DNA of 64,000 nt from Chitinophaga oryzae (GTDB taxonomy: Bacteria; Bacteroidota; Bacteroidia; Chitinophagales; Chitinophagaceae). Positions 1-64,000 of the stretch are shown here, piece after piece. The number at the start of each line of letters is the position of its first letter. Within the stretch, counting starts at the first letter, position 1. The stretch is from assembly GCF_012516375.2 (NCBI RefSeq), contig NZ_CP051204.2:6262001-6326000 (forward strand), in the 5' to 3' direction. Made by a program: the position numbers and the translations under genes. A model generated the notes under the pieces. The model was not told the DNA's origin, made no database searches, and saw nothing but the letters and a program-made list of their open reading frames with translations.

Positions 1-677
1 ACGGCCGCGGTTTCATCGACGATAGGCGGCAGCATGGCGCTGGAGCGAACACCCATGACCTGCAGCTGTTGCAGGCTGCGGGCTTTTCTTTCCAGTGCTT
101 CCGCGGAGGGAGGCGTCTGGCTGTCGAAATATTTTGCCTCGATATTTACTGTGAGATTGGTAGCGGTAGAGTGGCCGTTCACATCCAGCAGCAGGGCGCC
201 GGTTTTATCCCAGAATCCCTGTACGTCGGTGTTGAAGATGGAATTGCCCTCGGAGAAAAAGAAAGCATCCAGTTCGTAGGCCAGTTCCATGACGGCGGAG
301 CGGAGATCTCCGTTGAAAGAGGGTTCGGCTTTGATAGCTATTTCCGTGTTAACGGTCGGGATTTTTCCCAGCAATAATCTTTTCAGTTCCTGGTTTTCGG
401 CATCGATTTGTTGCACGAAGGCGTACATGCCGTGAAGATTAACGATGATGGGCTCATCACTGTGTTCCAGGGTGTAGCCCGGTACTGACCGTTGGCGGTA
501 AGTGATTGTAATGGTATTGCCTTTTCTTAAACGTCTCTTTTTCGAAACTACGGTAATACTCTCCCAGTTGTCTTCCTGTCCGTTTACATTCAGGGCCGAT
601 GCATCGAAATGCGCACGCATGCGCGTCAACACCTTCCCCATATCTACCTCATGCGTGTAGAGGGTACAATTTTCCAT
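1..677 (-). CDS. DUF4272-type protein, C-terminus beyond left edge
   Basis: The minus strand is open from an ATG at 677 to the window edge, giving about 225 residues that begin MENCTLYTHEVDMGKV. Nothing in the first half has a recognised motif. The last visible stretch (EALERKARSLQQLQVMGV, then LPPIVDE) matches the opening of DUF4272 domains, which start with an alpha-helical 'erkaRs...lP.i.de' pattern, so the remainder of that domain should lie left of position 1. No signal peptide or membrane segment is visible, which suggests a cytosolic protein. DUF4272 has no established biochemical role. The family call is from memory of the motif; the existence of the gene is well supported by the long open frame without a competing frame. 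Confidence 0.7.
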   Translation of the reverse strand, partial: MENCTLYTHEVDMGKVLTRMRAHFDASALNVNGQEDNWESITVVSKKRRLRKGNTITITYRQRSVPGYTLEHSDEPIIVNLHGMYAFVQQIDAENQELKRLLLGKIPTVNTEIAIKAEPSFNGDLRSAVMELAYELDAFFFSEGNSIFNTDVQGFWDKTGALLLDVNGHSTATNLTVNIEAKYFDSQTPPSAEALERKARSLQQLQVMGVRSSAMLPPIVDETAA

Positions 678-796
678 GCTAATTTTTTCGAGGGGCCAAA
701 GGTAGCCCAAACCTGTAAAAAATCAGTCTTGGAATTCTCGTTTTTTTCTATTCGGGAATAGTTATTGCCTTCGTATAACAAAAAACAAGCATAACT

Positions 797-1003
797 ATGA
801 TCAGAAAACCTGCTTATTACCGGTGTGCATGGCTGTTGACAGCGGCTGCCCTGCTGGCAGCCAGCTGTGTTCCTCCAAGAAGGCCGAAGCCGCCGCATCC
901 GCCACGGCCGCGTACGTCAACTGCCTTATTTACGGCCTTTGTTCCGTTGCTGCAGCAAATGCAATATCCTGTTGAGTTTCACCGGATCGTTGATATAAGG
1001 TGA
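797..1003 (+). CDS. small proline-rich putative lipoprotein
   Basis: A 68-residue product starts with a basic N-terminus and a hydrophobic helix ending in a lipobox-like LAASC (Cys24), followed by a proline/arginine/histidine-rich tail. Short secreted lipoproteins of this style are common in Bacteroidota. The last 78 bases overlap, tail to tail, the end of the DUF1080 gene on the other strand, and the C-terminal third has no obvious protein character, so the real gene may end earlier in related strains. The lipobox is what supports the call; it could still be a chance frame. Confidence 0.4.
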   Translation: MIRKPAYYRCAWLLTAAALLAASCVPPRRPKPPHPPRPRTSTALFTAFVPLLQQMQYPVEFHRIVDIR

Positions 1004-1774
1004 CAGGTCGAACAGTTCCACTTTACGGAACTGGACAGGGTGGCTTTCACTTTGCAAAGAGATTGAACCTTCTGTGAGCAGTTTTCCGTCCTGTTTCACG
1101 GTGGGATCGGCATGTGATACGTTGCCGGCGCCTATCTGCGGTTTGTTGTACACGATCACGGTGTCGCCCTGAACGATGTGTTTGATGACAGAATCGCGCA
1201 GTACCAGCGCTTCCACGTGCACCCATTGGTCGCCATGATATGTTTTGGAAGTGGAGCTGATGCAGTGATCGGTGATCAGTTTGCCATTCATCACCACGTT
1301 GGTGCCGGGTGTGCAGAGGTTGGCCGTTGTCCTGGGATCTTTACCATTACCACCGAGGAGTTGTTCTTCCAGTGAAATGGGGAAGTCCTGGTCTTTGGTC
1401 ATCGTAGCTGCCGGCTGGCCGTGCAGCATGATGCCGCTATTGCGGAAAGCCCAGCCCGGACCGCCTTTCACCTGGTCGCCGGTGAACCGGTATTCTGCTA
1501 CCACGAGGTAGGCGGAGAAATTCTTTTTATAGAAGATGTGTCCGTATCTTTCTTTGAATTCATCGTATTGATCATAGGCTACGGTGAGGTAACCATCTTT
1601 CACGCGGAAAGTGTTGCCGAAGTTATCATTAAGATCGTAACCGGTTATTTTGACGTCCCAGTCATTTAAATCCTTGCCATTGAAGAGCTTCAGCCATTTG
1701 TCGGGGGCTATTTCCTTTTGTGCATAGCTTTGGAGGCCGGAGAGTAACAATAACGTGGTCAGTAATTTTTTCAT
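926..1774 (-). CDS. secreted DUF1080 (3-keto-disaccharide hydrolase family) protein
   Basis: The 282-residue product has a Sec signal peptide (MKKLLTTLLLLSGLQSYAQ) and then a DUF1080 beta-sandwich. Its characteristic opening 'LFNGKDLNDWDVK' is at residues 30-43 and the conserved 'GWAFRNSGIMLHGQ' segment is near residue 105. The family adopts a concanavalin-like fold and includes periplasmic enzymes acting on 3-keto-glycosides or other sugar derivatives; the substrate here cannot be read from sequence. The gene stands alone, divergent from the TPR gene at 1873. A plausible minus-strand promoter lies in the gap (TTTG at 1826-1823 and TATCTTAA at 1802-1795), but the -7 box departs from consensus in its last bases. 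Confidence 0.85.
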   Translation of the reverse strand: MKKLLTTLLLLSGLQSYAQKEIAPDKWLKLFNGKDLNDWDVKITGYDLNDNFGNTFRVKDGYLTVAYDQYDEFKERYGHIFYKKNFSAYLVVAEYRFTGDQVKGGPGWAFRNSGIMLHGQPAATMTKDQDFPISLEEQLLGGNGKDPRTTANLCTPGTNVVMNGKLITDHCISSTSKTYHGDQWVHVEALVLRDSVIKHIVQGDTVIVYNKPQIGAGNVSHADPTVKQDGKLLTEGSISLQSESHPVQFRKVELFDLSPYINDPVKLNRILHLLQQRNKGRK

Positions 1775-1872
1775 ATGTTCAGTGGTTTGGCCGGTTAAGA
1801 TAGGCTATCGGACACAGAAATACAAACGTGGCATGTAATTGGCGCCGGGGGGCTTATCAGAAATATTTTTAT

Positions 1873-2505
1873 ATGAAGCGGGTACTTTTACTTTTTTTGA
1901 TGATCACCGGTGGTATGACGACCCTTTCTGCGCAGGACAGCTCCTGGCAGGCCACATTGCAGGGACAATTGCAGGTACTGGAGAAGAGCGCACCTCCTCA
2001 GTGGCCGGCGCATGCTGATACGCTGGCGCAACTGGCCGGCGCCTATCCGCAGGTGTGGCTGCTGCAGTATTATGCCGGCTGGGCCTATACGCAGCTGTCG
2101 TTCAAAGCAGAAAAGAAAAAAGCGGAGGAGTATTGTGACAAGGCGGCCCCTTTTGTGAAAAAGGCGTTGGAGATGCAGCCGCATCATACAGAAACGCTGA
2201 CGTTGATGGGTTACTGGTTGTCGGCTCGCATCAATGCCGTTCCTTCCCGTGGGGCTTCGCTGGGCGCAGAGAGCCGGCAATATGCGGAAAAGGCCATCGA
2301 TGCGGATCCCGCCAATCCCCGGGCCTCGCTCGTTAAGGCGTTGAATATCTATTACACACCGGCGATTTTCGGTGGTGGCAAAAAGAGGGCGCGGTCCACG
2401 GTGGTGGAGACGGGTGAAAAATTCAGCCGGTTTACGCCTGCTGACGCGCTGTCGCCTAACTGGGGAAAAAATATTTACGATGTGCTGAATGCATCTTATC
2501 AATGA
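1873..2505 (+). CDS. exported TPR-like protein
   Basis: The 210-residue product is read from the ATG at 1873, because that start gives a clean signal peptide (MKRVLLLFLMITGGMTTLSAQ). An upstream in-frame start would add a non-signal extension. The mature part is alpha-helical with tetratricopeptide-like spacing: an 'AYPQVWLLQYYAGWAYTQL' helix, an 'A..Y..KAAPFVKKALEMQPHHTETLTLMGYW' repeat, and 'ESRQYAEKAIDADPANPRASLVKALNI'. This is the usual arrangement of periplasmic TPR scaffold proteins in Bacteroidota. It is a single gene with no operon partner. No catalytic motif is visible and the partner is unknown. Confidence 0.75.
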   Translation: MKRVLLLFLMITGGMTTLSAQDSSWQATLQGQLQVLEKSAPPQWPAHADTLAQLAGAYPQVWLLQYYAGWAYTQLSFKAEKKKAEEYCDKAAPFVKKALEMQPHHTETLTLMGYWLSARINAVPSRGASLGAESRQYAEKAIDADPANPRASLVKALNIYYTPAIFGGGKKRARSTVVETGEKFSRFTPADALSPNWGKNIYDVLNASYQ

Positions 2506-2669
2506 TGAAACAACGGTTTCCGGAAAGTGTGTAATTATTTACGCACCGTACCCATCACTCCACAGGCATTTAGTAAAATTTATAATATTTAGTTATTTAA
2601 ATATTAGCAACTTATTGCCTTTCAACAAAAGTTGCAGGGTTTTAGCTGCTTCACCCCAAACTGTATCTA

Positions 2670-3386
2670 ATGACAAAACTATCAAATGGTCATGTACCTC
2701 CAAAGGCAGGACCTCTCTATGAAAGTTCAAATATCATCAATGTTACTCCGGAAGGCAGGATTGTATCTATTTTCACAGGTGCGTGGCTGTTGGGCAGTGC
2801 TATCAGTAAGGTAGACAAGAAGCCTGCAGGCAGTTTGCTGAAGTTGCTGGCTGCCGGTTACCTGTTATACCGTGGCATCTCCGGCAATGACCTGGTCAAT
2901 GGATTGCTGGGCAGAAGGAAACCCGACAAACACACCGCTTCTATTAATATCCGCACTTCCCTGAAGATAGACAACCCGAAGGAGGAGGTCTATTATTTCT
3001 GGCGGCAGTTGAGCAATCTGCCGGTATTCATGAAACATTTGAAATCGGTGGAGGAGATAGACCCGTTACATTCCCACTGGGTCGTGAAAGGGCCCGGAGG
3101 CATTGGTACGCTGGAATGGGATGCGGAAATTGTGAAAGAGATACCCGGAGAAATGCTGGGCTGGCGGTCTTTACCCGGATCATCGATCGCTACGGCCGGC
3201 CGTGTTACTTTCCAGGAAACGCTGAACGGCGGCACCGAAGTCGATGTAATGATCTCCTATCGCCCGCCGGCAGGGTATATGGGCAGTGGCCTTGCCTGGC
3301 TGTTGAATCCCGCGTTTGAAAATATGATCGACCGGGATATCAAACGTTTCAAGAACTATATGGAAACCGGGGAAATCATCAGTTAA
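2670..3386 (+). CDS. SRPBCC (polyketide cyclase/dehydrase-like) membrane-anchored protein
   Basis: The 238-residue product has two parts. Residues about 15-75 contain a DUF2892-like hydrophobic hairpin (RIVSIFTGAWLLGSAI, then LLKLLAAGYLLYRGI). Residues about 95-230 form a START/SRPBCC-type domain, with 'IDNPKEEVYYFWRQLSNLPVFMKHLKSVEEID', 'GGIGTLEWDAEIVKEIPGEMLGWRSL' and the C-terminal helix 'NMIDRDIKRFKNYMETGEI'. Homologues in Bacteroidota often sit with stress genes; here the convergent neighbour encodes a YtxH protein, which fits a general-stress role. The ligand is unknown. It ends against a bidirectional inverted repeat at 3397. Confidence 0.85.
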   Translation: MTKLSNGHVPPKAGPLYESSNIINVTPEGRIVSIFTGAWLLGSAISKVDKKPAGSLLKLLAAGYLLYRGISGNDLVNGLLGRRKPDKHTASINIRTSLKIDNPKEEVYYFWRQLSNLPVFMKHLKSVEEIDPLHSHWVVKGPGGIGTLEWDAEIVKEIPGEMLGWRSLPGSSIATAGRVTFQETLNGGTEVDVMISYRPPAGYMGSGLAWLLNPAFENMIDRDIKRFKNYMETGEIIS

Positions 3387-3396
3387 CCATTTTGAG

Positions 3397-3468
3397 ATTT
3401 TTTGATTTACGATTTTTTGATTTTGGGTACATACGAACTTAAAATCAAAAAATCGTAAATCAAAAAAT
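3397..3468. terminator. perfect 28-bp inverted repeat between convergent genes
   Basis: Positions 3397-3424 are the exact reverse complement of 3441-3468, separated by 16 bases. The arms are AT-rich and contain an internal 12-13 base repetition (gattttttgattt). The element lies between the stop codons of the convergent SRPBCC and YtxH genes and has A/T runs on both sides, so it can act as a terminator for both. The arm length exceeds that of an ordinary intrinsic terminator. Confidence 0.75.
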
Positions 3469-3476
3469 TCCAACAT

Positions 3477-3779
3477 TTATGAAAGGGCTTCTTTTTTAAA
3501 GCGGTTGTATTTTCCCTGTGCCTTGTTGATTAGTCTCAGAACGCGTTCGCGGGTATCGTCCTGAAGTCCTTCGATTTCTTTCTCAAATACTTCTTTCAGG
3601 TCTGAAAGGTCTTCACCGCCACGATTCACCATACCATTAATTTTGTTACGCCAGTCATCCGCAGTATGCCTGATTTTTCTGCGGGTATTATCGCCGCTTT
3701 CCGGGGCTGTTAACATACCAATAATAATCCCGGTGGTTAACCCTGCAATTGCTCCTGCTAAAAATTTGGTAGTAGACAT
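3477..3779 (-). CDS. YtxH domain-containing stress protein
   Basis: The 100-residue product starts MSTTKFLAGAIAGLTTGI, one membrane helix typical of YtxH proteins. It continues with the characteristic 'MLTAPESGDNTRRKI' segment and a charged amphipathic tail (about residues 40-100) predicted to be coiled coil. YtxH family members are small general-stress membrane proteins of unknown mechanism. The size is normal for the family. The gene is convergent with the SRPBCC gene. Confidence 0.88.
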   Translation of the reverse strand: MSTTKFLAGAIAGLTTGIIIGMLTAPESGDNTRRKIRHTADDWRNKINGMVNRGGEDLSDLKEVFEKEIEGLQDDTRERVLRLINKAQGKYNRFKKEALS

Positions 3780-4112
3780 AATGTGTAGATTTTATTTGGT
3801 TTAACAAAAAAAGCGCGTGCGTGGTTTAAACCTGCACAGTGAAGCAAGATTTTCAAATATCAGGCCATAACGGCCACCGCAAATGTTAAGATCGCGTGAA
3901 AGAAAAAAGACGTGGAATTTACAAGGCTAAACGTGGAGGCTTCGTAACCTGCCGGAACAATACCAGATATTGACATTGTTCCGGAGGTGGATTGACAAGC
4001 GTGTTAGATAATGGTGGAATTCATAAAGTCAAACGGAGCAGTAAAATAGGCAGATTTTTCAATTTTTCAATACTTTTTGAAAGAGATGAAAAAATAAATT
4101 TTCTTAAAAAGT
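3780..4112. other. intergenic stretch without recognised features
   Basis: About 330 bases lie between the YtxH start and the terminator of the TlpA-like gene. No open frame with coding character, RNA gene or repeat was seen. It should hold the ytxH promoter, but no clean TTTG/TAnnTTTG pair could be assigned on the minus strand. Confidence 0.4.
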
Positions 4113-4150
4113 CAAATCCTTCCCGGTAACTGTTTACCAGGAAGGATTTG
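4113..4150 (-). terminator. intrinsic terminator of the TlpA-like/yggS operon
   Basis: An 11-bp stem (4113-4123 with 4140-4150) extended by a ggtaa/ttacc inner stem lies just after the stop at 4171. Read on the minus strand it is followed by a T-rich tract (gactttttaag). This is a canonical terminator for the minus-strand gene. Confidence 0.8.
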
Positions 4151-4170
4151 CACTATTTTATCCGTTAAAA

Positions 4171-5412
4171 TCAGGATTCGAGTAACTGGGTGATCAACCT
4201 TTCAAAATCGGCTTTGAACTGTTCATAATGATCTCCTGTGCCCGGTCCGGAGAAGCCGGTATGTACTTCTTTCACATTTCCTTTTTTATCGATGAAGATG
4301 GTGGTAGGAAATCCTTTGATGGCGGTGAGCTGCGGGAGCGTCTTCTCTCCTTTCTCGGGATCTGCGGGCGTTACTCCGGTGATCAGCACGGGATATTGCA
4401 CGTTGAAGCGGTTGAGGAAGCCGGTGAGCGCTTTTTGGGATTTTTCGAAGTCGGGCGTACGTTCGTAAGCCAGGCCGATGATTTCCACGCCACGGTCTTT
4501 ATTTTTTTTGTACCATTCGCTGAGGAAACCGGTTTCGTCCATACAGTTGGGGCACCAGGAACCCATGAGGGTGATCACCACCGCTTTGTTTTTGAAGCGG
4601 TCATCATTAATGCTGACCTTGTTACCGTTCATGTCCGGGAAAGTAAAATCGAGTTTTGACTGTCCTGGTTTCATGGTAGCGATGGTGCGTTCGTCGGGCA
4701 GTTTGGCGGTATCGTTTTTTACGGCGGACCAGTCTTCCACATGATCGCCGATGCCGGCGAAGAAGCGGCCGTTAACGATGCTGTCTTTTTTCACGACGGC
4801 TTTGAAGAGGTAAGCGTGGGAGCCGTCGAAAGTGGAGAGGCGGAGGGTATCGCCGTCCATGCTGCCATCGAGGAAGCGATAATCGCCGGTGGTGGTGAGG
4901 AAGGTGCCATATACCAGGTCGCCCATCTGTTTGAATTCACCGATGGCGGTGCTGGTTTTATCTTTTTCCTTGTCCACGAAGGTGGTCACCCAGCGGCCGG
5001 TCACCTGTTGCTCAGGGGCTGCGCCTTTAGGGAAACGTTCGGCGGTGTTGGGTTTGGCAGTAAACGGTATAGACACGTCTTTGTCCGCCAGGTGGCGGGT
5101 CCATTGTCCTTCGAGGCTGCCACCGTCGGTGAAGCGGGCTTTAAAATCAGAATCGAAGAAAGGCATTTTAATAAAGACGGAGTCGCCGGCGACTTTTACA
5201 TCGTCTACCAGCAGTTTATCTGTTGCATTAAGTACATAAAGCACTTTTTTACCGGCGGTGTCTTTTACGAGGAAGTTAAAGACGATGTTGGCGCCGTCTG
5301 CACGGTGCAGGCTGGCCTGCCAGGTGCCGGTGGTGAGTTCTTTTTTTGCGGTGCCGGTATTGCAGGCGGCCATGCCGAAGCCTGCGAGGCAGTAGATCCA
5401 AAGTCGTTTCAT
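4171..5412 (-). CDS. TlpA-like thioredoxin-fold lipoprotein
   Basis: The 413-residue product starts with a lipoprotein signal (MKRLWIYCLAGFGMAAC, Cys17). Residues about 25-240 form a beta-rich region of the kind that precedes thioredoxin domains in Bacteroidota envelope proteins. Residues about 255-413 form a TlpA/AhpC-TSA thioredoxin domain with the redox motif 'GSWCPNCMDE' and the later cis-proline segment 'KGFPTTIFIDKKGNV'. The predicted role is periplasmic, membrane-tethered disulfide reduction. The gene lies 3 bases downstream of yggS on the same strand, so the two are probably co-transcribed, and it ends at a terminator at 4113-4150. Confidence 0.88.
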   Translation of the reverse strand: MKRLWIYCLAGFGMAACNTGTAKKELTTGTWQASLHRADGANIVFNFLVKDTAGKKVLYVLNATDKLLVDDVKVAGDSVFIKMPFFDSDFKARFTDGGSLEGQWTRHLADKDVSIPFTAKPNTAERFPKGAAPEQQVTGRWVTTFVDKEKDKTSTAIGEFKQMGDLVYGTFLTTTGDYRFLDGSMDGDTLRLSTFDGSHAYLFKAVVKKDSIVNGRFFAGIGDHVEDWSAVKNDTAKLPDERTIATMKPGQSKLDFTFPDMNGNKVSINDDRFKNKAVVITLMGSWCPNCMDETGFLSEWYKKNKDRGVEIIGLAYERTPDFEKSQKALTGFLNRFNVQYPVLITGVTPADPEKGEKTLPQLTAIKGFPTTIFIDKKGNVKEVHTGFSGPGTGDHYEQFKADFERLITQLLES

Positions 5413-5415
5413 AAG

Positions 5416-6102
5416 TTACTGATTGTAGTTCCTTTCTCCAAACAGCAGGCTGCCGATGCGCACCAACGTACTGCCCTCCTCCAGTGCGATGGTATAATCA
5501 GTGCTCATGCCGATGGATAGTTCCCTGAAATAATCCTGTGTGTTAAAAAATGTTGTTTTAACAGACCCGAATAACTGGTGGAGCTGGTGGAACTCTTGGC
5601 GGACCTGTGTTTCGTTGGTGGTGTTGGTGGCCATTCCCATCATGCCGGCGATGCGGACGTGTGCAAAATCGGACTGGCGGCTGTTCCATGCAGCGAGCAG
5701 TTGCTGTAACTCCTGTTCGTCCATGCCGAATTTTGTTTCTTCCGCTGCGATATGGACCTGTAGCAGGCAGTTGATCACCCGTTGGTGTTTGGCTGCCTGT
5801 TTATTGATTTCCTGCAACAGTTTGAGACTGTCTACCGCGTGGATGGTGTGCACGAAAGGAGCCATGTATTTGACCTTATTGGACTGGAGGTGTCCGATAA
5901 AATGCCATTCGATGTCGGCGGGTAATACCGCCTGTTTGTCCACGAGCTCCTGTACGTAGTTTTCGCCGAAGATGCGCTGTCCTGCAGCATAGAACGCTGC
6001 TATATCTTCCGCTGGTTTGGTTTTGGAAACCGCCACCAGTCGGGCGTTATAGGGCTTCAGCCGGGACAGTACTTCCTGATAAGCATTGATATTGATAGCC
6101 AT
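5416..6102 (-). CDS. yggS: YggS-family pyridoxal phosphate homeostasis protein
   Basis: The 228-residue product is a single fold-type III PLP barrel without the alanine-racemase C-terminal domain. The PLP lysine is in 'LVAVSKTKP' (about residue 28), and 'FGENYVQEL', 'EWHFIGHLQSNKVK', 'GMMGMAT' and 'LSIGMSTDYTIALEEGSTLVRIGSLLFGER' are the standard family signatures. YggS/PLPBP proteins bind PLP and buffer its cellular level and have no known catalytic turnover. The length is normal. It is cytosolic and immediately upstream of the TlpA-like gene. Confidence 0.95.
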   Translation of the reverse strand: MAININAYQEVLSRLKPYNARLVAVSKTKPAEDIAAFYAAGQRIFGENYVQELVDKQAVLPADIEWHFIGHLQSNKVKYMAPFVHTIHAVDSLKLLQEINKQAAKHQRVINCLLQVHIAAEETKFGMDEQELQQLLAAWNSRQSDFAHVRIAGMMGMATNTTNETQVRQEFHQLHQLFGSVKTTFFNTQDYFRELSIGMSTDYTIALEEGSTLVRIGSLLFGERNYNQ

Positions 6103-6135
6103 CCCGCAAAAATAAACAAAGCTGCTGTAAAATAA

Positions 6136-6164
6136 AGCGCCCCGGGGTTTGAGCCCGGGGCGCT
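6136..6164 (-). terminator. GC-rich terminator hairpin
   Basis: The arms agcgccccggg (6136-6146) and cccggggcgct (6154-6164) flank a short loop reading gtttgag. The hairpin follows the stop of the acyl-CoA dehydrogenase gene (minus strand) and on that strand is followed by ttattttac. The core resembles the palindrome at 15285-15304, so it may be a copy of a dispersed element recruited as a terminator. Confidence 0.75.
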
Positions 6165-6183
6165 GTGGAATATTTGGTGCTGA

Positions 6184-7323
6184 TTACGCCAGGATGGAGC
6201 GGCTGATCACGATACGCTGCACTTCTGAGGTGCCTTCGTATATCTGGGTGATCTTCGCATCGCGCATGAGGCGTTCTACGTGGTATTCTTTCACGTAGCC
6301 GTAGCCGCCGTGTACCTGTACTGCTTCTGTGGTGACCCACATGGCAGTTTCAGAGGAGAACACTTTGGCCATAGACCCACTAAGGGTATAATCGAGGTGC
6401 TGGTCTTTTTCCCATGCCGCCTTGAGGCAGAGCAGGCGTGACGCCTCGATCCTGGTGGCCATATCTGCCAGTTTGAACTGGATGGCCTGATGCTGGGATA
6501 TCTCTTTTCCGAATGCTTTTCTTTCTTTGGAGTATTTCACGGCCAGTTCATAAGCGCCGCTGGCGATGCCGAGCGCCTGGGAGGCGATGCCGATGCGGCC
6601 GCCGCCCAGCGTTTTCATGGCGAATTTGAAGCCGAAGCCGTCTTCCCCTATCCTGTTTTCTTTAGGCACTACCACGTCCTGGAACATGATGCTGTGGGTA
6701 TCGCTGCCGCGGATGCCCAGTTTGTTTTCTTTGGCGCCTACTGTTACGCCCGGGCTGTTTTTCTCCACGATCAGGGCGTTGATGCCTTTGCTGCCTTTTT
6801 CCGGGTGGGTTTGGGCCATCACCAGGTATACGCTGGCGGAGTTGCCGTTGGTGATCCAGTTTTTGGTACCGTTGAGCAGGTAGTGGTCTCCTTTATCTTC
6901 TGCGGTGGTGCGCTGGGAGGTGGCGTCGGAACCGGCTTCCGGCTCACTCAGCAGGAAAGCGCCGATGATTTCCCCTTTGGCCAGCGGCACCAGGTATTTC
7001 CGTTTTTGTTCTTCTGTGCCATAGGTTTCCAGTCCCCAGCAAACCAGTGAGTTATTTACGCTCATCACCACGGAGGCGGAGGCATCTATCTTTGATATTT
7101 CTTCCATCGCCAGTACATAGGAGATGGTGTCCAGACCTGCGCCGCCATATTCAGGGCTTACCATCATGCCCAGAAAACCCAGTTCGCCCAGTTTCTTTAT
7201 CTGTTCTGCCGGGAATTTCTGATGCTCATCACGCTCTATCACCCCCGGTAAAAGTTCGGTTTGGGCGAAATCACGCGCAGCCTTTTGAATCATAAGATGC
7301 TCTTCCGTAAGTTGAAAGTCCAT
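6184..7323 (-). CDS. acyl-CoA dehydrogenase
   Basis: The 379-residue product has the complete acyl-CoA dehydrogenase architecture: an N-terminal helical domain (1-115), a middle beta domain with 'LLSEPEAGSDATSQRTTA' (about 125) and 'NGTKNWITNG' (about 150), and a C-terminal helical domain. The latter contains 'YSKERKAFGKEISQHQAIQFKLADM' and the catalytic-base segment 'IYEGTSEVQRIVISRSIL', whose Glu abstracts the alpha proton in short/medium-chain enzymes. It is FAD-dependent, cytosolic and belongs to fatty acid or branched-chain amino acid oxidation. The chain-length preference cannot be fixed from sequence. It is a single gene followed by a strong terminator. Confidence 0.95.
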   Translation of the reverse strand: MDFQLTEEHLMIQKAARDFAQTELLPGVIERDEHQKFPAEQIKKLGELGFLGMMVSPEYGGAGLDTISYVLAMEEISKIDASASVVMSVNNSLVCWGLETYGTEEQKRKYLVPLAKGEIIGAFLLSEPEAGSDATSQRTTAEDKGDHYLLNGTKNWITNGNSASVYLVMAQTHPEKGSKGINALIVEKNSPGVTVGAKENKLGIRGSDTHSIMFQDVVVPKENRIGEDGFGFKFAMKTLGGGRIGIASQALGIASGAYELAVKYSKERKAFGKEISQHQAIQFKLADMATRIEASRLLCLKAAWEKDQHLDYTLSGSMAKVFSSETAMWVTTEAVQVHGGYGYVKEYHVERLMRDAKITQIYEGTSEVQRIVISRSILA

Positions 7324-7576
7324 GGTTATAGTTGTAGTTGAGTTTAAAAGATGAGTTGATAGAATCCAAATTATTTATAAATCAGCATGTAAAAAAATGC
7401 CACTGGGAAAATTCAACGTTGTCAACCATATCGCGATAATTATTGAATAAAATGCGAGGATAACACCACTGTATTGGATTTGGTTCATACAATATCCGTC
7501 CTTTTTTTACCGTTGCCCGTTCCGCTGCTTTGGGCGTTCTGTCAAAATCCTGTAGCTTGCCGGTAATGAAAACTTT

Positions 7577-8524
7577 ATGAAGAATATCAAAATAATAGAA
7601 GTCAAGTCGGAAATAGGGGCTGGCACCCGGGGCGCGAGCCTGGGGGTGGATGCGATCAAGATAGCTGCGCTGGACTTCATGAGCAACTTTTTTGTACACT
7701 TCCCCACCGAAGCCATCGAAACGGAAAACAAACTGCTGTTTGAACCTATTGAGTCTCCCTATGCCAAAAGGATCAAAGGTACCCTGAATATGTACGAACG
7801 AATCAGCAAAAGCGTGTGTGAAACGGTGAAAGCCAACTGGTTCCCCGTACTGCTTTCCGGGGACCACAGTACGGCCGGCGCCACTATTGCCGGGCTGAAA
7901 ATGGCGCATCCCAAATCCAAGCTGGGCGTGATCTGGATAGATGCCCATGCCGACCTGCACACGCCTTACACCACTCCTTCCGGCAATATGCACGGGATGC
8001 CGCTGGCTACCGCCATTGCGGAAGACAACCTGGACTGTAAGGTGCACGACCTGGATGAAACCACTACCGGCATGTGGAATGCCCTGAAAAACATCGGCAA
8101 GATCGCTCCCAAGGTATTACCGGAAGATATTGTGTTTATCTCCCTGAGAGATTATGAGAAGGAAGAGGACCACCTGATCAAACAATACGGCATGAAGGTG
8201 ATCACCACCAATGAAGTACGCCGCAAGGGGCCGGAGAACATCTCCCGTTCCGTGTTCCGTTACCTGAGCGACTGTGACTATATCTATGTGTCTTTCGACG
8301 TGGACAGCCTGGACGCCTCTATTTCCAAGGGTACCGGTACGCCGGTGAGCAATGGTTTAAGGGAGCGCGAGGCGGAGGACCTGATTGCCAAGTTTATGCA
8401 GCACCGTAAGATCTGCTGTTTTGAAATTACCGAGGTAAACCCGACACTGGACCGGGAGAACCTGATGGCCGAGATTGCGTTCAACATCCTGCAGCGCAGT
8501 GTGAACGTGCTGATGATGAACTAG
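7577..8524 (+). CDS. arginase/agmatinase/formimidoylglutamase family hydrolase
   Basis: The 315-residue product carries the ureohydrolase manganese motifs in order: 'LLSGDHSTAGA' (about 94), 'WIDAHADLHTP' (about 120), 'SFDVDSLDASISKGTGTPV' (about 240) and 'EITEVNPTLDRENLMAEIAF' near the end. These supply the His and Asp ligands of the binuclear Mn site. The family hydrolyses guanidino or formimino substrates; sequence alone does not separate arginase from formimidoylglutamase here, although the overall form is close to Bacteroidota proteins annotated arginase. Its stop codon directly abuts the stop of the convergent DUF3810 gene. Confidence 0.9.
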   Translation: MKNIKIIEVKSEIGAGTRGASLGVDAIKIAALDFMSNFFVHFPTEAIETENKLLFEPIESPYAKRIKGTLNMYERISKSVCETVKANWFPVLLSGDHSTAGATIAGLKMAHPKSKLGVIWIDAHADLHTPYTTPSGNMHGMPLATAIAEDNLDCKVHDLDETTTGMWNALKNIGKIAPKVLPEDIVFISLRDYEKEEDHLIKQYGMKVITTNEVRRKGPENISRSVFRYLSDCDYIYVSFDVDSLDASISKGTGTPVSNGLREREAEDLIAKFMQHRKICCFEITEVNPTLDRENLMAEIAFNILQRSVNVLMMN

Positions 8525-9607
8525 TCAGCGTATTTTAAACCAGGCGATCAGCCATCCGGTCACTTCGCTGTAGCTGCGGATACCTTTCTGCTGTTTGTTC
8601 GCTTTCAGGTATTGGTCATACAAGACGGTGGAGTAGTCATCCACTTTGCCCGTATACTTTTCGTAGAAAGTAATGATGCTTTTATAATCAGCCTTTACGC
8701 CGGGGAGTGCCCGGCGCCAGATATCCTTTGCCAGCACCGTGTCTCTGACGGCCAGCTGGCGTACGCTGTAGAGGAGCATATCAAAATTGGCCGCATAACG
8801 GAAATGGCTATCCTGAATGCTGGTAGCGGCGAGATATCCCACGAAATTGGCATCTTCTTCCGGCGCATATCCCAGCTGGTGGGCTATTTCATGGCAGGTA
8901 ATGATGGGTTGCAGCACCGTGGGCACGGTCGTGTTCACCTGTGCTTCGAGGGTGAAGGGATTAAGGTATCCGGTTACCCCGGGATAGTTGAGCCATTCGC
9001 CGAAGAGTGCTTTTTTCACGCAGGGCGCCTTGTACCGGAAAGCCGGCCAGCGTTCGGCAGCGGCCTGATAGGCGGCGGCCGCGCGGGCGAACAGCGGGGT
9101 GGTTAAGTCCGGCCGGGTAACGCCTATGGTATCGCCGAGGCGTTGTTTTTCGGCGTTGGTGAGCCGCAGCAGGGTATCTGACAGCTGGTAGAGTTGCTGT
9201 GTGTTATAGTCGCCGGTGATGATGCCGGTATCGCGCAGCAGGGTATTGCGTTCGTAGTTGAATCCCCAGAGAATGAGAAAGGCAAGATAGAGCTTCAGGA
9301 CAAAATGGATACCGCGCAGGGTGAGCCAGCCGGCTTCCCCCCATTGCAGGCGGACAAGTTTATAACATAGTTTTAACAAATAAAACAGGGAAGTTACAAT
9401 CCAGGCGGTATATATTACGTCCCCAACACTGAATGGTACTATACCTGTTAACTGTCGAAATACCGTACTGATACTGCTGTACCACCTATGGAAGTAAGCT
9501 TCGCTGAAGCGGTTACTCCAGGCAAAGCATCCCTTTAACAACAGTATACCCGCAAGTGTTAATACAATACGGACGATCTTCTTTATAATTTTGGCTTTTG
9601 TTTCCAT
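8525..9607 (-). CDS. DUF3810 membrane protein with zinc-protease-like HExxH motif
   Basis: The product, read from the ATG at 9607 (METKAKIIKKIVRIVL), is 360 residues. It has three N-terminal hydrophobic segments (about 10-30, 55-80 and 95-120) and a soluble domain. That domain holds 'ITCHEIAHQLGYAPEEDANFVGYLA', an HExxH zinc-metalloprotease-like motif with a downstream Glu that could be the third ligand. DUF3810 proteins are common in Bacteroidota and uncharacterised; proteolytic activity is inference from the motif. A longer start at 9661 is possible, but would overlap the divergent gene and lacks signal-like character. Only 14 bases separate the two divergent start codons. Confidence 0.85.
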   Translation of the reverse strand: METKAKIIKKIVRIVLTLAGILLLKGCFAWSNRFSEAYFHRWYSSISTVFRQLTGIVPFSVGDVIYTAWIVTSLFYLLKLCYKLVRLQWGEAGWLTLRGIHFVLKLYLAFLILWGFNYERNTLLRDTGIITGDYNTQQLYQLSDTLLRLTNAEKQRLGDTIGVTRPDLTTPLFARAAAAYQAAAERWPAFRYKAPCVKKALFGEWLNYPGVTGYLNPFTLEAQVNTTVPTVLQPIITCHEIAHQLGYAPEEDANFVGYLAATSIQDSHFRYAANFDMLLYSVRQLAVRDTVLAKDIWRRALPGVKADYKSIITFYEKYTGKVDDYSTVLYDQYLKANKQQKGIRSYSEVTGWLIAWFKIR

Positions 9608-9621
9608 ATAAGCGGCGAAAC

Positions 9622-10500
9622 ATGATCGATGAAATTCTACAAAAACAACTGAGCGCGGCATTATCCGAACAGCTGAAAGTGAAAATACATATTAATGACG
9701 CAAAAAGCGTACATGGTGGCGATATTAACCAAACATTTCGTATAGGCACCAACGAGGGATATTTTTTCCTGAAGCTGAATGATGCCAGGCGTTATCCGGA
9801 TATGTTTGCCGCCGAGTATGCCGGCCTGGAGGCGCTGCATGCTGCGCGGGCGCTGACGGTGCCGCAGCCGCTGGCTTACGGGCAGAGCAACGGGCAGTCG
9901 TACCTGTTGATGGAGCTGATGGTGAAAGGCAATGCGGTCCAGGATTTCTGGGAGCATTTTGCGCAGTCGCTGGCGCAGCAGCACCGGAAAACGCAGCCAC
10001 ATTACGGGTATCCTGCGCCGAATTACATCGGCACTGTCCGGCAGTACAATACGCCTTACAGCAGCTGGCCGGTATTTTATGCGTTCAACCGGCTGATGCC
10101 GCTGATACGGATGGCTTATGACCAGCGTATTATAGAGCAGGGCATGGTGCAGCAGGCGGAGCGGCTTTGCCGGCAGTTGCCGCAGTTGTTTCCGGCGGAG
10201 GCGCCGGCGTTGTTGCATGGGGATTTATGGTCGGGCAATTTTATGGTAGGGCCGGATGGCAGGGCTTGTGTATTTGACCCGGCGGTGTACTACGGGCACC
10301 GGGAGATGGACCTGGCGATGACGCGTTTGTTCGGCGGTTTTGACACCCGTTTTTACTATGCCTATCAGGCAGCCTGGCCGCTGTCGCCGGGGTGGCAACA
10401 GCGGATTGGCGTTTGCCAGTTATATCCTTTGCTGGTGCATATGTTATTATTTGGCGGAAACTATTACAACAGTATCCGGGAGGTATTGCAGGCCTATTGA
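9622..10500 (+). CDS. fructosamine kinase family protein
   Basis: The 292-residue product, from the ATG at 9622 (MIDEILQKQLSAAL), has the fructosamine/ketosamine-3-kinase fold, related to aminoglycoside phosphotransferases. 'VHGGDINQTFRI' is the nucleotide-binding loop, 'FFLKLND' contains the ATP lysine, and 'LLHGDLWSGNFM' is the catalytic loop with the Asp base. 'CVFDPAVYYGHREMDLAMTRLFGG' supplies the Mg-binding Asp. The family phosphorylates glycated amines, leading to deglycation of proteins or small molecules. The last seven bases overlap the stop of the convergent histidine kinase gene. Confidence 0.92.
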   Translation: MIDEILQKQLSAALSEQLKVKIHINDAKSVHGGDINQTFRIGTNEGYFFLKLNDARRYPDMFAAEYAGLEALHAARALTVPQPLAYGQSNGQSYLLMELMVKGNAVQDFWEHFAQSLAQQHRKTQPHYGYPAPNYIGTVRQYNTPYSSWPVFYAFNRLMPLIRMAYDQRIIEQGMVQQAERLCRQLPQLFPAEAPALLHGDLWSGNFMVGPDGRACVFDPAVYYGHREMDLAMTRLFGGFDTRFYYAYQAAWPLSPGWQQRIGVCQLYPLLVHMLLFGGNYYNSIREVLQAY

Positions 10501-12926
10501 TGGGGATGTGAGGCGGCGTCCACAAATTCCCGCATACGGGCATATTCTTCATCCACTACCGGATAGTATTTATCCACGTCTGCCACGATTTCATCGAACA
10601 GGCGGGCAGCGCTTTCCGGTTGCTGCGGTTCTCCCGTGCGGAGGTTGTTTTCCAGTTCCTGCATTTTGGCGCTGATCCAGGTGAGGCCTACCATGGCGAA
10701 GTTGGGTTTCAGTTTATGTACCTGGAACTTCACCCTTTCCCAGTCACCGGTGTCTACGATGGCTTTTAATTTTTTGATTTCGTCCCGGATGGTCCGGATA
10801 AATATTTCAAATAAGTCGGCCGCATAGGAAATATTGTTCTCATAGAGCGCTGTGAGATACTTAACGTCCAATTCCGGGTGGAACTCAAATCCGCTGATAT
10901 TCTGCACTTCTTCTTCCATTATTAATTCTGTTTCTTCTTCGTTGAGATATTTGTTAAAGATCTGTAGTAGCTGATCCGGCGTATACGGTTTAATAAGTAT
11001 GTCGGTGATGCCCGCGGCCCTGACGGTGGCGGCGGTGTTTTCCATGGCTACAGCGGTGGTGGCGATAATAGGTGTTGCCACATTAAATTGGTTTTCATCT
11101 GTCCTGATTTGTTGGGCCAGTTCCAGTCCATTCATGCCGGGGATACGGATATCCATGAGGATAAGGTCATACTGCCGGGCGTTGAGAAACCATGTGGCAT
11201 CGGGTCCATTGGTGGCCAGCTGGTAATTGATTTTATATTTTTCCAGGAGGCTCATCATGTAGCGCAGGTTCATCTGATTGTCTTCCACTACCAGCACACG
11301 GGCTTCCTCAAAGGTACGTTGTTTAAGTTTTTTACGGGGTTTGATTCCCGAAGCCGAGATGGGTTTTCTGCTGTCCATGAACGGGAGATCAAAAACGAAG
11401 CAGGTATTGTATCCCTGGCAGTCTTCCACGTTGATGGTCCCGCCGAGCAGTTCCACGAGTTGTTTCACGATGGCGAGGCCGAGGCCGGTGCCGCCGTATT
11501 TTTCGCGGATATCTGCTTCCGCCTGTTTATAGTTGCGGAAAATCAGCTCCAGTTTATCTTTCGGGATACCGATGCCGGTATCGCAGACCCGGAAGCGGAC
11601 CCAGATGGTATTATCGAGCCAGCTTTCCTGGGTGGCTTTAATGGCAATTTCTCCTTCGCTGGTGAATTTCTCTGCATTTCCTAACAAATTGAGCAATATT
11701 TGGTTCAGCAGCACGTCATCTCCGATGAGCCAGGTGTTGAGGTTGGCGTCCAGTTCAGCGGTGATGGAGACGGGGCGCCGGCCCAGTTTGAGTTCAAAGG
11801 TATGGCGGAGGGACTGTATCAGTTCGCGGGGATTGAATTCCCGCTGGTTGACCTGCAGTTCGCCTGCTTCTATGCGGGAAATATCGAGTATATCGCTGAC
11901 GATGCCCAGCAGTATGCCGGAGGAATGTTTCAGGATGTTGACATATTCCTTCTGCTGGGGGTCGAGGCTGGTTTCCTCGAGGAGGTGGGCCATGCCGATG
12001 ATGGCGTTGAGGGGGGTGCGTATTTCGTGGCTCATGCTGGCCAGGAAGTCTTTCTGGGCGATGCGGGCCTCTTCAGCGAGGCGGCGGGCATTTTCCAGTT
12101 CGCGCTGGAGGCGTTTCTGCCCGGTGATGTCCATGTGGATGCCGGCGCCTCCGGTGATGTTGCCGTTGCGGTCGTACACATTGGCCGAGCTGGCGAGCAC
12201 CCATCTGCGGGAGCCGTCTTTCAGCACTATTTCCATATCATAAACGAGGGGTACGTTTTCCGAGAGGCGTTTACGGCGGAGGGCGCGGGCGAAGGCCCGG
12301 TTTTCTTCCGGCACGAACACGTCGGTGATGTTTTTGCCCAGCAGTTCCGCTTCCGTATAACCGGAGAGGCGGCAGAAGCTTTCATATACGCGGGTGATGT
12401 TACCGTCGAGGTCGGTTTCGCACATAGCCGCGTTCAGGTTATTGAGCATGACGCGGAATTTGTGCTCGTTGCGTTTTATTTCTTCCTGGACGTGGTATTT
12501 GCGGGTGATATTGATGACCTGCCAGATACTGCCTTTAAAGCCGGGACCGTCAAAAACGGGGGTATAGGCCACTTCTACGGTAGTTCCGGTTTCCAGCACC
12601 AGTTCCCAGCCGAAAAGGGGCTTTTTTTCGCTTCTGATGGCATTCATTCTGGCGGCGAAGGTGTCCGGCCCGGTAACGAGCGGTTTCAAAAGCAGGATGA
12701 GGTCGTCAAAAGGGAGATTTTCCGGGATGGGCTGTGGCAGGCGCCTGGATAAGACGTCGTTTGTCCAGCAGCAACGGAAGTCCTCATCTGTCACTAGGAT
12801 ACCGGCGCTGGTATGGCTGAGCCATGCGTGGATAGGCAGCGAGCAGATGTCCGGGGTGTCACGGGCAGCCGGGAGGGCCGTGTCAGGAGCCGGGATTTTC
12901 CTTGCATTCTTTCCTTTGGATGTCAT
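10494..12926 (-). CDS. hybrid sensor histidine kinase (PAS-PAS-HisKA-HATPase-REC-HPt)
   Basis: The 810-residue product contains a complete phosphorelay. Two PAS domains lie at about 35-140 and 155-275. The dimerisation/phosphoacceptor helix has 'ASMSHEIRTPLNAIIGM' (His about 299). The HATPase domain has 'NLLGNAEKFT', 'DTGIGIP' and 'GGTGLGLAIVKQL' (400-515). A receiver domain has 'VLVVEDNQMN', phosphoacceptor 'LILMDIRIPGMNG' and 'IKPYTPDQL' (547-665), and a C-terminal HPt domain has 'QVHKLKPNFAMVGL' (about 755). No membrane segment is seen, so it is probably a cytosolic sensor whose PAS domains detect an internal signal. No partner response regulator is adjacent. Confidence 0.95.
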   Translation of the reverse strand: MTSKGKNARKIPAPDTALPAARDTPDICSLPIHAWLSHTSAGILVTDEDFRCCWTNDVLSRRLPQPIPENLPFDDLILLLKPLVTGPDTFAARMNAIRSEKKPLFGWELVLETGTTVEVAYTPVFDGPGFKGSIWQVINITRKYHVQEEIKRNEHKFRVMLNNLNAAMCETDLDGNITRVYESFCRLSGYTEAELLGKNITDVFVPEENRAFARALRRKRLSENVPLVYDMEIVLKDGSRRWVLASSANVYDRNGNITGGAGIHMDITGQKRLQRELENARRLAEEARIAQKDFLASMSHEIRTPLNAIIGMAHLLEETSLDPQQKEYVNILKHSSGILLGIVSDILDISRIEAGELQVNQREFNPRELIQSLRHTFELKLGRRPVSITAELDANLNTWLIGDDVLLNQILLNLLGNAEKFTSEGEIAIKATQESWLDNTIWVRFRVCDTGIGIPKDKLELIFRNYKQAEADIREKYGGTGLGLAIVKQLVELLGGTINVEDCQGYNTCFVFDLPFMDSRKPISASGIKPRKKLKQRTFEEARVLVVEDNQMNLRYMMSLLEKYKINYQLATNGPDATWFLNARQYDLILMDIRIPGMNGLELAQQIRTDENQFNVATPIIATTAVAMENTAATVRAAGITDILIKPYTPDQLLQIFNKYLNEEETELIMEEEVQNISGFEFHPELDVKYLTALYENNISYAADLFEIFIRTIRDEIKKLKAIVDTGDWERVKFQVHKLKPNFAMVGLTWISAKMQELENNLRTGEPQQPESAARLFDEIVADVDKYYPVVDEEYARMREFVDAASHPHQ

Positions 12927-13116
12927 TGGTTATGATGGCCAGGGGACTTCAGGTTTTCAATTTCACGGTTGTATTGCAAAAAACAGGTATGAGATAAAGG
13001 CGGAAATCCTTACCTTTGCGGCTCACTCCCGCTGTTTAGCAACAGCAATATGGATGATATTCTGATATATAAATATATATAATCCGGATATCGAAAGTGA
13101 ACAAATTTATGAAATT

Positions 13117-13146
13117 TTTGCAATTGCAAATATTTAATTACCTTTG
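13117..13146 (+). promoter_or_regulatory. Bacteroidota-type promoter for the DUF177-rpmF-plsX operon
   Basis: TTTG at 13117-13120 and TACCTTTG at 13139-13146, 18 bases apart, match the Bacteroidota primary sigma consensus (TTTG, about 19 bases, TAnnTTTG). The DUF177 start codon follows at 13174. A second TACCTTTG occurs at 13011-13018 without an equally good upstream box. Confidence 0.7.
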
Positions 13147-13173
13147 CATCCCTCTAAAAGTGAGGACATTGAT

Positions 13174-13716
13174 ATGAAACCACTCCGCGAATTTGAGATA
13201 GCCTTTGTTGGATTAAAACCAGGGGTGCATTCATTTCAGTATGAGATCGGGGAAAGTTTCTTTGAGCATTTTGAAGGAGAAAGGGACTTCAGTGATTGTA
13301 AGGCGACGGTGAACCTGACGCTGGACAAGAAGGTAAATTTCTTTTTACTGAAGTTTGAGATCGGCGGTACGGTAACTGTTACCTGCGACCGTTGCGGGCA
13401 GCCTTACGAGCTGCAGCTCTGGGATGAGTTCAACCAGATTGTGAAAATGGCGGACAATCCCGAAGAAATGGCCAGTGAAGACGCAGATCCGGATGTAGCG
13501 TATATTTCCAAGACCGAGAGCCATCTGAACGTGGCGGAATGGATATACGAATTTATCCTGCTGAGCATTCCGATGCAACGCATCCATCCTGACACTGCCG
13601 ATGGCAAAAGCGGATGTGATCCAAAGGTAATAGAAATGCTGGAGCGTATGAACCAGCAGGCAAAAGAGAACGATAACCCAATCTGGAAAGGATTGGATAA
13701 ATTTAAGGACAATTAA
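13174..13716 (+). CDS. DUF177 (YceD-family) protein
   Basis: The 180-residue product is read from MKPLREFEIAFVGLKPG, because this is the family-like start and the longer frame upstream runs into the promoter. It has a 'VTCDRCGQPYEL' segment with two cysteines (the conserved CxRCL-like motif) and an acidic 'EDADPDVAYI' stretch followed by 'WIYEFILLSIPMQRIH', all diagnostic of DUF177. In plants and bacteria these proteins are linked to 23S rRNA metabolism. The position directly upstream of rpmF, 12 bases away, is the conserved context for the family. Confidence 0.92.
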   Translation: MKPLREFEIAFVGLKPGVHSFQYEIGESFFEHFEGERDFSDCKATVNLTLDKKVNFFLLKFEIGGTVTVTCDRCGQPYELQLWDEFNQIVKMADNPEEMASEDADPDVAYISKTESHLNVAEWIYEFILLSIPMQRIHPDTADGKSGCDPKVIEMLERMNQQAKENDNPIWKGLDKFKDN

Positions 13717-13728
13717 AAATTAAATAAA

Positions 13729-13923
13729 ATGCCAAATCCTAAACGCAGACATTCTCAGCAGAGATCAGCAAAGAGAAGAACGCATTACAAGGCGGTAGCG
13801 GATACATTAAGCACAGACAGCGCAACCGGTGAAGTGCACCTGAGACATCGTGCTCATTGGGTAGAAAACAAACTGTACTACAAAGGAAAAGTAGTGTTGG
13901 AAAAACAGAGCGCAGCTAAATAA
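13729..13923 (+). CDS. rpmF: 50S ribosomal protein L32
   Basis: The 64-residue basic protein begins MPNPKRRHSQQRSAKRR, the universal L32 N-terminus, and continues with 'HLRHRAHWVENKLYYKGKVVL'. The zinc-binding cysteines present in some L32 proteins are absent, as in the non-zinc form. It follows the DUF177 gene and precedes plsX, the classic gene order in many bacteria. Confidence 0.97.
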   Translation: MPNPKRRHSQQRSAKRRTHYKAVADTLSTDSATGEVHLRHRAHWVENKLYYKGKVVLEKQSAAK

Positions 13924-13969
13924 TTATTTTACTATTTTTACCCGAGCTAACAAGACAAACTTGAGTTAC

Positions 13970-14917
13970 ATGAGAATCGGGCTTGATATGATGGGAGGCG
14001 ATTTTGCCCCCGCAGCAGCAGTAAAAGGAGTAAAGTTATTTTTAGACACCGTTGCATCTGATGCGCATCTGGTACTGATAGGGGACGAGTCACAACTGGT
14101 CCCTTTATTAGCGGAAGCGCAGGTGGACCAATCAAAATATTCAGTTGTTCATTCATCCCAGGTAATCGGGATGAATGAACACCCTACCAAGGCACTGAAA
14201 GAGAAGCCACAATCCTCCATCTCTATTGGCTTTCATTTACTTAAAAATGAAAAGATAGATGCTTTCATCAGCGCAGGTAACACCGGCGCCATGATGGTAG
14301 GCACCTTTTATTCCATTAAAGCCATCGAGGGAGTGCAACGTCCTACTATTTCTACCCTGGTCCCCCGTGAAAACGGTACACAAGGACTGATGCTGGATGT
14401 AGGTATCAACGCTGACTGTAAACCTGAAAACCTGGTGCAATTTGCCGTTCTGGGTTCCCTGTATTCCAAACACATCCTGAAGGTCGACAATCCAAAGGTT
14501 GGTCTGCTGAATATCGGCGAAGAAGAAGGCAAAGGCAACTTACTGGCACAGGCCACCTACCCGCTGTTAAAAGAAAACAAACAAATCAATTTCATCGGAA
14601 ATATCGAAGGCAGAGATGTTTTGACCGAAAAAGCCGATGTCATTGTATGTGAAGGTTTTACCGGCAACATTATCTTAAAAATGGCCGAATCCGTTTACGA
14701 TATCGCCGTAAGACGCAATATCAACGACGAATACCTGAACAAATTAGACTCAGAATCCTATGGCGGCACTCCCGTACTGGGCGTTAACAAACCAGTGATC
14801 ATCGGTCACGGTATCTCCCAGAACGTTGCCTTCAAAAATATGATCCTGCTGGCACAACAAATGATCGAAAGTAAACTGCTGGAAAAGATCCAAGAGAGCT
14901 TCCACAGCAGCAACTAA
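13970..14917 (+). CDS. plsX: phosphate acyltransferase PlsX
   Basis: The 315-residue product converts acyl-ACP to acyl phosphate, the first step of the PlsX/PlsY route to lysophosphatidic acid. The start MRIGLDMMGGDFAP is the family signature; a TTG three codons upstream is possible but less likely. Other conserved segments are 'ISAGNTGAMMVGT', 'MLDVGINADCKPENLVQFAVLGS' and 'VCEGFTGNIILKMAE'. It is a soluble, peripheral membrane enzyme. In many genomes fabH follows, but here the operon ends at a strong terminator at 14941. Confidence 0.97.
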   Translation: MRIGLDMMGGDFAPAAAVKGVKLFLDTVASDAHLVLIGDESQLVPLLAEAQVDQSKYSVVHSSQVIGMNEHPTKALKEKPQSSISIGFHLLKNEKIDAFISAGNTGAMMVGTFYSIKAIEGVQRPTISTLVPRENGTQGLMLDVGINADCKPENLVQFAVLGSLYSKHILKVDNPKVGLLNIGEEEGKGNLLAQATYPLLKENKQINFIGNIEGRDVLTEKADVIVCEGFTGNIILKMAESVYDIAVRRNINDEYLNKLDSESYGGTPVLGVNKPVIIGHGISQNVAFKNMILLAQQMIESKLLEKIQESFHSSN

Positions 14918-14940
14918 GAGAATAAGAGAAAAGATATTGA

Positions 14941-14970
14941 AAAGAGGCAAACCGGATGGTTTGCCTCTTT
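14941..14970 (+). terminator. intrinsic terminator after plsX
   Basis: A 13-bp stem, aaagaggcaaacc (14941-14953) with ggtttgcctcttt (14958-14970), has a 4-base loop and is followed by tttgtttg. It ends the DUF177-rpmF-plsX operon. Confidence 0.9.
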
Positions 14971-14993
14971 TTGTTTGTGCGGCATTTTTAGTT

Positions 14994-15102
14994 GCCCAGG
15001 GATTCGGGCCAGGCCAGGGGATTCAGGCCAGAGGTCAGGCCAGAGGTCAGGCCAGGGGTCAGGCCAGGGGTCAGGCCAGGGATTCAGGCCAGGGATTCAG
15101 GC
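14994..15102. repeat. tandem repeat, 12-14 bp unit (GGCCAGRGGTCA type)
   Basis: About eight head-to-tail copies of ggccag(a/g)ggtca or the longer ggccagggattca fill 109 bases between the plsX terminator and a palindrome at 15111. The alternation of the two unit types suggests stepwise expansion. No protein is plausibly encoded. Confidence 0.85.
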
Positions 15103-15110
15103 CCAGAAAT

Positions 15111-15304
15111 CCCAGGGCTGATGCCCTGGGCAACAATGTTGTTCAAATTCGTAATGAAGAAGAAAGCAAATGGATGTAAAAAGGTTTGTCTGTTATATAT
15201 AGCAGCTGTAATTGTAATGGAGGAAAGAAGGTCTGCCGATAATTGAAGGCCGTATTATCATGGATAATTTGAATAACATCGTAACCCCGGGTGTGAGCCC
15301 GGGG
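15111..15304. repeat. two palindromic elements flanking 150 bases of non-coding DNA
   Basis: The arms cccagggc/gccctggg (15111-15130) and ccccggg/cccgggg (15285-15304) form two short GC-rich hairpins with similar context (a 'ccc...tga...ggg-ca' core). The second shares its core with the hairpin at 6136-6164. Dispersed palindromes of this kind are typical REP-like elements. The bases between them show no gene. Confidence 0.6.
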
Positions 15305-15470
15305 CATAAGGAGTGAGCATGACCAGGCATAAGAAGTGACCATGACCAGGCATCGCGAGTGAGCATAACCAGGCATAGCGAGTGAGCATAACCAGGCATA
15401 GCGAGTGAACCCCAAAACACAAGTGTGAAGCCTGGACACAGGCGTGGGCCCGAAACATACGAGTGCCCGG
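15304..15470. repeat. tandem repeat, 23-bp unit (ccaggcatagcgagtgagcat core)
   Basis: About five copies of a 23-bp unit containing 'aggcatagcgagtgagcat' run from 15304 to 15410. They continue as three decayed copies of about 20 bp (…acacaagtgtgaagcc, …acacaggcgtgggcc, …acatacgagtgcccgg) to 15470, right up to the stop of the histidine kinase gene. All six frames give only low-complexity repeat peptides, so this is non-coding. Confidence 0.85.
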
Positions 15471-18400
15471 CTACTGCCCCTCGTAAAGCGGAAGCTTCAC
15501 ATAAAAGGTAGTGCCTTCATTGAGTTTTGTTTCAAACCATATCTCCCCTCTTGTTTGCTCCGCAATATTCTTACACATCGCCAGCCCTAATCCGGTACCG
15601 GATGATTTGGTGGTAAAATTGGGTACAAAAATCCGGGACTGCACCTCTGGTGAGATCCCTCCCCCGTTGTCTGCCACGCTTACGATCACGTAGTGGTCGG
15701 CCGTCTCCTGCAGCCGTACGCGGATATGGCCTTCGGTTTCTTCCGGAATAGCCTGAATGGCGTTGAGCAACAGGTTGGTAAACAACCGGTTCATCTGGGT
15801 TTTATCGGCAAATACATACAGCGGCCTGCCTGGTTCCACGTATTCGATGCTGCAGTCTTCCTGCGTTTGGTACAGGCCTGTCAGCGACGACAGCACTTCA
15901 TTGAGCAACACCACCTCGTTGTTCGGCTCCCCGATACGGGCAAAGGCCGAGAAGTCGGAAGCTATATTGGACAGGTGTTCTATCTGTTCTACCAGCGTAC
16001 GGGCCACATTGGTGGACAGTTCCTTTACATTGGGGGAATCGCCGGCAATGGCCCGCTGGAGGTATTGTATGCTCAGCTTCATCGGCGTCAGCGGATTCTT
16101 GATCTCATGGGCTACCTGCCGTGCCATTTCCCGCCAGGCCCCTTCCCTTTCGCTCTTGGCCAGCCTTGCGGCGCTGACTTCCAGCTTCCGCACCATCTTA
16201 TTGTATTCTTTCACCAGGGCGCCGATTTCATCGTCTTTGTCCCATTCGATTTCATCGTTCCGCTGTCCCAGGTTCACATGCCGCAGCTTCTCCGTCACCA
16301 GCGAGAACGACCGGGTAATGGAATTGGTGATCAGCAGCGCCACCATCCCCGCGATAAGGAAGATGAACGCGTTGAAGTTGATCAACGCTACGAGGAAGTT
16401 CGAGATCTGCTGGTTACGTTCCGTCTGCGTAGCGAAATAAGGGACGTTGAGATAGGCCATTACATCCCCGCTGCGGTTGCGCAGCGGCATATAGCCGGAG
16501 AGGAACGGCATGCTGCCGATCTTTTCTGTCTGTATAAACTGGATATGCTGCAGGCGGGATATCTCGTAATAAGCCATGGGCTCCATTTTACCGGAGATCA
16601 GCCCTTTTTCCGTCATCAGCGGCTGCGTGGTGAGCCGCAGGTTGCCATCGGCGTCGTATACGTTGATGTCCAGCGCGCGCTCGTTGGCGATGTTGCCCAA
16701 CGCGGCAGTCAGTTTCTCTTTAAACACGGGATCATACATGTTGTCGATCTCGTCCATGTCGCGCTGGTTAAGGAATACCGTTTCCACATCGGTGGCCACC
16801 TCTCCCATCGTTTTGCTCAGTCTTTCGCGGTTCTGCACTTCCGAGCGCCAGATGAAGAACATGGTGGTGGTAATACCGAGTATCACGAAAGAGAATACCA
16901 CTACAAAGATGATGGTGCCATGTACTTTTTTGCGGATACTGATGTTGATCAGCGCCCGTATGTTGCTGAGGCGCATACGCGCCTTAATGAGCAAGTCAAA
17001 TACCTTGTATATCACGATAATCAACAGGAACAGGCAGAACATGTACGCAAAAAGCGTGATAAACTCCACGAACGTACGGCTTTGTTTTACCACAAACACC
17101 ACTTTCTCAGGCGAAGCGCGATAGATCATTTCCGAGTGGCCGTCTACATCCTTGATGGTCAGTTCACCTGGCGGCACATCGCCGGGATACAGCCGGATGG
17201 GGAACGGGTAATCGCTGTAATGGCTTACCAGCACGCCTTTATCATAGATAGCATAAGAGTAGTTGGCCTGCGATTCCCGGCTGCGGTCGTAGAGGTCGCC
17301 CTCCACCAGCAACTCGGGGTAGAGCCGTTCCTGGCTGAATATCTTGGGTTTGAGCACATACACCAGCCAGCCGGTGCCGGTGTTGTCCACCGGGTTATGG
17401 AATTCTTTCTTACCGATGTAATTATAGTCGTTGAAACTGGGCTCGTAGTAATAGAGGTCGTTGCCGCTGACGTCTGTGGGTGAAGCTTCCGATTCGAAGA
17501 ACATACGGCGGTTGAACGAAATCAGGCTGGTGGTGTCTCCCGGATAGATAGGCTGGCCGTTTTCATCGTACGGATAGAACGCCACATCAAAGCGGCTCAG
17601 GTATCCCTGGAAATAATTCTGCAGCAGCACTTCTTCCATACGGGCTTTGGACTGTTTATTTCCTTTGTCCAGAAAGAAGTACTGCATGTATTCATCGTGT
17701 TCAATTTTTTTGCCCAGGTCGTTGAGCAGCATTTCGAGGTACGGGTCTTTCTGTTTGGAGAGATCGGCCGCCAGTTTTTCGCGGGCGGACAGTTCTTTCT
17801 GATCGTTGTAATACACCAGTGCGCCGGAGGTGGTGATCGTGAGCAGGAAGAGCCAGAACAGGAAAGGCACGGTGGCCACGCTGCTTTCAAAACGATCGGC
17901 CAGGAAATCGAGCAGCACGATATACAGCAGCAGCCAGATAACCATCGCCACGGAGAAAGGCAGTTCCGGGTTATGAATACGGAACAGCAGCCAGATGATG
18001 CCTACCGCCGCCAGCCACACGTATTTGGTGCGGTACTGGAAGTTGGTGAGCTCATTGAGCAGGTAGTTGATGATCTGGGAGAAGAACAGGAAGCTGAAAG
18101 AGATGAACCCGAGCACCACGAACCCGATCAGGCTGTATTCGTTGAGGCTGAAAGGGTTGGTCACGTCAAACGAGATGCGGGAGTCTATCACGAGGCTCTG
18201 GATCAGGTCTGCCAGGAACTGTTCCACCATGTACAGCAGGAGGCTGGCCACGATGATCACAATACTTTGCAGCCAGCGTTTGCGGAGTACCGGCAGGTTG
18301 ATCGTTTTTACGTGTTCGCGGAAGAACAGGATCATCCAGAAGGCCAGCAGTACGTTGAGCAGCAGGTCTCCCAGTGAGTAGAATATTTCATCTTTCGCAT

Positions 18401-19214
18401 AGATGACCGGATCGAATACGTTCAGCGCGCGGAGGTTGAACGGGAAGGGGTAAACGTAGCTCAGCACGCGGAGGCCGAATACTACGAGGAAAAGGAACAG
18501 GAACCCGTAGAGCGGGTTGGTATTTTTAGCCAGCAGCGTGGCGAACAGGTTAAAGAAAATGAGTACGCAGATGCATCCCAGCACGCGCAGGACAACACTG
18601 AGGTTGTTGGGTGGTTGTGCGCGGATGCTTTTATTATAATCGAGGAAAAACAGGGTTTCATCGTTCCCGTTCTTGACCGGCAGGATGGTATGGTCCGGCA
18701 ATATCAGGCTGGGGAGGTCCATGTGAACGGTGTATTCCGCTCCCAGTTCTGCTTTGTTATAAAAATGGCTGATGAGAAAGTTGTTGCGGATGGCATATTC
18801 CATGCGTACCGGGATGGCAGCCACGACGAAATGCTGGTGGTTGCCGGTGGTTTTCAGTTGACGGGTAATGATTTCGTAGTACCCGTTTTTCAGTTTCATG
18901 AACTGCGCGCCCGGTTTCAGCACTTCCGGCATATCTTCCGGCTGCACCTGGCTGGTGCTCCAGAAAGTAAGCCAGGTACCCTGTGCGCTGGAGTCGTAGG
19001 CGAACACGAAGTAGTCGCGTTTGCCGATGCGGTCCAGTGTTTTTTCATCGTAGGAACGTTGAAAAAGGCTGTTGATGACGACGGTATCTTTCAGCAGTTT
19101 ATCGAATGACTGTTCGCGCTGATGCAGGCTTTTCTCGATGCTTCGTTTCACGCCCTGGGGGAAGAATAATAAGCCCAGTAGTTGCTGAACAGGAAGGCGA
19201 AGGTGAAGAGCCAT
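15471..19214 (-). CDS. large membrane sensor histidine kinase (NtrY-like), frameshifted at its 5' end
   Basis: The intact frame encodes about 1230 residues. It has an extracytoplasmic region, then a cluster of about seven membrane helices (residues 215-460), a second sensor region (about 470-720) and further membrane helices near 735 and 780. A periplasmic domain and a membrane helix near 955 follow, then a HAMP linker with 'DKDDEIGALVKEYNKMVR'. The kinase core has 'REMARQVAHEIKNPLTPMKLSI' (phosphoacceptor His), 'NLLLNAIQAIP', 'VADNGGGI' and 'GTGLGLAMCKNI'. The family resembles NtrY kinases. The first 18 residues of this frame do not belong: the real N-terminal membrane helix lies in another frame upstream (see 19157-19279). 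No response regulator is adjacent. Confidence 0.85.
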   Translation of the reverse strand: MALHLRLPVQQLLGLLFFPQGVKRSIEKSLHQREQSFDKLLKDTVVINSLFQRSYDEKTLDRIGKRDYFVFAYDSSAQGTWLTFWSTSQVQPEDMPEVLKPGAQFMKLKNGYYEIITRQLKTTGNHQHFVVAAIPVRMEYAIRNNFLISHFYNKAELGAEYTVHMDLPSLILPDHTILPVKNGNDETLFFLDYNKSIRAQPPNNLSVVLRVLGCICVLIFFNLFATLLAKNTNPLYGFLFLFLVVFGLRVLSYVYPFPFNLRALNVFDPVIYAKDEIFYSLGDLLLNVLLAFWMILFFREHVKTINLPVLRKRWLQSIVIIVASLLLYMVEQFLADLIQSLVIDSRISFDVTNPFSLNEYSLIGFVVLGFISFSFLFFSQIINYLLNELTNFQYRTKYVWLAAVGIIWLLFRIHNPELPFSVAMVIWLLLYIVLLDFLADRFESSVATVPFLFWLFLLTITTSGALVYYNDQKELSAREKLAADLSKQKDPYLEMLLNDLGKKIEHDEYMQYFFLDKGNKQSKARMEEVLLQNYFQGYLSRFDVAFYPYDENGQPIYPGDTTSLISFNRRMFFESEASPTDVSGNDLYYYEPSFNDYNYIGKKEFHNPVDNTGTGWLVYVLKPKIFSQERLYPELLVEGDLYDRSRESQANYSYAIYDKGVLVSHYSDYPFPIRLYPGDVPPGELTIKDVDGHSEMIYRASPEKVVFVVKQSRTFVEFITLFAYMFCLFLLIIVIYKVFDLLIKARMRLSNIRALINISIRKKVHGTIIFVVVFSFVILGITTTMFFIWRSEVQNRERLSKTMGEVATDVETVFLNQRDMDEIDNMYDPVFKEKLTAALGNIANERALDINVYDADGNLRLTTQPLMTEKGLISGKMEPMAYYEISRLQHIQFIQTEKIGSMPFLSGYMPLRNRSGDVMAYLNVPYFATQTERNQQISNFLVALINFNAFIFLIAGMVALLITNSITRSFSLVTEKLRHVNLGQRNDEIEWDKDDEIGALVKEYNKMVRKLEVSAARLAKSEREGAWREMARQVAHEIKNPLTPMKLSIQYLQRAIAGDSPNVKELSTNVARTLVEQIEHLSNIASDFSAFARIGEPNNEVVLLNEVLSSLTGLYQTQEDCSIEYVEPGRPLYVFADKTQMNRLFTNLLLNAIQAIPEETEGHIRVRLQETADHYVIVSVADNGGGISPEVQSRIFVPNFTTKSSGTGLGLAMCKNIAEQTRGEIWFETKLNEGTTFYVKLPLYEGQ

Positions 19215-19279
19215 GCTGCAACGATCAACAGGTATCCGTGCCGGAGGAAGAAGAGGCGTATTTCTTTTATATCAACCAA
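19157..19279 (-). other. frameshifted 5' end of the histidine kinase gene
   Basis: From a TTG at 19279 the minus strand encodes VDIKEIRLFFLRHGYLLIV, then AAWLFTFAFLFSNYWAYYSSP, a basic start and one membrane helix. The frame then meets a TGA. The continuing gene (QGVKRSIEKSLHQREQSFD) is in another frame, and the switch falls at a run of five G/C pairs (19157-19161). One extra C would restore a continuous protein. This is either a sequencing/assembly error or a real inactivating or phase-variable indel. Confidence 0.8.
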
Positions 19280-19346
19280 AAGGATTTAGGTATTTAGATA
19301 TTTTGTTATTGGGTTATTGGATTTACGGATTTTGGAATTTTGGAAT

Positions 19347-19373
19347 TTTGGGGTTGGCAGTGCGAACCCCAAA
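19347..19373 (-). terminator. hairpin downstream of mazG
   Basis: The arms tttggggtt (19347-19355) and aaccccaaa (19365-19373) lie 20 bases after the mazG stop, within an AT-rich intergenic stretch containing other imperfect repeats (ttttggaa). No long T-run follows on the minus strand, so terminator function is likely but not certain. Confidence 0.5.
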
Positions 19374-19392
19374 TAACCAAATATCAAAATAA

Positions 19393-20160
19393 TTAAATTT
19401 CCAGATCTTTCGCTTTATTCCAGAGTGTGTCCATTTCCGTTAGGTCCATATCGTTGAGGCGGCGGCCCTGCTCCAGTGCGAGGGTTTCCATGTGCTGGAA
19501 GCGGCGCTGGAATTTTTTGTTGGTCCGTTCCAGGGCGTTTTCCGCATCGATATTCAGGAAGCGGGAGTAGTTCACCAGGGAGAACATTACATCTCCGAAT
19601 TCCGCTTCGATGGCGTTCTGGTCGCCGGTGTTCACTACTTCTTCCAGTTCATTTACCTCTTCTTTCACTTTATCCCATACCTGGCTGGTGTTGTCCCATT
19701 CGAAGCCTGTTTGTTTGGCTTTTTCCTGCAGGCGCATGGCTTTTACGAGGGCGGGGAGGGAAACGGGGACGCCGCTGAGGACCGATTTTTTACCTTCCTT
19801 CAGTTTGAGTTTTTCCCAGTTTTGTTTTACCTCTTCTTCGTCCTGTACTTTTACGTCGCCGTAGATATGGGGGTGCCTGGCGATCAGTTTATCACATACG
19901 CCGTTGATGACATCATTGATATCGAATTGTTGTTGTTCGGAGCCTATTTTAGCGTAGAAGACGATGTGCAGGAGGATATCTCCCAGTTCTTCCTTAATGG
20001 ACTTCCAGTCTTCCTCCGTGATGGCGTCTGCCAGCTCGTAGGTTTCCTCAATGGTCAGCTGCCGCAGGGTCTGGATGGTTTGTTTGCGGTCCCAGGGGCA
20101 TTTCTCCCTTAAATCGTCCATTATCTGTAACAATCTGTTGAATGTAGCTGTCTTTTCCAT
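19393..20160 (-). CDS. mazG: nucleoside triphosphate pyrophosphohydrolase MazG
   Basis: The 255-residue product, from MEKTATFNRLLQIM, contains two MazG folds. The first (about 5-120) has 'CPWDRKQTIQTLRQLTIEETYELADAI' and the metal-binding 'EELGDILLHIVFYAKI'. The second (about 165-250) has 'EVNELEEVV' and 'EAEFGDVMFSLVNYSRFL'. The enzyme hydrolyses all NTPs to NMP and pyrophosphate and is linked to the removal of non-canonical nucleotides and to control of (p)ppGpp. The longer start at 20190 adds a non-conserved extension and was not chosen. Confidence 0.95.
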   Translation of the reverse strand: MEKTATFNRLLQIMDDLREKCPWDRKQTIQTLRQLTIEETYELADAITEEDWKSIKEELGDILLHIVFYAKIGSEQQQFDINDVINGVCDKLIARHPHIYGDVKVQDEEEVKQNWEKLKLKEGKKSVLSGVPVSLPALVKAMRLQEKAKQTGFEWDNTSQVWDKVKEEVNELEEVVNTGDQNAIEAEFGDVMFSLVNYSRFLNIDAENALERTNKKFQRRFQHMETLALEQGRRLNDMDLTEMDTLWNKAKDLEI

Positions 20161-20255
20161 GGCCGTAAAAATACAGAGAGATTTTGTCATTTTGGCATTT
20201 TGCGGATAGCGGGAAATGGGGGGAAAATTGCTTTCTGTTTAAAAGGCTTTTTAAT

Positions 20256-20263
20256 TACATTTG
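20256..20263 (+). promoter_or_regulatory. -7 box upstream of tex
   Basis: TACATTTG matches the TAnnTTTG consensus about 110 bases before the tex start. No TTTG is found at the ideal distance upstream, only a TTG about 25 bases away, so this is a partial promoter match. Confidence 0.45.
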
Positions 20264-20374
20264 CGAGCTGTAAAAAATTCAGCGATTTTAGTATTTGGCA
20301 GCTGGCCGTTTACCGGTTAAGATAAAGGCATCAGGGCATGCTGTCAACATAAAAAAATCCCAAAAAGTATTGAT

Positions 20375-22651
20375 ATGAATCCGAAACACATTACGCTTAT
20401 TTCATCCGAACTGGGCATCTCCGCCAAACAGGCAGAGAACACCATGGTGTTGTTGTCTGAGGGGTCTACCGTGCCCTTTATCAGCCGTTACCGCAAGGAG
20501 ATGACGGGCAGTCTGGATGAGGTGCAGATCGGTAAGATAGAAGACCTGCAAAAGCGTTACAAAGAAGTGGACGACCGTCGTGAGTTTATCATCAAAACCA
20601 TTACGGAGCAGGAGAAAATGACCCCTGAGCTGCTGGAGAAGCTGGAGGGCACCTGGGTACTGGCAGCGCTGGAGGACATTTACCTTCCCTACAAGCCCAA
20701 ACGCAAGACCCGCGCTACGGTGGCCATTGAGAAAGGGCTGGAGCCGCTGGCAAAGCTGTTGTTCGACCAGCAGGACGGCGATACCGCCGCTGCGGAGACT
20801 TTCCTCAACGAGCAGGTAGCCTCTTCGGAAGAAGCCCTGAAAGGCGCCCGCGACATTATCGCTGAATGGATCAACGAGAATGCCGAGTGCCGTGACAAGC
20901 TGCGCAAGCTCTTTACGCACACCGGCAAGATGACTTCCAAAGTAGCCGAAGGCAAAGAAGAGGAAGGCAACAAATACAAAGACTATTTCGATTTTTCCGA
21001 AGACCTGCGCGAGGTGCCGTCCCACCGGGTACTGGCTATTCTGCGTGCCGAGTCTGAAGGCATACTGTTCAGCACCATTGCGCCGCAGGAAGAAGAGGCC
21101 ATGGAGCTGATCAACAAACAGTTCGTGACCGGTAAAGGCGCTGCCGCCGAACAGGTAGCCAAAGCCGGCGCCGATGCTTACAAACGTCTGCTGCGTCCTT
21201 CCCTGGAAAATGAGTTCAGGGCGGTGGCCAAAGAAAAGGCAGACACCGAGGCCATCGACGTGTTCGCGGAAAACCTGCGCCAGCTGCTGCTGGCAGCGCC
21301 GCTGGGCCCTAAAGCCGTGATCGCCATCGACCCGGGTTACCGCACCGGTTGTAAGACCGTAGCGCTGGACAACCAGGGCAATATGCTGGACCACGACGTT
21401 ATTTTCCCGCTGGAAAAGAATTATAAGAGAGATGACGCCGAAGCCCTGCTGAAAAAATGGGTAAACCGGTACGATACCGCTGCCATCGCGGTGGGTAACG
21501 GTACCGCCGGCCGTGAAACAGAAGAGTTCGTTAAAAAAATCGACTTCGGGAAGAAAATCAACGTGTTTATGGTCAACGAAAGCGGCGCCTCTGTGTACTC
21601 CGCTTCCGAAGTGGCCCGTGAAGAGTTCCCCGACCAGGACGTGACCGTGCGCGGCGCAGTATCCATCGGCCGCAGGCTGATCGACCCGCTGGCGGAACTG
21701 GTAAAAATCGACCCCAAATCCATTGGTGTAGGCCAGTACCAGCACGACGTGAACCAGTCATCCCTGAAACAAAGCCTTGACCGCGTGGTGGTAAGCTGTG
21801 TGAACAATGTGGGCGTGAACCTTAATACCGCCTCCAAACACCTGCTGGCGTATGTTTCCGGCCTGGGCCCTTCCCTCGCCGAAAACATCGTGAAATACCG
21901 TAAGGAAAACGGCGCCTTCAGCAACCGTATGCAGCTGAAGAAAGTACACCGCCTGGGCGACAAAGCCTTTGAACAGTGCGCCGGCTTCCTCCGTATCGAA
22001 AACGGCGACAACCCGCTGGACAACTCCGCGGTGCACCCGGAACGCTACGCGCTCGTGAAAGAAATCGCCGAAAAACAGCACTGCAGCATTGAAGAGCTGA
22101 TCGGCCAGGAAGACCTGCGGAAAAAAATCAACCCGAAAGACTTCGTGCGTGAAGACGCCGGTATGCTCACCATCGAGGATATCCTGAAAGAGCTGGCTAA
22201 ACCCAGCCGCGACCCGCGCGACGAGATAGCTATCTTTGAATACGCCGAAGGCATCCATAAAATGGAAGACCTGAAAGCCGGTATGGTACTGCCCGGCGTA
22301 GTGACCAACATCACCGCTTTCGGCGCCTTTGTGGACATCGGCGTGAAACAGGATGGCCTGGTACATATCTCCCATATGTCCAATAAGTTTATCAGCAACC
22401 CCAACGAGGCGGTGAAGCTGAACCAGAAAGTACAGGTGACCGTACTGGAAGTGGACATCGCCCGGAAACGCATCTCCCTGTCTATGAAAGACCAGGAGAA
22501 AGGCCAGGGCGGCGGCGGACCGCGCAAAGAACGCCGTGATGACCGCCGGGAAGACCGTCGCGACGAACGCCGTGAAAGACCAGCCAAAGAAGCGCCGCTG
22601 AATGATTTTCAGGCGAAGCTGGCGGCGTTGAAGAATAAGTTTGATAAGTAG
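20375..22651 (+). CDS. tex: Tex-family transcriptional accessory protein
   Basis: The 758-residue product has the Tex layout: an N-terminal helical domain with 'VPFISRYRKEMTGSLDEVQI' (about 33), a helix-rich middle, and a YqgF/RNase H-like domain with 'AIDPGYRTGCKTVALD' (about 315) and 'AVGNGTAGRETEEF' (about 372). Helix-hairpin-helix segments follow around 500-560 ('VGVNLNTASKHLLAYVSGLGPSLAENIVKYR'). An S1 RNA-binding domain at about 645-715 contains 'GVVTNITAFGAFVDIGVKQDGLVHISHMS'. An Arg/Glu-rich tail (about 720-745) precedes the end. Tex binds nucleic acid and elongating RNA polymerase. The tail is longer and more charged than in enteric Tex. Confidence 0.96.
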   Translation: MNPKHITLISSELGISAKQAENTMVLLSEGSTVPFISRYRKEMTGSLDEVQIGKIEDLQKRYKEVDDRREFIIKTITEQEKMTPELLEKLEGTWVLAALEDIYLPYKPKRKTRATVAIEKGLEPLAKLLFDQQDGDTAAAETFLNEQVASSEEALKGARDIIAEWINENAECRDKLRKLFTHTGKMTSKVAEGKEEEGNKYKDYFDFSEDLREVPSHRVLAILRAESEGILFSTIAPQEEEAMELINKQFVTGKGAAAEQVAKAGADAYKRLLRPSLENEFRAVAKEKADTEAIDVFAENLRQLLLAAPLGPKAVIAIDPGYRTGCKTVALDNQGNMLDHDVIFPLEKNYKRDDAEALLKKWVNRYDTAAIAVGNGTAGRETEEFVKKIDFGKKINVFMVNESGASVYSASEVAREEFPDQDVTVRGAVSIGRRLIDPLAELVKIDPKSIGVGQYQHDVNQSSLKQSLDRVVVSCVNNVGVNLNTASKHLLAYVSGLGPSLAENIVKYRKENGAFSNRMQLKKVHRLGDKAFEQCAGFLRIENGDNPLDNSAVHPERYALVKEIAEKQHCSIEELIGQEDLRKKINPKDFVREDAGMLTIEDILKELAKPSRDPRDEIAIFEYAEGIHKMEDLKAGMVLPGVVTNITAFGAFVDIGVKQDGLVHISHMSNKFISNPNEAVKLNQKVQVTVLEVDIARKRISLSMKDQEKGQGGGGPRKERRDDRREDRRDERRERPAKEAPLNDFQAKLAALKNKFDK

Positions 22652-22652
22652 T

Positions 22653-22882
22653 CACGCCCAGGCGTCACACGCAAAGGCGTCTCGCAAAGGCACTAAGTGA
22701 GCAAAGAGCGCAAAGATTATATAAGCGAGCAAAGAAAAGAAAGGAGCGAAGATCAAATGTGGTCTTCGCTCCTTTGCTTTCTTATAATCTTATATAATAA
22801 TCTTTGCACTCTTTGCACTCTTTGCACTCTTTGCTCACTTAGCACCTTTGCGAGACGCCTTTGCGTGTGACGCCTGGGCGTG
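22653..22882. repeat. 230-bp imperfect inverted repeat (giant hairpin)
   Basis: Positions 22653-22690 are the exact reverse complement of 22845-22882 (38 bp). The inner part continues as an imperfect palindrome down to the centre near 22757, where a ggagcgaaga/tcttcgctcc stem closes. The right arm contains an extra tandem repetition of actctttgc. It fills the gap between the convergent tex and lipoprotein genes and can act as a terminator in both directions, although its size goes far beyond that need. Confidence 0.85.
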
Positions 22883-22885
22883 CAA

Positions 22886-23398
22886 CTACCGGTTCAGCCA
22901 CTGCCTGAATTTCTTCGGGTAGGCCGTATCATTTTTTTCTGCGAAGATCATAACGTTTTTATGGAAGGAATAGGCAGCGTATACGATATCGCGGTTCATA
23001 TCTACGGCGATGGCCGCTTCGTAGGGACCGGTGTTATCGGGCATACGGCCGTGGTTGAAGAGCGTGCTGTCTTCCACTTCGATGGGCGGGCATACCTTAA
23101 AGCGTTCCAGGAAGGTTTTACGGTTTTTCCCCAGGAGGCGGTTGAGCCGGGATTTCAGGGGTTCCTGTTCCAGCAGCCCTACTTCTTCCCCAAACTGTCC
23201 TTTATATTGTTCAAATTTCTTCCAGGAATCGACCCTGTCGGTCTGGATGGTATCTCCGTTGGCGATCATGGTATCTGTGGGGGGCACGGTAGTATCATCT
23301 GCCAGCATGACCGCCCTGATTTCCTGGGCAGGGCCGTTACAGGCCGTTGTGCAGATGCTGAACAGGAATATCGTTACAGGTAACAACTTAACGATCAT
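22886..23398 (-). CDS. putative lipoprotein of unknown function
   Basis: The 170-residue product, read from MIVKLLPVTIFLF, has a short signal ending in the lipobox TTAC (Cys19). The mature part has no recognised domain. It contains a charged, helical middle ('DSWKKFEQYKGQFGEEVGLLEQEPLKSRLNRLLGKNRKTFLERF') and ends with 'IVYAAYSFHKNVMIFAEKND'. The longer open frame upstream lacks a signal and was rejected. It is a single gene, convergent with tex. Confidence 0.7.
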   Translation of the reverse strand: MIVKLLPVTIFLFSICTTACNGPAQEIRAVMLADDTTVPPTDTMIANGDTIQTDRVDSWKKFEQYKGQFGEEVGLLEQEPLKSRLNRLLGKNRKTFLERFKVCPPIEVEDSTLFNHGRMPDNTGPYEAAIAVDMNRDIVYAAYSFHKNVMIFAEKNDTAYPKKFRQWLNR

Positions 23399-23552
23399 GG
23401 TTAAATTTTTAGTCATCAATACAAACAGGTTGCCAAAGCCGCCGGGTACCACTCCCCTGCGCGTTGTCACATATGGGTCCAAACGTCCATACCAGGTTAA
23501 CAATTCAAATAACAAAAAAGTTTAATGGTTTTTCAATCTGAATCCCTGTTGG

Positions 23553-24332
23553 TTATTTTCCTTTAAAGTCGGGTGTTCTTTTCTCCATGAAAGCTTGCAT
23601 TCCTTCTTTCTGGTCGGCCGAAGCGAAGAGCAGGTAGAAGTTTTTCCTTTCGAAGTGCAGGCCTTCGTCGAGGGTGGTGTCAAAAGCTTTGAGAACGGCC
23701 TCTTTCGCCATCTTAACCGCCAGCGGGGCCATCGCCGCCACTTCGGCGGCCAGCCTGATTGCCTCCTGCAGGAATAGTTCCACCGGTACCACGCGGTTGA
23801 TCAGGCCTGCCTGGTGGGCTTCCTGGGCTGTGATAAAACGGCCGGTCAGCACCATTTCCATTGCGAGGGCTTTACCTACTGCGCGGGTGAGGCGCTGGGT
23901 ACCGCCGGCGCCGGGCATTACGCCCAGTTTGATTTCCGGTTGACCGAAGCGGGCTGTTTCACTGGCCACGATCATATCGCACAGCATCATCAGTTCGCAG
24001 CCACCGCCGAGGGCGAAGCCGCTTACAGCAGCGATAATGGGTTTCTTCGTTTTTTTGATGGTATCCCAGGTGCTGAACTGGTCGGTATTAAACATATCGA
24101 TGGCCGATTTTTCAGCCATCTGCTTAATATCGGCGCCGGCAGCGAAGGCTTTTTCATTGCCACTGAGGACAATGGCCCTTACCTGGTCATCTGCGTCGAG
24201 GAGTTTCAGGGCATCCCGCAGTTCTCCCATCAGCTGGAGGTTCAGGGCATTCAGTTCCTTGGGTCTGTTTAACTGGATGTGGGCTACATAGGGCGCCACC
24301 TGTTGGTGTATGATAATAAATTCCGGTTGCAT
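23553..24332 (-). CDS. enoyl-CoA hydratase/isomerase family protein
   Basis: The 259-residue product has the crotonase fold. Oxyanion-hole segments are 'AFAAGADIKQMAE' (about 63) and 'AVSGFALGGGCELMMLCDMIVA' (about 103). The catalytic glutamates of hydratases appear in 'GCELMM' and 'PEIKLGVMPGAGGTQRL'. The length and motif set match short-chain enoyl-CoA hydratases of beta-oxidation. The ATG at 24332 was chosen over the adjacent GTG at 24335. It lies 22 bases after the stop of the DUF3667 gene and may be co-transcribed with it. Confidence 0.94.
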   Translation of the reverse strand: MQPEFIIIHQQVAPYVAHIQLNRPKELNALNLQLMGELRDALKLLDADDQVRAIVLSGNEKAFAAGADIKQMAEKSAIDMFNTDQFSTWDTIKKTKKPIIAAVSGFALGGGCELMMLCDMIVASETARFGQPEIKLGVMPGAGGTQRLTRAVGKALAMEMVLTGRFITAQEAHQAGLINRVVPVELFLQEAIRLAAEVAAMAPLAVKMAKEAVLKAFDTTLDEGLHFERKNFYLLFASADQKEGMQAFMEKRTPDFKGK

Positions 24333-24354
24333 CACTCAATTTAAAGAAAAGTTA

Positions 24355-25257
24355 TCAATAAACGGTCAGCGTCAGGAGCAGCACCAGTACAAACAGCGTT
24401 ACGGCAATACAGAAATAGCCGGAGTACAGCAGTACCGCTTTCACCAGTGCTTTTCCAAGCGACTGCTGGTAGGCGTTTTTCAGTGCGAATGCCAGGTAAA
24501 AGAACGCGCCCCAATAGGCGAGATCCAGCGGTAATTCGTCATGCACAAAATAGCGTATTACCAGTCCCACGAAGAGGATGATAAACAAAAAAGAATGGAG
24601 GTGAATAGTGAAAATGGCATGGTCGGCATACACCAGTTTCCTTTTGCGGTGGCTCCATTTCACCATGAGGGCAAACAGCGGCATGAGGACGAACATGATT
24701 TTGGGAAGGTTATCGGCAAACAGTTCCTTGATCAGTTCCTTGGCGCTTTGTTTGTTTTCCCGCATTCTGGCCATACGGCGTTCTATGCTGGCTTCCAGTC
24801 CGGTGAGGCGTTTTTCCGGCGGCAGCGAAGCCTGTACGGAATCAAACTCCGCCACGCTTTTATACTGTGAGTTGATGTCTCCCACATTTATATCCGCCAG
24901 TTCCGACCGGATACCCGGTTTAGCGCCCTCTTTCCGGTGGCCCATGGTCAGTGTCAGGAAGAAGAAGAAAAATACAAACGATATAAAGATATATAGCTTG
25001 ACAGGATTGACATACCGTACTCTTCTGCCGGCCCAGTATTCTTTGGTCAGGAACCCGGGGCGCAGGATGAGGTATTTGAGGGTGGTGAAGAACTGGGAAT
25101 CGTAGTGAACGATATCCGCTACCACATGACCTGCGAGGTGGCCGAAACTTTCATGCTGTACCGTATTCTCCTGACCACAGTGAGGACAAAAACGTTCCGG
25201 CACTTCCGTACCACAGTTGAGACAGTTTTTTTCTGAGCGTAAAGGTTGTGTTTTCAC
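24355..25257 (-). CDS. DUF3667 membrane protein, copy 2
   Basis: The 300-residue product begins with a zinc-ribbon-like segment, 'NCLNCGTEVPERFCPHCGQ' (two CxxC pairs, residues 13-29). It then has the DUF3667 signature 'HYDSQFFTTLKYLILRPGFLTKEYWAGRRVRYVNPVKLYIFISF', a hydrophobic segment near 100, a charged loop (115-195) and three or four C-terminal membrane helices. The family is uncharacterised. The gene is a tandem duplicate of the next gene upstream (25285-26187), nearly identical at both ends and diverged in the central loop. Confidence 0.88.
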   Translation of the reverse strand: MKTQPLRSEKNCLNCGTEVPERFCPHCGQENTVQHESFGHLAGHVVADIVHYDSQFFTTLKYLILRPGFLTKEYWAGRRVRYVNPVKLYIFISFVFFFFFLTLTMGHRKEGAKPGIRSELADINVGDINSQYKSVAEFDSVQASLPPEKRLTGLEASIERRMARMRENKQSAKELIKELFADNLPKIMFVLMPLFALMVKWSHRKRKLVYADHAIFTIHLHSFLFIILFVGLVIRYFVHDELPLDLAYWGAFFYLAFALKNAYQQSLGKALVKAVLLYSGYFCIAVTLFVLVLLLTLTVY

Positions 25258-25284
25258 GCGATGTAGATGGTTGTAAGTTAAAAT

Positions 25285-26187
25285 TTAAACGGACAGTACT
25301 GCGAATATGAAACCCATGAAGACTATCATGGCGATAAATATGTAGCCGAAAAAAAGCAGGGCGCCTTTCAGGAACGCTTTCCCGAACCCCTGCTGGTAAG
25401 CGCTTTTCAGCGCAAACACCAGGTAGAAAAATCCGCCCCAGTAGGCCAGGTTCAGCGGTAGTTCGTCATGCACGAAGTAACGCAGGACCAGTCCCACAAA
25501 GAGGATGATAAACAAAAACGAGTGGATGTGAATCGTAAAGATGGCGTGGTCCGTATATACCAGTTGACGTTTGCGGTGGGTCCATTTGACCAGCAGTGCA
25601 AAGAGCGGCATCAGGAGGAACATGATTTTGGGCAGGTTGTGGGAGAACATCTCCGTAATGGCCTGATCTGCTGTTTTGCCGCCTTCCTTTAATGCAGCTA
25701 CCCGGCGTTGCCAGCGGTATTCCACGCCTTTGAGGCGTTTCGACGGAGGGAGTGCCGCCTGCAGCGAGTCAAACTCGGCCACGCTGCCGTATTCCGTGTT
25801 CATTGCGCTGAGGTCAATGACGCCTTCTTTCACCGGCGCTTTTACCTTCTTTTCGGTATGTTTTTCCGGTGCATGGGTGAGGATGGCGAAAAACAGGAAG
25901 AAGACAAAGGAGATGAAAACGTACAGTTTGATGGGATTGACATATCGCACCCTTCTGCCGGCCCAGTACTCTTTACTCAGGAAGCCGGGGCGGATGACGA
26001 GGTATTTGAGCGTGGTCAGGAACTGGGAATCGTAATGGACGATGTCTGCCACGACATGACCTGCCAGGTGGCCGAAAGTTTCGTGTTGTACCGTATTTTC
26101 CTGACCGCAGTGCGTACAATAACGTTCCGGGACCTCCGTACCGCAGTTGAGACAGTTTTTCTCTGAGCGTAAGGGCTGTGTTTTCAC
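25285..26187 (-). CDS. DUF3667 membrane protein, copy 1
   Basis: The 300-residue paralogue of the downstream gene has the same architecture: 'NCLNCGTEVPERYCTHCGQ', then 'HYDSQFLTTLKYLVIRPGFLSKEYWAGRRVRYVNP', a charged loop and C-terminal membrane helices. The two proteins have equal length and start with the same 12 residues. The 27-base spacer and equal orientation point to a tandem duplication and joint transcription. The function is unknown; the zinc ribbon plus membrane helices suggest a membrane-associated binding or scaffolding role, which is inference. Confidence 0.88.
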   Translation of the reverse strand: MKTQPLRSEKNCLNCGTEVPERYCTHCGQENTVQHETFGHLAGHVVADIVHYDSQFLTTLKYLVIRPGFLSKEYWAGRRVRYVNPIKLYVFISFVFFLFFAILTHAPEKHTEKKVKAPVKEGVIDLSAMNTEYGSVAEFDSLQAALPPSKRLKGVEYRWQRRVAALKEGGKTADQAITEMFSHNLPKIMFLLMPLFALLVKWTHRKRQLVYTDHAIFTIHIHSFLFIILFVGLVLRYFVHDELPLNLAYWGGFFYLVFALKSAYQQGFGKAFLKGALLFFGYIFIAMIVFMGFIFAVLSV

Positions 26188-26286
26188 GCGATTTAGATGG
26201 TTGTAATATGAAATCAGGGAACAAGATAATTAATAATCGTCATGTATCTTATACGGTTAAAAAATTTTAATATGAAAATTGCGTTT

Positions 26287-26294
26287 TACATTTG
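26287..26294 (+). promoter_or_regulatory. -7 box upstream of the YD-repeat gene
   Basis: TACATTTG fits the TAnnTTTG consensus 41 bases before the start codon at 26336. No convincing TTTG lies at the right upstream distance. Confidence 0.45.
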
Positions 26295-26335
26295 TCGTAA
26301 TTGTCACCATTAAAAAAACTGCGATTATTACCTAC

Positions 26336-27187
26336 ATGAAGAAGACGATCCTCCTGGTATTGGGAATGCTGGCCGCGGGCAGCAAGGCATATACACAGTT
26401 TTATTTCCAGGACATCTACAATACGCAGCAGACCGTGGCTACCATGGCGTTGCTGAAAGAGAACAAGGTGAAGCTGCAGCGGGTGATGACGCTGGATGCC
26501 GCCACTATGGAGATAGACCGGGATTTCCGCTGTGAACGGAGCCTGAGTCCGACGTATCACCAGATGAAATCGCAGACGCAGTCTACCGCTACCGGTTATT
26601 CCGCCCTTACCTCCTCTTTTTCTTCCAGGGGTTTGCTGACGAAGACGGTGGACAGTTCCGCTGCCAGTATCACCACCACTTTCTACCGGTACGATGCGCA
26701 GGGCAGGCTGCAGTCTGTCAGCAGCAGCTCCGTTGCCCGGGAGAGCAGGATGCGGTTTGACGAGACGCGCAGTTACAGTTATGACAGCGCCGGCCGTCTG
26801 CTGCAGATGGTCCAGAAAAAAGGCATTGGCAGCGACTCCGCGCTGATCACCTTTAAGACAGACAGCGCCGGTCATGTGACCGAAGAGCTGGAGCAGCGCA
26901 AGGGCGCCCCTGCCAAACGTATCTTTTACAACTACGATAAAAACGGTCAGTTGACCGACGTATACCGCTATCAGCCTGCGAAGAAACGTATGCTGCCGGA
27001 CTATATCTTTGAATATAATACCAGGGGGCAGGTGACCAGGATGACTACCGTCAACGCCCAAACGTCTTCCTATACCATCTGGGAGTACGAGTACCAGGAT
27101 AATGGTCTCCCTTCCAAGGAAACCTGCTATGGCAAAGGGAAAGAACTGCTGGGCATGGTAAAATACAGCTATGAGCTGAACCCTTAG
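26336..27187 (+). CDS. exported YD/RHS-repeat-like protein
   Basis: The 283-residue product has a signal peptide (MKKTILLVLGMLAAGSKAY). A series of YD-like repeats follows: 'YRYDAQGRLQSV' (about 122), 'YSYDSAGRLLQMV' (about 150), 'YNYDKNGQLTDVY' (about 200), 'FEYNTRGQVTRMT' (about 225) and 'YEYQDNGLPSKE' (about 250). Such repeats form beta-strand pairs as in RHS and teneurin shells, but this protein is far too short to enclose a toxin and has no C-terminal effector domain. A small secreted or periplasmic beta-repeat protein of unknown function is the most that can be said. Confidence 0.75.
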   Translation: MKKTILLVLGMLAAGSKAYTQFYFQDIYNTQQTVATMALLKENKVKLQRVMTLDAATMEIDRDFRCERSLSPTYHQMKSQTQSTATGYSALTSSFSSRGLLTKTVDSSAASITTTFYRYDAQGRLQSVSSSSVARESRMRFDETRSYSYDSAGRLLQMVQKKGIGSDSALITFKTDSAGHVTEELEQRKGAPAKRIFYNYDKNGQLTDVYRYQPAKKRMLPDYIFEYNTRGQVTRMTTVNAQTSSYTIWEYEYQDNGLPSKETCYGKGKELLGMVKYSYELNP

Positions 27188-27242
27188 TTACAGTTAAAAT
27201 TTATGGAATGCATAAATTCTTTTAGCTCAATGCCAAAAAAAT

Positions 27243-27272
27243 TTTGCAGCTTCAAAAAGATTGCTATCTTTG
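27243..27272 (+). promoter_or_regulatory. promoter of the tRNA-Gly/tRNA-Leu unit
   Basis: TTTG at 27243-27246 and TATCTTTG at 27265-27272, 18 bases apart, are an excellent match to the Bacteroidota consensus. Transcription would begin near 27280, about 50 bases before tRNA-Gly. Confidence 0.8.
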
Positions 27273-27332
27273 CAGTCCCAACGAAAAAAGCCCTGTGCTA
27301 AACGTTGAAAAAGTTCTTATATTAGACAACCT

Positions 27333-27408
<76 letters not shown>

Positions 27409-27424
27409 GGTTTTACACCTTGAT

Positions 27425-27510
27425 ACCCTGGTGGTGGAATTGGTAGACACGCGGGACTTAAAATCCCGTTCGCAGCAATGCGAGTGTGGGTTCAACTCCC
27501 ATCTGGGGTA
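27425..27510 (+). tRNA. tRNA-Leu (anticodon TAA)
   Basis: An 86-nt class II tRNA. The acceptor ACCCTGG pairs with CTGGGGT, the D arm is GTGG...CAC, the anticodon stem CGGGA/TCCCG surrounds loop CTTAAAA (TAA), and the long variable arm has cgca/tgcg. The T arm is TGGG-TTCAACT-CCCA and the discriminator is A. CCA is not encoded (ctt follows), unlike the neighbouring tRNA-Gly. Confidence 0.95.
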
Positions 27511-27612
27511 CTTAAAACCGTTGCAACTATTTGAAAGACAGTAGATTAGCAACGGTTTTTTTATGCCCGAATTTTCGGGTTTTCTTAGCCAGTTGACATA
27601 GTTGTTATAATA

Positions 27613-28137
27613 TTACCCTCTTGAGTAACAGACCAAAACTGCACCGCAGGCAAACGCTTTGCACGCTACGAGTTTTAACTCCAGTTCGTTTTTTAAAGGA
27701 TTAAACGTTTGTTGTCCGTTACCTAATGCAGCCGGGTTTGCAAGCACATAATACTCATCGATTAAATCATGTTGTATTAATGATGATACAAATGAATCGC
27801 CACCATATACAATGATGTCTTTCCCATCTTTATTCTTCAGTGCTTTTATTGCCTCTGCTAAATTGCCATTTATAATGATTGTATTGTCCCACTTGCTATC
27901 CTTGAGCGTATTTGAAAAAATGGCATTGGGAATTTCTGCAAACCGTTTTCCAAGTTTATGCTCACTATCATTAGGATTACTTGCTACTTCGGTCCAGTAT
28001 GGAATAAACCCTTCCCCGGTTTTTCTTCCATGGAGAATGCAGTCCACATTAGTGAGATTATCAATACTAAAGTCTGACATTCCACTATCCCATTTATTGT
28101 CAAGTAAAATGTTCATTTGTAATTTTAGCTTTCTCAT
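27613..28137 (-). CDS. RibD C-terminal/dihydrofolate reductase-like protein
   Basis: The 174-residue product has the DHFR-like fold of stand-alone RibD C-terminal proteins. It starts 'MRKLKLQMNILLDNKWDS', with 'VDCILHGRKTGEGFIPYW' (about 31), the NADPH-binding 'GKDIIVYGGDSFVSSLIQHDLIDEYYV' (about 105-130) and 'PAALGNGQQTF'. These stand-alone proteins are probably NADPH-dependent reductases, but their substrates are unknown. The segment looks more AT-rich than the DNA left of the tRNAs, which may mark the beginning of accessory DNA. Confidence 0.88.
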   Translation of the reverse strand: MRKLKLQMNILLDNKWDSGMSDFSIDNLTNVDCILHGRKTGEGFIPYWTEVASNPNDSEHKLGKRFAEIPNAIFSNTLKDSKWDNTIIINGNLAEAIKALKNKDGKDIIVYGGDSFVSSLIQHDLIDEYYVLANPAALGNGQQTFNPLKNELELKLVACKAFACGAVLVCYSRG

Positions 28138-28382
28138 TTCATTGGTTTTTACAAAAGTAAATAGGGGGTCTCACAATCCGGGTAGGCTAATGCGACATTT
28201 CACGCGCGATTTGCGACATGCAGTGTGATCGTTTTTTACTTGCCATTTATATGATCACTATAGGCGTTCTGCTATGGCGGGCTGTATTAATCCCGATAAA
28301 TTCATTAGCAATGCAGCCGAAACTGCCAGGAGCAAGCTGTCCGGTTCTGAACAAAAAGTATCCAATTTTGGAGGATTTATTG

Positions 28383-29144
28383 TTAAAGGAAGCCGGAATA
28401 GAAATAATTCATTTCCTCATTAATGCCTGAACTGTTTAACAGTTCAGATGCGATGTCGTCCGGGTACTTCCTGTTAATGATATCACGTACCAGATTCGAC
28501 AATTCACAGGACAATTGCTGACTTTGACCGAACAAGTTAAAAAAATGGTCTTCCCCCCACGTATTTTTTCCATGATAGACATAAATGTACAACGTTGGCC
28601 ACACGACGGGGAATACGTATCCTTTTCGGGCCAGCTGCATAATAAAAGCATGGTCTTCACTTTTATCTATTGCAGGGTACTTCAACTCGTCGTTGATAAT
28701 ATCCCTTCGACACAAAACAGATCCTCCCCAGGTACCGGGAAATGACAGATAAGCTTCATGATGCACGGCATCGTAGAGCAACCAGTAGGCCAGTACGCAT
28801 GCCGGCTTTCCATGCTTTTTCAGCATTCCAATCTGAATTTCCAGCCGCTGGTTGTGGTTCCAGTCGTCATCGTCCCACTGGCAGAAATATTCGCCATTTG
28901 AACACTGGATGGCATAATTCCTGAGTTCTCCCAGACTGAGGTTTTTTTTGGCATCTACCTGAAAGAAAAGCACGTTGGGGTCAGTGACCGTACCAATATA
29001 TTCCTTCGTTAATATATCGGAACTTTGATAAACAACGATCATCTCTTTATTGGGGTAGGTTTGATGTTGAAAATTGACAACAGCATTCCGCAGAAAGTCA
29101 ACTTTCCTGCTCGTGACGCATAAGGACGAAATAAGAGGAGTCAT
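28383..29144 (-). CDS. family 2 glycosyltransferase
   Basis: The 253-residue product has a GT-A nucleotide-sugar domain. 'ISSLCVTSRKVDFLRNAVVNFQHQTYPNKEMIVVYQSSD' is the N-terminal Rossmann-like part, 'NGEYFCQWDDDDWNHNQRLEIQI' contains the DxD metal motif (about 90), and 'IDKSEDHAFIMQLARKG' is the ED acceptor-side motif (about 165). No membrane segment is present. The adjacent esterase gene and the second glycosyltransferase at 30960 suggest a small glycan-modification group. A role in decorating the peptide made by the downstream cluster is possible but unproven. The ATG at 29144 was chosen over upstream TTG/GTG codons. Confidence 0.9.
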   Translation of the reverse strand: MTPLISSLCVTSRKVDFLRNAVVNFQHQTYPNKEMIVVYQSSDILTKEYIGTVTDPNVLFFQVDAKKNLSLGELRNYAIQCSNGEYFCQWDDDDWNHNQRLEIQIGMLKKHGKPACVLAYWLLYDAVHHEAYLSFPGTWGGSVLCRRDIINDELKYPAIDKSEDHAFIMQLARKGYVFPVVWPTLYIYVYHGKNTWGEDHFFNLFGQSQQLSCELSNLVRDIINRKYPDDIASELLNSSGINEEMNYFYSGFL

Positions 29145-29285
29145 CACCAATGAATTCTAAGTTAACAAAATATAATGCTCCGATCAGACCAGTAATTACC
29201 ATTATTTAAAGTTAACAAACAAAAAAAAACGGCCTCCCTTTTTTTCTGTCCTTCAGTATATTCCCCTGCGCGTCCAGTAAAGCCT

Positions 29286-30941
29286 TCAGGGTTTTGTACC
29301 GGCAACCCTGATCTTATCCAGTGCGTCTTTGAATGTCCTTACGGCGGTTTCCATGTGGTCGTAGTTTTTATATACCTCTGTGCTGACGTTGACTTTTTTC
29401 CCGGTATCTGCAGACAGTGCTTTTATTATGACAGTAAATTCGTCCGGCAAGGATAGTTTCCCATCATTCTCCAGTGATCCGATGGTGAGCAGGAGATTGG
29501 CCGGCGCTGATCCATGCGGGCTGCTACTGCCTGACAATTGCCGGATCAGATAATTGTTACAGTAAGAAAGCGAAGGACTGGCAGCCACCAGGTTGCTAAA
29601 ATAAACGCGTCCTCCGGCCAGCTGCTGCTCCATAGCATATACGGTAAAATAGCCGCCCAGCGAATGCCCCATCAGGGTACGGTGAGTTGTATCTGTGAGA
29701 TAATGTGCATCTATAAAAGGTATTAATTCTGTTTGAAGAAAGCGAAGGAATCTGTTCGCACCTCCGCTGAGAGCGAAGCTATCTTCAGGCGAGGCCTGCG
29801 GAAAGGTGTAATCCCGGTTCCGGAGTGTGTCATTCTGCGCAAAATCGGCATAACCAACTCCTATTAAAATGGGACCGGAAGCGGCATCCCGCTTATTTTC
29901 CCCGTCCATAAAATCAGCTACCTGATCAAAATAGGCGTTAGCATCCAACAGGTATACTACCGGGTGTTTTTTATTCATTTTCCTGCCGTACCCCGCCGGC
30001 AACCTCACAAAAACAGAAAAGCTATCCTGTACAGCGCTGGCATATAATCTGAAAGCCGGTACCGCCTCTCTTTCTTCAGCGGTATTATGGTTTTTTTTGC
30101 GTGCATTATCCGTCACCAGCGCGGTTACAAACATACGATAATGGTGGGGAGGTATGATCCAGTCGCCATGGCTTTGGGTCCTTACAAAACTTTTAGCTGC
30201 ACCTCCCAGTTTCAATTCATAAGCTATCGGGTCCGTCTTTTCGGTCGACGGCATAAATTCAATGCCTACAACAACGTCCCCTTTCAGGTAGACTACATCA
30301 TTTACCAGGTTAAATTTCAGCCATCCTTTCTGTACGGCATGTGTTTGTATAATATTCTTCTCAACAACCCTCCCTTCTGGCTGATTACCGTCGTACCGAT
30401 AGAAGTTTATCCTGAAAACCGCACTGTCTTTTCGTGTCTCTCCAATAAAAAGATTTACAGACGTTATTCTGGATGGAATGGTGTCCAGCCTGACCAGCTG
30501 GGCTATTTCGAAGATATCATCCTGATTGGTACTGCGATCCGTAAAGTGTATAAGTGGCCGGTATTTTACGATCCCGAACTTTGCCTCCACCATCTTTTCT
30601 GCCTGAATTGTCACTGTATTTAGCTGTTTAGGCTTTTCTGACAGCGTTATGCGGGAATTGGCGGCCACCGCTTTTACCGGAAGGCCGATAGTGCCGTATC
30701 CAACCAGGGAAAAGGTCAGTGTGTCATGCACCTGCTGCGATGGTATTTCAATAAAGAAGGTCCCATCTTCGCGTGAAACAGTTCCTCTGTTTTTATGCCT
30801 GATACCAATATTTACAAACGGAAGCGGTTTACCGTCTGCGGCGCTGACTACACTGCCTTTAATACTTACTTGTGCAGCCACGGGCAAACGCACGTACAAC
30901 ATAACGGACAAGAAAACTATCAACATAACAATCCTTCCCAT
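29286..30941 (-). CDS. carboxypeptidase-like regulatory domain fused to an esterase
   Basis: The 551-residue product has a signal peptide (residues 1-23), then a carboxypeptidase D regulatory-like beta sandwich (about 27-97; 'IKGSVVSAADGKPLPFVNIGI'). A conserved region with 'HFTDRSTNQDDIFEIAQLVRLD' (about 135-280) follows, then an alpha/beta-hydrolase of the esterase D/ferri-siderophore esterase type (about 300-545). The nucleophile elbow is 'LMGHSLGGYFTVYA' and the late His is in 'YKNYDHMETAVRTF'. It is predicted to be a periplasmic or surface esterase. The first 280 residues are paralogous to the protein at 32152-32982, which lacks the esterase. Resemblance to esterases that open siderophore esters is noted but not decisive. 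Confidence 0.88.
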   Translation of the reverse strand: MGRIVMLIVFLSVMLYVRLPVAAQVSIKGSVVSAADGKPLPFVNIGIRHKNRGTVSREDGTFFIEIPSQQVHDTLTFSLVGYGTIGLPVKAVAANSRITLSEKPKQLNTVTIQAEKMVEAKFGIVKYRPLIHFTDRSTNQDDIFEIAQLVRLDTIPSRITSVNLFIGETRKDSAVFRINFYRYDGNQPEGRVVEKNIIQTHAVQKGWLKFNLVNDVVYLKGDVVVGIEFMPSTEKTDPIAYELKLGGAAKSFVRTQSHGDWIIPPHHYRMFVTALVTDNARKKNHNTAEEREAVPAFRLYASAVQDSFSVFVRLPAGYGRKMNKKHPVVYLLDANAYFDQVADFMDGENKRDAASGPILIGVGYADFAQNDTLRNRDYTFPQASPEDSFALSGGANRFLRFLQTELIPFIDAHYLTDTTHRTLMGHSLGGYFTVYAMEQQLAGGRVYFSNLVAASPSLSYCNNYLIRQLSGSSSPHGSAPANLLLTIGSLENDGKLSLPDEFTVIIKALSADTGKKVNVSTEVYKNYDHMETAVRTFKDALDKIRVAGTKP

Positions 30942-30959
30942 AATTATTCATTTTCCCCA

Positions 30960-32054
30960 TCAATCTACGCGGACAGGGTTCATATAATCAAAATTCTTAT
31001 ATACCACCCCTCTTCCCCATCCACCGGAATTTACGACACCCGTACTTCTGTCATTCGTCCTGTATCTGGACCGATTTAAGCATTCGCCATACCCCATCAA
31101 CAGATCTTCAAACAATTCGTCATTTTCCCTCACTTGTTCCCATAGATACTCACCATCCATACCGGAGGAACTGAGCATTCCGGGGCCTTCCTCCCGATAC
31201 AAACTCTGCCCGCCATTTTCATATTCCAGCAGCACCCCTTCTCCCGTCTCCCTGTAGCTTCCGCTATGGTTCATTCCTTCTTTGAGCGTCCACCCGCCGT
31301 ATGTCAGTACCAGGTTATGTCTCAGCATTTCATCATATTGATAGCCGGTTCTGTAAAAACGGCCGTCCTTTAGCAGATAAAGCACACCGCTCTCCGTTTT
31401 CATTGTCCCCGAAATACGCAGAAACAATCTCTCCAGATTATTACTCAGGTAAAAGTTCTTCAGTCTTTCTTCATTGGAATGGCTGATGAATTTAAGGTGC
31501 ACTTCATTGCTGATGTAGACTCTTCTGCCTCCAATCTTCTCAAGCCGGTTAACAAGATCAACATCCTCCACGCCATAACCTTTCATCGATTCATCAAAAC
31601 CATTTACCGCATGCAGCAGATCGCGGTGAAAGCAGAGTTTCCCTCCCTGGTCCCGGTAGGGGATGAAATCCCGCCGAAGTGTAGTGACCACCGTGTTTTT
31701 ACCATTTTCTTCAAAAGCATCGTTTACCCAATTTACGTAATCCACTCCCGCATAATTGTCTGCATCCAGCATACCAATGATATCGCCGGAAGCCAGCTTC
31801 AGTGCCAAATTTTTCGAATGTGAAAGATCGAAGTACGCTGGCTCTGTGGTTACATAATATTTCAGGATACCCGACTCGATATGTTCCTGCATGTTATTTT
31901 TCATCCAGTCATCCATTCCGTCACGGGAGTTGTAATTCAATACTACAAATTCAACAAACGGAAATCTGCTGTTTTGCTGAATATTAGCGGGCAGTGTTTC
32001 ACACAAATAGGATAATCTGTTCATGCAGACAGTACAAAGCGATATTTTATTCAT
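30960..32054 (-). CDS. family 2 glycosyltransferase with galactosyltransferase-like C-terminal half
   Basis: The 364-residue product has a GT-A domain with 'ISLCTVCMNRLSYLCETLP', 'VVLNYNSRDGMDDWM' and 'GDIIGMLDADNYAGVDYVNWV' (DxD about 98). It is followed by the acceptor motif 'NGFDESMKGYGVEDVDLVNRL' (about 175), the C-terminal galactosyltransferase-type segment. The last 150 residues are hydrophilic and unrecognised. It is cytosolic and 18 bases upstream of the esterase gene on the same strand. Confidence 0.9.
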   Translation of the reverse strand: MNKISLCTVCMNRLSYLCETLPANIQQNSRFPFVEFVVLNYNSRDGMDDWMKNNMQEHIESGILKYYVTTEPAYFDLSHSKNLALKLASGDIIGMLDADNYAGVDYVNWVNDAFEENGKNTVVTTLRRDFIPYRDQGGKLCFHRDLLHAVNGFDESMKGYGVEDVDLVNRLEKIGGRRVYISNEVHLKFISHSNEERLKNFYLSNNLERLFLRISGTMKTESGVLYLLKDGRFYRTGYQYDEMLRHNLVLTYGGWTLKEGMNHSGSYRETGEGVLLEYENGGQSLYREEGPGMLSSSGMDGEYLWEQVRENDELFEDLLMGYGECLNRSRYRTNDRSTGVVNSGGWGRGVVYKNFDYMNPVRVD

Positions 32055-32151
32055 ATATTACAGTGATAGTATAGATCATATAACAAAGCCTCTTCGTTAA
32101 CCCACCAGGGGGCCGGAAAATCACCAGCAACCGTACAATAAAAAAGATATC

Positions 32152-32982
32152 ATGAAAAAAACACCAGTTATTCCGGCATCACTTTTCCTGCTATGTCATC
32201 TTACCGCCGTTTCCCAGCATATTGTGACCGGTAAGGTAATTGACGGGCGTACCAAAGAAGCGCTTCCTTTTGTAAACATTGGTATCTGGCAAAAGAATAC
32301 CGGCGCAATTTCACAAAAAGACGGCACCTTTTCCATCAGTATTCCGGACTCTCTGACAGGCAACAGCCTTACTTTTTCCCTGCCAGGTTATACTACGTTG
32401 TCATTACCAGTCAAACAGCTTCCGGACAACGGGCACACCACAATTGCTATGTCACTGAAAGAGCGGCAATTGGCATCGGTTACCGTTTATTCCAAAAAAA
32501 TATCCGCAAGGAAACTGGGTCCCGGAAGCAAACGATCACTGCTGCATTTTACGGATGGCAGTACCAATCAGAACGACATCTTTGAAATCGCGCAACTCAT
32601 CAGGCTTGACACCGCTTTATCTAAAATAATATCCGTCAACCTGAAATTAACCGATGCAAGGAAAGACAGCGGTACGTTCCGGATCAATTTTTATCAGTTT
32701 GACGGACAGCGTCCTTCCGCCCGTATGCTTGAACAGAATATTATCCAGACTCATCAACTCGAGCCGGGGTGGCTTAAATTTGATTTGTCGGCGGAAAATA
32801 TTTATTTACGCGGTGATGTTATTGTCGCGATTGAGTTCATTCCATCTCAGCATAAAAACAGCGGGCCTATCCATTATGAAATTAAACCCGGAGGCCGCGC
32901 CAGCAGTTTTGTCAGATCACAAAGCCAGGGCCAATGGCGGGTACCACCGCATCAATACATGGTGTACGTTACTGCGCTCTGA
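32152..32982 (+). CDS. carboxypeptidase-like regulatory domain protein
   Basis: The 276-residue secreted product has a signal peptide (residues 1-22) and a regulatory-like beta sandwich beginning 'VTGKVIDGRTKEALPFVNIGI'. The conserved block 'LLHFTDGSTNQNDIFEIAQLIRLDT' through 'WRVPPHQYMVYVTAL' follows. It is clearly paralogous to residues about 25-280 of the protein at 29286-30941 but stops where that protein enters its esterase domain. It is the only plus-strand gene between 27.6 kb and the right edge. The function is unknown; a surface carbohydrate- or protein-binding role is inference. Confidence 0.82.
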   Translation: MKKTPVIPASLFLLCHLTAVSQHIVTGKVIDGRTKEALPFVNIGIWQKNTGAISQKDGTFSISIPDSLTGNSLTFSLPGYTTLSLPVKQLPDNGHTTIAMSLKERQLASVTVYSKKISARKLGPGSKRSLLHFTDGSTNQNDIFEIAQLIRLDTALSKIISVNLKLTDARKDSGTFRINFYQFDGQRPSARMLEQNIIQTHQLEPGWLKFDLSAENIYLRGDVIVAIEFIPSQHKNSGPIHYEIKPGGRASSFVRSQSQGQWRVPPHQYMVYVTAL

Positions 32983-32996
32983 GCAACCTTCTGTAC

Positions 32997-35351
32997 CTAG
33001 TCGGCCCGGAGTACATCAACGGGGTTTACCACCGCAGCACGCAGCACTTCCCGCCCGGTTATCAGCAACGAGATAAGCAATACCAGCAGCAAGGGCAGCA
33101 AAAACATCCACCAGGCCATCTGAACATGATAGGCATATGACGACAGCCAGCGATATACAAAGTAGCCAGCCACGGGCAAGCCGATAAACGCAGCGATCAG
33201 GATAATTTTCAGGAAGTCCCTGACAAGGATAAAAATAATATGCAGGAGAGAGGCGCCCAGCACCTTTCGTATCCCCATTTCCTTCGTACGCTGAATGGCG
33301 ATCAGCGATATGAGGCTATAAAGTCCCAAACAGGAAATAATAATTGCCAGAAAAGTAAAACAATTAAACAGGTTCATTGTCAATACATCCTTCCGGTAAA
33401 AAGCATTGAACCTGGTATCCAAAAACTCATAGGCAAACGGCTGATCAGGGAAAAAATCAGTCCATGTGCTCTTCAGCCCGGCCATATCTTTCTCATTAAT
33501 TTTCACCATAAAATCCAACACGCCTACAGTATCATATACCATCACCAGCGGCTCGAGAAAATTATGAAATGATTTATAATAAAAATCCCTGACCACTCCA
33601 ACCACTTTCCCTTTTCGTTCAAATCCTTCAATTGGCTGGTCAATAGCCCTTTTCCAGCCCATTTTCCTGACAAAGGCCTCATTCACCAGGAAGCCCTGCT
33701 TTAAATCAGTACCAAAATCAGGTGAAAGATTACGCCCCTCAGCCAGAGGAATCTTTAGTACTGACAGGAAATCCTTATCAATAAAAAAATAATTGCACAT
33801 GGTTTCTTTGCGTTGTCCGTTGCCCGAAGTCACGATCGTATTAGACATGGGTATACCGTCGGACTGCAGTCCGGTGCCTGCCGTAACGCCTTTTACCTCC
33901 GGTCTTGCACGAAGGGCCTGGTAGAAAGCCTCTGCCCGTTGTTTATAAATTGAATCGTTAGGCAATGCGATCAGTGCCACCTGGTCTCTGTTAAACCCGG
34001 GATCTTTCTTCTGCAGGTAACGAAGCTGCGAAAAAATAGCGATTGTTCCCGTAATTAAAATGATCGTGATAACGTATTGTCCGCCGGTCAGTATTCGGCG
34101 CGTCAGCACGATGGACTTTCCATGTTTCCACGTCCCCTTCAGTACTTTAACAGGCTGAAAAGAAGACAGTACGAACGCAGGGTATAAACCAGCCAGAAAC
34201 ACCGTTGCTATAAAGGCAGGAACAATAAAAATAAAATTGCTCTGCCAGCTGAAAGTAATCTTTGTTTCCAGGATGCTATTGAAAAAGGGTAGCGTCAGAA
34301 AAGCGATGCCTATTGCAATCAGCCATGCAAAGGCAACCAGCACCAATGATTCAAACATAAACTGTGAAATCAGCTGGGCCGGCAGCGCGCCGCTGACCTT
34401 TCTCACACCCACTTCCCTTGCCCGTTCTGCTGATTTGATAATGGAATTATTTATATAATTCAGTAACGCCATGAATAGGATAAAGACCGCCAACACCGAA
34501 AAGAAATAGGCAAATTGTCTGTTTCCCTTGGGTGTATCCACCAGCTTGTCCTTACTGAAATGAACCATTGCCAGTGGTTCTGCCTCAAAACTAAGGCTCA
34601 CTCCTGTTTGTTCATCACGCATCAGCTCCGGTTTTACAAACTCATCCACCATCGTTTGCAGGTTCCTGGCTATCTTGCTATAGTCCGGAGCTGACCGGAA
34701 CAATACAAAGGTATAGGCAGAAAAATCCTCTCCCATCCAGGAAGTATATTTTGAAAAATTGACTGATAAAAGTGCATCTATCTGAATATCTGAATTGGCA
34801 GGCCTGTTTTTCACCACCCCGGAAACCTGCAATGGTTTCCCGTCGGCATATATTACCTTTCCCAATGCAGGGCCTGCGCCAAAATATTTTTTTGCAGTAG
34901 TTTCAGTCAGCACTATTGAATTGGGCTCGCTCAATGCGGTAGCAGGACTGCCCTCCAGAAACCGAAAGGTAAAAACAGAAAATATCTGCGGATCAGCCTG
35001 ATAAAAATGAGATTCGCGGACCATCTCTCCGTTAGACTTTACTACAGTGCTGTATTGTTGCAGGCGCACAGCTTCCTCCACTTCGGCATAGGCATTTTTT
35101 AATGCCGGCGCCAGCGGATAAGGGGATGTGGCTAACCGGATATCTCCTTCCGGTGTGTGCAGGCTGGTGGTGATCCTTACGATACGGTCCGCTTTTTCGT
35201 TGTAAAGATCATAAGTCAGCTCCGACCTTACATAAAAAAAAATAATAATGCAGGCAGCAATGCCAATGGACAATCCTACCAGGTTCATAATGGCCAGGCC
35301 TTTATGTTTTCGCAGGTTCCTGAAAGTAAGGCTTAGATAGTATTTGATCAT
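32997..35351 (-). CDS. MacB/FtsX-type ABC transporter permease
   Basis: The 784-residue product has the duplicated Bacteroidota layout: a membrane helix at 20-40, a MacB-type periplasmic domain (45-245), three helices with the FtsX core 'ERAREVGVRKVSGALPAQLISQF' (about 315), a second periplasmic domain (445-650) and three final helices with 'QRTKEMGIRKVLGASLLHII' (about 690). Such permeases work with a separate ATPase in lipoprotein, peptide or drug export or in envelope stress signalling. No ATPase partner is adjacent. The position next to the peptide cluster allows a role in export or self-protection, which is inference. Confidence 0.93.
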   Translation of the reverse strand: MIKYYLSLTFRNLRKHKGLAIMNLVGLSIGIAACIIIFFYVRSELTYDLYNEKADRIVRITTSLHTPEGDIRLATSPYPLAPALKNAYAEVEEAVRLQQYSTVVKSNGEMVRESHFYQADPQIFSVFTFRFLEGSPATALSEPNSIVLTETTAKKYFGAGPALGKVIYADGKPLQVSGVVKNRPANSDIQIDALLSVNFSKYTSWMGEDFSAYTFVLFRSAPDYSKIARNLQTMVDEFVKPELMRDEQTGVSLSFEAEPLAMVHFSKDKLVDTPKGNRQFAYFFSVLAVFILFMALLNYINNSIIKSAERAREVGVRKVSGALPAQLISQFMFESLVLVAFAWLIAIGIAFLTLPFFNSILETKITFSWQSNFIFIVPAFIATVFLAGLYPAFVLSSFQPVKVLKGTWKHGKSIVLTRRILTGGQYVITIILITGTIAIFSQLRYLQKKDPGFNRDQVALIALPNDSIYKQRAEAFYQALRARPEVKGVTAGTGLQSDGIPMSNTIVTSGNGQRKETMCNYFFIDKDFLSVLKIPLAEGRNLSPDFGTDLKQGFLVNEAFVRKMGWKRAIDQPIEGFERKGKVVGVVRDFYYKSFHNFLEPLVMVYDTVGVLDFMVKINEKDMAGLKSTWTDFFPDQPFAYEFLDTRFNAFYRKDVLTMNLFNCFTFLAIIISCLGLYSLISLIAIQRTKEMGIRKVLGASLLHIIFILVRDFLKIILIAAFIGLPVAGYFVYRWLSSYAYHVQMAWWMFLLPLLLVLLISLLITGREVLRAAVVNPVDVLRAD

Positions 35352-35420
35352 AAAAAACCAATAGAATTGACTGATAGCAGCCTTTTATACAAGGCGTGCC
35401 TCACATCCCGGTTTAAAAAG

Positions 35421-36485
35421 TCAGGTATCTGATTTATCGAAATCACTCCAGGACCGGTAGTCCGGATCATGATCAGCTTCTATAACAGCAGTAGCAATAA
35501 CGCGGTCTCCTTTAAAGCTGTTTCTTCCGTGCGCTGTCAATAGGTTGTCCAGAAAGAGGATATCTCCCTGCTGGTATGGAAAAGATACTGTATTTTTTGC
35601 AAATGCATGTGCTATCTCCCTGTATTCATCTGCTGTAATTTCGGTACCGTCACCCAAAAAAGTATCGGAAGTGATGTATTCCTCCGGTAAAAAGTCATCG
35701 AATGCCATGCCTAATTCCTGATAACGCGAGTATTTATTAAAGAAGTAGACATGATTGAACCAGGTTTGTTCACCCGATACCGGGTGTTGATATATCGCTT
35801 TTTCCTTGGTCCATTCCAGTACCACGTGATCATTATCGAGAAAGGTGAAGCTGATATTATTCTTTCTGCAAATGTCCTCCACCATCTTCCGGTCCTCTGT
35901 CTGGAACACTTCCTGCCAGGGCATGCCCAGATCAGCGAAAAGATTCCGTTTATACTTCACGCCTTTGCTGCGGAACTTATCAAGCAGCCGGGATGGAATA
36001 TCACGCAATACTTTACGGGAATCGGCGATGGGCGTTTCTCCTCCCTCTGTCGCAGGGGTGAGGCAACAGAAAACTATTTTACGCCCCCAAATTCTGCTAT
36101 ATGATGATTCGTTGTGCAAATGAATGATCCTATCGCTGGGATAGGATGTTGATTCGTAAATATTTTTCACCGATTTATCCAATTCCTTCCGGGGAGACGA
36201 TCTGAACATATACTCCAGCGGTTGTGCATTGAAGCAACTGATAAACCGGCTAAAATCGTTGATATTTCTGACTTCAAAACCTCTCAGGAGTATGCTTCCG
36301 TATCTGACAAGATGTTGTTCAAAGGAATCCCTGTTACGCTGTATCCAGGCTACCGGGTCCACCACGTCAGACGCCGGTTCTATTACCAGCGGAAAGGAGT
36401 TTCCTTTGTCCTGAAGATAACTATATTTCGTAAGCTCGTTATTTACGGGAATACTGAGGTTGCAATCAGGTGAATTGGGCTCCAT
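35421..36485 (-). CDS. TauD/SyrP-type Fe(II)/2-oxoglutarate dioxygenase
   Basis: The 354-residue product has the double-stranded beta-helix ligands of TauD-like oxygenases: 'IHLHNESSYSRIWG' gives the HxE pair (about 122-124), and 'ILFLDNLLTAHGRNSFKGDR' gives the distal His and the 2-oxoglutarate Arg. 'RYGSILLRGFEV' and 'EGGETPIADSR' are also typical. In NRPS clusters this SyrP-like subgroup beta-hydroxylates amino acids, free or carrier-bound. It is the last gene of the minus-strand cluster; the gap to the SDR upstream is 24 bases. The substrate is unknown. The ATG at 36485 was preferred over an upstream TTG. Confidence 0.9.
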   Translation of the reverse strand: MEPNSPDCNLSIPVNNELTKYSYLQDKGNSFPLVIEPASDVVDPVAWIQRNRDSFEQHLVRYGSILLRGFEVRNINDFSRFISCFNAQPLEYMFRSSPRKELDKSVKNIYESTSYPSDRIIHLHNESSYSRIWGRKIVFCCLTPATEGGETPIADSRKVLRDIPSRLLDKFRSKGVKYKRNLFADLGMPWQEVFQTEDRKMVEDICRKNNISFTFLDNDHVVLEWTKEKAIYQHPVSGEQTWFNHVYFFNKYSRYQELGMAFDDFLPEEYITSDTFLGDGTEITADEYREIAHAFAKNTVSFPYQQGDILFLDNLLTAHGRNSFKGDRVIATAVIEADHDPDYRSWSDFDKSDT

Positions 36486-36509
36486 CAAATAAGGTTTGAA
36501 TATTATTAA

Positions 36510-37259
36510 TCAGTACATGTATTCTCCTCCGTCGATAATCAGTTTCTGCCCGTTTATGTATTCGGCCTGGTCGGAGACCAGAAAACTTACCGCGGCTGCT
36601 ACATCATCGGGGACGCCTATACGTTCCAGTGGAATTCTTCTGCGGCCCAGCTCTTCTTCCATTCTGGTTTGGAGCTGAAAGCGTTCTTCAGTTTCATCTG
36701 TTCTTGTAAACCCCGGAATAATACAATTAACGCGAATAGAAGGGCCCAGTTCCATGGCCAGGCACTTGGTCATTACAAGAACACCGGCCTTTGAAGCACA
36801 ATAATTCAACCCGTTTTTCCGTCCGCTGATACCCGTGGTTGCGCCAATATTGATTATACTCCCACGGCTTCGCTGCTCCAGCATATATCTCGCCACCTCG
36901 CGCGTTACAACAAATATACCTTTCATATTTGTATCCACCACCCTGTCCCAGTCTTCCTCGGTCATTTTTAACAATGCTTTATCAATATTTACACCAGCAT
37001 TGTTGACCAGCACCGCTAATGTGCCAAACTTTCTGACAGCCGTATGCACCATGGCCTGTACCTCTTCTGCAGAGGCTACATCCGCTTTCTGAAGCAGCAC
37101 ATTTTCTGTATACTGAAGGCAGAGGTCACGGGTTTTTTCTGCCTGCCGGTCGTCCCTCAGATAGTTTAATACTATATTATACCCATCCCTGGCCAGGCGC
37201 AGCGAGATCGCCTGTCCAATTCCCCTGATCCCTCCGGTAATTATCGCAGTTCCTTTCAT
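36510..37259 (-). CDS. short-chain dehydrogenase/reductase (FabG-like) lacking the usual catalytic Ser
   Basis: The 249-residue product has the SDR cofactor motif 'TGGIRGIG' (8-15), 'NNAGVN' (86-91) and 'YCASKAG' (Tyr153, Lys157). The position 13 residues before Tyr, normally the catalytic Ser, is Ala140 (in 'NIGATTGISG'); Thr141 is next to it. The enzyme looks FabG-like and the rest of the site is intact, so it may use the Thr, act weakly or accept an unusual substrate. It sits between the dioxygenase and the threonine-synthase-like gene and probably reduces or oxidises a precursor made there. NADP preference cannot be fixed. Confidence 0.9.
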   Translation of the reverse strand: MKGTAIITGGIRGIGQAISLRLARDGYNIVLNYLRDDRQAEKTRDLCLQYTENVLLQKADVASAEEVQAMVHTAVRKFGTLAVLVNNAGVNIDKALLKMTEEDWDRVVDTNMKGIFVVTREVARYMLEQRSRGSIINIGATTGISGRKNGLNYCASKAGVLVMTKCLAMELGPSIRVNCIIPGFTRTDETEERFQLQTRMEEELGRRRIPLERIGVPDDVAAAVSFLVSDQAEYINGQKLIIDGGEYMY

Positions 37260-37271
37260 ACTGGTTATACA

Positions 37272-38555
37272 TTATAAGCTGGTATATATTTCTTTCGGTG
37301 TGCTTAACTGTTTATATAAATCGGCCGGGTCACGTTTTCGGGTATCTATCACCGCATCAGGACTCAGCAGGTCAGTAGTTGTATCTCTTCCCCTTCCGCA
37401 TGACAATAACAGTATTTTTTCCCCTTTCTTAAAACGGCCCTGCCGTGCCAGTTTAACCACGCCTGCATAACCGATCATCAGGGATTTTTCAAGATCTGCC
37501 CGCAGAGAAATATTGCGCTCTTTTAACACCCGGATAATCAATGGCTCTTCGCTGAGTGCCTGCTTGGGGGAGACATCGGTAATAATGCCATTGTTTTCAT
37601 CCAATGTACTTTTCAGCTGCGGATAGTTATTAACCGGATTAGTGGAATTTAGCGTCGGTTCAAACAGATTCTCCCTAAACACTTTTGGCAGATGATCATC
37701 CGTCAATGTGGGCCACCCACTGTTATAGGCCGTCGACATGATATTCATCTCTTCCGACTGGACACAGATCACTTTCGGGATAGCCTCTGCCGACTGTACT
37801 CCCATGCGTAAGAGGTTCCGGTGTCCCTTATAAAAACCAATCACTCCCATGCCGCTGGCTATAGTCTGCACAAAATACTTGCAATCAGGCAGTTTATTGA
37901 ATTGCTCATAAGCGACGGTCGCATAGGATTCAATTCTGTCGTGCATCGGAGCGATGGCCGTTAAACCATTTACCGCAACAAACTCTTTGGTATAAGGTGC
38001 AATTCGTGAATAATTTTCGTCTACATAAATAATAAAATTGTTCTCATTCCTCCTGATAAAGGAAGTATTCTTATACGCACACTGGCTGGGCATAAAAAGA
38101 TAGGTTGTGAGTCCCAGATGAGCAGCGAAGTGCGTATAGGAACGCCCGGTATTGGCGGTGGAATAGAAGACCAGATTATCCAGCCCTATTTCGCGGCACC
38201 GGCTCATAATAACAGACGCTTCACGGTCCTTGAATGTGCCGGTAGGGTTTTTTCCGCTATCGCACATCAGGTACAACTCAGCGCCATTCAATTCCCTGCT
38301 GAGCTCCTCCATGTGGATAATTTCGCTGTTTCCCGCTCCAAGAGAAATAATATGATGGGGGTCTGACAGCGGAAGCATATCAAAATGAGCCCACAAATCG
38401 GACCGGTCGCCTGACGGACCTGAATATGTGCCCGTCATTTGATATTCCAGTGAGGCGCCACAATCCGGACACTTAAAAAGCATGACAGAAAGATCGAAGG
38501 TATGGCCGCAATTTGAGTTGGTGCAAACCTGGTAAACTTCAACATTATTATTCAT
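37272..38555 (-). CDS. threonine-synthase-like PLP enzyme
   Basis: The 427-residue product, read from MNNNVEVYQVC, is a fold-type II PLP enzyme close to archaeal-type threonine synthases. It has an N-terminal cysteine cluster (C11, C16, C29, C32) and the PLP lysine in 'GKNPTGTFKDREA' (Lys109). 'STANTGRSYTHFAAHLGL' and a late 'LLLSCGRGRDTTTD' segment replace the usual phosphate loop context. It may act on an O-phospho amino acid such as phosphohomoserine or phosphoserine with a nucleophile other than water; cysteate synthases are known relatives. Being inside the NRPS operon, it most likely makes a non-proteinogenic precursor. The longer frame upstream to 38699 overlaps the preceding gene and was rejected. 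Confidence 0.85.
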   Translation of the reverse strand: MNNNVEVYQVCTNSNCGHTFDLSVMLFKCPDCGASLEYQMTGTYSGPSGDRSDLWAHFDMLPLSDPHHIISLGAGNSEIIHMEELSRELNGAELYLMCDSGKNPTGTFKDREASVIMSRCREIGLDNLVFYSTANTGRSYTHFAAHLGLTTYLFMPSQCAYKNTSFIRRNENNFIIYVDENYSRIAPYTKEFVAVNGLTAIAPMHDRIESYATVAYEQFNKLPDCKYFVQTIASGMGVIGFYKGHRNLLRMGVQSAEAIPKVICVQSEEMNIMSTAYNSGWPTLTDDHLPKVFRENLFEPTLNSTNPVNNYPQLKSTLDENNGIITDVSPKQALSEEPLIIRVLKERNISLRADLEKSLMIGYAGVVKLARQGRFKKGEKILLLSCGRGRDTTTDLLSPDAVIDTRKRDPADLYKQLSTPKEIYTSL

Positions 38556-38601
38556 CGCAAAACAGTTTGGATTTTGTTTTTTGTACGTTTCCTGTATCCC
38601 G

Positions 38602-39249
38602 TTAAACATCCAGCATATTCCTGAGCGCAACCGGCGGATTATGATGAGCCAGCACGGAGCTTGACAACAGTACGCCGGAAGCTCCATTATTAATGACAAA
38701 TTGTATATCCTCGGCAGACCTTATGCCGGCGCCAAACAATATGCGGTTGGGTATGTCCCGGACGGCCGTATCCACTACTTCAGGACATTCGTTCCTGATA
38801 GAAAGCTCCTTTCCGATCAACCTTTCATTCTCTATAGCGATATAGTCCGGCGAATAGGTGGCATTCAGCCTGCCTGCCTCGGCTACGTCCAGCGCCGCAA
38901 AAATGGTACTGATGCTTTTTAGTTTAGCACATTGAAAATTCCTGTGCATATCTTTCACCCCCAGGCGCTTTTGCGGATGGTTGATCAATATTCCGCCAAT
39001 CCGGTCACTTTGAAAGAAACCTGAATTAAAAAGCATATAAAGTGGCGTCTCAGAGTAGATATCATGTACAAAAACCGGAAGATCAGTATTGGAAGCAACT
39101 TCGCCAACGTCGCAGGGCTGGACCGCCACTGCAATAGTATACTTCCTTCCTATGGAAAGACTCAACTCATTAAAAGCCACGGCCACTTCTGTAGCGGCTT
39201 TGCCGGTAAGTTGCTTAAAATTGACCAAGACAAAAGGAACATCACTCAT
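38602..39249 (-). CDS. archaeal-type triosephosphate isomerase homologue
   Basis: The 215-residue product, read from MSDVPFVLVNFKQL, has the compact TIM-barrel form seen in archaeal triosephosphate isomerases rather than the 250-residue bacterial form. The putative catalytic residues are in place: Lys12 in 'VNFK', His91 in 'ILINHPQKR' and Glu140 in 'DYIAIENERLIG'. The phosphate-binding 'LFGAGIRSAEDI' and 'GASGVLLSSSVL' follow. It is unlikely to be the housekeeping glycolytic enzyme, since it sits in an NRPS operon between an exporter and a threonine-synthase-like gene. An aldose/ketose isomerisation feeding precursor synthesis is the natural inference. Confidence 0.82.
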   Translation of the reverse strand: MSDVPFVLVNFKQLTGKAATEVAVAFNELSLSIGRKYTIAVAVQPCDVGEVASNTDLPVFVHDIYSETPLYMLFNSGFFQSDRIGGILINHPQKRLGVKDMHRNFQCAKLKSISTIFAALDVAEAGRLNATYSPDYIAIENERLIGKELSIRNECPEVVDTAVRDIPNRILFGAGIRSAEDIQFVINNGASGVLLSSSVLAHHNPPVALRNMLDV

Positions 39250-39295
39250 AAGCGTTAATTGGCGGTTAATAATAATGAACAACAAATTTGCCTGG

Positions 39296-40981
39296 TCAGG
39301 TTAACGCCACCCTGTCAACCTTACGGTCATACAGAATCCTCCCGTAGTCAAATCGTATTACTCTGTCAGCACAGTCAAAGAAAAGATCGTCGTGAGTAAC
39401 CGCGATAATAGTCTTTCCCATAGCTTTCAGCCTGCCCAGGTATTGCAGATAAAAATAACTCTTGAAATGGGAATCCTGATCGGACGCCCATTCGTCCAGA
39501 ATCAGGATTTCTTTTTGTTCCAGCAATGCATAAATCATGGCCAGTCTTTTTCGCTGGGCTTTGGACAGTTCTGTCTCCAGCTTATTCCGCTCTTCATTGA
39601 TCACAATAATGTCCGTCAGCTTCATCTGTTCTATCAGATCCATCAGCTGTGGATTTTCCCTGCTGATTTTTGCGTCGTCATAGTTTTCGGTAAACAAATG
39701 ATTGTCACCGAAAATAACGGCAAATTTGTTTCTGTAATGCTGACTAAGGTCTTCAGTGACCGGAATACCGTTATAGCTGACGTCTCCCTCCCGTGGCTGC
39801 ACCAACCCTGCAAGGATATTGATGAAGGTTGTTTTACCGCTGCCGTTTCCACCGGTCACAAACACCAGCTCTCCCTTTCTGATGGTGAGATGGTCCAGTT
39901 TAACCGTGAACACATTATTGTCCTCCTGCTGATGATAATAAAGTATGTTATCCAGCCTGATGTCTGAAAAAGAGCCCGCTAATTCGGCGCCGCCGCCATC
40001 GTCATGCATTTTCATCATAATGCTTGTATGTGTATGGCGAATGGTTTCGTCAAAAACTTTCAATCTTCCGATAGCCATTGCCACCCTGGAATAATGCGGG
40101 ATAAAGGCAATCAGTTCACCGATAGGACCGCTTAGAAACAGCAGTGTGACAACAAATGTGGTAATATTTTCGGTCTGCATACCAAACATGGAAGGAAGCA
40201 GGTAGAGAATCACACCGATGATCAGAAACCAGCTGTATCTCCCCAGCAGATCGTTGTTCAGCCAGCCTTGCAGGATTTTATAATTAAGCGTTTTCGCCAC
40301 CAGCCGGTTTTTATTGAGATGTTTGAAATAGAGATTATCATTTCTCCGGCTACTCATTTTCACTTCTTTAAACCCGTTAAGCAAATCCCGGATACTTACA
40401 TGATAGGAATCAGACAGAGAGCGTGTTTCATTAAGATACTGTACAATGCGGATATTTTTATAAAAATAGAGCGCCGCCAGCAACAGCATTACGCCAAGTA
40501 CCAGGGCTGCGGCAGGAACAGAAATAGTAAACAGGTATATGATACCTATGGCCACAATAATCGCTGAGTTCACGAGCTGAATGAAATGCTGGGGAAATTC
40601 ACTTACCACCTGTGTGTCTTCCATCAACGCATAGATCTTCTCTGTTCCCAGCGTCATAATATTCTCATAGGAGGAGGAGCGCAGGGAGTTAAACAATTTC
40701 ATTTCATATTCAAAAGCCAGCTCATTGCTAATCCTGATCAGATAGCGCTGAAACAGCCTGCTTACCCAATAAGACAGCACCAGCAGCCCGATAAACAAAG
40801 GCCAGGACTGCCCTCCAAAATAAGGCAGCGTTTCTCTGTTGAGCACTTTATTAATAAGCATCAGCAGTCCTGCATTCCAGACCACATTACTTCCTCCCAG
40901 TATCAGCAATAACGGGAGGAAATATTTGGATCTTCCCTGCAGCACTTTCAGCATTTCCAGATAGGTTCCTTTACCAGCCAT
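39296..40981 (-). CDS. cyclic-peptide exporter-type ABC transporter (SyrD/PvdE-like)
   Basis: The 561-residue half-transporter has six membrane helices in the first 310 residues and an ATPase domain. The domain has Walker A 'VTGGNGSGKTTFINILAGL' (about 378), a diverged signature 'LSKAQRKRLAMIYAL' instead of LSGGQ, Walker B 'EILILDEWASDQD' and the switch His in 'IIAVTHDD'. This combination is typical of the SyrD/PvdE group that exports nonribosomal peptides and siderophore precursors, probably as a homodimer. It lies inside the NRPS operon, so export of the product is the likely role. Confidence 0.93.
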   Translation of the reverse strand: MAGKGTYLEMLKVLQGRSKYFLPLLLILGGSNVVWNAGLLMLINKVLNRETLPYFGGQSWPLFIGLLVLSYWVSRLFQRYLIRISNELAFEYEMKLFNSLRSSSYENIMTLGTEKIYALMEDTQVVSEFPQHFIQLVNSAIIVAIGIIYLFTISVPAAALVLGVMLLLAALYFYKNIRIVQYLNETRSLSDSYHVSIRDLLNGFKEVKMSSRRNDNLYFKHLNKNRLVAKTLNYKILQGWLNNDLLGRYSWFLIIGVILYLLPSMFGMQTENITTFVVTLLFLSGPIGELIAFIPHYSRVAMAIGRLKVFDETIRHTHTSIMMKMHDDGGGAELAGSFSDIRLDNILYYHQQEDNNVFTVKLDHLTIRKGELVFVTGGNGSGKTTFINILAGLVQPREGDVSYNGIPVTEDLSQHYRNKFAVIFGDNHLFTENYDDAKISRENPQLMDLIEQMKLTDIIVINEERNKLETELSKAQRKRLAMIYALLEQKEILILDEWASDQDSHFKSYFYLQYLGRLKAMGKTIIAVTHDDLFFDCADRVIRFDYGRILYDRKVDRVALT

Positions 40982-41004
40982 AATTTCCTTTTGAGGAAGC
41001 TTCT

Positions 41005-41730
41005 TTATTTTGTTGCAAAAGCTTTGTTCTGTAAAGTTTGCCTGAATGTTCCCAGGGCGTCAAATAACTGTTCAAATGATTGCAGATAAAAATACTGTGT
41101 CTGCAGGTTAAAGCTGTCGTATGGTGCATTCAATACATCATCGACATCAAAAGGACGTTTGGGGACATCCGGACTAACGATATTCTCCATTTCGCCGGCA
41201 GAAGTGAGGATAGCACTGCCGAACGGTTTCAGTTTTCCTTCCTCCTCTATTAACCCCATTTCCATCGTGTACCAGTAAAAACGGCTCATATATTCCACGG
41301 CTTCCGGATCATTGATATAACCGATCGCTATTTCCGCATAACGGGAGATAAACTCGCTGAAAACGGGACTTGCCAGCATCGGCGCATGCCCGTATAAATC
41401 ATGAAAGATGTCCGGCAGCTCACTAAACTCCAGTTCTTCCTTTCTCCGCATATATACCGTAACCGGGAATTCTTTGTTGATCAACAGATTCAGAAATTCA
41501 TCCAAGGGCAACAATCCCGATACCGGATGCAATTGCCACCCAAACTTCTGCTTCATTGTGATGTTGCGGACAGGTATATTTTCAATCCGGTGAGGATTCA
41601 GGTCCAGTTGCAGAAATCCGCTACGAAAGGCGTTTGCCGCCAGATGCAGCACTGCTTTATTCTGGCGATCGAAAAGGATGCTCCAGTTCTGATGATCTTC
41701 CGCTGTATAGGCATCATAATTTTGTTCCAT
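41005..41730 (-). CDS. aromatic amino acid (phenylalanine) hydroxylase
   Basis: The 241-residue product is a short bacterial-type pterin-dependent hydroxylase. Iron ligands are visible in 'LPDIFHDLYGHAPML' (two His) and 'RFYWYTMEMGLIEEEG' (Glu); 'GWQLHPVSGLLPLDEF' is the pterin/substrate-facing region. It should hydroxylate phenylalanine, giving p-tyrosine or, as in the pacidamycin enzyme PacX, m-tyrosine; the position cannot be told here. It lies in the NRPS operon between the exporter and the SbnB-like gene, so it probably supplies a hydroxylated aromatic monomer. No carbinolamine dehydratase is adjacent. Confidence 0.92.
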   Translation of the reverse strand: MEQNYDAYTAEDHQNWSILFDRQNKAVLHLAANAFRSGFLQLDLNPHRIENIPVRNITMKQKFGWQLHPVSGLLPLDEFLNLLINKEFPVTVYMRRKEELEFSELPDIFHDLYGHAPMLASPVFSEFISRYAEIAIGYINDPEAVEYMSRFYWYTMEMGLIEEEGKLKPFGSAILTSAGEMENIVSPDVPKRPFDVDDVLNAPYDSFNLQTQYFYLQSFEQLFDALGTFRQTLQNKAFATK

Positions 41731-41804
41731 ACAAAGCAAATTCTAAATGAAGAATAGTATTAAGTATATCCTGTATACGGACGGTAGCCCAACAACCTTT
41801 CTGG

Positions 41805-42770
41805 TTACTCCAGGGATATGCCGATTTGTTCTTTCTGTGCCCTTCTGTAGTAATGGCTGGCTGTGGTCATATCAAATACCGCCAGGCCCATCGGATTAAA
41901 AATGATGGCATGATTGGACAGCTGCCGGGAACTAAATCCATCGCTCACTACTGATGAAAGCGTGAGTGCGTCGGTACTCGAAAAGCCCCCTGCCTGATGC
42001 AACTGCTGAATATTGGTTCCCTCACGGCAAACCTCCTCCCAATCATCGACGATCACCACATCAAACGCGCGCATTGCGGAGAGGCCATAATCGCGCAGGG
42101 AAACATTCAGATGCAGCGTCCCCTTCGCCGGCAGTAAATCGATATAGGGCGTGCTGGCAACCGTACAGGTTATAAAGATGTCCGCCGCTTCATACACCTG
42201 CTGCCATGAGTCGCAAACCACCGTTTTTTCTTTCAGGGAAAGGGGTAGGTTTCCGGTATCAATATGCTGTATATCGAAGAGCAGCAACTGCTCCATATCA
42301 TCCCCCAACAACGCCTGGCACATCTCGCTATGAAGCCGGCCAATAGGACCATACCCGACGATCCCCACCTTCTTTCTTACATTACCGGAAGCCTTCCTAT
42401 AGGCTGATAACACGACTGCCGATACGCCGGCGGTACGAATAGCACTGATCACGCTTGTATTGATAATACATAGAGGAACTCCGTTAGCGGCATTATTGAG
42501 GACAGTTACCGAATTTGCCCTCGGAATACCCGATTTTATATTGTCCGGAAAACTGGCAATCCACTTAATCCCCGCCATTGCTATATCGCCGCCTATGTAT
42601 GCCGGCATTGCGATAATACGGTTTCTGGGATTACCATACTTTAAATATGGCTTAAGCGGTTGTGCATAGTCATTTTCATCAGCGATACGGATACACCTCA
42701 CAATATCATGTTGAATATCCTCCCAGCTGATGCCCAATTCCATAATGTGTTGTGCATTCAGATAGAGCAT
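41805..42770 (-). CDS. sbnB: SbnB-like dehydrogenase (ornithine cyclodeaminase family), 2,3-diaminopropionate synthesis
   Basis: The 321-residue product belongs to the ornithine cyclodeaminase/mu-crystallin family. 'GGDIAMAGIKWIASFPDN' contains the substrate-side Lys, and 'VGIVGYGPIGRLHSEM' is the NAD-binding loop (about 133). In staphyloferrin B synthesis SbnB oxidatively cleaves N-(1-amino-1-carboxyl-2-ethyl)-glutamate to L-2,3-diaminopropionate and 2-oxoglutarate. Its start overlaps the stop of the SbnA-like gene by 13 bases, the diagnostic pairing for this pathway. The pair makes L-2,3-diaminopropionate a likely building block of the cluster's product. Confidence 0.9.
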   Translation of the reverse strand: MLYLNAQHIMELGISWEDIQHDIVRCIRIADENDYAQPLKPYLKYGNPRNRIIAMPAYIGGDIAMAGIKWIASFPDNIKSGIPRANSVTVLNNAANGVPLCIINTSVISAIRTAGVSAVVLSAYRKASGNVRKKVGIVGYGPIGRLHSEMCQALLGDDMEQLLLFDIQHIDTGNLPLSLKEKTVVCDSWQQVYEAADIFITCTVASTPYIDLLPAKGTLHLNVSLRDYGLSAMRAFDVVIVDDWEEVCREGTNIQQLHQAGGFSSTDALTLSSVVSDGFSSRQLSNHAIIFNPMGLAVFDMTTASHYYRRAQKEQIGISLE

Positions 42771-43729
42771 GTCGCAGTAAATTCAGTTTCAGTAATAAAG
42801 GAATCGACCCAGGCTTTGTTATACACGTTGTCGAGGTATGCATGCCCACCATCGGCACAACAAAACAGCACATTGGGCTTCACAGCCGATTTAGGAAAGT
42901 CAAAGCGATGCCTGATGGCATAGTATATAGCACCAGTAGAGCCTCCCGCGAAAATATGCTGTTCCTTCAGCAGCTCATGGCACCCCCTGATGAGGTCCAT
43001 GTTGGAAATATGCATTACCTGGTCTATCCTGGCATGCTCAATAATCGGGGACCGCAAACTGGAACCGATGCCGGATATATAGCGTTTACGGGGCTCATCC
43101 CTGAATATCACAGATCCCTCAACATCGATAGCTACCACCTCCATATTAGGATAATATTCTTTTAGCGCGCAGGAAAGGCCAGTCACTGCACCACCGGAGC
43201 TAACGGCCACAAACAGATAATCCAATGAGGGCAACACATCTTTAACCTCTTTGGCCAGCTGATAATACCCTCTGTAATTGGACTCATTACCATACTGGTT
43301 TGTCCAGAAGGTATTATCGGATGATGCGCATATCGCCTTGACCGTTTCTATTCTGTTCAGCAGATAGCCTTGTTTTTCGTCCATTTTATCTACTTTTCTG
43401 GTATCTACCGACAGCAACCGGAGCATTTGCTCGTAAGTACTATTGATATTAGGGTCTATCACGGCCACAAACGGAAGTTGCAGTGTGTGGCACATATGAG
43501 CAAGAGAGATGGCCAGATTACCAGAGCTGGACTCCACGATGGTTGAACCAGCATCTATTTCTTTATTCCTGACGGCATCTTTGAGAATACTGATGGCAGC
43601 GCGGTCCTTAATACTTCCGGACATATTGCAAAATTCCAGCTTAGTAAAAAGGTTGATATTATCAACATCCAGTCGCCGAACAGGCGTTAAACCAATCCTG
43701 GACTCTAAAGCAGACAATAATGAAAGCAT
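42758..43729 (-). CDS. sbnA: SbnA-like PLP synthase, 2,3-diaminopropionate synthesis
   Basis: The 323-residue product is a cysteine-synthase-type PLP enzyme with the lysine in 'EFCNMSGSIKDRAAI' and the substrate loop 'VESSSGNLAISLAHMC'. The glycine-rich phosphate-binding segment 'AVSSGGAVTGLS' is followed by 'SGIGSSL'. SbnA condenses O-phospho-L-serine with L-glutamate to give the substrate of SbnB. Lack of the typical CysK substrate loop context and overlap with the SbnB-like gene favour this assignment over cysteine synthase. It is cytosolic and part of the operon. Confidence 0.9.
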   Translation of the reverse strand: MLSLLSALESRIGLTPVRRLDVDNINLFTKLEFCNMSGSIKDRAAISILKDAVRNKEIDAGSTIVESSSGNLAISLAHMCHTLQLPFVAVIDPNINSTYEQMLRLLSVDTRKVDKMDEKQGYLLNRIETVKAICASSDNTFWTNQYGNESNYRGYYQLAKEVKDVLPSLDYLFVAVSSGGAVTGLSCALKEYYPNMEVVAIDVEGSVIFRDEPRKRYISGIGSSLRSPIIEHARIDQVMHISNMDLIRGCHELLKEQHIFAGGSTGAIYYAIRHRFDFPKSAVKPNVLFCCADGGHAYLDNVYNKAWVDSFITETEFTATCSI

Positions 43730-43746
43730 AACAAAGCTTTTATAAG

Positions 43747-45354
43747 TTAGTTAGAACGCAATAATTCCTTCTCACCAAACAATCTTTCTGCTGTAATTCC
43801 TCTTTCCAGACAATGATCTATCAGTTTTCCTGATTCTATAATAGGGTTTGAGTATGCAGTATATTTTATGCTACTGATGAACTTCAGCCACGGCTCCATC
43901 CCCATGGCATAGACATACACTTCTTTCGGGTTAAAAACATCTACCAGTTTCATTCCCCGTTCAAAGTTCGATCCGCTTAACCGCCGTGAGTCATCCATGT
44001 CCTTCTCAATCCGGGCGTCCAACAGCGGGCCATATATCCATGACAACGGTGCGCCATCGCACTCCATGCCAAGAAACAGCACATCCACATCTTTTACGAT
44101 ACGATGAACATGCTCATATACTTTCTGCTCAAGAATACAGGAATCAGCAGCGAAAATCACAGCAAAGTCACCGATCTTCACGTGATAACAGAGCTTCGAC
44201 TGAATATCCAGATCAGCATGTTCCCCGAGAAAGGGTAATCCCGTGATGGCGCAGTTGTCCAGGCAGATCCGGTCCATATCATCAATTTCAATAACATTGT
44301 CGAACCCGATGTTATTAAACATTAATCTGAGGCTGGGGTCTTGTAACCTGCCTTTGCTGTTCCCCGGCACTACAATATGCCTGATCTTGTGCCGTAAGGG
44401 AATCAGGGTCTCAAACAACAAATGGTCCTGATGATTGTGCGTAATAAAAACATAATCAATCGTATCCGGCAGGTCCATGTCCGAAAACCGGGATACTTCC
44501 GACTGATATCCATAATAACTGATCAGGGGGTCCACCAGTATCGTCACCTCCTTTGTCTCCACTAAAATGCAGGCATGGCCGAAATAGCGCATCCGGATCT
44601 TATCACCGTTATACTTCTGATATACAGGCGGAGCGGCTTTTGTGAAAAAGCTATCGAACAACGCGCGATCCTTCTCATTGAGAGAAAAACGATTTTTTAT
44701 CTGCTCCAGCGATCCCGGGATACGTTTCATTTTGCTTAACTCATCAATGATGTCACTTTCAAAGGGAAGGTCTGCATGCAGTACGTTGTCATCATTCAGT
44801 TTGGGCGTACTCAGGGCAAAGGGCCGGTCATCGTTGTCTGTCACCCATAGTGCAAACGTCTGGGATTTTTTATTATAGAATTCGCTGTTAAAAAGCAACG
44901 ACTCAAATATTCTGTAAGACGGGTGATTGTCCAGGTCATATACCAGTTCTACATATCCCTGCAATGGTCCGGGAATTTCTTTATACAATTCCGACAGGTT
45001 GAATCCTTTTGCTTTGCTTTTGAGCATGGAATTGAGATCCCGGAAAGCTTTATGAAGAACGATACTGTTAGCGGATATTTCTTCAATATGGGATTTAAGT
45101 TGCTTAATTTCCGCCACTTTTTCAGTTGGATAGTCCATGAACGGGCCACCCAGCAGCTTTGGATTCTTAGCAGCAGCCGCATGGGTCCTGGGCGCCTGAA
45201 TATAGGAATCCATAATCTTCAGGTGTTTTTCCACAATATTCATGGCGGCGGTGGCCGGCGAAATCAGGTGTGACCAGGCGTACCATTTATTAAAAAGCGG
45301 CTCGATGACCACGTTTGGTTTAAGATATACCAGTTGCTCAGTATCGGACAGCAT
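43747..45354 (-). CDS. CmlA-like diiron beta-hydroxylase (metallo-beta-lactamase fold)
   Basis: The 535-residue product has an N-terminal helical/beta domain (about 1-245) and a C-terminal metallo-beta-lactamase domain. The metal motif 'FITHNHQDHLLF' gives His306, His308, Asp310 and His311; 'GEHAD' gives Glu378 and 'FAADSC' gives Asp404. The size, two-domain layout and near-identical residue numbering follow CmlA of chloramphenicol synthesis (ligands about 305-310, 377 and 403 as I recall), a diiron oxygenase that beta-hydroxylates an aromatic amino acid while it is bound to an NRPS carrier domain. An aromatic A domain and a phenylalanine hydroxylase in the same operon support this. Its start overlaps the thioesterase gene by 17 bases. 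Confidence 0.88.
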   Translation of the reverse strand: MLSDTEQLVYLKPNVVIEPLFNKWYAWSHLISPATAAMNIVEKHLKIMDSYIQAPRTHAAAAKNPKLLGGPFMDYPTEKVAEIKQLKSHIEEISANSIVLHKAFRDLNSMLKSKAKGFNLSELYKEIPGPLQGYVELVYDLDNHPSYRIFESLLFNSEFYNKKSQTFALWVTDNDDRPFALSTPKLNDDNVLHADLPFESDIIDELSKMKRIPGSLEQIKNRFSLNEKDRALFDSFFTKAAPPVYQKYNGDKIRMRYFGHACILVETKEVTILVDPLISYYGYQSEVSRFSDMDLPDTIDYVFITHNHQDHLLFETLIPLRHKIRHIVVPGNSKGRLQDPSLRLMFNNIGFDNVIEIDDMDRICLDNCAITGLPFLGEHADLDIQSKLCYHVKIGDFAVIFAADSCILEQKVYEHVHRIVKDVDVLFLGMECDGAPLSWIYGPLLDARIEKDMDDSRRLSGSNFERGMKLVDVFNPKEVYVYAMGMEPWLKFISSIKYTAYSNPIIESGKLIDHCLERGITAERLFGEKELLRSN

Positions 45355-46048
45355 ATAGTGATAATTTTTTCAGAATGATTTCTGCCACCTGATGAGGATG
45401 TTCAAACAGAAAAAAATGAGTACCTTCTATTTCGGTTACTTCTGCCGGTGCTGTTGTTTCGTGTTGCCATGCTTGTAATTCCTGCATAGTAATATCATCG
45501 TTGGTCCCTGTTATTACACAAACAGGAACATCAAACGGAGGAGTCTGTTCCCAGGAATAAGTTTCTATAGCCTTAAAATCTGCCCGGATAATCGGCTCAA
45601 AGAATTCCAGCAACGACGCATCCTCAAAAAACGCTTCAGGCATGCCATTCAGCTCTTTGAGTTTTACAAAAAACTGATCCCGGGGCAGCAGGTGGTATTG
45701 CCTGTCGTTTTTATCCGCAGAGGGGCCACCTCTTCCGGATGGGAAAAAACAAAGCGGCATGGGCAGACCGGCAGCATGGATTTTTTTGACAACCAGGTAA
45801 CCGATGATGGCGCCCATACTATGGCCAAAAACAGCATATGGTTGATACAGCCTGTCTTTGATCTGCTCAAAAACATCATCGCTCATTTCTGCTATCTCAG
45901 ACAAAAGGGGTTCTTCCATTCTGGCCCCCCGTCCCGGTAATTCGAGGCAACATACATTCAGCTTATCGCCACACAATGTCCTGAACACTTCAAAAGAATA
46001 TCTGCTTCCGCCGGCAAACGGGATCATAAAAAGGCTGATATCAGGCAT
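45338..46048 (-). CDS. type II thioesterase
   Basis: The 236-residue product, read from the ATG at 46048 (MPDISLFMIPFAGGSRYSF), is an alpha/beta-hydrolase of the RifR/GrsT group. The nucleophile is in 'YAVFGHSMGAIIGYLV', the acid is in 'CVITGTNDDITM', and the catalytic His is in 'IEGTHFFLFEHP'. Such enzymes clear misprimed or stalled acyl groups from NRPS carrier domains. An upstream GTG at 46075 would add nine residues. It overlaps the CmlA-like gene. Confidence 0.92.
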   Translation of the reverse strand: MPDISLFMIPFAGGSRYSFEVFRTLCGDKLNVCCLELPGRGARMEEPLLSEIAEMSDDVFEQIKDRLYQPYAVFGHSMGAIIGYLVVKKIHAAGLPMPLCFFPSGRGGPSADKNDRQYHLLPRDQFFVKLKELNGMPEAFFEDASLLEFFEPIIRADFKAIETYSWEQTPPFDVPVCVITGTNDDITMQELQAWQHETTAPAEVTEIEGTHFFLFEHPHQVAEIILKKLSLYAVRY

Positions 46049-46125
46049 GAAATAACCAATAAGCTTGTTTTGCACAAGCAGTCAAACAAATAAATACTCC
46101 TTCCTATTCCGGGAAACGCGGGGTG

Positions 46126-46488
46126 CTACCGTACAGAATCGGCAACTCCGGCCATCATTCTTTTATACTCATCTTCTGAAACTGGCACCAGGCGGCCTGT
46201 TCCCTCCAGCGTCGAAAGGTCAATATCAGCTATCAGGCGGGTCCTGACATAATTTAGCGTCACACCTCCTTCAACATGAATAGTACCTTTCCGGTTCCCA
46301 AAGTCTGCATCGAGTTTTGAATGAGGCTGGTCAATCTGGATCCCCAACTCCGTCTCGGTGTCTTTGAACATAATATGCAGGTATCCCCTGTCCAGGCATT
46401 CTTTCAGCGCCAATACAGTTTTCTCCGGCCGTGCGGCTTCAACAGGATGATCTCCCGTGGCCAGTCTCTGAACTAAATCATCTATCAT
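46126..46488 (-). CDS. small unknown protein in the NRPS operon
   Basis: A 120-residue acidic protein with no recognised domain. It appears helical at residues 1-35 ('VLALKECLDRGY') and beta-rich afterwards ('LHIMFKDTETELGIQI', 'GTIHVEGGVTLNYVRTRLIADIDLSTLEGTGRLVPVSEDEY'). No signal or membrane segment is seen. It lies between the thioesterase gene and another small gene with short gaps on the same strand, which suggests a role tied to the assembly line. It is not an MbtH-like protein: the MbtH Trp-rich pattern is absent. Confidence 0.7.
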   Translation of the reverse strand: MIDDLVQRLATGDHPVEAARPEKTVLALKECLDRGYLHIMFKDTETELGIQIDQPHSKLDADFGNRKGTIHVEGGVTLNYVRTRLIADIDLSTLEGTGRLVPVSEDEYKRMMAGVADSVR

Positions 46489-46514
46489 TGTTATGTCGAT
46501 TTTAATTGATCACT

Positions 46515-46898
46515 TTAAAATACCTGATTGAGCTGCTCATTGCACTCAGGTTTGTAAAACGTTTTCCATTCACTTAAGACAGCGGCCACTTCTTCCTCGC
46601 TGGCGCCGGGCATCAGGAGATAGTCAACAGTTTTTATTTTGATGGACTGCATAAACTGCCGCAAACAGGGCTGGGGCTCTGCAGTGCTAAAATGTCTTTT
46701 AATTGCTTCACGGAGATTATCGGCATAATTAACCAGACGACAGTTGGCAGGGGTACCGTTCTTCCTGCCGCTAATAGCATAAACAGCGGCTTCTTCAGGC
46801 AATTCGTCCAGATTATCTTTTTCATCAAGATTATTATCCGCTTTATAAATACGGAAGTCAGACACCTTTTCCCTGAGGGTTTTACTACGTTGTTCCAT
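46515..46898 (-). CDS. small protein with GIY-YIG-like fold features
   Basis: The 127-residue product, from MEQRSKTLREKVSDF, contains 'EEAAVYAISGRKNGTPANCRLVNYADNLREAIKRHF', then 'LRQFMQSIKIKTVDYLLM', and ends with 'WKTFYKPECN'. This order resembles a GIY-YIG fold (a 'vYaI' strand, a strand with a following 'nLr.ai..H' helix and a C-terminal 'P.cN'). However, the signature YIG and catalytic Arg/Glu are not clearly kept, so a nuclease activity is doubtful. The fold suggestion is from pattern recognition only. It is part of the operon. Confidence 0.65.
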   Translation of the reverse strand: MEQRSKTLREKVSDFRIYKADNNLDEKDNLDELPEEAAVYAISGRKNGTPANCRLVNYADNLREAIKRHFSTAEPQPCLRQFMQSIKIKTVDYLLMPGASEEEVAAVLSEWKTFYKPECNEQLNQVF

Positions 46899-47043
46899 AG
46901 ATGTAAAAGTTATTAGTGGATAAACACATGCTACAGTAGTTGGCAACAGATACAAAAATCCCTGGCTAACGAAATGGCATTAAGGCAATACGATCAGGAT
47001 ACGGACAGCATATATCCCTGTAAAACTATCACAACGTGGATAT

Positions 47044-47331
47044 TCAGGCATTCCCTAACGTGGCATTTTTTTCTTTTTCTTCCCGGCTGAATGTTACTCT
47101 GTAGTCCAGTGCCGACAGCTTCTTTTCTGTGTTAATCCGAAAACTAAAGTCTCCGAACCTGGACAGTTCATCCCATATCCTTCCGGCATCCTGCTTAGGC
47201 CGCACAAAAAAAGTGGCGGCACTTCTGCGTGTAATTAAGTTTTCATAGGGCAACTCCCAGGCATCCACAACACCATCAGCAACTAACCGGTCCAAGGCAT
47301 CTTTAACTTCGATTATTTCGGGTACATGCAT
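47044..47331 (-). CDS. small unknown protein downstream of the NRPS
   Basis: A 95-residue protein starts MHVPEIIEVKDALDRLVADGVVDAWELP and has a basic, glutamate-rich C-terminus ('VTFSREEKEKNATLGN'). No domain recognised. It is preceded by a 115-base AT-rich gap after the NRPS stop, which could hold an internal promoter, and is the first of three small genes before the thioesterase. Confidence 0.65.
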   Translation of the reverse strand: MHVPEIIEVKDALDRLVADGVVDAWELPYENLITRRSAATFFVRPKQDAGRIWDELSRFGDFSFRINTEKKLSALDYRVTFSREEKEKNATLGNA

Positions 47332-47446
47332 AACAGTAAATTGAATTAAGGAAATCCGATTAACAACAATAAAATAAATTTATACTAAAATAGTTCAACA
47401 TCCAAATCATTTGCAGATTATCTCGCAAGAAATTACCGATATTTTC

Positions 47447-50125
47447 CTAGAGTGGTGAAAGGTCCTTCTCCTGCTGCCGGGAATGGTATCTGCGCATAAT
47501 TATCCTACTGATCATTTCGACATTTTCAGCCTCTTCAAACACCTTCATATGATCGCATTTTTTCAACGACACTTCATTGTAAGCTCCGCCTGCAAATTGT
47601 TCCCACGTGGTCACAAACGCTGCATTTCCGCTACTGCTCTGCGGATTGGTAAAATTGACGACATCTCCCCTAACAGGTGCTTTTCCCTGCTGATACTTTG
47701 AGAACAGCCGGTTGGCCGCTACCAGTACCCTCCTGTATCTTTCAATAAACAGGGCAGCATCTGCTTCCCGTCCATACATTTCCTGCAACATATTCACCGC
47801 ATGCTCTATCTCCAGAAGTCCTGTCCGCTCATCTTCTTCCGGGCTATAGTTCTGTTGCGGAAAACTGTCTATGATAAACAATGTCACCGAAAACCCCTTC
47901 TCTTCCAGCATACGCGCAGTTTCATAAGCCAGCAGACCGCCAAAAGAATATCCCAGCAAAACACATTCACCGTATGCTGCTGATCTTCCTATCTTCTCAC
48001 AGAAATACCCGATAAGTTCTTCCATGCCTGCTGCCGGTTCTTCTCCGGCCTTCAGGCCTTTCAGATAAAACAGGTGCGGGTCTGCCACATCTTTAATCCT
48101 ATCAGCCAGTTTATCATATATCAGGCTGATACCCCCATAAGGAGGAAAAAAGAACAAAGGCGGCTTTTTACCACGTCCTTCTCCGGTTGACTCCTGCAGG
48201 ATGGTTTCCCCCAGATCAGGTGTTAAGAGGGCAGCCTGTTTTTCAACAGTATCATATTTAAACAAGTCCATCATTTCTATTCTCCGCCCAAACTGTTCAT
48301 TCATTCTGTTCCACAGTTTGATGATCCTGATAGAATCGCCTCCCATCCGGAAGAAGCTGTCGTGTTTACCAAAATCGCTGACTTTCAGCACAGCTTCCCA
48401 TATTTTTCTGACAGCTGTTTCCCGGAGCGTATATACCACGTCCTGCTGTTCCTGCTGGCGGACGCCTTTTCCTGATGCAGACAATGCCTTCAGATCAGGT
48501 TTACCGCTGGCGTTTAACGGGATCCTTGGCAATTTGCCGAAATATGCCGGTATCATATAGTCCGGCAATATACTGCCCAGGTATGCCCTTAGCTGTCCTT
48601 CATCCGGCCCTGTATCACAAACATAATAGCAAAACAGTTCAGTAGTGCCGTTGCTGTTCTCTGTAGTGACTTCAGCGTCCTGCATTCCAGGGTATCTCAA
48701 CACGGTATTTCTGATTTCCTGTAACTCTACTCTGTGACCACGTATTTTTACCTGCCTGTCCTTTCTGCCGGTGAATACCAGCCTTCCTGTTTCAGACCAG
48801 TATCCCCTGTCACCGGTGTTATAGACAACTGCTCCCGGATTAAACGGATCAGATATAAAGTATTTCCGCGTAAGCTCCGGCTGATTGAGATATCCGGCAG
48901 CTACGCCTGCACCGCCGATATAAATGGTTCCCTCCACACCTATCGGCATCAGCTGCAGCTGATCATTGCAGATATAAACCGCTGTATCGGTGATGGGCGT
49001 ACCTATATAGCTGAGATCTGCGGTACCCGCGATTCGGCAGGATGCAGACCAAATGGTTGTTTCCGTAGGTCCATACACGTTCCAGAAGCGCGGTATGCTG
49101 GCGAACAACGTTTCTCCCAATGATACCGGCAGGAACTCTCCCCCGGAGAGCGCCTTTTTCAGCTTCCTCACCGCGTTACCGTGCTCAGCTGCGAGGGTGG
49201 CCCATATAGTAGGAGTAGCCTGGAAAATAGTTGCCTGGCCGCACTCAATACCCTGCAGTATATCGCTCATTTTTATTCCAAGGTCCTGATTACGGCAGAG
49301 AATCAGAGGAATACCGCTCATTAGCGGCAGAAAGATCTCCAGTACAGAAATGTCAAAAGTGTAGTTCGTGGCCGACAGCCATTGATCACGCTGACTAATC
49401 TCCAGCTCCCGCTGCATATGGGTCAGCAGGTTCAGAAGCCCCTGATGTTTAACTGCCACCCCTTTAGGCTGGCCGGTGGAACCAGAGGTATACATTACAT
49501 AACACAGACTCTCCGGTGTTATTGCCGCTACAACGGCAGCCTTGCTTTGACCTGCGAAAGCAGTATCCTGCACATTCTGCAGATTTATCCCGAACACTGA
49601 CGCCCTTTGCTTGCTGGCGTTGTCCGTCAGCAACACCCGTATAGCAGTATCCTGCAGGATGACAGCAATCCTTGCATCCGGGCTTTGCACGTCCAGCGGT
49701 ACATAAGCGGCACCGATTTTCATAATGGCCATCATGCTCATGACCATCTCCGGAGAACTGCCCATAAACAGTCCAACCAGGTCTCCCGGCGCTACCTGTA
49801 AATCGTGCTGCAATGCATAGGCCATCGCATGGACCTTTTCCGATAAAAAGCGGGCAGTGAAATAACTATCGCCACAAACCAACACCACACCGCCGGGGCG
49901 TTTTTCCATTGCCTCTTCTATATGGTCTATCAGTTGCTGCTTCGGCGCAACCGCTGCCAAGGGGGGATTGAAAGCATGCAAAATTTTTTCTTTGTCTGCT
50001 GCCGACAACAATTCAACATCATCCAGTGTTTTGCCTGCTTCCGTATACACGGTATTTAAGATATGCTGGCAGTGGTCTTGCATGGCCACCATCGCATCCA
50101 ATGAAAAAAGCGCAGGATCATACAA
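47447..50125 (-). CDS. NRPS, 3' part: (C end)-A-T-TE
   Basis: This frame encodes the end of a condensation domain, an adenylation domain (about 35-550; 'YTSGSTGQPKG' about 213, 'GDRGYWSETGRLVFTGRKD'), a carrier domain ('FFRMGGDSIRII', Ser about 598) and a type I thioesterase (about 655-880; 'LLGYSFGGLLAY', Ser727). The hand-read specificity code is D-I-L-T-L-G-V-I-W-K, closest to glycine-type codes (D-I-L-Q-L-G-L-I-W-K). The nominal start is a TTG inside the conserved C domain, and the frame stays open and homologous upstream to about 50240. It is therefore the continuation of the gene at 50185-54450 after a frameshift, and the TE releases the final peptide. Confidence 0.9.
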   Translation of the reverse strand: MYDPALFSLDAMVAMQDHCQHILNTVYTEAGKTLDDVELLSAADKEKILHAFNPPLAAVAPKQQLIDHIEEAMEKRPGGVVLVCGDSYFTARFLSEKVHAMAYALQHDLQVAPGDLVGLFMGSSPEMVMSMMAIMKIGAAYVPLDVQSPDARIAVILQDTAIRVLLTDNASKQRASVFGINLQNVQDTAFAGQSKAAVVAAITPESLCYVMYTSGSTGQPKGVAVKHQGLLNLLTHMQRELEISQRDQWLSATNYTFDISVLEIFLPLMSGIPLILCRNQDLGIKMSDILQGIECGQATIFQATPTIWATLAAEHGNAVRKLKKALSGGEFLPVSLGETLFASIPRFWNVYGPTETTIWSASCRIAGTADLSYIGTPITDTAVYICNDQLQLMPIGVEGTIYIGGAGVAAGYLNQPELTRKYFISDPFNPGAVVYNTGDRGYWSETGRLVFTGRKDRQVKIRGHRVELQEIRNTVLRYPGMQDAEVTTENSNGTTELFCYYVCDTGPDEGQLRAYLGSILPDYMIPAYFGKLPRIPLNASGKPDLKALSASGKGVRQQEQQDVVYTLRETAVRKIWEAVLKVSDFGKHDSFFRMGGDSIRIIKLWNRMNEQFGRRIEMMDLFKYDTVEKQAALLTPDLGETILQESTGEGRGKKPPLFFFPPYGGISLIYDKLADRIKDVADPHLFYLKGLKAGEEPAAGMEELIGYFCEKIGRSAAYGECVLLGYSFGGLLAYETARMLEEKGFSVTLFIIDSFPQQNYSPEEDERTGLLEIEHAVNMLQEMYGREADAALFIERYRRVLVAANRLFSKYQQGKAPVRGDVVNFTNPQSSSGNAAFVTTWEQFAGGAYNEVSLKKCDHMKVFEEAENVEMISRIIMRRYHSRQQEKDLSPL

Positions 50126-50184
50126 TAAGGTCAGACTAACATTGTCGTCATAAACTTTAAAATTAAAGGTAAGATCAAACTCAT

Positions 50185-53100
50185 TCAGCCGGTCTTCTTC
50201 GAACTGCGCTTCCCTGTTAGCATCTTGTTGTGGGCCGGGCTTTCTATCCTTTCATAAACCACAAACACATCAAAAAGCGGAGCCCTGCTCAGATCTCTGT
50301 CGTTTACCAGTTCCGACACCATTTCCAGATAAGGATAACCTGCATGTTCCAGGGCATCAATGATCATTTTTGCATTAGCGGATAGTATTTGCTCCACGGT
50401 GTCGGTTCCGTTCATATTGCACCTGACCGCTAAGTTATTGAGGAAAAATCCGATCAGGTCTTTGACTTCCGGCCTGTTTCTGTTGATTGCGGGAAAGCCG
50501 ACGATCATCTCCTGCTGACCGGTATATTTATAAAGTAATACGGAGACAATGGTAAACAAGGTGGCAAATACATTGGTATCAGACCGCCGTCCTATTTCGT
50601 TCAGCTTCGTTATTGTATGCGCTTCGAAAAGCCGTGACACAGCATGGCTGATATACCCTTTAATCCTTGGCCTTGGGCGTTCAATCCGTAGATTGAGCGC
50701 CGGAACATCTCCTCTAAAAATGTCACTCCAATATGCTTTATCGCTCGCATGTTTGCCGGCAACAATACGGCCCTGCTCCCATTCAGCATAATCCTTGTAT
50801 TGTATTGCCAGTTCCTTCATCCGGAAAGGAATACCCAGCAACAGATCATGATACAGCTGCCGCAACTGGTCAATAAAGAGCGCGGAAGACCACTGGTCTG
50901 CAATAATATGATGCATTGTAATGCCCACAACGAACCGGTCATCCGTCGGCCGGAACACTAATACACGCCACAGCGGCGCTTCATCAAGGCGAAAGATGTG
51001 TTTTCCTTCTTCCTCCATCACCTGTGCCAACACCGCTTCCGGTGCGGAAACCTGCCGCAGGTCCCGGTATTCAAGATAAACTGCTGCCTGATCGGGAGGC
51101 AATATCTTTTGAAACGGCACTTCGTCCACCTGAATAAAAATTGTCCTAAGCACTTCCTGTCGCTTCGTGAGTTCTTTCAACGCCTGGTATAACAGCGCCT
51201 CATCAAAAGCATCCGTCGTCTCATATGTGTTCTGTATGTTATTGGTTATTTTTTCTCCCAACAGGTTCTGCAACACCCAAAAGCGTCTCTGGAACGAAGA
51301 CAACTGATAATGTCCTGCGTCTCTCACTTTCGGAATAAGGTCCGGGTCGCCGTTTCTGTTGACCGATATTTTCCTTGCTAAAGAGGACAACACCGGAAAC
51401 TCAAATATATCCCTGAGTTTAATGCTGTTGTCCAGATTTTTAAAGATATAGGACATCAGCTTCATGGCCTTCAGAGAGTCTCCTCCGGCGTTGAAGAAAT
51501 TGTCGTCTATGCCAATATTATTCATATTGAGCAGATCGCGGCACAGATTGAGCAATGTTGTTTCCATTTCGCTCAGTAAAGTCGTCTTAACGGCTTTATC
51601 TTTTTTCAGGAAGTGCGCCATCAGTTGCTTACGATCTGTTTTACCAGAGCTGTTCAGCGGAAACTGGTCCATACGGACCAGGTTGTTCGGAACCATATAT
51701 CCCGGCAGCTGCTGTTCGAGATAGTGCCTGAGTGTGTCGGGTTGAACCTTGCCGTCTGACAAATAAAAAGCCACGAGCTGCTGCACATCATTTTCCTGGC
51801 GATTCAGCAGCACGATGCAGTCCTCAACGTCAGAATGCCGGAGAAACGCTTTTTCTATTTCGCCCAACTCTATCCGGTACCCCCTGATCTTAACCTGATT
51901 ATCCTTCCTGCCATTGAAGTATAGCAAACCTTCTTCGTCCTGCACTCCGAAATCACCGGTTTTGTACATTTTTTCTCCTGCTGCGAAAGGATTGTCCAAA
52001 AAACGCTCGCCGGTAAGCTCTTCTTTATTGAGGTAACCTCTACCGACACCTTTCCCGCCAATGTAGATCTCTCCGGGAGTACCCGGGAGCTGAGGCTCCA
52101 GTGCGTCGTTCAGCAATAAAACGCTATAACCGGGTAGCGCGCGGCCTATAGGCAAACTTCGGCCTGCCTCCGGCATTTCTGTTATATTATAGTAGGTAGC
52201 ATCTACGCAACATTCCGTAGGACCGTAGATGTTACTTACCTTCACTCCGCCGGCCATCGCTGTGCTATCCGTAAATTTACGGACGAGCGCCGGCGACCAG
52301 CTTTCCCCCGCAACCAATATATGTTTCAGCTGTAACGTAGCCAGGTTCCCCTGCACCTCATCGAGCAATACTTCAAACATACCTGGCGTAAAATCTATTA
52401 TTTCAATTGCCCTGCTTATAAGGAATGATGCCAGCCGGGCCGGGTTCTTCCGGATGTCATCTCCGATAAGGAACAATGTATCTCCGGAAAAGAATGAAAC
52501 CCCGTACTGCTGTACAGAAGCGTCAAAAAATACAGGTGCCTGCTGTGCGATAAAAAGTGTCTGCGCTGCCGGTACGGTAACCACCCGGTCCCTGATACCG
52601 GCACAAAGATTAACAACGGCCCCGTGCTCCATCATTACCCCTTTGGGCTGCCCGGTCGAACCCGAGGTATAGATAACGTAAGCCAGATCATCGCTGGCTG
52701 GCAAATGGCCCACGTATCTGTTATCCGCCGACCACTGCATATCTGACAGACATAATGTCCCGACACCGGAAAAAACAGGTTGCGCAGATTCGTTTTGCGT
52801 CAAGAGAAGGCGCATACCGCTATCACTGATTACACGAGAAGTCCGTTCCGCAGGATCGAGGTAGTTCAATGGCAGGTAAGCCGCCCCTGCTTTTAAGATT
52901 CCCAGGAATGCTATCATTGTCTGATCGGTGGGCGCGCCATACCATCCCACAATATCCCCTTTATTTATAAGGTAATTTTCTCCAAGATAACCGGCTAACT
53001 GATCAGCACATCTGTCCAGCGCGCGGTAAGTCAAGTGCACATCGCCCGCAACCACAGCAACCCTGTCACCATGATTATCCGCATGGTCTTTCACTGCCTC

Positions 53101-54450
53101 TACGAGTGAACTATAAACAGTTGGGACAGCGGGCACTGCTTCCATATGAAGTTCTCTCAGCATATCATCCGACACTATTCTGAGCTGGTTTATTTCCTTC
53201 TCAGGATGTTGTCCGACACTTTTCAGCAGCGTTATAAATCCGGTCAACAGGTTCGCTGCCCGGGCTGCCCCATCGTTGCCCCGGCAGGTTACGCAGGCTA
53301 TTTTTTCTCCGGCGGCATTTGTGGACACGGTAAGTTTACAGCCGGCCGGCTCGGTTGCTATCTCTGCATAAATCTGTTCTACATTGACATCATGTTTCCT
53401 TTCAGCGAGATAATGCTGATATTCAAAGGCACATGCCGGCGAGGTTACCGCCACATTTTCTTTCTGCAACTCATTAGCTCCCGGTGAGAAAAAGTCTTTC
53501 ACCTCGCGGATATCCGCCAGCTGTGTTTTCACTGCTTCAAAGAGCGTTAGAAAATTATCACCCTGCGCTACTTCCATCCTGACGGGCAGTACTTTGGTAA
53601 ACACCCCCAGCGTATTACTGACAACAGACAGGTCCCTGCAAGGATCTGTCCATCCTACGGCCTGTACGTTCTCCATCGACACTCTGTACTGCAGCAGGCT
53701 CCAGACGCAAAAAAGCAGTTCCGGCGCCGCTTTCTCATCCAGCTGTAATGCAGACAGCACCTGTTGCAGCACTGTTGTCACATTTTCCCTTACGCTGTGT
53801 TCGTGCTTTGAATGAAGTTCAGCAGAAGTGATAAAAGCGTGGTCCGGCAGGTGGGGCATCTGCATTTGCTGCAGTGTTTGCAACATGTTTACCGGGATCG
53901 TATGCAGGAGTGTAAGATTCTCATTTTGCCAATCGCTATAGGCCGGGTACTGTAACGCCTCTTCATCCGGCAATCCGGGAGTAAAATCCTGATTGTGATA
54001 GCGGGCTACTGTTTCCGACACGAGCAGGTTGAGCGACCAATTGTCCAGCAATAGTGGCGAACATTGTAATATTAAATAGCAGGTATCCGGACCTGATGAA
54101 ACCAATGCAGCGAACAGCGGGCAATCACGGTCGCAGAACGCAGGGTCATTGCTGAGCAGTGGCAACAATGTGTTTACATCAGCCACCTTCATCCGGCGGT
54201 ATTCTATTTTAAACACCGGTCCGTTATGCTGTTCGCGAACAACCTGTAGAGGCAGAGAGCCGTTTGCGCCGGTACCGATACTGGTATTAAGTATGCTGTG
54301 CCGGGTTGCTGCTGCCTGCAGACGTTCTGCCATCAGCTCAGGATTGATATTACCCGTAATACAGTATATGGCGGTGTTAACCGGCATCCTGTCGCCGAAC
54401 AGTGTCCAGATTCTCTTCTGCTGAGGTGAGATGGTATGTGTAATCATCAT
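50185..54450 (-). CDS. NRPS, 5' part: degenerate C-A-T-C
   Basis: The 1421 residues cover a full-length condensation domain (1-430), an adenylation domain (445-945; 'YTSGSTGQPKG' about 595), a carrier domain ('FFNAGGDSLKAM', Ser992) and most of a second condensation domain (1045-1400). In the first C domain the HHxxxDG motif is replaced by 'CSPLLLDN' (130-137), so it is probably inactive. The second has 'HHIIADQ' (His1180, His1181) and looks active. The hand-read A-domain code is D-A-Q-G-L-A-I-V-D-K, which I cannot match to a known substrate; diaminopropionate or its carbamoyl derivative is a candidate from the neighbouring genes. The frame ends early through a frameshift near 50236. Confidence 0.92.
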   Translation of the reverse strand: MMITHTISPQQKRIWTLFGDRMPVNTAIYCITGNINPELMAERLQAAATRHSILNTSIGTGANGSLPLQVVREQHNGPVFKIEYRRMKVADVNTLLPLLSNDPAFCDRDCPLFAALVSSGPDTCYLILQCSPLLLDNWSLNLLVSETVARYHNQDFTPGLPDEEALQYPAYSDWQNENLTLLHTIPVNMLQTLQQMQMPHLPDHAFITSAELHSKHEHSVRENVTTVLQQVLSALQLDEKAAPELLFCVWSLLQYRVSMENVQAVGWTDPCRDLSVVSNTLGVFTKVLPVRMEVAQGDNFLTLFEAVKTQLADIREVKDFFSPGANELQKENVAVTSPACAFEYQHYLAERKHDVNVEQIYAEIATEPAGCKLTVSTNAAGEKIACVTCRGNDGAARAANLLTGFITLLKSVGQHPEKEINQLRIVSDDMLRELHMEAVPAVPTVYSSLVEAVKDHADNHGDRVAVVAGDVHLTYRALDRCADQLAGYLGENYLINKGDIVGWYGAPTDQTMIAFLGILKAGAAYLPLNYLDPAERTSRVISDSGMRLLLTQNESAQPVFSGVGTLCLSDMQWSADNRYVGHLPASDDLAYVIYTSGSTGQPKGVMMEHGAVVNLCAGIRDRVVTVPAAQTLFIAQQAPVFFDASVQQYGVSFFSGDTLFLIGDDIRKNPARLASFLISRAIEIIDFTPGMFEVLLDEVQGNLATLQLKHILVAGESWSPALVRKFTDSTAMAGGVKVSNIYGPTECCVDATYYNITEMPEAGRSLPIGRALPGYSVLLLNDALEPQLPGTPGEIYIGGKGVGRGYLNKEELTGERFLDNPFAAGEKMYKTGDFGVQDEEGLLYFNGRKDNQVKIRGYRIELGEIEKAFLRHSDVEDCIVLLNRQENDVQQLVAFYLSDGKVQPDTLRHYLEQQLPGYMVPNNLVRMDQFPLNSSGKTDRKQLMAHFLKKDKAVKTTLLSEMETTLLNLCRDLLNMNNIGIDDNFFNAGGDSLKAMKLMSYIFKNLDNSIKLRDIFEFPVLSSLARKISVNRNGDPDLIPKVRDAGHYQLSSFQRRFWVLQNLLGEKITNNIQNTYETTDAFDEALLYQALKELTKRQEVLRTIFIQVDEVPFQKILPPDQAAVYLEYRDLRQVSAPEAVLAQVMEEEGKHIFRLDEAPLWRVLVFRPTDDRFVVGITMHHIIADQWSSALFIDQLRQLYHDLLLGIPFRMKELAIQYKDYAEWEQGRIVAGKHASDKAYWSDIFRGDVPALNLRIERPRPRIKGYISHAVSRLFEAHTITKLNEIGRRSDTNVFATLFTIVSVLLYKYTGQQEMIVGFPAINRNRPEVKDLIGFFLNNLAVRCNMNGTDTVEQILSANAKMIIDALEHAGYPYLEMVSELVNDRDLSRAPLFDVFVVYERIESPAHNKMLTGKRSSKKTG
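50232..50240 (-). other. single-base frameshift splitting the NRPS gene
   Basis: The upstream frame reads a normal condensation-domain segment up to 'FDVFVVYERIESP', then 'AHNKMLTGKRSSKKTG' and a stop. From the same place the other frame reads 'PQQDANREAQFEEDRLNEFD', then 'LTFNFKVYDDNVSLTLLYDP', the standard continuation of a C domain. The switch lies at the cccggccc tract. One added base would fuse both into a protein of about 2330 residues. Confidence 0.85.
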
Positions 54451-54465
54451 AAAACGGATAGCGTG

Positions 54466-55434
54466 CTAAAGTATCGATGCCATAATTGCTTTCTGTACAT
54501 GCAGGCGATTTTCCGCCTCATCATATACAATAGATCTCGGATGGTCAGCTACTGCGGCTGTCACCTGCTCGCCACGGATAAAGGGCATACAGTTCATAAA
54601 CAGCGCCTCCGGGCGGGCCACGGCGAAGTGTTGATCGCTGATCATCCAGTCATTGCGGAGCTCTTCCCTTACCTTAAGATCTTCCTCCGAGCTCATGGTG
54701 AGGCTTTTGTAGCTTTTTACGTAAATAACATCAGCATCAGCCGAAGCTTCCGTCAGGTCATTGGAGTAGCTGATGGAGGCCCCGGACGTTTTCTTCATTT
54801 CTTCAGCATGGCAGCGGAATTCCTCGTCCAGGTCAAATCCTTTGGGATTCACTACTTTGATGTTCATTCCCAGCGCAGCGGCGGCGGTGAGGAAAGAATG
54901 CGGTACTCCCGGTGATTTTTGGTAACGGGAATAGCCCCATGTGAGTACAATATTCTTCTTTTTGTAGTCCTCCCCAAATTTCTCGCGGAGCGTCAGAATA
55001 TCCGCCATTACCTGGCAAGGGTGTTCTTTATCGTCCAGGGCGTTAATGATTGGTATTCCTGCGTGTTTAGCAATCTCATTAAGCGAGGCGCGGCCAAATC
55101 CGTACTGTTGCATATCGTAATACCTCACAACAAGGCCGTCCAGATATTTACCCAGTACCGTGGCAGTATCCCGGATGGTCTCTCCCCGGCTTAGCTGCAG
55201 TACGTCTTTATGATAATACTCCATATGTCCGCCGAGGCTTTTTGCACCCACCTGGAACGACACACGGGTACGGGTGGAAGCGGAGTTAAAGAGCATTCCC
55301 ATAAATTTGCCCTTCAGGTACTCATTACGGTCATCCCCCTGTTTCATGGCAGTGGCGAGATCGAGGATGCCTTCCAGTTCATTTTTTGTATATCCTTTCA
55401 AACCCAGGAAATCTTTTGTTGACAGTTTATTCAT
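54466..55434 (-). CDS. knotted ornithine/N-acyl-amino-acid carbamoyltransferase-like enzyme
   Basis: The 322-residue product has the aspartate/ornithine carbamoyltransferase fold. The carbamoyl-phosphate loop is 'FNSASTRTRVSF' (52-58), with 'DGLVVRYYD', 'ALDDKEHPCQVMADILTL' (HPxQ) and the knot-region segment 'FMNCMPFIRGEQV'. The last differs from the HCLP motif of ornithine carbamoyltransferase and recalls YgeW-type proteins of unknown substrate. In the operon it lies between an NRPS gene and an aminotransferase gene. Carbamoylation of L-2,3-diaminopropionate to beta-ureidoalanine, analogous to what is proposed in viomycin-type pathways, is an attractive inference; ornithine to citrulline is the alternative. 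Confidence 0.88.
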   Translation of the reverse strand: MNKLSTKDFLGLKGYTKNELEGILDLATAMKQGDDRNEYLKGKFMGMLFNSASTRTRVSFQVGAKSLGGHMEYYHKDVLQLSRGETIRDTATVLGKYLDGLVVRYYDMQQYGFGRASLNEIAKHAGIPIINALDDKEHPCQVMADILTLREKFGEDYKKKNIVLTWGYSRYQKSPGVPHSFLTAAAALGMNIKVVNPKGFDLDEEFRCHAEEMKKTSGASISYSNDLTEASADADVIYVKSYKSLTMSSEEDLKVREELRNDWMISDQHFAVARPEALFMNCMPFIRGEQVTAAVADHPRSIVYDEAENRLHVQKAIMASIL

Positions 55435-55479
55435 ATGGCAAATGCTAAATCAGGTCTATAATTGATATTAGTTAATTAT

Positions 55480-56841
55480 TCAGGCTACTAACTCTTTTAT
55501 CTCTTCCTGCACTTCCTCGATACATATTTCCATAGTACTGACAATAGTTTCAATATGGTCTTCATCGAGGATCAACGGAGGGGTTATCATGATATGATCG
55601 CCTTCATAGCCATTTACCGAACCTTTACCGGGGTAAAGGATTACGCCTTTGTCGATGGACCGTTCCCCGATCCGCTTCGACAAGGTAAGGGCCGGAGGGA
55701 AAGGCGATCTGGTGCTTTTGTCCCGTACCAGTTCCACGCCCGCCAGAAGACCTGCGCCCCGTACGTCTCCCACGATATCATACTTGTACAGCCGCTCCAG
55801 TTGCCCAAGAAATAGTTCTCCCATTCTCGCAGCATGGGAATTGATCTTCATGTCCTGCATGTAGTCAATCACAAAGCTTCCGATAGCGGCTCCCAGGGGA
55901 CTACAGGCAAATGTATGTCCGCCGAGGAACGGGGTTTTGGAATCCTCAAACACTTTACAGATATTACTGTTGGCAATGACAGCCGAAAGCGGATAGTAGC
56001 CGCCGCTGATACCCTTGCCTGCAGCGATAATGTCTGGCTTAACGTTCCAGCGGTCCAATCCGAAATTTTCACCCAACCGCCCAAATCCGGTAAGGATTTC
56101 GTCTGCGATCATTACCACGTCGTACTTGGTGCATATCCTTCTGATTTCCCGCAGGTATTTTTCATCGGGAGGGGGCACTGCGCCCAAAGCTGCTGCCACC
56201 ACGGGTTCAAAGACAAAAGCAGCCACCGTTTCAGGCCCTTCTTCCAGGATACATTTCTCCAGCGCATCTGAACAACTTTTTGAATATTCCTCCAGGCTTT
56301 GTTCCGCCGGTTTTCTGTAAGCATAGGCAGGTGGTATATGTGGAAAGTTATTCATCCAGCGTTCATAAGTGGCACGCCTTAATTTCATACCGCCTACATC
56401 CAGTGTAAAAATGGAATTACCGTGGTAACTGGACCAGCGGCCAATCACTTTATACCGCTCCACATTTCCCTTTATCTGGTGGTACTGATAGGCCAGTTTA
56501 ATGGCATTCTCCACGGCGTCTGTACCGCTCATGACTGTCCAGGCTCTTTTAAAACCCTCCGGGGCGAACTGTACCAGTTTATCCAGATAAGCCTCTACCA
56601 CCGGCGAACTAAACCCGTGAGCAGGCGTCACTACTATCTTTGCACTCTGCTCCCGGAATATTTCGCCGATCTCCGGAATTCCATAACCGATGTTGGAGAC
56701 AGCCGCAGATCCGCTTGCTCCGTCGAGGTAACGTTTACCTGTCTCATCAAATACATAAACTCCCTTACCGTGGGTTAATCTGGCATATTGTTTATCCAGA
56801 TCAGGACAAACAATCATTGAGTGAATTAGAGAATTGATCAT
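55480..56841 (-). CDS. class III PLP-dependent aminotransferase
   Basis: The 453-residue product is a fold-type I class III aminotransferase. 'VMSGTDAVENAIKLAYQYHQ' is the PLP phosphate loop (about 103), 'VVMIADEILTGFGRLGENFGL' contains the PLP Asp, and 'IIAAGKGISGGYYPLSAVI' contains the PLP lysine (about 270). 'GGHTFACSPLGAA' is the following conserved block. Family members use omega-amino or alkyl-amine donors. The two flanking genes encode NRPS and carbamoyltransferase, so it probably makes or modifies a diamino acid monomer. The substrate is not predictable. Confidence 0.93.
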   Translation of the reverse strand: MINSLIHSMIVCPDLDKQYARLTHGKGVYVFDETGKRYLDGASGSAAVSNIGYGIPEIGEIFREQSAKIVVTPAHGFSSPVVEAYLDKLVQFAPEGFKRAWTVMSGTDAVENAIKLAYQYHQIKGNVERYKVIGRWSSYHGNSIFTLDVGGMKLRRATYERWMNNFPHIPPAYAYRKPAEQSLEEYSKSCSDALEKCILEEGPETVAAFVFEPVVAAALGAVPPPDEKYLREIRRICTKYDVVMIADEILTGFGRLGENFGLDRWNVKPDIIAAGKGISGGYYPLSAVIANSNICKVFEDSKTPFLGGHTFACSPLGAAIGSFVIDYMQDMKINSHAARMGELFLGQLERLYKYDIVGDVRGAGLLAGVELVRDKSTRSPFPPALTLSKRIGERSIDKGVILYPGKGSVNGYEGDHIMITPPLILDEDHIETIVSTMEICIEEVQEEIKELVA

Positions 56842-56875
56842 TGTAAAGGGTTTTATAACGGTAATAATAAAATAA

Positions 56876-59800
56876 TCAAAATGCCTCGTCCAGTCGGAAG
56901 TGTTGTTCCAACGAAAGGTTTGTTATTGCTGCCGCCTCCGGTCCCAGATCAACCATCTCTATCGCCTCAGCCGGGTACGCTGTAATGTGGCCGATAAATT
57001 TGTTCAGCCCCGAAAAAATCTGATCAACAGTACTTCGTTTAAAAAGGAGGTTGTTGTACCGGATGCTTAATGCTATTGCTCCGGCGGATGATTCTACGAA
57101 ATTCAACTCCAGGTCATAATCACTGACCTCCAGTTCCACTTCATAATCCAGCGCTTCCACCTCACCTGTGCCAGACGTTTCTGCGGCGGTCAAATAATCG
57201 TCGTTCATATCACAAGACACCACCACATCTATCAGCGGATGCCTTCCCGGCTCTCTCCGTTTTACATTCTTTTCCACAATGGCATCCAGGGGATATTCCG
57301 CATGACTGTATACCGCAGCAAGCGTGTGGCTGATCTGCCGGGTTACATCCACAAAGCTGTCAGTCGGCCTGATATGGGATAAAACGGGCAGTACATTTAC
57401 AAAAAAGCCAATCTGATTAACCAGTTCAGCCTGCGTCCTTCCCGAGACAGGAATACCGGTAATAACCCGTTCCTGCCGGCACAGCCGGGAGAGAAACAGA
57501 TGTACCGCTCCAAGTACGCTGTTGAATAAACTGATATGCTGCTGTATGGAAAAGGCCTGTAAGGCGCCGGCCACAGGGGCTGCAATGACATAATTGGCAG
57601 TCGCTCCCTGTGCTGTATGAACAGGCCTTCGCTCGTAATCGAACGGCAGCCTTAGCGCCGGTGGTAACTGGGTTAATGTCTGCTGCCAAAAAACTTCGTT
57701 TGATGAAGCCCCCCTGCCCCGGTCCTGGTTCAGTTTCCAGTACACATAATCCCTGAACTGAACAGGAAGTTGTTCATGAATGGCATCCTGCCTGTTCAGA
57801 AGACGGAAATAGGCACGATTGATTTCGTCGTTCAATATAGCCATTGATCTGCCGTCAGCAATAATATGGTGTATCGACAAGATCAGTATGTGTTCCGTTG
57901 CTGACATCCGAATGAGAACACAACGGACCGGTGGCCCTTCTTCCAGGTTAAAGGGGATGTTTATCTCCCGGTTCACCAGTTCATTTATTTCACCGGGCCC
58001 TCTCGACGAAGCATCATACTGTACAACCTCGTATTTACTTCCGGCAGGCAGCACCCGCTGCCGCGCTGTGCCATTTACTACCGGAAACACGGTTCTTAAT
58101 ATTTCATACTTTTCTACGACTGCCTGAAAAGCCTCCTGCAAACAGCTAATATTAAGGTTCCCTTTGAGTGTCCGGGCTACAGCAATATTATAATTAACCG
58201 CTGCCGGATTCAGCTGGTAGGTGAGCCATAACGATTGTTGCGCAAAAGAAAGCGGGTAAGTATCTGCATCTTCCACCGGCAACAGGGCATCTGCCGGGTC
58301 ATGCACGTAGCCGGACAGGAATCTTGCCATCGTTGCCACTGTCGGATAATTAAACACATCAGGAAGCTCCAGCCTCACTGCAAACATTTTACTTAATTCA
58401 GTAATCAGCCGAATACCTTTCAGAGAGTTACCTCCCAGGTGAAAAAAGTTCTGCTCCACGGAAATACCCGTTACGCCCAGGATCTGCTCATACACTGCTG
58501 CCACCATTTCCTCCTGCTTATTCGCCGGGGCGATGACCGGTGCGATGTCTCTGCGTTCCTTAAAGGCTGCCAGCAGTTTCTTGCGATCAGCTTTACCGTT
58601 GATATTCAAAGGGATCTTCTCTGTTATCTCATATGCAGACGGTAACAGATGCCGTGGCAGCCGGGCAGCCGCAAAGGCTGCGAGTTCTTCCGGGATAATG
58701 CCGGCCGCGCCACTTTCGGCCACAACAAATGCAACCAGCATGTCCATACCCTCGTCTGTGGCCCGGCAAACGGCCGCATTGCCGATTCCCGGGAAGGACA
58801 GTAGCACCTGTTCTATTTCTCCCGGCTCTATTCTGTTTCCATTGATCTTTATCTGATCATCTTTTCTGCCGGCAAACAACAACTGTCCACCTTCGGTCCA
58901 TCGGCCCAGATCGCCCGTAAGATAAACCGGAAACCTGCTGTCATACAGAGAGGGCAAAAACCTTTCCGCGGTAAGCTCCGGGTTATTGATATACCCCCTG
59001 GCCACCCCCGGCCCGGACACAGCAATCTCACCAACTGTTCCCAGAGGTTGCAGGCGATGATGGCTGTCCAGAATATAGATGTTCATATTCCTGACCGGTT
59101 TTCCTATAGGCACTTCACTGCCGTTGAAAAAACCATCATCCTGGTATATACTGGCGCAAACGGTGGTCTCCGTTGGCCCATAGGCATTTATATACTTTTT
59201 GAATTTCCGGTAAAAAGCCGCGTCCGAAATATCAGCCCGCTCCCCTGCCGAAATAACTTTGTTCACTGTTCTGAGCGTATCTTTTTCAAAAAGTTTCAGG
59301 TAGGAAGGCGGCATGACGATGGTGGTGACATTTCTGGTAAACAATGTACGTTTCAACCGGTCAATATCCTCCACCTCGCTGTTCTGTATCAACGTGAGGC
59401 GTGCACCAGCCAGCAGCGCAATCCATACTTCATAGACAGAAGCATCGAATGTTAACGGAGAGAACTGTAATACATTATCGCTGCTGTTTATTCCTATCTG
59501 ACTTATCTGGTGGCCGACCATATTAACCAGCCCCTTATGCTCTACAGCAACCCCCTTAGGGCGTCCGGTAGACCCGGAAGTATAGATGACATAAGCAAGG
59601 CTGCCAGGGGCCGGGATGGCCGGCACCCCTTGCACAGTTTCAGTCTCTTCCGGCTGGAATTCAATATCGACAGCAAAAATACTACCGTCAAACCCGGGAA
59701 AATCGAAAAGAAAACCGGAATGCGTAAGTATCAGTTTCAGCTGGCTGTCTTCCAGTATAGCAGCAGTTCTTTCTGCCGGATAGGCCGGATTAATGGGGAG

Positions 59801-60805
59801 ATATGCCGCTCCTGACATAGTAACGCCAAGCATAGCGACCAGCCAGTCCACAGATCTCTCCAGATAAACACCCAGCAACTGACCTGGACGGACGTCATAA
59901 ATCTCGCGCAGCTGGCAAGCCAGTAATGCAGACCGCCGGTACAACGCTCCATAGCTAAGGTTGCCATCCCCAAATGTAACCGCGACAGCGTCCGGACGCT
60001 CCAAAGCCATCTGCTTAAAGCAGGCAATGATGGACCCCTCCGGTATTTCCTGGCGGATGCCCGCGCCCAAGGATTTCAGCACCTCTTCCTCCTGTTCGTC
60101 CATTATCCTGATGTCATTCAGCGAAATATCCGGATTGGATAGACAAACGGCAATATTTAATATATGGCGGCCTATCCGTTCAATAAATGCCTGCTCGAAA
60201 AGACCTTTGCGATAGTAGCAACTGGACACAAAAACGCCATCGCTGACATCCATACAGCAGCACAGATCGTGTGTGCCTATCCTGGCCTCGTCAATCTTTC
60301 CCGTCGTAACCAGCACATTGCTAAAAGATGGTGTTTTTTCATCACCCGTGATAAGTTCCAGCGGATAGTTCTGATGTTCATAGCTGGCGCCGAGTATATC
60401 CTTTATCTGGTTCAAATACGCCCTCAGCGAGCCCCCCCTTTCCATTGGCACCACCACCGGCAGCAGCTCACAGTATATCTTCTGCAGCCGCTCCGGCTTG
60501 AATAGCGGTACGTTTACCACAACAACCTGTTCTCCCGAGTACCGGGACAACAATAATGAAATGGCGGCGACATACCAGGTATGCCGCTTCATTTCACCAC
60601 TTTGGCAAAGCGATGAAAATGCGGGAGGCAACTCATTCAATGGCACTGTGGTATGAACCACAGACATCCCGCTCTGTTTTCCGCCTGATCTGTCCCATTG
60701 GACGAACCTGAAGCCATCACCTGCCTTTTGAATCGTATCATTCCAGAACTGCAAAAATGGATCAAATCGTTCTTCCCGGAAAAGAACCTTGTCAATTATA
60801 TTCAT
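56876..60805 (-). CDS. NRPS: partial C-A-T-C, predicted aromatic substrate
   Basis: The 1309 residues start with about 245 that resemble only the C-terminal half of a condensation domain, without HHxxxDG. An adenylation domain (255-750; 'YTSGSTGRPKG' about 408), a carrier domain ('FFHLGGNSLKGI', Ser794) and a complete condensation domain (850-1300; 'HHIIADG' 979-985) follow. The hand-read code is D-A-Y-S-I-A-A-V-C-K, close to the phenylalanine code of GrsA (D-A-W-T-I-A-A-I-C-K), so an aromatic residue is expected. The phenylalanine hydroxylase and CmlA-like enzyme in the operon fit this. Its start overlaps the carbamoyltransferase stop by 14 bases, indicating translational coupling. Confidence 0.93.
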   Translation of the reverse strand: MNIIDKVLFREERFDPFLQFWNDTIQKAGDGFRFVQWDRSGGKQSGMSVVHTTVPLNELPPAFSSLCQSGEMKRHTWYVAAISLLLSRYSGEQVVVVNVPLFKPERLQKIYCELLPVVVPMERGGSLRAYLNQIKDILGASYEHQNYPLELITGDEKTPSFSNVLVTTGKIDEARIGTHDLCCCMDVSDGVFVSSCYYRKGLFEQAFIERIGRHILNIAVCLSNPDISLNDIRIMDEQEEEVLKSLGAGIRQEIPEGSIIACFKQMALERPDAVAVTFGDGNLSYGALYRRSALLACQLREIYDVRPGQLLGVYLERSVDWLVAMLGVTMSGAAYLPINPAYPAERTAAILEDSQLKLILTHSGFLFDFPGFDGSIFAVDIEFQPEETETVQGVPAIPAPGSLAYVIYTSGSTGRPKGVAVEHKGLVNMVGHQISQIGINSSDNVLQFSPLTFDASVYEVWIALLAGARLTLIQNSEVEDIDRLKRTLFTRNVTTIVMPPSYLKLFEKDTLRTVNKVISAGERADISDAAFYRKFKKYINAYGPTETTVCASIYQDDGFFNGSEVPIGKPVRNMNIYILDSHHRLQPLGTVGEIAVSGPGVARGYINNPELTAERFLPSLYDSRFPVYLTGDLGRWTEGGQLLFAGRKDDQIKINGNRIEPGEIEQVLLSFPGIGNAAVCRATDEGMDMLVAFVVAESGAAGIIPEELAAFAAARLPRHLLPSAYEITEKIPLNINGKADRKKLLAAFKERRDIAPVIAPANKQEEMVAAVYEQILGVTGISVEQNFFHLGGNSLKGIRLITELSKMFAVRLELPDVFNYPTVATMARFLSGYVHDPADALLPVEDADTYPLSFAQQSLWLTYQLNPAAVNYNIAVARTLKGNLNISCLQEAFQAVVEKYEILRTVFPVVNGTARQRVLPAGSKYEVVQYDASSRGPGEINELVNREINIPFNLEEGPPVRCVLIRMSATEHILILSIHHIIADGRSMAILNDEINRAYFRLLNRQDAIHEQLPVQFRDYVYWKLNQDRGRGASSNEVFWQQTLTQLPPALRLPFDYERRPVHTAQGATANYVIAAPVAGALQAFSIQQHISLFNSVLGAVHLFLSRLCRQERVITGIPVSGRTQAELVNQIGFFVNVLPVLSHIRPTDSFVDVTRQISHTLAAVYSHAEYPLDAIVEKNVKRREPGRHPLIDVVVSCDMNDDYLTAAETSGTGEVEALDYEVELEVSDYDLELNFVESSAGAIALSIRYNNLLFKRSTVDQIFSGLNKFIGHITAYPAEAIEMVDLGPEAAAITNLSLEQHFRLDEAF

Positions 60806-62519
60806 GCCAGATATTATTCAGGTTGAACTTTATTTTTTGCGCTCTGCTGTAAAGGATGCCATTACACCAGACATAATTAAGCCGTCCCCATGTCATCGCG
60901 CTTTTGACATCCGGGAAAAACCCGGACCCGTTCAAATTGGCGCTGGTATTGCACAAAACGGGCAACCCCGACATCCCGTGGTAGTGTGACAGCAGCTCAA
61001 ATATCAGCGGATGCTGATGACGGTTTACGGTTTGTACCCTCGCCGTCATATCAAGATGCATCACAGCGGGTATACGATCATGCCACTCAGGTCTTACCCT
61101 ATGTTCAAAAAGCATATATGGATCTTCCCCGCCTGGCTCAAAGAGCAGTTCAGCATATTGTTCAAGACATATGGGGGCTACCGGCCTGAAGTGCTCTCTG
61201 TGTTTAACATCATTAAGCAGATCTTTCATCTGCGGAGATCCTGCCGGCGCGATGATACTGCGATTACCCAATGCCCTTGGCCCCAGCTCTGCACGGCCGT
61301 TAAGGAAAACGACCGGTTCGCCCGTATTGTACAGCAGTGCCGCCAGATCCTCCATAGTACATGCTTCCTGCTCCCATCCGGGCATTACGGCTTCAGTACC
61401 GATTTCCGGACCGGCATATACACTCCATTCAACAACCGCTTTTCCCGACTGAAAGAACCATTCACTGCAGGCAGCACCGATGGCGCTGCCGGAATCATTG
61501 GCAAATGGCGGCACCCATATGCTGCTGAATAAAGCGCTCTGTCTGATAGCGCTGTTCCATTTAATATTCAGGGCGCATCCACCGGCGTAACAAAGGTTAC
61601 GCTCAAAATGAGGAAACTGTTTCACTCTTTTCTCAAGATGCGTCAATAACAGTTGCTCGATATACAGATGAAGCGATGCAAGTATGTCTTCGTCCGGATA
61701 AACATCTCCCAGTTCATCTTTCACAGCTTTTGAAAATATATGCTCAAAGTCATCTGCAATTACCAGTGAGGTGGCATGTATCCTTGCGAAGACATCCAGC
61801 AACTCCGGCCTTACCTTGCCCAACGCGATATAGGACATGATTTTACCGGCTACAGAATAACCTCCAAAAAAGCCATCCAGGCTCTTTTTCCGGCGGTCGT
61901 CCGCCAGCTCCTCAGTGGTCTTCCGGTAGGGCCCGAAATATTGTGCAAACACACTGTATATAGTGCCCAGAAAGAAAAAGAGCGGTCCCAGATTGTGTAC
62001 TTCGTTATTGCCGGCGTCAACATAATACAAGCGCGGATACTGCCCGCCGTCCCACGTAAGAACGTAAGCCCCCTGTTGCTGACGGGCAGCTTCACTGGTT
62101 GCATAGGCACTCATAACATGGCTTGTGACATGCATATAACTGGAATAGGAAAATAACTTTCCGGCAAGTGGTAGCTTGTCGTGGTAAGCCCATCGATGGA
62201 GAATAGATTCGTTCAGTTCTTCTTCATGATAAGGCGCCGCCGGGAGCACTGTCATTCCGGCAGCGCTGTTTACCGGCAGCGCTGCCTCGCCCGTCGAGAA
62301 AGGACCGGTCCCATGCCATCCGTCAATAACAAAATGATCTACAGCATCAGCAGTTAAACCTCCCTCTGCCAGGATAGCGCAGATACTTTCCAGGTCATCA
62401 ATACCGCTGTATCTTGGGTTATTGGACAACTTTTCCATTTCCACACTGAATATCAGCACTCCATCACGGATTACAGCAATACCGCCGTCATGTGTTAGTT
62501 TAATACCACAAACTATCAT
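60792..62519 (-). CDS. NodU/CmcH-type O-carbamoyltransferase
   Basis: The 575-residue product has the two-domain layout of the family. A Kae1-like N-terminal ATPase fold begins 'MIVCGIKLTHDGGIAVIRDG' and includes 'NLCYAGGCALNIKWN'. A C-terminal domain has 'NGRAELGPRALGNRSIIAPA', 'HFRPVAPICLEQ' and 'LPVLCNTSANLNGSG'. Family members (NodU, CmcH, TobZ) transfer carbamoyl from carbamoyl phosphate through carbamoyl-AMP to hydroxyl groups of antibiotics and Nod factors. It is packed between two NRPS genes (3-base gap and 14-base overlap), so the peptide or one of its monomers is the likely substrate; a beta-hydroxyl produced in the pathway is one candidate. Confidence 0.93.
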   Translation of the reverse strand: MIVCGIKLTHDGGIAVIRDGVLIFSVEMEKLSNNPRYSGIDDLESICAILAEGGLTADAVDHFVIDGWHGTGPFSTGEAALPVNSAAGMTVLPAAPYHEEELNESILHRWAYHDKLPLAGKLFSYSSYMHVTSHVMSAYATSEAARQQQGAYVLTWDGGQYPRLYYVDAGNNEVHNLGPLFFFLGTIYSVFAQYFGPYRKTTEELADDRRKKSLDGFFGGYSVAGKIMSYIALGKVRPELLDVFARIHATSLVIADDFEHIFSKAVKDELGDVYPDEDILASLHLYIEQLLLTHLEKRVKQFPHFERNLCYAGGCALNIKWNSAIRQSALFSSIWVPPFANDSGSAIGAACSEWFFQSGKAVVEWSVYAGPEIGTEAVMPGWEQEACTMEDLAALLYNTGEPVVFLNGRAELGPRALGNRSIIAPAGSPQMKDLLNDVKHREHFRPVAPICLEQYAELLFEPGGEDPYMLFEHRVRPEWHDRIPAVMHLDMTARVQTVNRHQHPLIFELLSHYHGMSGLPVLCNTSANLNGSGFFPDVKSAMTWGRLNYVWCNGILYSRAQKIKFNLNNIWHEYN

Positions 62520-62522
62520 GTA

Positions 62523-64000
62523 TTAAAAATTGAAATTAAAGTCTTCTGTTACCTGCTGCTTAAGCTCTCCGACGGGCATATTCTCATCTGTCAGGCTGAG
62601 CGTCCTTACCGGCACATGGGGCAGCGCGACCGCCAGTTCCGCCGTCTTTCTGAACAGGCGCCAGAGATGATCAATCGTTCCGGCGCTGAAGAGACCGGTA
62701 TTATAGGTTATCTCCACCGCTATCTCCCCTTGCCGGTCCCACATATTAATAATCAGATCGTACTTGCTGTAAACAGCCTGATTCACGGATTTCTCGACCA
62801 CAGGTATTTCATTACCTGTATGGACATGCTGCGAGCGTGGGACATAGCCATCATTAAAGGAGATCGCCACATCAAAAAGCGGCGCACGGCCGCCGGCGCT
62901 GCTGATATTGAGATGGTCTATCAGCATGTCCAGCGGAAAATACCAGTTTTCCACGGCGGCTATCACCCGCTGCGCTACTTTATGCAATATGGCATAGTAT
63001 GAATCTTCAGTTCCGATGTTTAACCGCAGCGGCCATGTGTTAATAAAAAATCCAATCTGGTCCAGCAAGTCCGGATGATACCTCCCGGCATCCACAATCC
63101 CCACAATGATATCATCCTGGGCTGTAACCCGATGGAACACAATTTCCCATACGGTCAGCAAGTTCATAAAGATGGTAGTCCGCTGCTCTGCGGCTATCCG
63201 GTAAAGATGATCGCTGCCGGACCTGTCCAGCGACCGCGTGATGATAGCGCCCTGGTAGGTCCGCCTTGCAGGTCTTGGAAAGTCGACAGGTATCTCCAAA
63301 GAGGGCAATATTCCGGAGAAATGATCCAGCCAGTATTTCCGGCTCTTGTTTTCTTTATCACCGACCTTTTGATGATACCACATCGCAAAGTCTTTGTATT
63401 GTACTGGCAGAGGGTTTAACGGATATGTACCGCTGCCGTACGCATGGTACAAAAGTGACAGCTCATGAAACAGTACTTCCATAGACCAGCCATCTGTGAT
63501 AATATGATGAATTGAAAACAATAGCAGGTGATTTTCAGCTCCCGTCCTGATAAGCGTTATCCGGAAAAGGGGGGCCATCGTAAGATCAAAGGGCATTTTA
63601 GAAGCCTCATAAGTGATCTCGTCGATGACAGTGGGCTTCTTCCGCTCTTCCACGTCTGACAGGTCCACAAAACGGATGTCCGGTTTTACCGCCATCGCTT
63701 CCAGTACCTGCTGATGAGGTTCTCCCTGTATGGTAACAAACACCGTTCTCAGACTTTCGTGCCGTGCTATCAGGGCTGTAAATGCCCAGGTCAGCGCCTC
63801 CATATCCGGTTCTCCTGCTATCGCCGCGGCATTGAACAACAGATACGCCCCCCGGGCGGCCTCTATCTGGTCCATAAGCCAGATCTGCTTTTGCTGATGG
63901 GAAAGCGGGTAAAATGGTTGATGTTCTACCAGCGGGATACACAGGGCAGGTTGTTTTCCGGCTGCTGAAAGGAAGGCTGCCTGCTCTCTGATAGTGGGTT
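62523..64000 (-). CDS. NRPS, 3' end: (T)-C, continues past right edge
   Basis: The frame is open from the right edge. The first visible residues, 'PTIREQAAFLS', are the end of a carrier domain, and 'LVEHQPFYPLSHQQKQIWLM' starts a complete condensation domain. That domain contains 'LFSIHHIITDGWSMEVLF' (active HHxxxDG) and ends about residue 470 of the visible part ('VTEDFNFNF'). The ATG at 63875 lies inside the C domain and is not the start. The subunit therefore ends in a free condensation domain that must act on the next subunit's monomer. The upstream modules, and probably the initiation module, lie outside the window. Confidence 0.93.
   Translation of the reverse strand, partial: PTIREQAAFLSAAGKQPALCIPLVEHQPFYPLSHQQKQIWLMDQIEAARGAYLLFNAAAIAGEPDMEALTWAFTALIARHESLRTVFVTIQGEPHQQVLEAMAVKPDIRFVDLSDVEERKKPTVIDEITYEASKMPFDLTMAPLFRITLIRTGAENHLLLFSIHHIITDGWSMEVLFHELSLLYHAYGSGTYPLNPLPVQYKDFAMWYHQKVGDKENKSRKYWLDHFSGILPSLEIPVDFPRPARRTYQGAIITRSLDRSGSDHLYRIAAEQRTTIFMNLLTVWEIVFHRVTAQDDIIVGIVDAGRYHPDLLDQIGFFINTWPLRLNIGTEDSYYAILHKVAQRVIAAVENWYFPLDMLIDHLNISSAGGRAPLFDVAISFNDGYVPRSQHVHTGNEIPVVEKSVNQAVYSKYDLIINMWDRQGEIAVEITYNTGLFSAGTIDHLWRLFRKTAELAVALPHVPVRTLSLTDENMPVGELKQQVTEDFNFNF

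Follow-up and report, generated by a model that had tools for sequence, protein, structure and literature searches.

The gene set of the window, the 64,000-nt stretch of Chitinophaga oryzae DNA analyzed here, is best explained as the 3' half of one orphan NRPS cluster of ~80 kb. With somewhat better than even confidence, we read it as a lipo-pentadecapeptide cluster in which two supply cassettes would feed fixed positions of the chain, one turning diaminopropionate (Dap) into beta-ureidoalanine and the other making a proline-like acid. We infer these substrates and products from the gene set, its recurrence and the shared codes. The genus has many orphan NRPS clusters, so this one by itself is not startling. 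The two cassettes, each linked to one adenylation code, give direct predictions for two building blocks.

The right limit of the cluster lies at genome position 6377142, ~51 kb past the right edge of the window, and its assembly line extends to 6374790. All gene classes named in an earlier sequence-only reading of the window were found with Pfam: TauD, SDR, two PALP enzymes, TIM-like, ABC exporter, Biopterin_H, SbnB-like, SbnA-like, CmlA_N, type II thioesterase, NRPS A-T-TE, OTCace, class III aminotransferase and Carbam_trans. A domain map of the whole cluster agrees with that reading in showing a single NRPS cluster whose last module, A-T-TE, terminates the assembly line. The initiation module, predicted to lie to the right, was located in the first protein of the cluster, which opens with an AMP-binding domain (Pfam) that we expect to be of the acyl-ligase type. 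Given this start and 16 carrier (T) domains, a lipo-pentadecapeptide is expected. Codes were read for 17 A-type domains. The right end also encodes an M28 peptidase and a GT1-type glycosyltransferase. Rfam matches were two tRNAs only. The apparent overlap of the PALP and TIM ORFs as listed stems only from start codons placed far upstream. The window part is listed in Table 1.

Table 1. Genes of the cluster that lie in the window (window coordinates; identities are to G202).
Gene product	Position	Strand	Evidence
TauD/TfdA-type Fe(II)/2-oxoglutarate dioxygenase	35421..36488	-	Pfam 127.7 bits, tblastn
SDR reductase, gene 3 of TIM-PALP-SDR cassette	36510..37259	-	Pfam, NCBIfam; 59% identity
Threonine-synthase-like fold-II PLP enzyme, cassette gene 2	37272..38555	-	56% identity
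Archaeal-type triosephosphate-isomerase homologue, cassette gene 1	38602..39249	-	Pfam, NCBIfam; 35% identity
SyrD-type cyclic-peptide ABC exporter	39296..40981	-	TIGR01194 273 bits, cut-off 286
Bacterial phenylalanine-hydroxylase-type Biopterin_H	41005..41739	-	Pfam 134 bits
SbnB-like enzyme, OCD (putative Dap supply)	41805..42770	-	Pfam, NCBIfam
SbnA-like PLP enzyme, PALP (putative Dap supply)	42758..43729	-	Pfam, NCBIfam
CmlA-like diiron beta-hydroxylase, HxHxDH present	43747..45354	-	Pfam CmlA_N + MBL fold, 297 bits
Type II thioesterase	45338..46075	-	Pfam
120-aa conserved accessory protein, CBF-beta fold predicted	46126..46488	-	
Conserved accessory protein, possibly GIY-YIG-like	46515..46955	-	
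NRPS last module A-T-TE, code DILQLGVIW (presumably Gly-type)	47447..50125	-	Pfam, code reading
NRPS B: weak C, A, T, C; code DAQDLAIVD; A core 52030-53088	50185..54450	-	
Knotted-type N-carbamoyltransferase (putative)	54466..55434	-	Pfam OTCace N+C 149/122 bits
Class III aminotransferase	55480..56841	-	Pfam 271 bits
NRPS C: half C, A (aromatic-type, DAYVIAAVC), T, C	56876..60805	-	
O-carbamoyltransferase, NodU-type	60792..62519	-	Pfam Carbam_trans N+C 227/160 bits
NRPS D, 3' part (whole gene: genome 6324523-6332376)	62523..64000	-	

The proposal that the cluster supplies its own Dap is supported. SbnA and SbnB are by far the best NCBIfam families for the two genes. Since both scores fall just below the equivalog cut-offs (336 bits versus 349.95 for TIGR03945; 304.6 bits versus 326.9 for TIGR03944), the genes are labeled SbnA/SbnB-like. 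Chitinophaga clusters are described as often carrying such genes (PMC9248904). As had been claimed, the cluster encodes carbamoyltransferases from two families, OTCace and Carbam_trans. Alignment also speaks for the label "knotted" of the former. Knotted transcarbamylases are described as a group having a proline-rich loop and an extended 120s loop (PMC4581275). Both loops are present in the window's enzyme and its relatives, and both are absent from the PyrB-like gene of the same genome and from an OTC-like protein of G293, which supports placing the enzyme in the knotted group. The superfamily motifs SxRT and HPxQ are kept, while the HxLP position reads NCMP, and [DN]C[ML]P among the relatives.

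The knotted-type carbamoyltransferase was found in 4/79 genus genomes, including our own; the other matches are 29–34% identical and of housekeeping type. It shares a cluster with sbnA/sbnB-like genes in 4/4 cases, separated by 55 bp, 2.7 kb, 2.7 kb and 10.7 kb. The clusters of genomes G203 and G210 are one and the same, aligning over 116 kb at 79%, which leaves three independent clusters. The code DAQD[LI]A[IL]VD occurs in all four (5 domains). DAQD codes are also borne by 6 of 26 loci from other genomes, taken from among the top profile hits at one locus per genome, and 6/6 of these read DAQD[LI]GVV[DN], which is Gln-type. At most about 26 adenylation candidates were scored per genome, and the code counts are of loci read rather than of all domains. 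In a tree, the DAQD..A clade also includes one Gln-type domain of G210. The ureidoalanine reading was formed before the codes of the relatives had been read. The recurrence of the carbamoyltransferase together with sbnA/sbnB-like genes and a single adenylation code makes the precursor stage the most likely point of N-carbamoylation, and on the best reading Dap would be converted to beta-ureidoalanine, a Gln isostere. This carbamoylation has been described in the zwittermicin A and viomycin pathways (PMC4581275). YgeW was dropped as proof of Dap specificity, as it is placed in the 2-ureido group in PMC12507026. In the carbamoyltransferase tree, which is poorly resolved, the window's copy does not group with the three others, and the tree lends no support to a single recruitment event.

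The sequence-only reading had overlooked a separate cassette made up of the TIM homologue, the SDR and the PLP enzyme that resembles threonine synthase (PALP). The TIM homologue is present in 2/79 genus genomes. In the second, G202, the order TIM-PALP-SDR is retained inside an NRPS cluster, and these three are the only ones of 21 non-NRPS genes compared that match in its 17.6-kb contig. The TIM homologue scores 24.3 bits in Pfam (cut-off 20.1) and lies below the NCBIfam cut-offs (PRK04302, 112.4 of 132 bits; TIGR00419, 42.3 of 130.6 bits); a plain TIM identity was dropped on the latter. Residues N10, K12, H91 and E140 are invariant in four homologues and align with archaeal TIM 1hg3. Asn, Lys, His and Glu are the catalytic residues of triosephosphate isomerase. 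In the homologues HSE is replaced by HP[QE] and GTG by GK[EDP]. The PALP enzyme has a zinc-ribbon-like N-terminus with four Cys. Its best threonine synthase score was 110.8 bits against an NCBIfam equivalog cut-off of 303, and plain threonine synthase was rejected. It belongs to a family of its own, as 114 of 120 listed proteins, itself included, are at least 49% identical. A two-sequence PALP profile scan of genome contigs, whose two short peptide patterns are insensitive, gave one locus; a protein search gave many more relatives, and a plasmid search gave no PALP match.

DVHLVAFNA is the sole code common to the window's cluster and the G202 cluster. It belongs to the first module of NRPS I, to the right of the window (A domain, genome 6357186-6358235). 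The G202 domain is its top genus match by far, with 298 bits versus 215 for the next. The DVHLVAFNA search was read at one locus per genome, passing over some better-scoring second matches of a genome, one of them in our own. The pair falls within a 100/98-supported clade with DVQ-type domains. One DVQ domain of this clade scores 252 bits with GrsB and 245 with TycB; other chains reach at most 190, apart from LgrA, for which 350 bits come from two domains combined (166 + 182). The solved A domains nearest to the NRPS I domain are TycB (187.7 bits) and GrsB (175.8), followed by 8xjz_C (165.3, two stretches), McyA (144), TycA (134-144) and GrsA (128), while LgrA totals of 252 stem from two domains. 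We take the GrsB and TycB chains to be proline-specific, and likewise DVQ..AHVV codes, with DVQ..A[HQ]VV as the canonical form. DVHLVAFNA deviates from it. Proline-type nearest chains together with a non-canonical code suggest a proline-like yet different substrate, and the product of the second cassette is best read as an unknown proline-like amino acid.

How the three enzymes might make this acid can be sketched. The TIM-barrel enzyme, with its proton-transfer residues kept, would act on a phosphorylated small sugar or amino acid, forming or isomerizing its enediolate or aldehyde. From O-phosphohomoserine, the threonine-synthase-like enzyme would generate an electrophilic aminocrotonate-type intermediate and add the carbon nucleophile to it. 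The adduct would cyclize to a pyrroline, which the SDR would reduce to a substituted proline. Such a pairing of a TIM barrel with a fold-II PLP enzyme would resemble tryptophan synthase, evolved from other parents. In Fub7/CndF-type routes the amino acid assembled by a PLP enzyme has a carbonyl in its side chain and closes to an imine, which a reductase then reduces; the PLP enzymes in question belong to a different fold type. The likeness to these PLP + SDR routes is hypothetical only. Here a threonine-synthase-like fold-II enzyme and a TIM homologue would do the work. No precedent for a TIM and threonine-synthase-like pair was found with narrow term combinations in the open PMC literature. 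That this is an undescribed pathway of TIM-made nucleophile, PLP addition and SDR reduction, and that the DAQD[LI]A[IL]VD rule holds with it, is a tentative proposal, unlikely to be right in full.

Each cassette could be read otherwise. The knotted enzyme might be a recruited ornithine (or acyl-ornithine) carbamoyltransferase, so that a citrulline-like ureido acid is loaded and free Dap is used at another module. Among the best 120 of 368 matches the enzyme is 55–62% identical to widespread proteins, and the nearest ones with names include ornithine carbamoyltransferases of Acidobacteria, Pyrinomonadaceae and Aminicenantes; ornithine or another amine is therefore a possible substrate. OTCs also top the list of solved relatives, and plain OTC models rank first in NCBIfam (PRK00779, 282 of 306 bits; TIGR00658, 265.8 of 280.85 bits), but both are below cut-off, and plain OTC identity was dropped. 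The knotted-group loops in place of the OTC form, two further carbamoyltransferase genes in the genome (SOTC-like and PyrB-like by alignment), the recurrence with sbnA/sbnB-like genes and the length of beta-ureidoalanine, which would suit a Gln-like code better than citrulline, make the ornithine alternative unlikely. TIM, PALP and SDR, for their part, might supply something other than an amino acid for NRPS I, such as a sugar or fatty-acid moiety or a residue that a different module loads, the sharing of DVHLVAFNA being chance or ordinary proline-type usage. The coupling was seen in two clusters only, the cluster has a glycosyltransferase, and in a Planctomycetota MAG the PALP gene adjoins an NRPS gene with a single readable code, DAFTCALIW, which differs from DVHLVAFNA; TIM was not found on that 15-kb contig. 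Against it speak the two DVHLVAFNA domains, which are mutually nearest by a wide margin, the eight DVQ/CVQ-type relatives examined, whose codes are unlike theirs, and the exclusive match of the three genes in G202. We regard this alternative as doubtful, if credible.

The cluster might also be decaying or mis-assembled and make nothing intact. Frame changes fall inside domains at two NRPS sites, K/J and B/TE, the latter splitting the condensation domain ahead of the last module at ~50190. The other frame change lies in a 4.8-kb tandem copy (99.3% identity), NRPS G is on the + strand opposite to the other NRPS genes, and H is a degenerate A-methyltransferase gene without T. With two frame breaks and one inverted gene, an intact assembly line is not assured. 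The tailoring genes are open, however, and each of the remaining NRPS genes is a long uninterrupted frame. Faulty assembly would also typically produce near-identical repeats and frame changes of a single base, in which case the living cluster is intact. We consider decay or mis-assembly without an intact product doubtful, if credible.

Under the two-cassette reading, the acyl-ligase-type domain would load a lipid, fifteen amino-acid modules would lengthen the chain and TE would release it. The SbnA/SbnB-like enzymes would make Dap, the knotted carbamoyltransferase would convert it to beta-ureidoalanine and NRPS B (DAQDLAIVD) would load it. TIM, PALP and SDR would provide the proline-like cyclic amino acid for the first module of NRPS I. 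Four or five modules are of aromatic type, and some of them may receive an aromatic acid hydroxylated by the phenylalanine hydroxylase. The CmlA- and TauD-type enzymes may act as hydroxylases on residues that are free or bound to a carrier, and a hydroxyl may be O-carbamoylated by the NodU-type enzyme. If this is right, DAQD[LI]A[IL]VD would be a diagnostic code for beta-ureidoalanine, a Gln look-alike, and genome-mining tools could predict both residues from two new code-to-substrate rules.

The "beta-hydroxy-aromatic" residue of the sequence-only reading was not established. The CmlA-like enzyme is CmlA-type in score (CmlA_N cut-off 25 bits) and in its HxHxDH motif, THNHQDH. Its relatives in the G210/G203 clusters (58-60% identity) are encoded between a module with code DLTKIGEVG, which we take to be Asn-type, and a Thr-type module, so the gene by itself does not mark an aromatic residue. 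The Biopterin_H enzyme scores 236.1 bits against the phenylalanine 4-monooxygenase equivalog cut-off of 247, and the O-carbamoyltransferase 657 bits against 1000 for NodU (NCBIfam). A second Biopterin_H gene lies elsewhere in the genome. TauD-type relatives occur in G185 (40%) and G203/G210 (35-37%, tblastn). Both small conserved proteins also recur in the G185 and G210/G203 clusters. The 120-aa family gave no match in a sequence-based profile search of the PDB, and the single sequence gave an insignificant nucleoporin only. Its predicted CBF-beta fold would be a further surprise beside an assembly line.

In agreement with the earlier claim, no described cluster with this whole gene set was found with narrow term combinations in the open PMC literature. 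The G185 and G210/G203 clusters share sbnA/sbnB-like genes, the knotted carbamoyltransferase, GT1, TauD, type II TE, SyrD-type ABC and the DAQD..A code. The stretches fetched from them had no match to TIM, PALP, O-carbamoyltransferase, phenylalanine hydroxylase or class III aminotransferase, and their SDR matches were weak (23-35%). Of these clusters only G210/G203 has CmlA and only G185 the M28 peptidase. DLTK-type codes, presumably Asp/Asn, were read in 0/17 A-type domains of the window's cluster. Chitinopeptin clusters, as described in PMC9248904, are likewise large Bacteroidota lipodepsipeptide NRPS clusters of similar size class (14–15 residues) with sbnA/sbnB Dap supply, CmlA-type beta-hydroxylation and an ABC transporter. 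In that account, however, the code order differs, carbamoyltransferase and TIM/PALP/SDR are not mentioned ("carbamoyl" occurs 0 times in the main text) and chitinopeptin A has three beta-hydroxy-Asp. With different codes and no Asp-type A domains for these residues, chitinopeptin was dropped, and identity with it or another known Bacteroidota lipodepsipeptide is very improbable. The zwittermicin A and viomycin clusters, likened by description (PMC4581275), also combine Dap synthesis with an OTC-superfamily carbamoyltransferase in one cluster; they belong to other phyla, and the window's enzyme is knotted-looking.

The genome is a single contig of 8.36 Mb, and the window is its positions 6262001-6326000. 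The sequence-only reading had described an NRPS cluster here with diaminopropionate (Dap), a beta-hydroxy-aromatic residue and two carbamoylations, and every gene class that it named was borne out by a Pfam search of the window. It had also called for extension to the right to find the initiation module. The assembly line continues to genome position 6374790, and an acyl-ligase-type domain (NRPS K) opens it. Beyond this end lie genes for an M28 peptidase and a GT1-type glycosyltransferase, reaching 6377142. GC content of the cluster region is 45–50%. An ADOP/MacB-type permease is encoded to the left of the cluster. Since a 27% identical relative sits inside each of three related clusters (one each in G185, G210 and G203, other genomes of the genus sample), the permease may be part of export. 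The G210 copy of a second small conserved protein matches Pfam GIY-YIG with E 0.016; the top Foldseek matches are R.Eco29kI chains at E 0.14, which is not significant.

Domain order was read with profiles made from the cluster's own domains. There are 16 T domains, corresponding to one acyl starter and 15 amino acids. The N-termini of NRPS C, F, G and I match condensation domains weakly and over their C-terminal portion only, and a full C domain often closes the preceding protein; these half-C N-termini are perhaps a docking part. In NRPS E two tandem adenylation cores with unlike codes precede a single carrier domain.

Features of the cluster and its surroundings. NRPS genes are listed in order of transcription
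Feature	Coordinates	Strand	Content
NRPS K			First transcribed; acyl-ligase-type domain, T, C-A-T, C-A; then frame change
NRPS J			T, C-A-T, C-A-T, C
NRPS I			Half C, A-T, C-A-T, C
NRPS H			Degenerate A and methyltransferase, without T
NRPS G	genome 6345133-6349779	+	Half C, A-T, C
NRPS F			Half C, A-T, C- or E-like domain
NRPS E			C-A-A-T, C-A-T
NRPS D			C-A-T, C-A-T, C
NRPS C			Half C, A-T, C
NRPS B			Weak C, A-T, C; then frame change
Last gene			A-T-TE
Codes in transcription order			DTESIGTIC, DVYIITAIY (x2), DADVVVAVC, DVHLVAFNA, DAFFLGLTY, DIWEINTDD (G), DALTIGAVN, DMPQLGVTW/DIWEINTDD (tandem A), DVWQVVSDA, DFWNIGMVH, DIWQITADD, DAYVIAAVC, DAQDLAIVD, DILQLGVIW
Tandem A cores (E)	genome 6336559-6339075
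Tandem copy (J/K)	genome about 6361800-6369700		4.8 kb
Permease	window 32997-35351	-	ADOP/MacB type
Second small conserved protein	window 46515-46955	-	Kept in related clusters; weakly GIY-YIG-like
Second Biopterin_H domain	genome 4425206-4425859		Inside a 708-aa open frame

The assembly line may not be intact. The K/J frame change falls inside the third A domain, within a tandem copy of 99.3% identity that spans whole NRPS modules and is either a recent module duplication or an assembly fault. A second frame change (B/TE) lies inside the last C domain. NRPS G is on the plus strand amid a minus-strand line and adjoins H, the degenerate A-methyltransferase. The frame changes, the inverted G and the T-less H could reflect either faulty assembly or genuine decay of the cluster.

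Adenylation codes were obtained from a MAFFT alignment anchored on one domain's motifs and read at the GrsA positions. We take DFWNIGMVH to be Thr and DILQLGVIW to be Gly. In the adenylation tree domains C, J2, J3 and K3 group with the genus's DA[SW]TIAAIC clade, presumably Phe/Tyr-type, as does the F domain on a long branch. By this placement four or five modules are predicted to be aromatic-type, which makes it plausible that the phenylalanine hydroxylase serves them. The genome's second Biopterin_H domain is possibly part of a fusion. The CmlA-like enzyme recurs in G210 and G203 at 58–60% identity, between DLTKIGEVG and Thr-type modules. The O-carbamoyltransferase, class III aminotransferase and phenylalanine hydroxylase had no match in the fetched stretches of related clusters.

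Cassette 1 comprises SbnA/SbnB-like enzymes for Dap supply and a knotted-type carbamoyltransferase. Dap would be N-carbamoylated to beta-ureidoalanine, which is Gln with NH in place of CH2, matching the Gln-like code of NRPS B. This hypothesis was set from the cluster's own code before the relatives' codes were read. The carbamoyltransferase was found at at least 51% identity in 4/79 genus genomes, including this one. Remaining matches in the sample, 29–34% identical and as a rule one per genome, resemble a housekeeping enzyme of the genus. In 4/4 cases sbnA/sbnB-like genes lie in the same cluster: in G185 they are contiguous with the carbamoyltransferase gene (gap of 55 bp), in both G210 and G203 the distance is 2.7 kb, and here it is 10.7 kb. 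The G210 and G203 clusters are orthologous (116 kb aligned at 79%), so there are three independent clusters.

DAQD[LI]ALVD domains were present in all of the relatives' clusters once these were extended. A control profile search matched 43/79 genomes at threshold, and 30 loci were read, four from the query clusters and 26 others, one per genome. A DAQD code was found in 6/26; in all six, Gly and Val occupy the positions that carry Ala and Ile/Leu in the cassette clusters. The remaining 20 loci had unrelated codes. G210 and G203 each hold one extra Gln-type domain (DAQDIGVIN and DAQDIGVVN, respectively), so both DAQD types coexist there. Two points speak against beta-ureidoalanine. Those of the carbamoyltransferase's closest relatives (55–62%) that are named are ornithine carbamoyltransferases, from Acidobacteria and other groups, and according to PMC9248904 sbnA/sbnB genes occur commonly in the genus.

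Cassette 2 consists of a triosephosphate isomerase (TIM) homologue, a threonine-synthase-like PALP enzyme and an SDR. The TIM homologue belongs to the archaeal type: it scores 112 bits against PRK04302, and its best matches among solved structures are 1hg3, 2h6r, 5csr and 1w0m. Four homologues share Asn10, Lys12, His91 and Glu140 without variation, and these residues line up with archaeal TIM, so the enzyme likely retains proton-transfer chemistry; its HSE and GTG motifs differ. It occurs in 2/79 genus genomes and 1/147 of the family sample (its own). Only three matches, itself included, were found among 5.8 billion proteins, at a sensitivity that did not return the 35% identical relative in G202. 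G202 keeps the gene order TIM, PALP, SDR; the three genes lie between NRPS genes, with an inositol-monophosphatase-type gene next in line.

At E 1e-70 the PALP was found in 1/395 phylum-sample genomes, its own. Among 120 listed relatives of this better-known member, with sources including Puia, Heteroscytonema, Moorea, Desulfonema and Ktedonobacteraceae, 114 are at least 49% identical, self included, and 52 positions are invariant across 99 of the listed sequences. The sole public locus found, in a Planctomycetota MAG (SMVQ01000204.1, 8160-9740; 53% identity), adjoins an NRPS gene of one module, whose code is DAFTCALIW.

Comparison of 17 A-type domains of this cluster, starter included, with four in the 17.6-kb G202 contig revealed exactly one common code, DVHLVAFNA. 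Its nearest domain in the genus is that of G202 (49%, 298 bits; next 38%, 215 bits). The pair has support of 100/99 and is nested in a 100/98 clade with DVQ types. Ten further loci, one per genome, gave eight DVQ-/CVQ-type and two aromatic-type codes. Against solved structures a DVQ domain (L064) scored 252 bits with GrsB and 245 with TycB, chains we take to be proline modules, and at most 190 with others except LgrA, whose 350 bits sum two domains (166 + 182). The NRPS I domain scored 188 with TycB and 176 with GrsB, ahead of 8xjz_C (165, in two stretches), McyA (144), TycA (134–144) and GrsA (128); LgrA's 252 bits again count two domains. The shared code, the DVQ-clade placement and the GrsB/TycB top matches lead us to propose that cassette 2 would make a proline-like acid, by a route that we infer.

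Narrow term combinations in the open PMC literature returned, among open papers, no description of this gene set and no TIM or threonine-synthase-like enzyme with an NRPS. Carbamoylation of Dap to beta-ureidoalanine is known for zwittermicin A and viomycin, as the review PMC4581275 states, and the chemistry proposed for cassette 1 would therefore be of a known kind.
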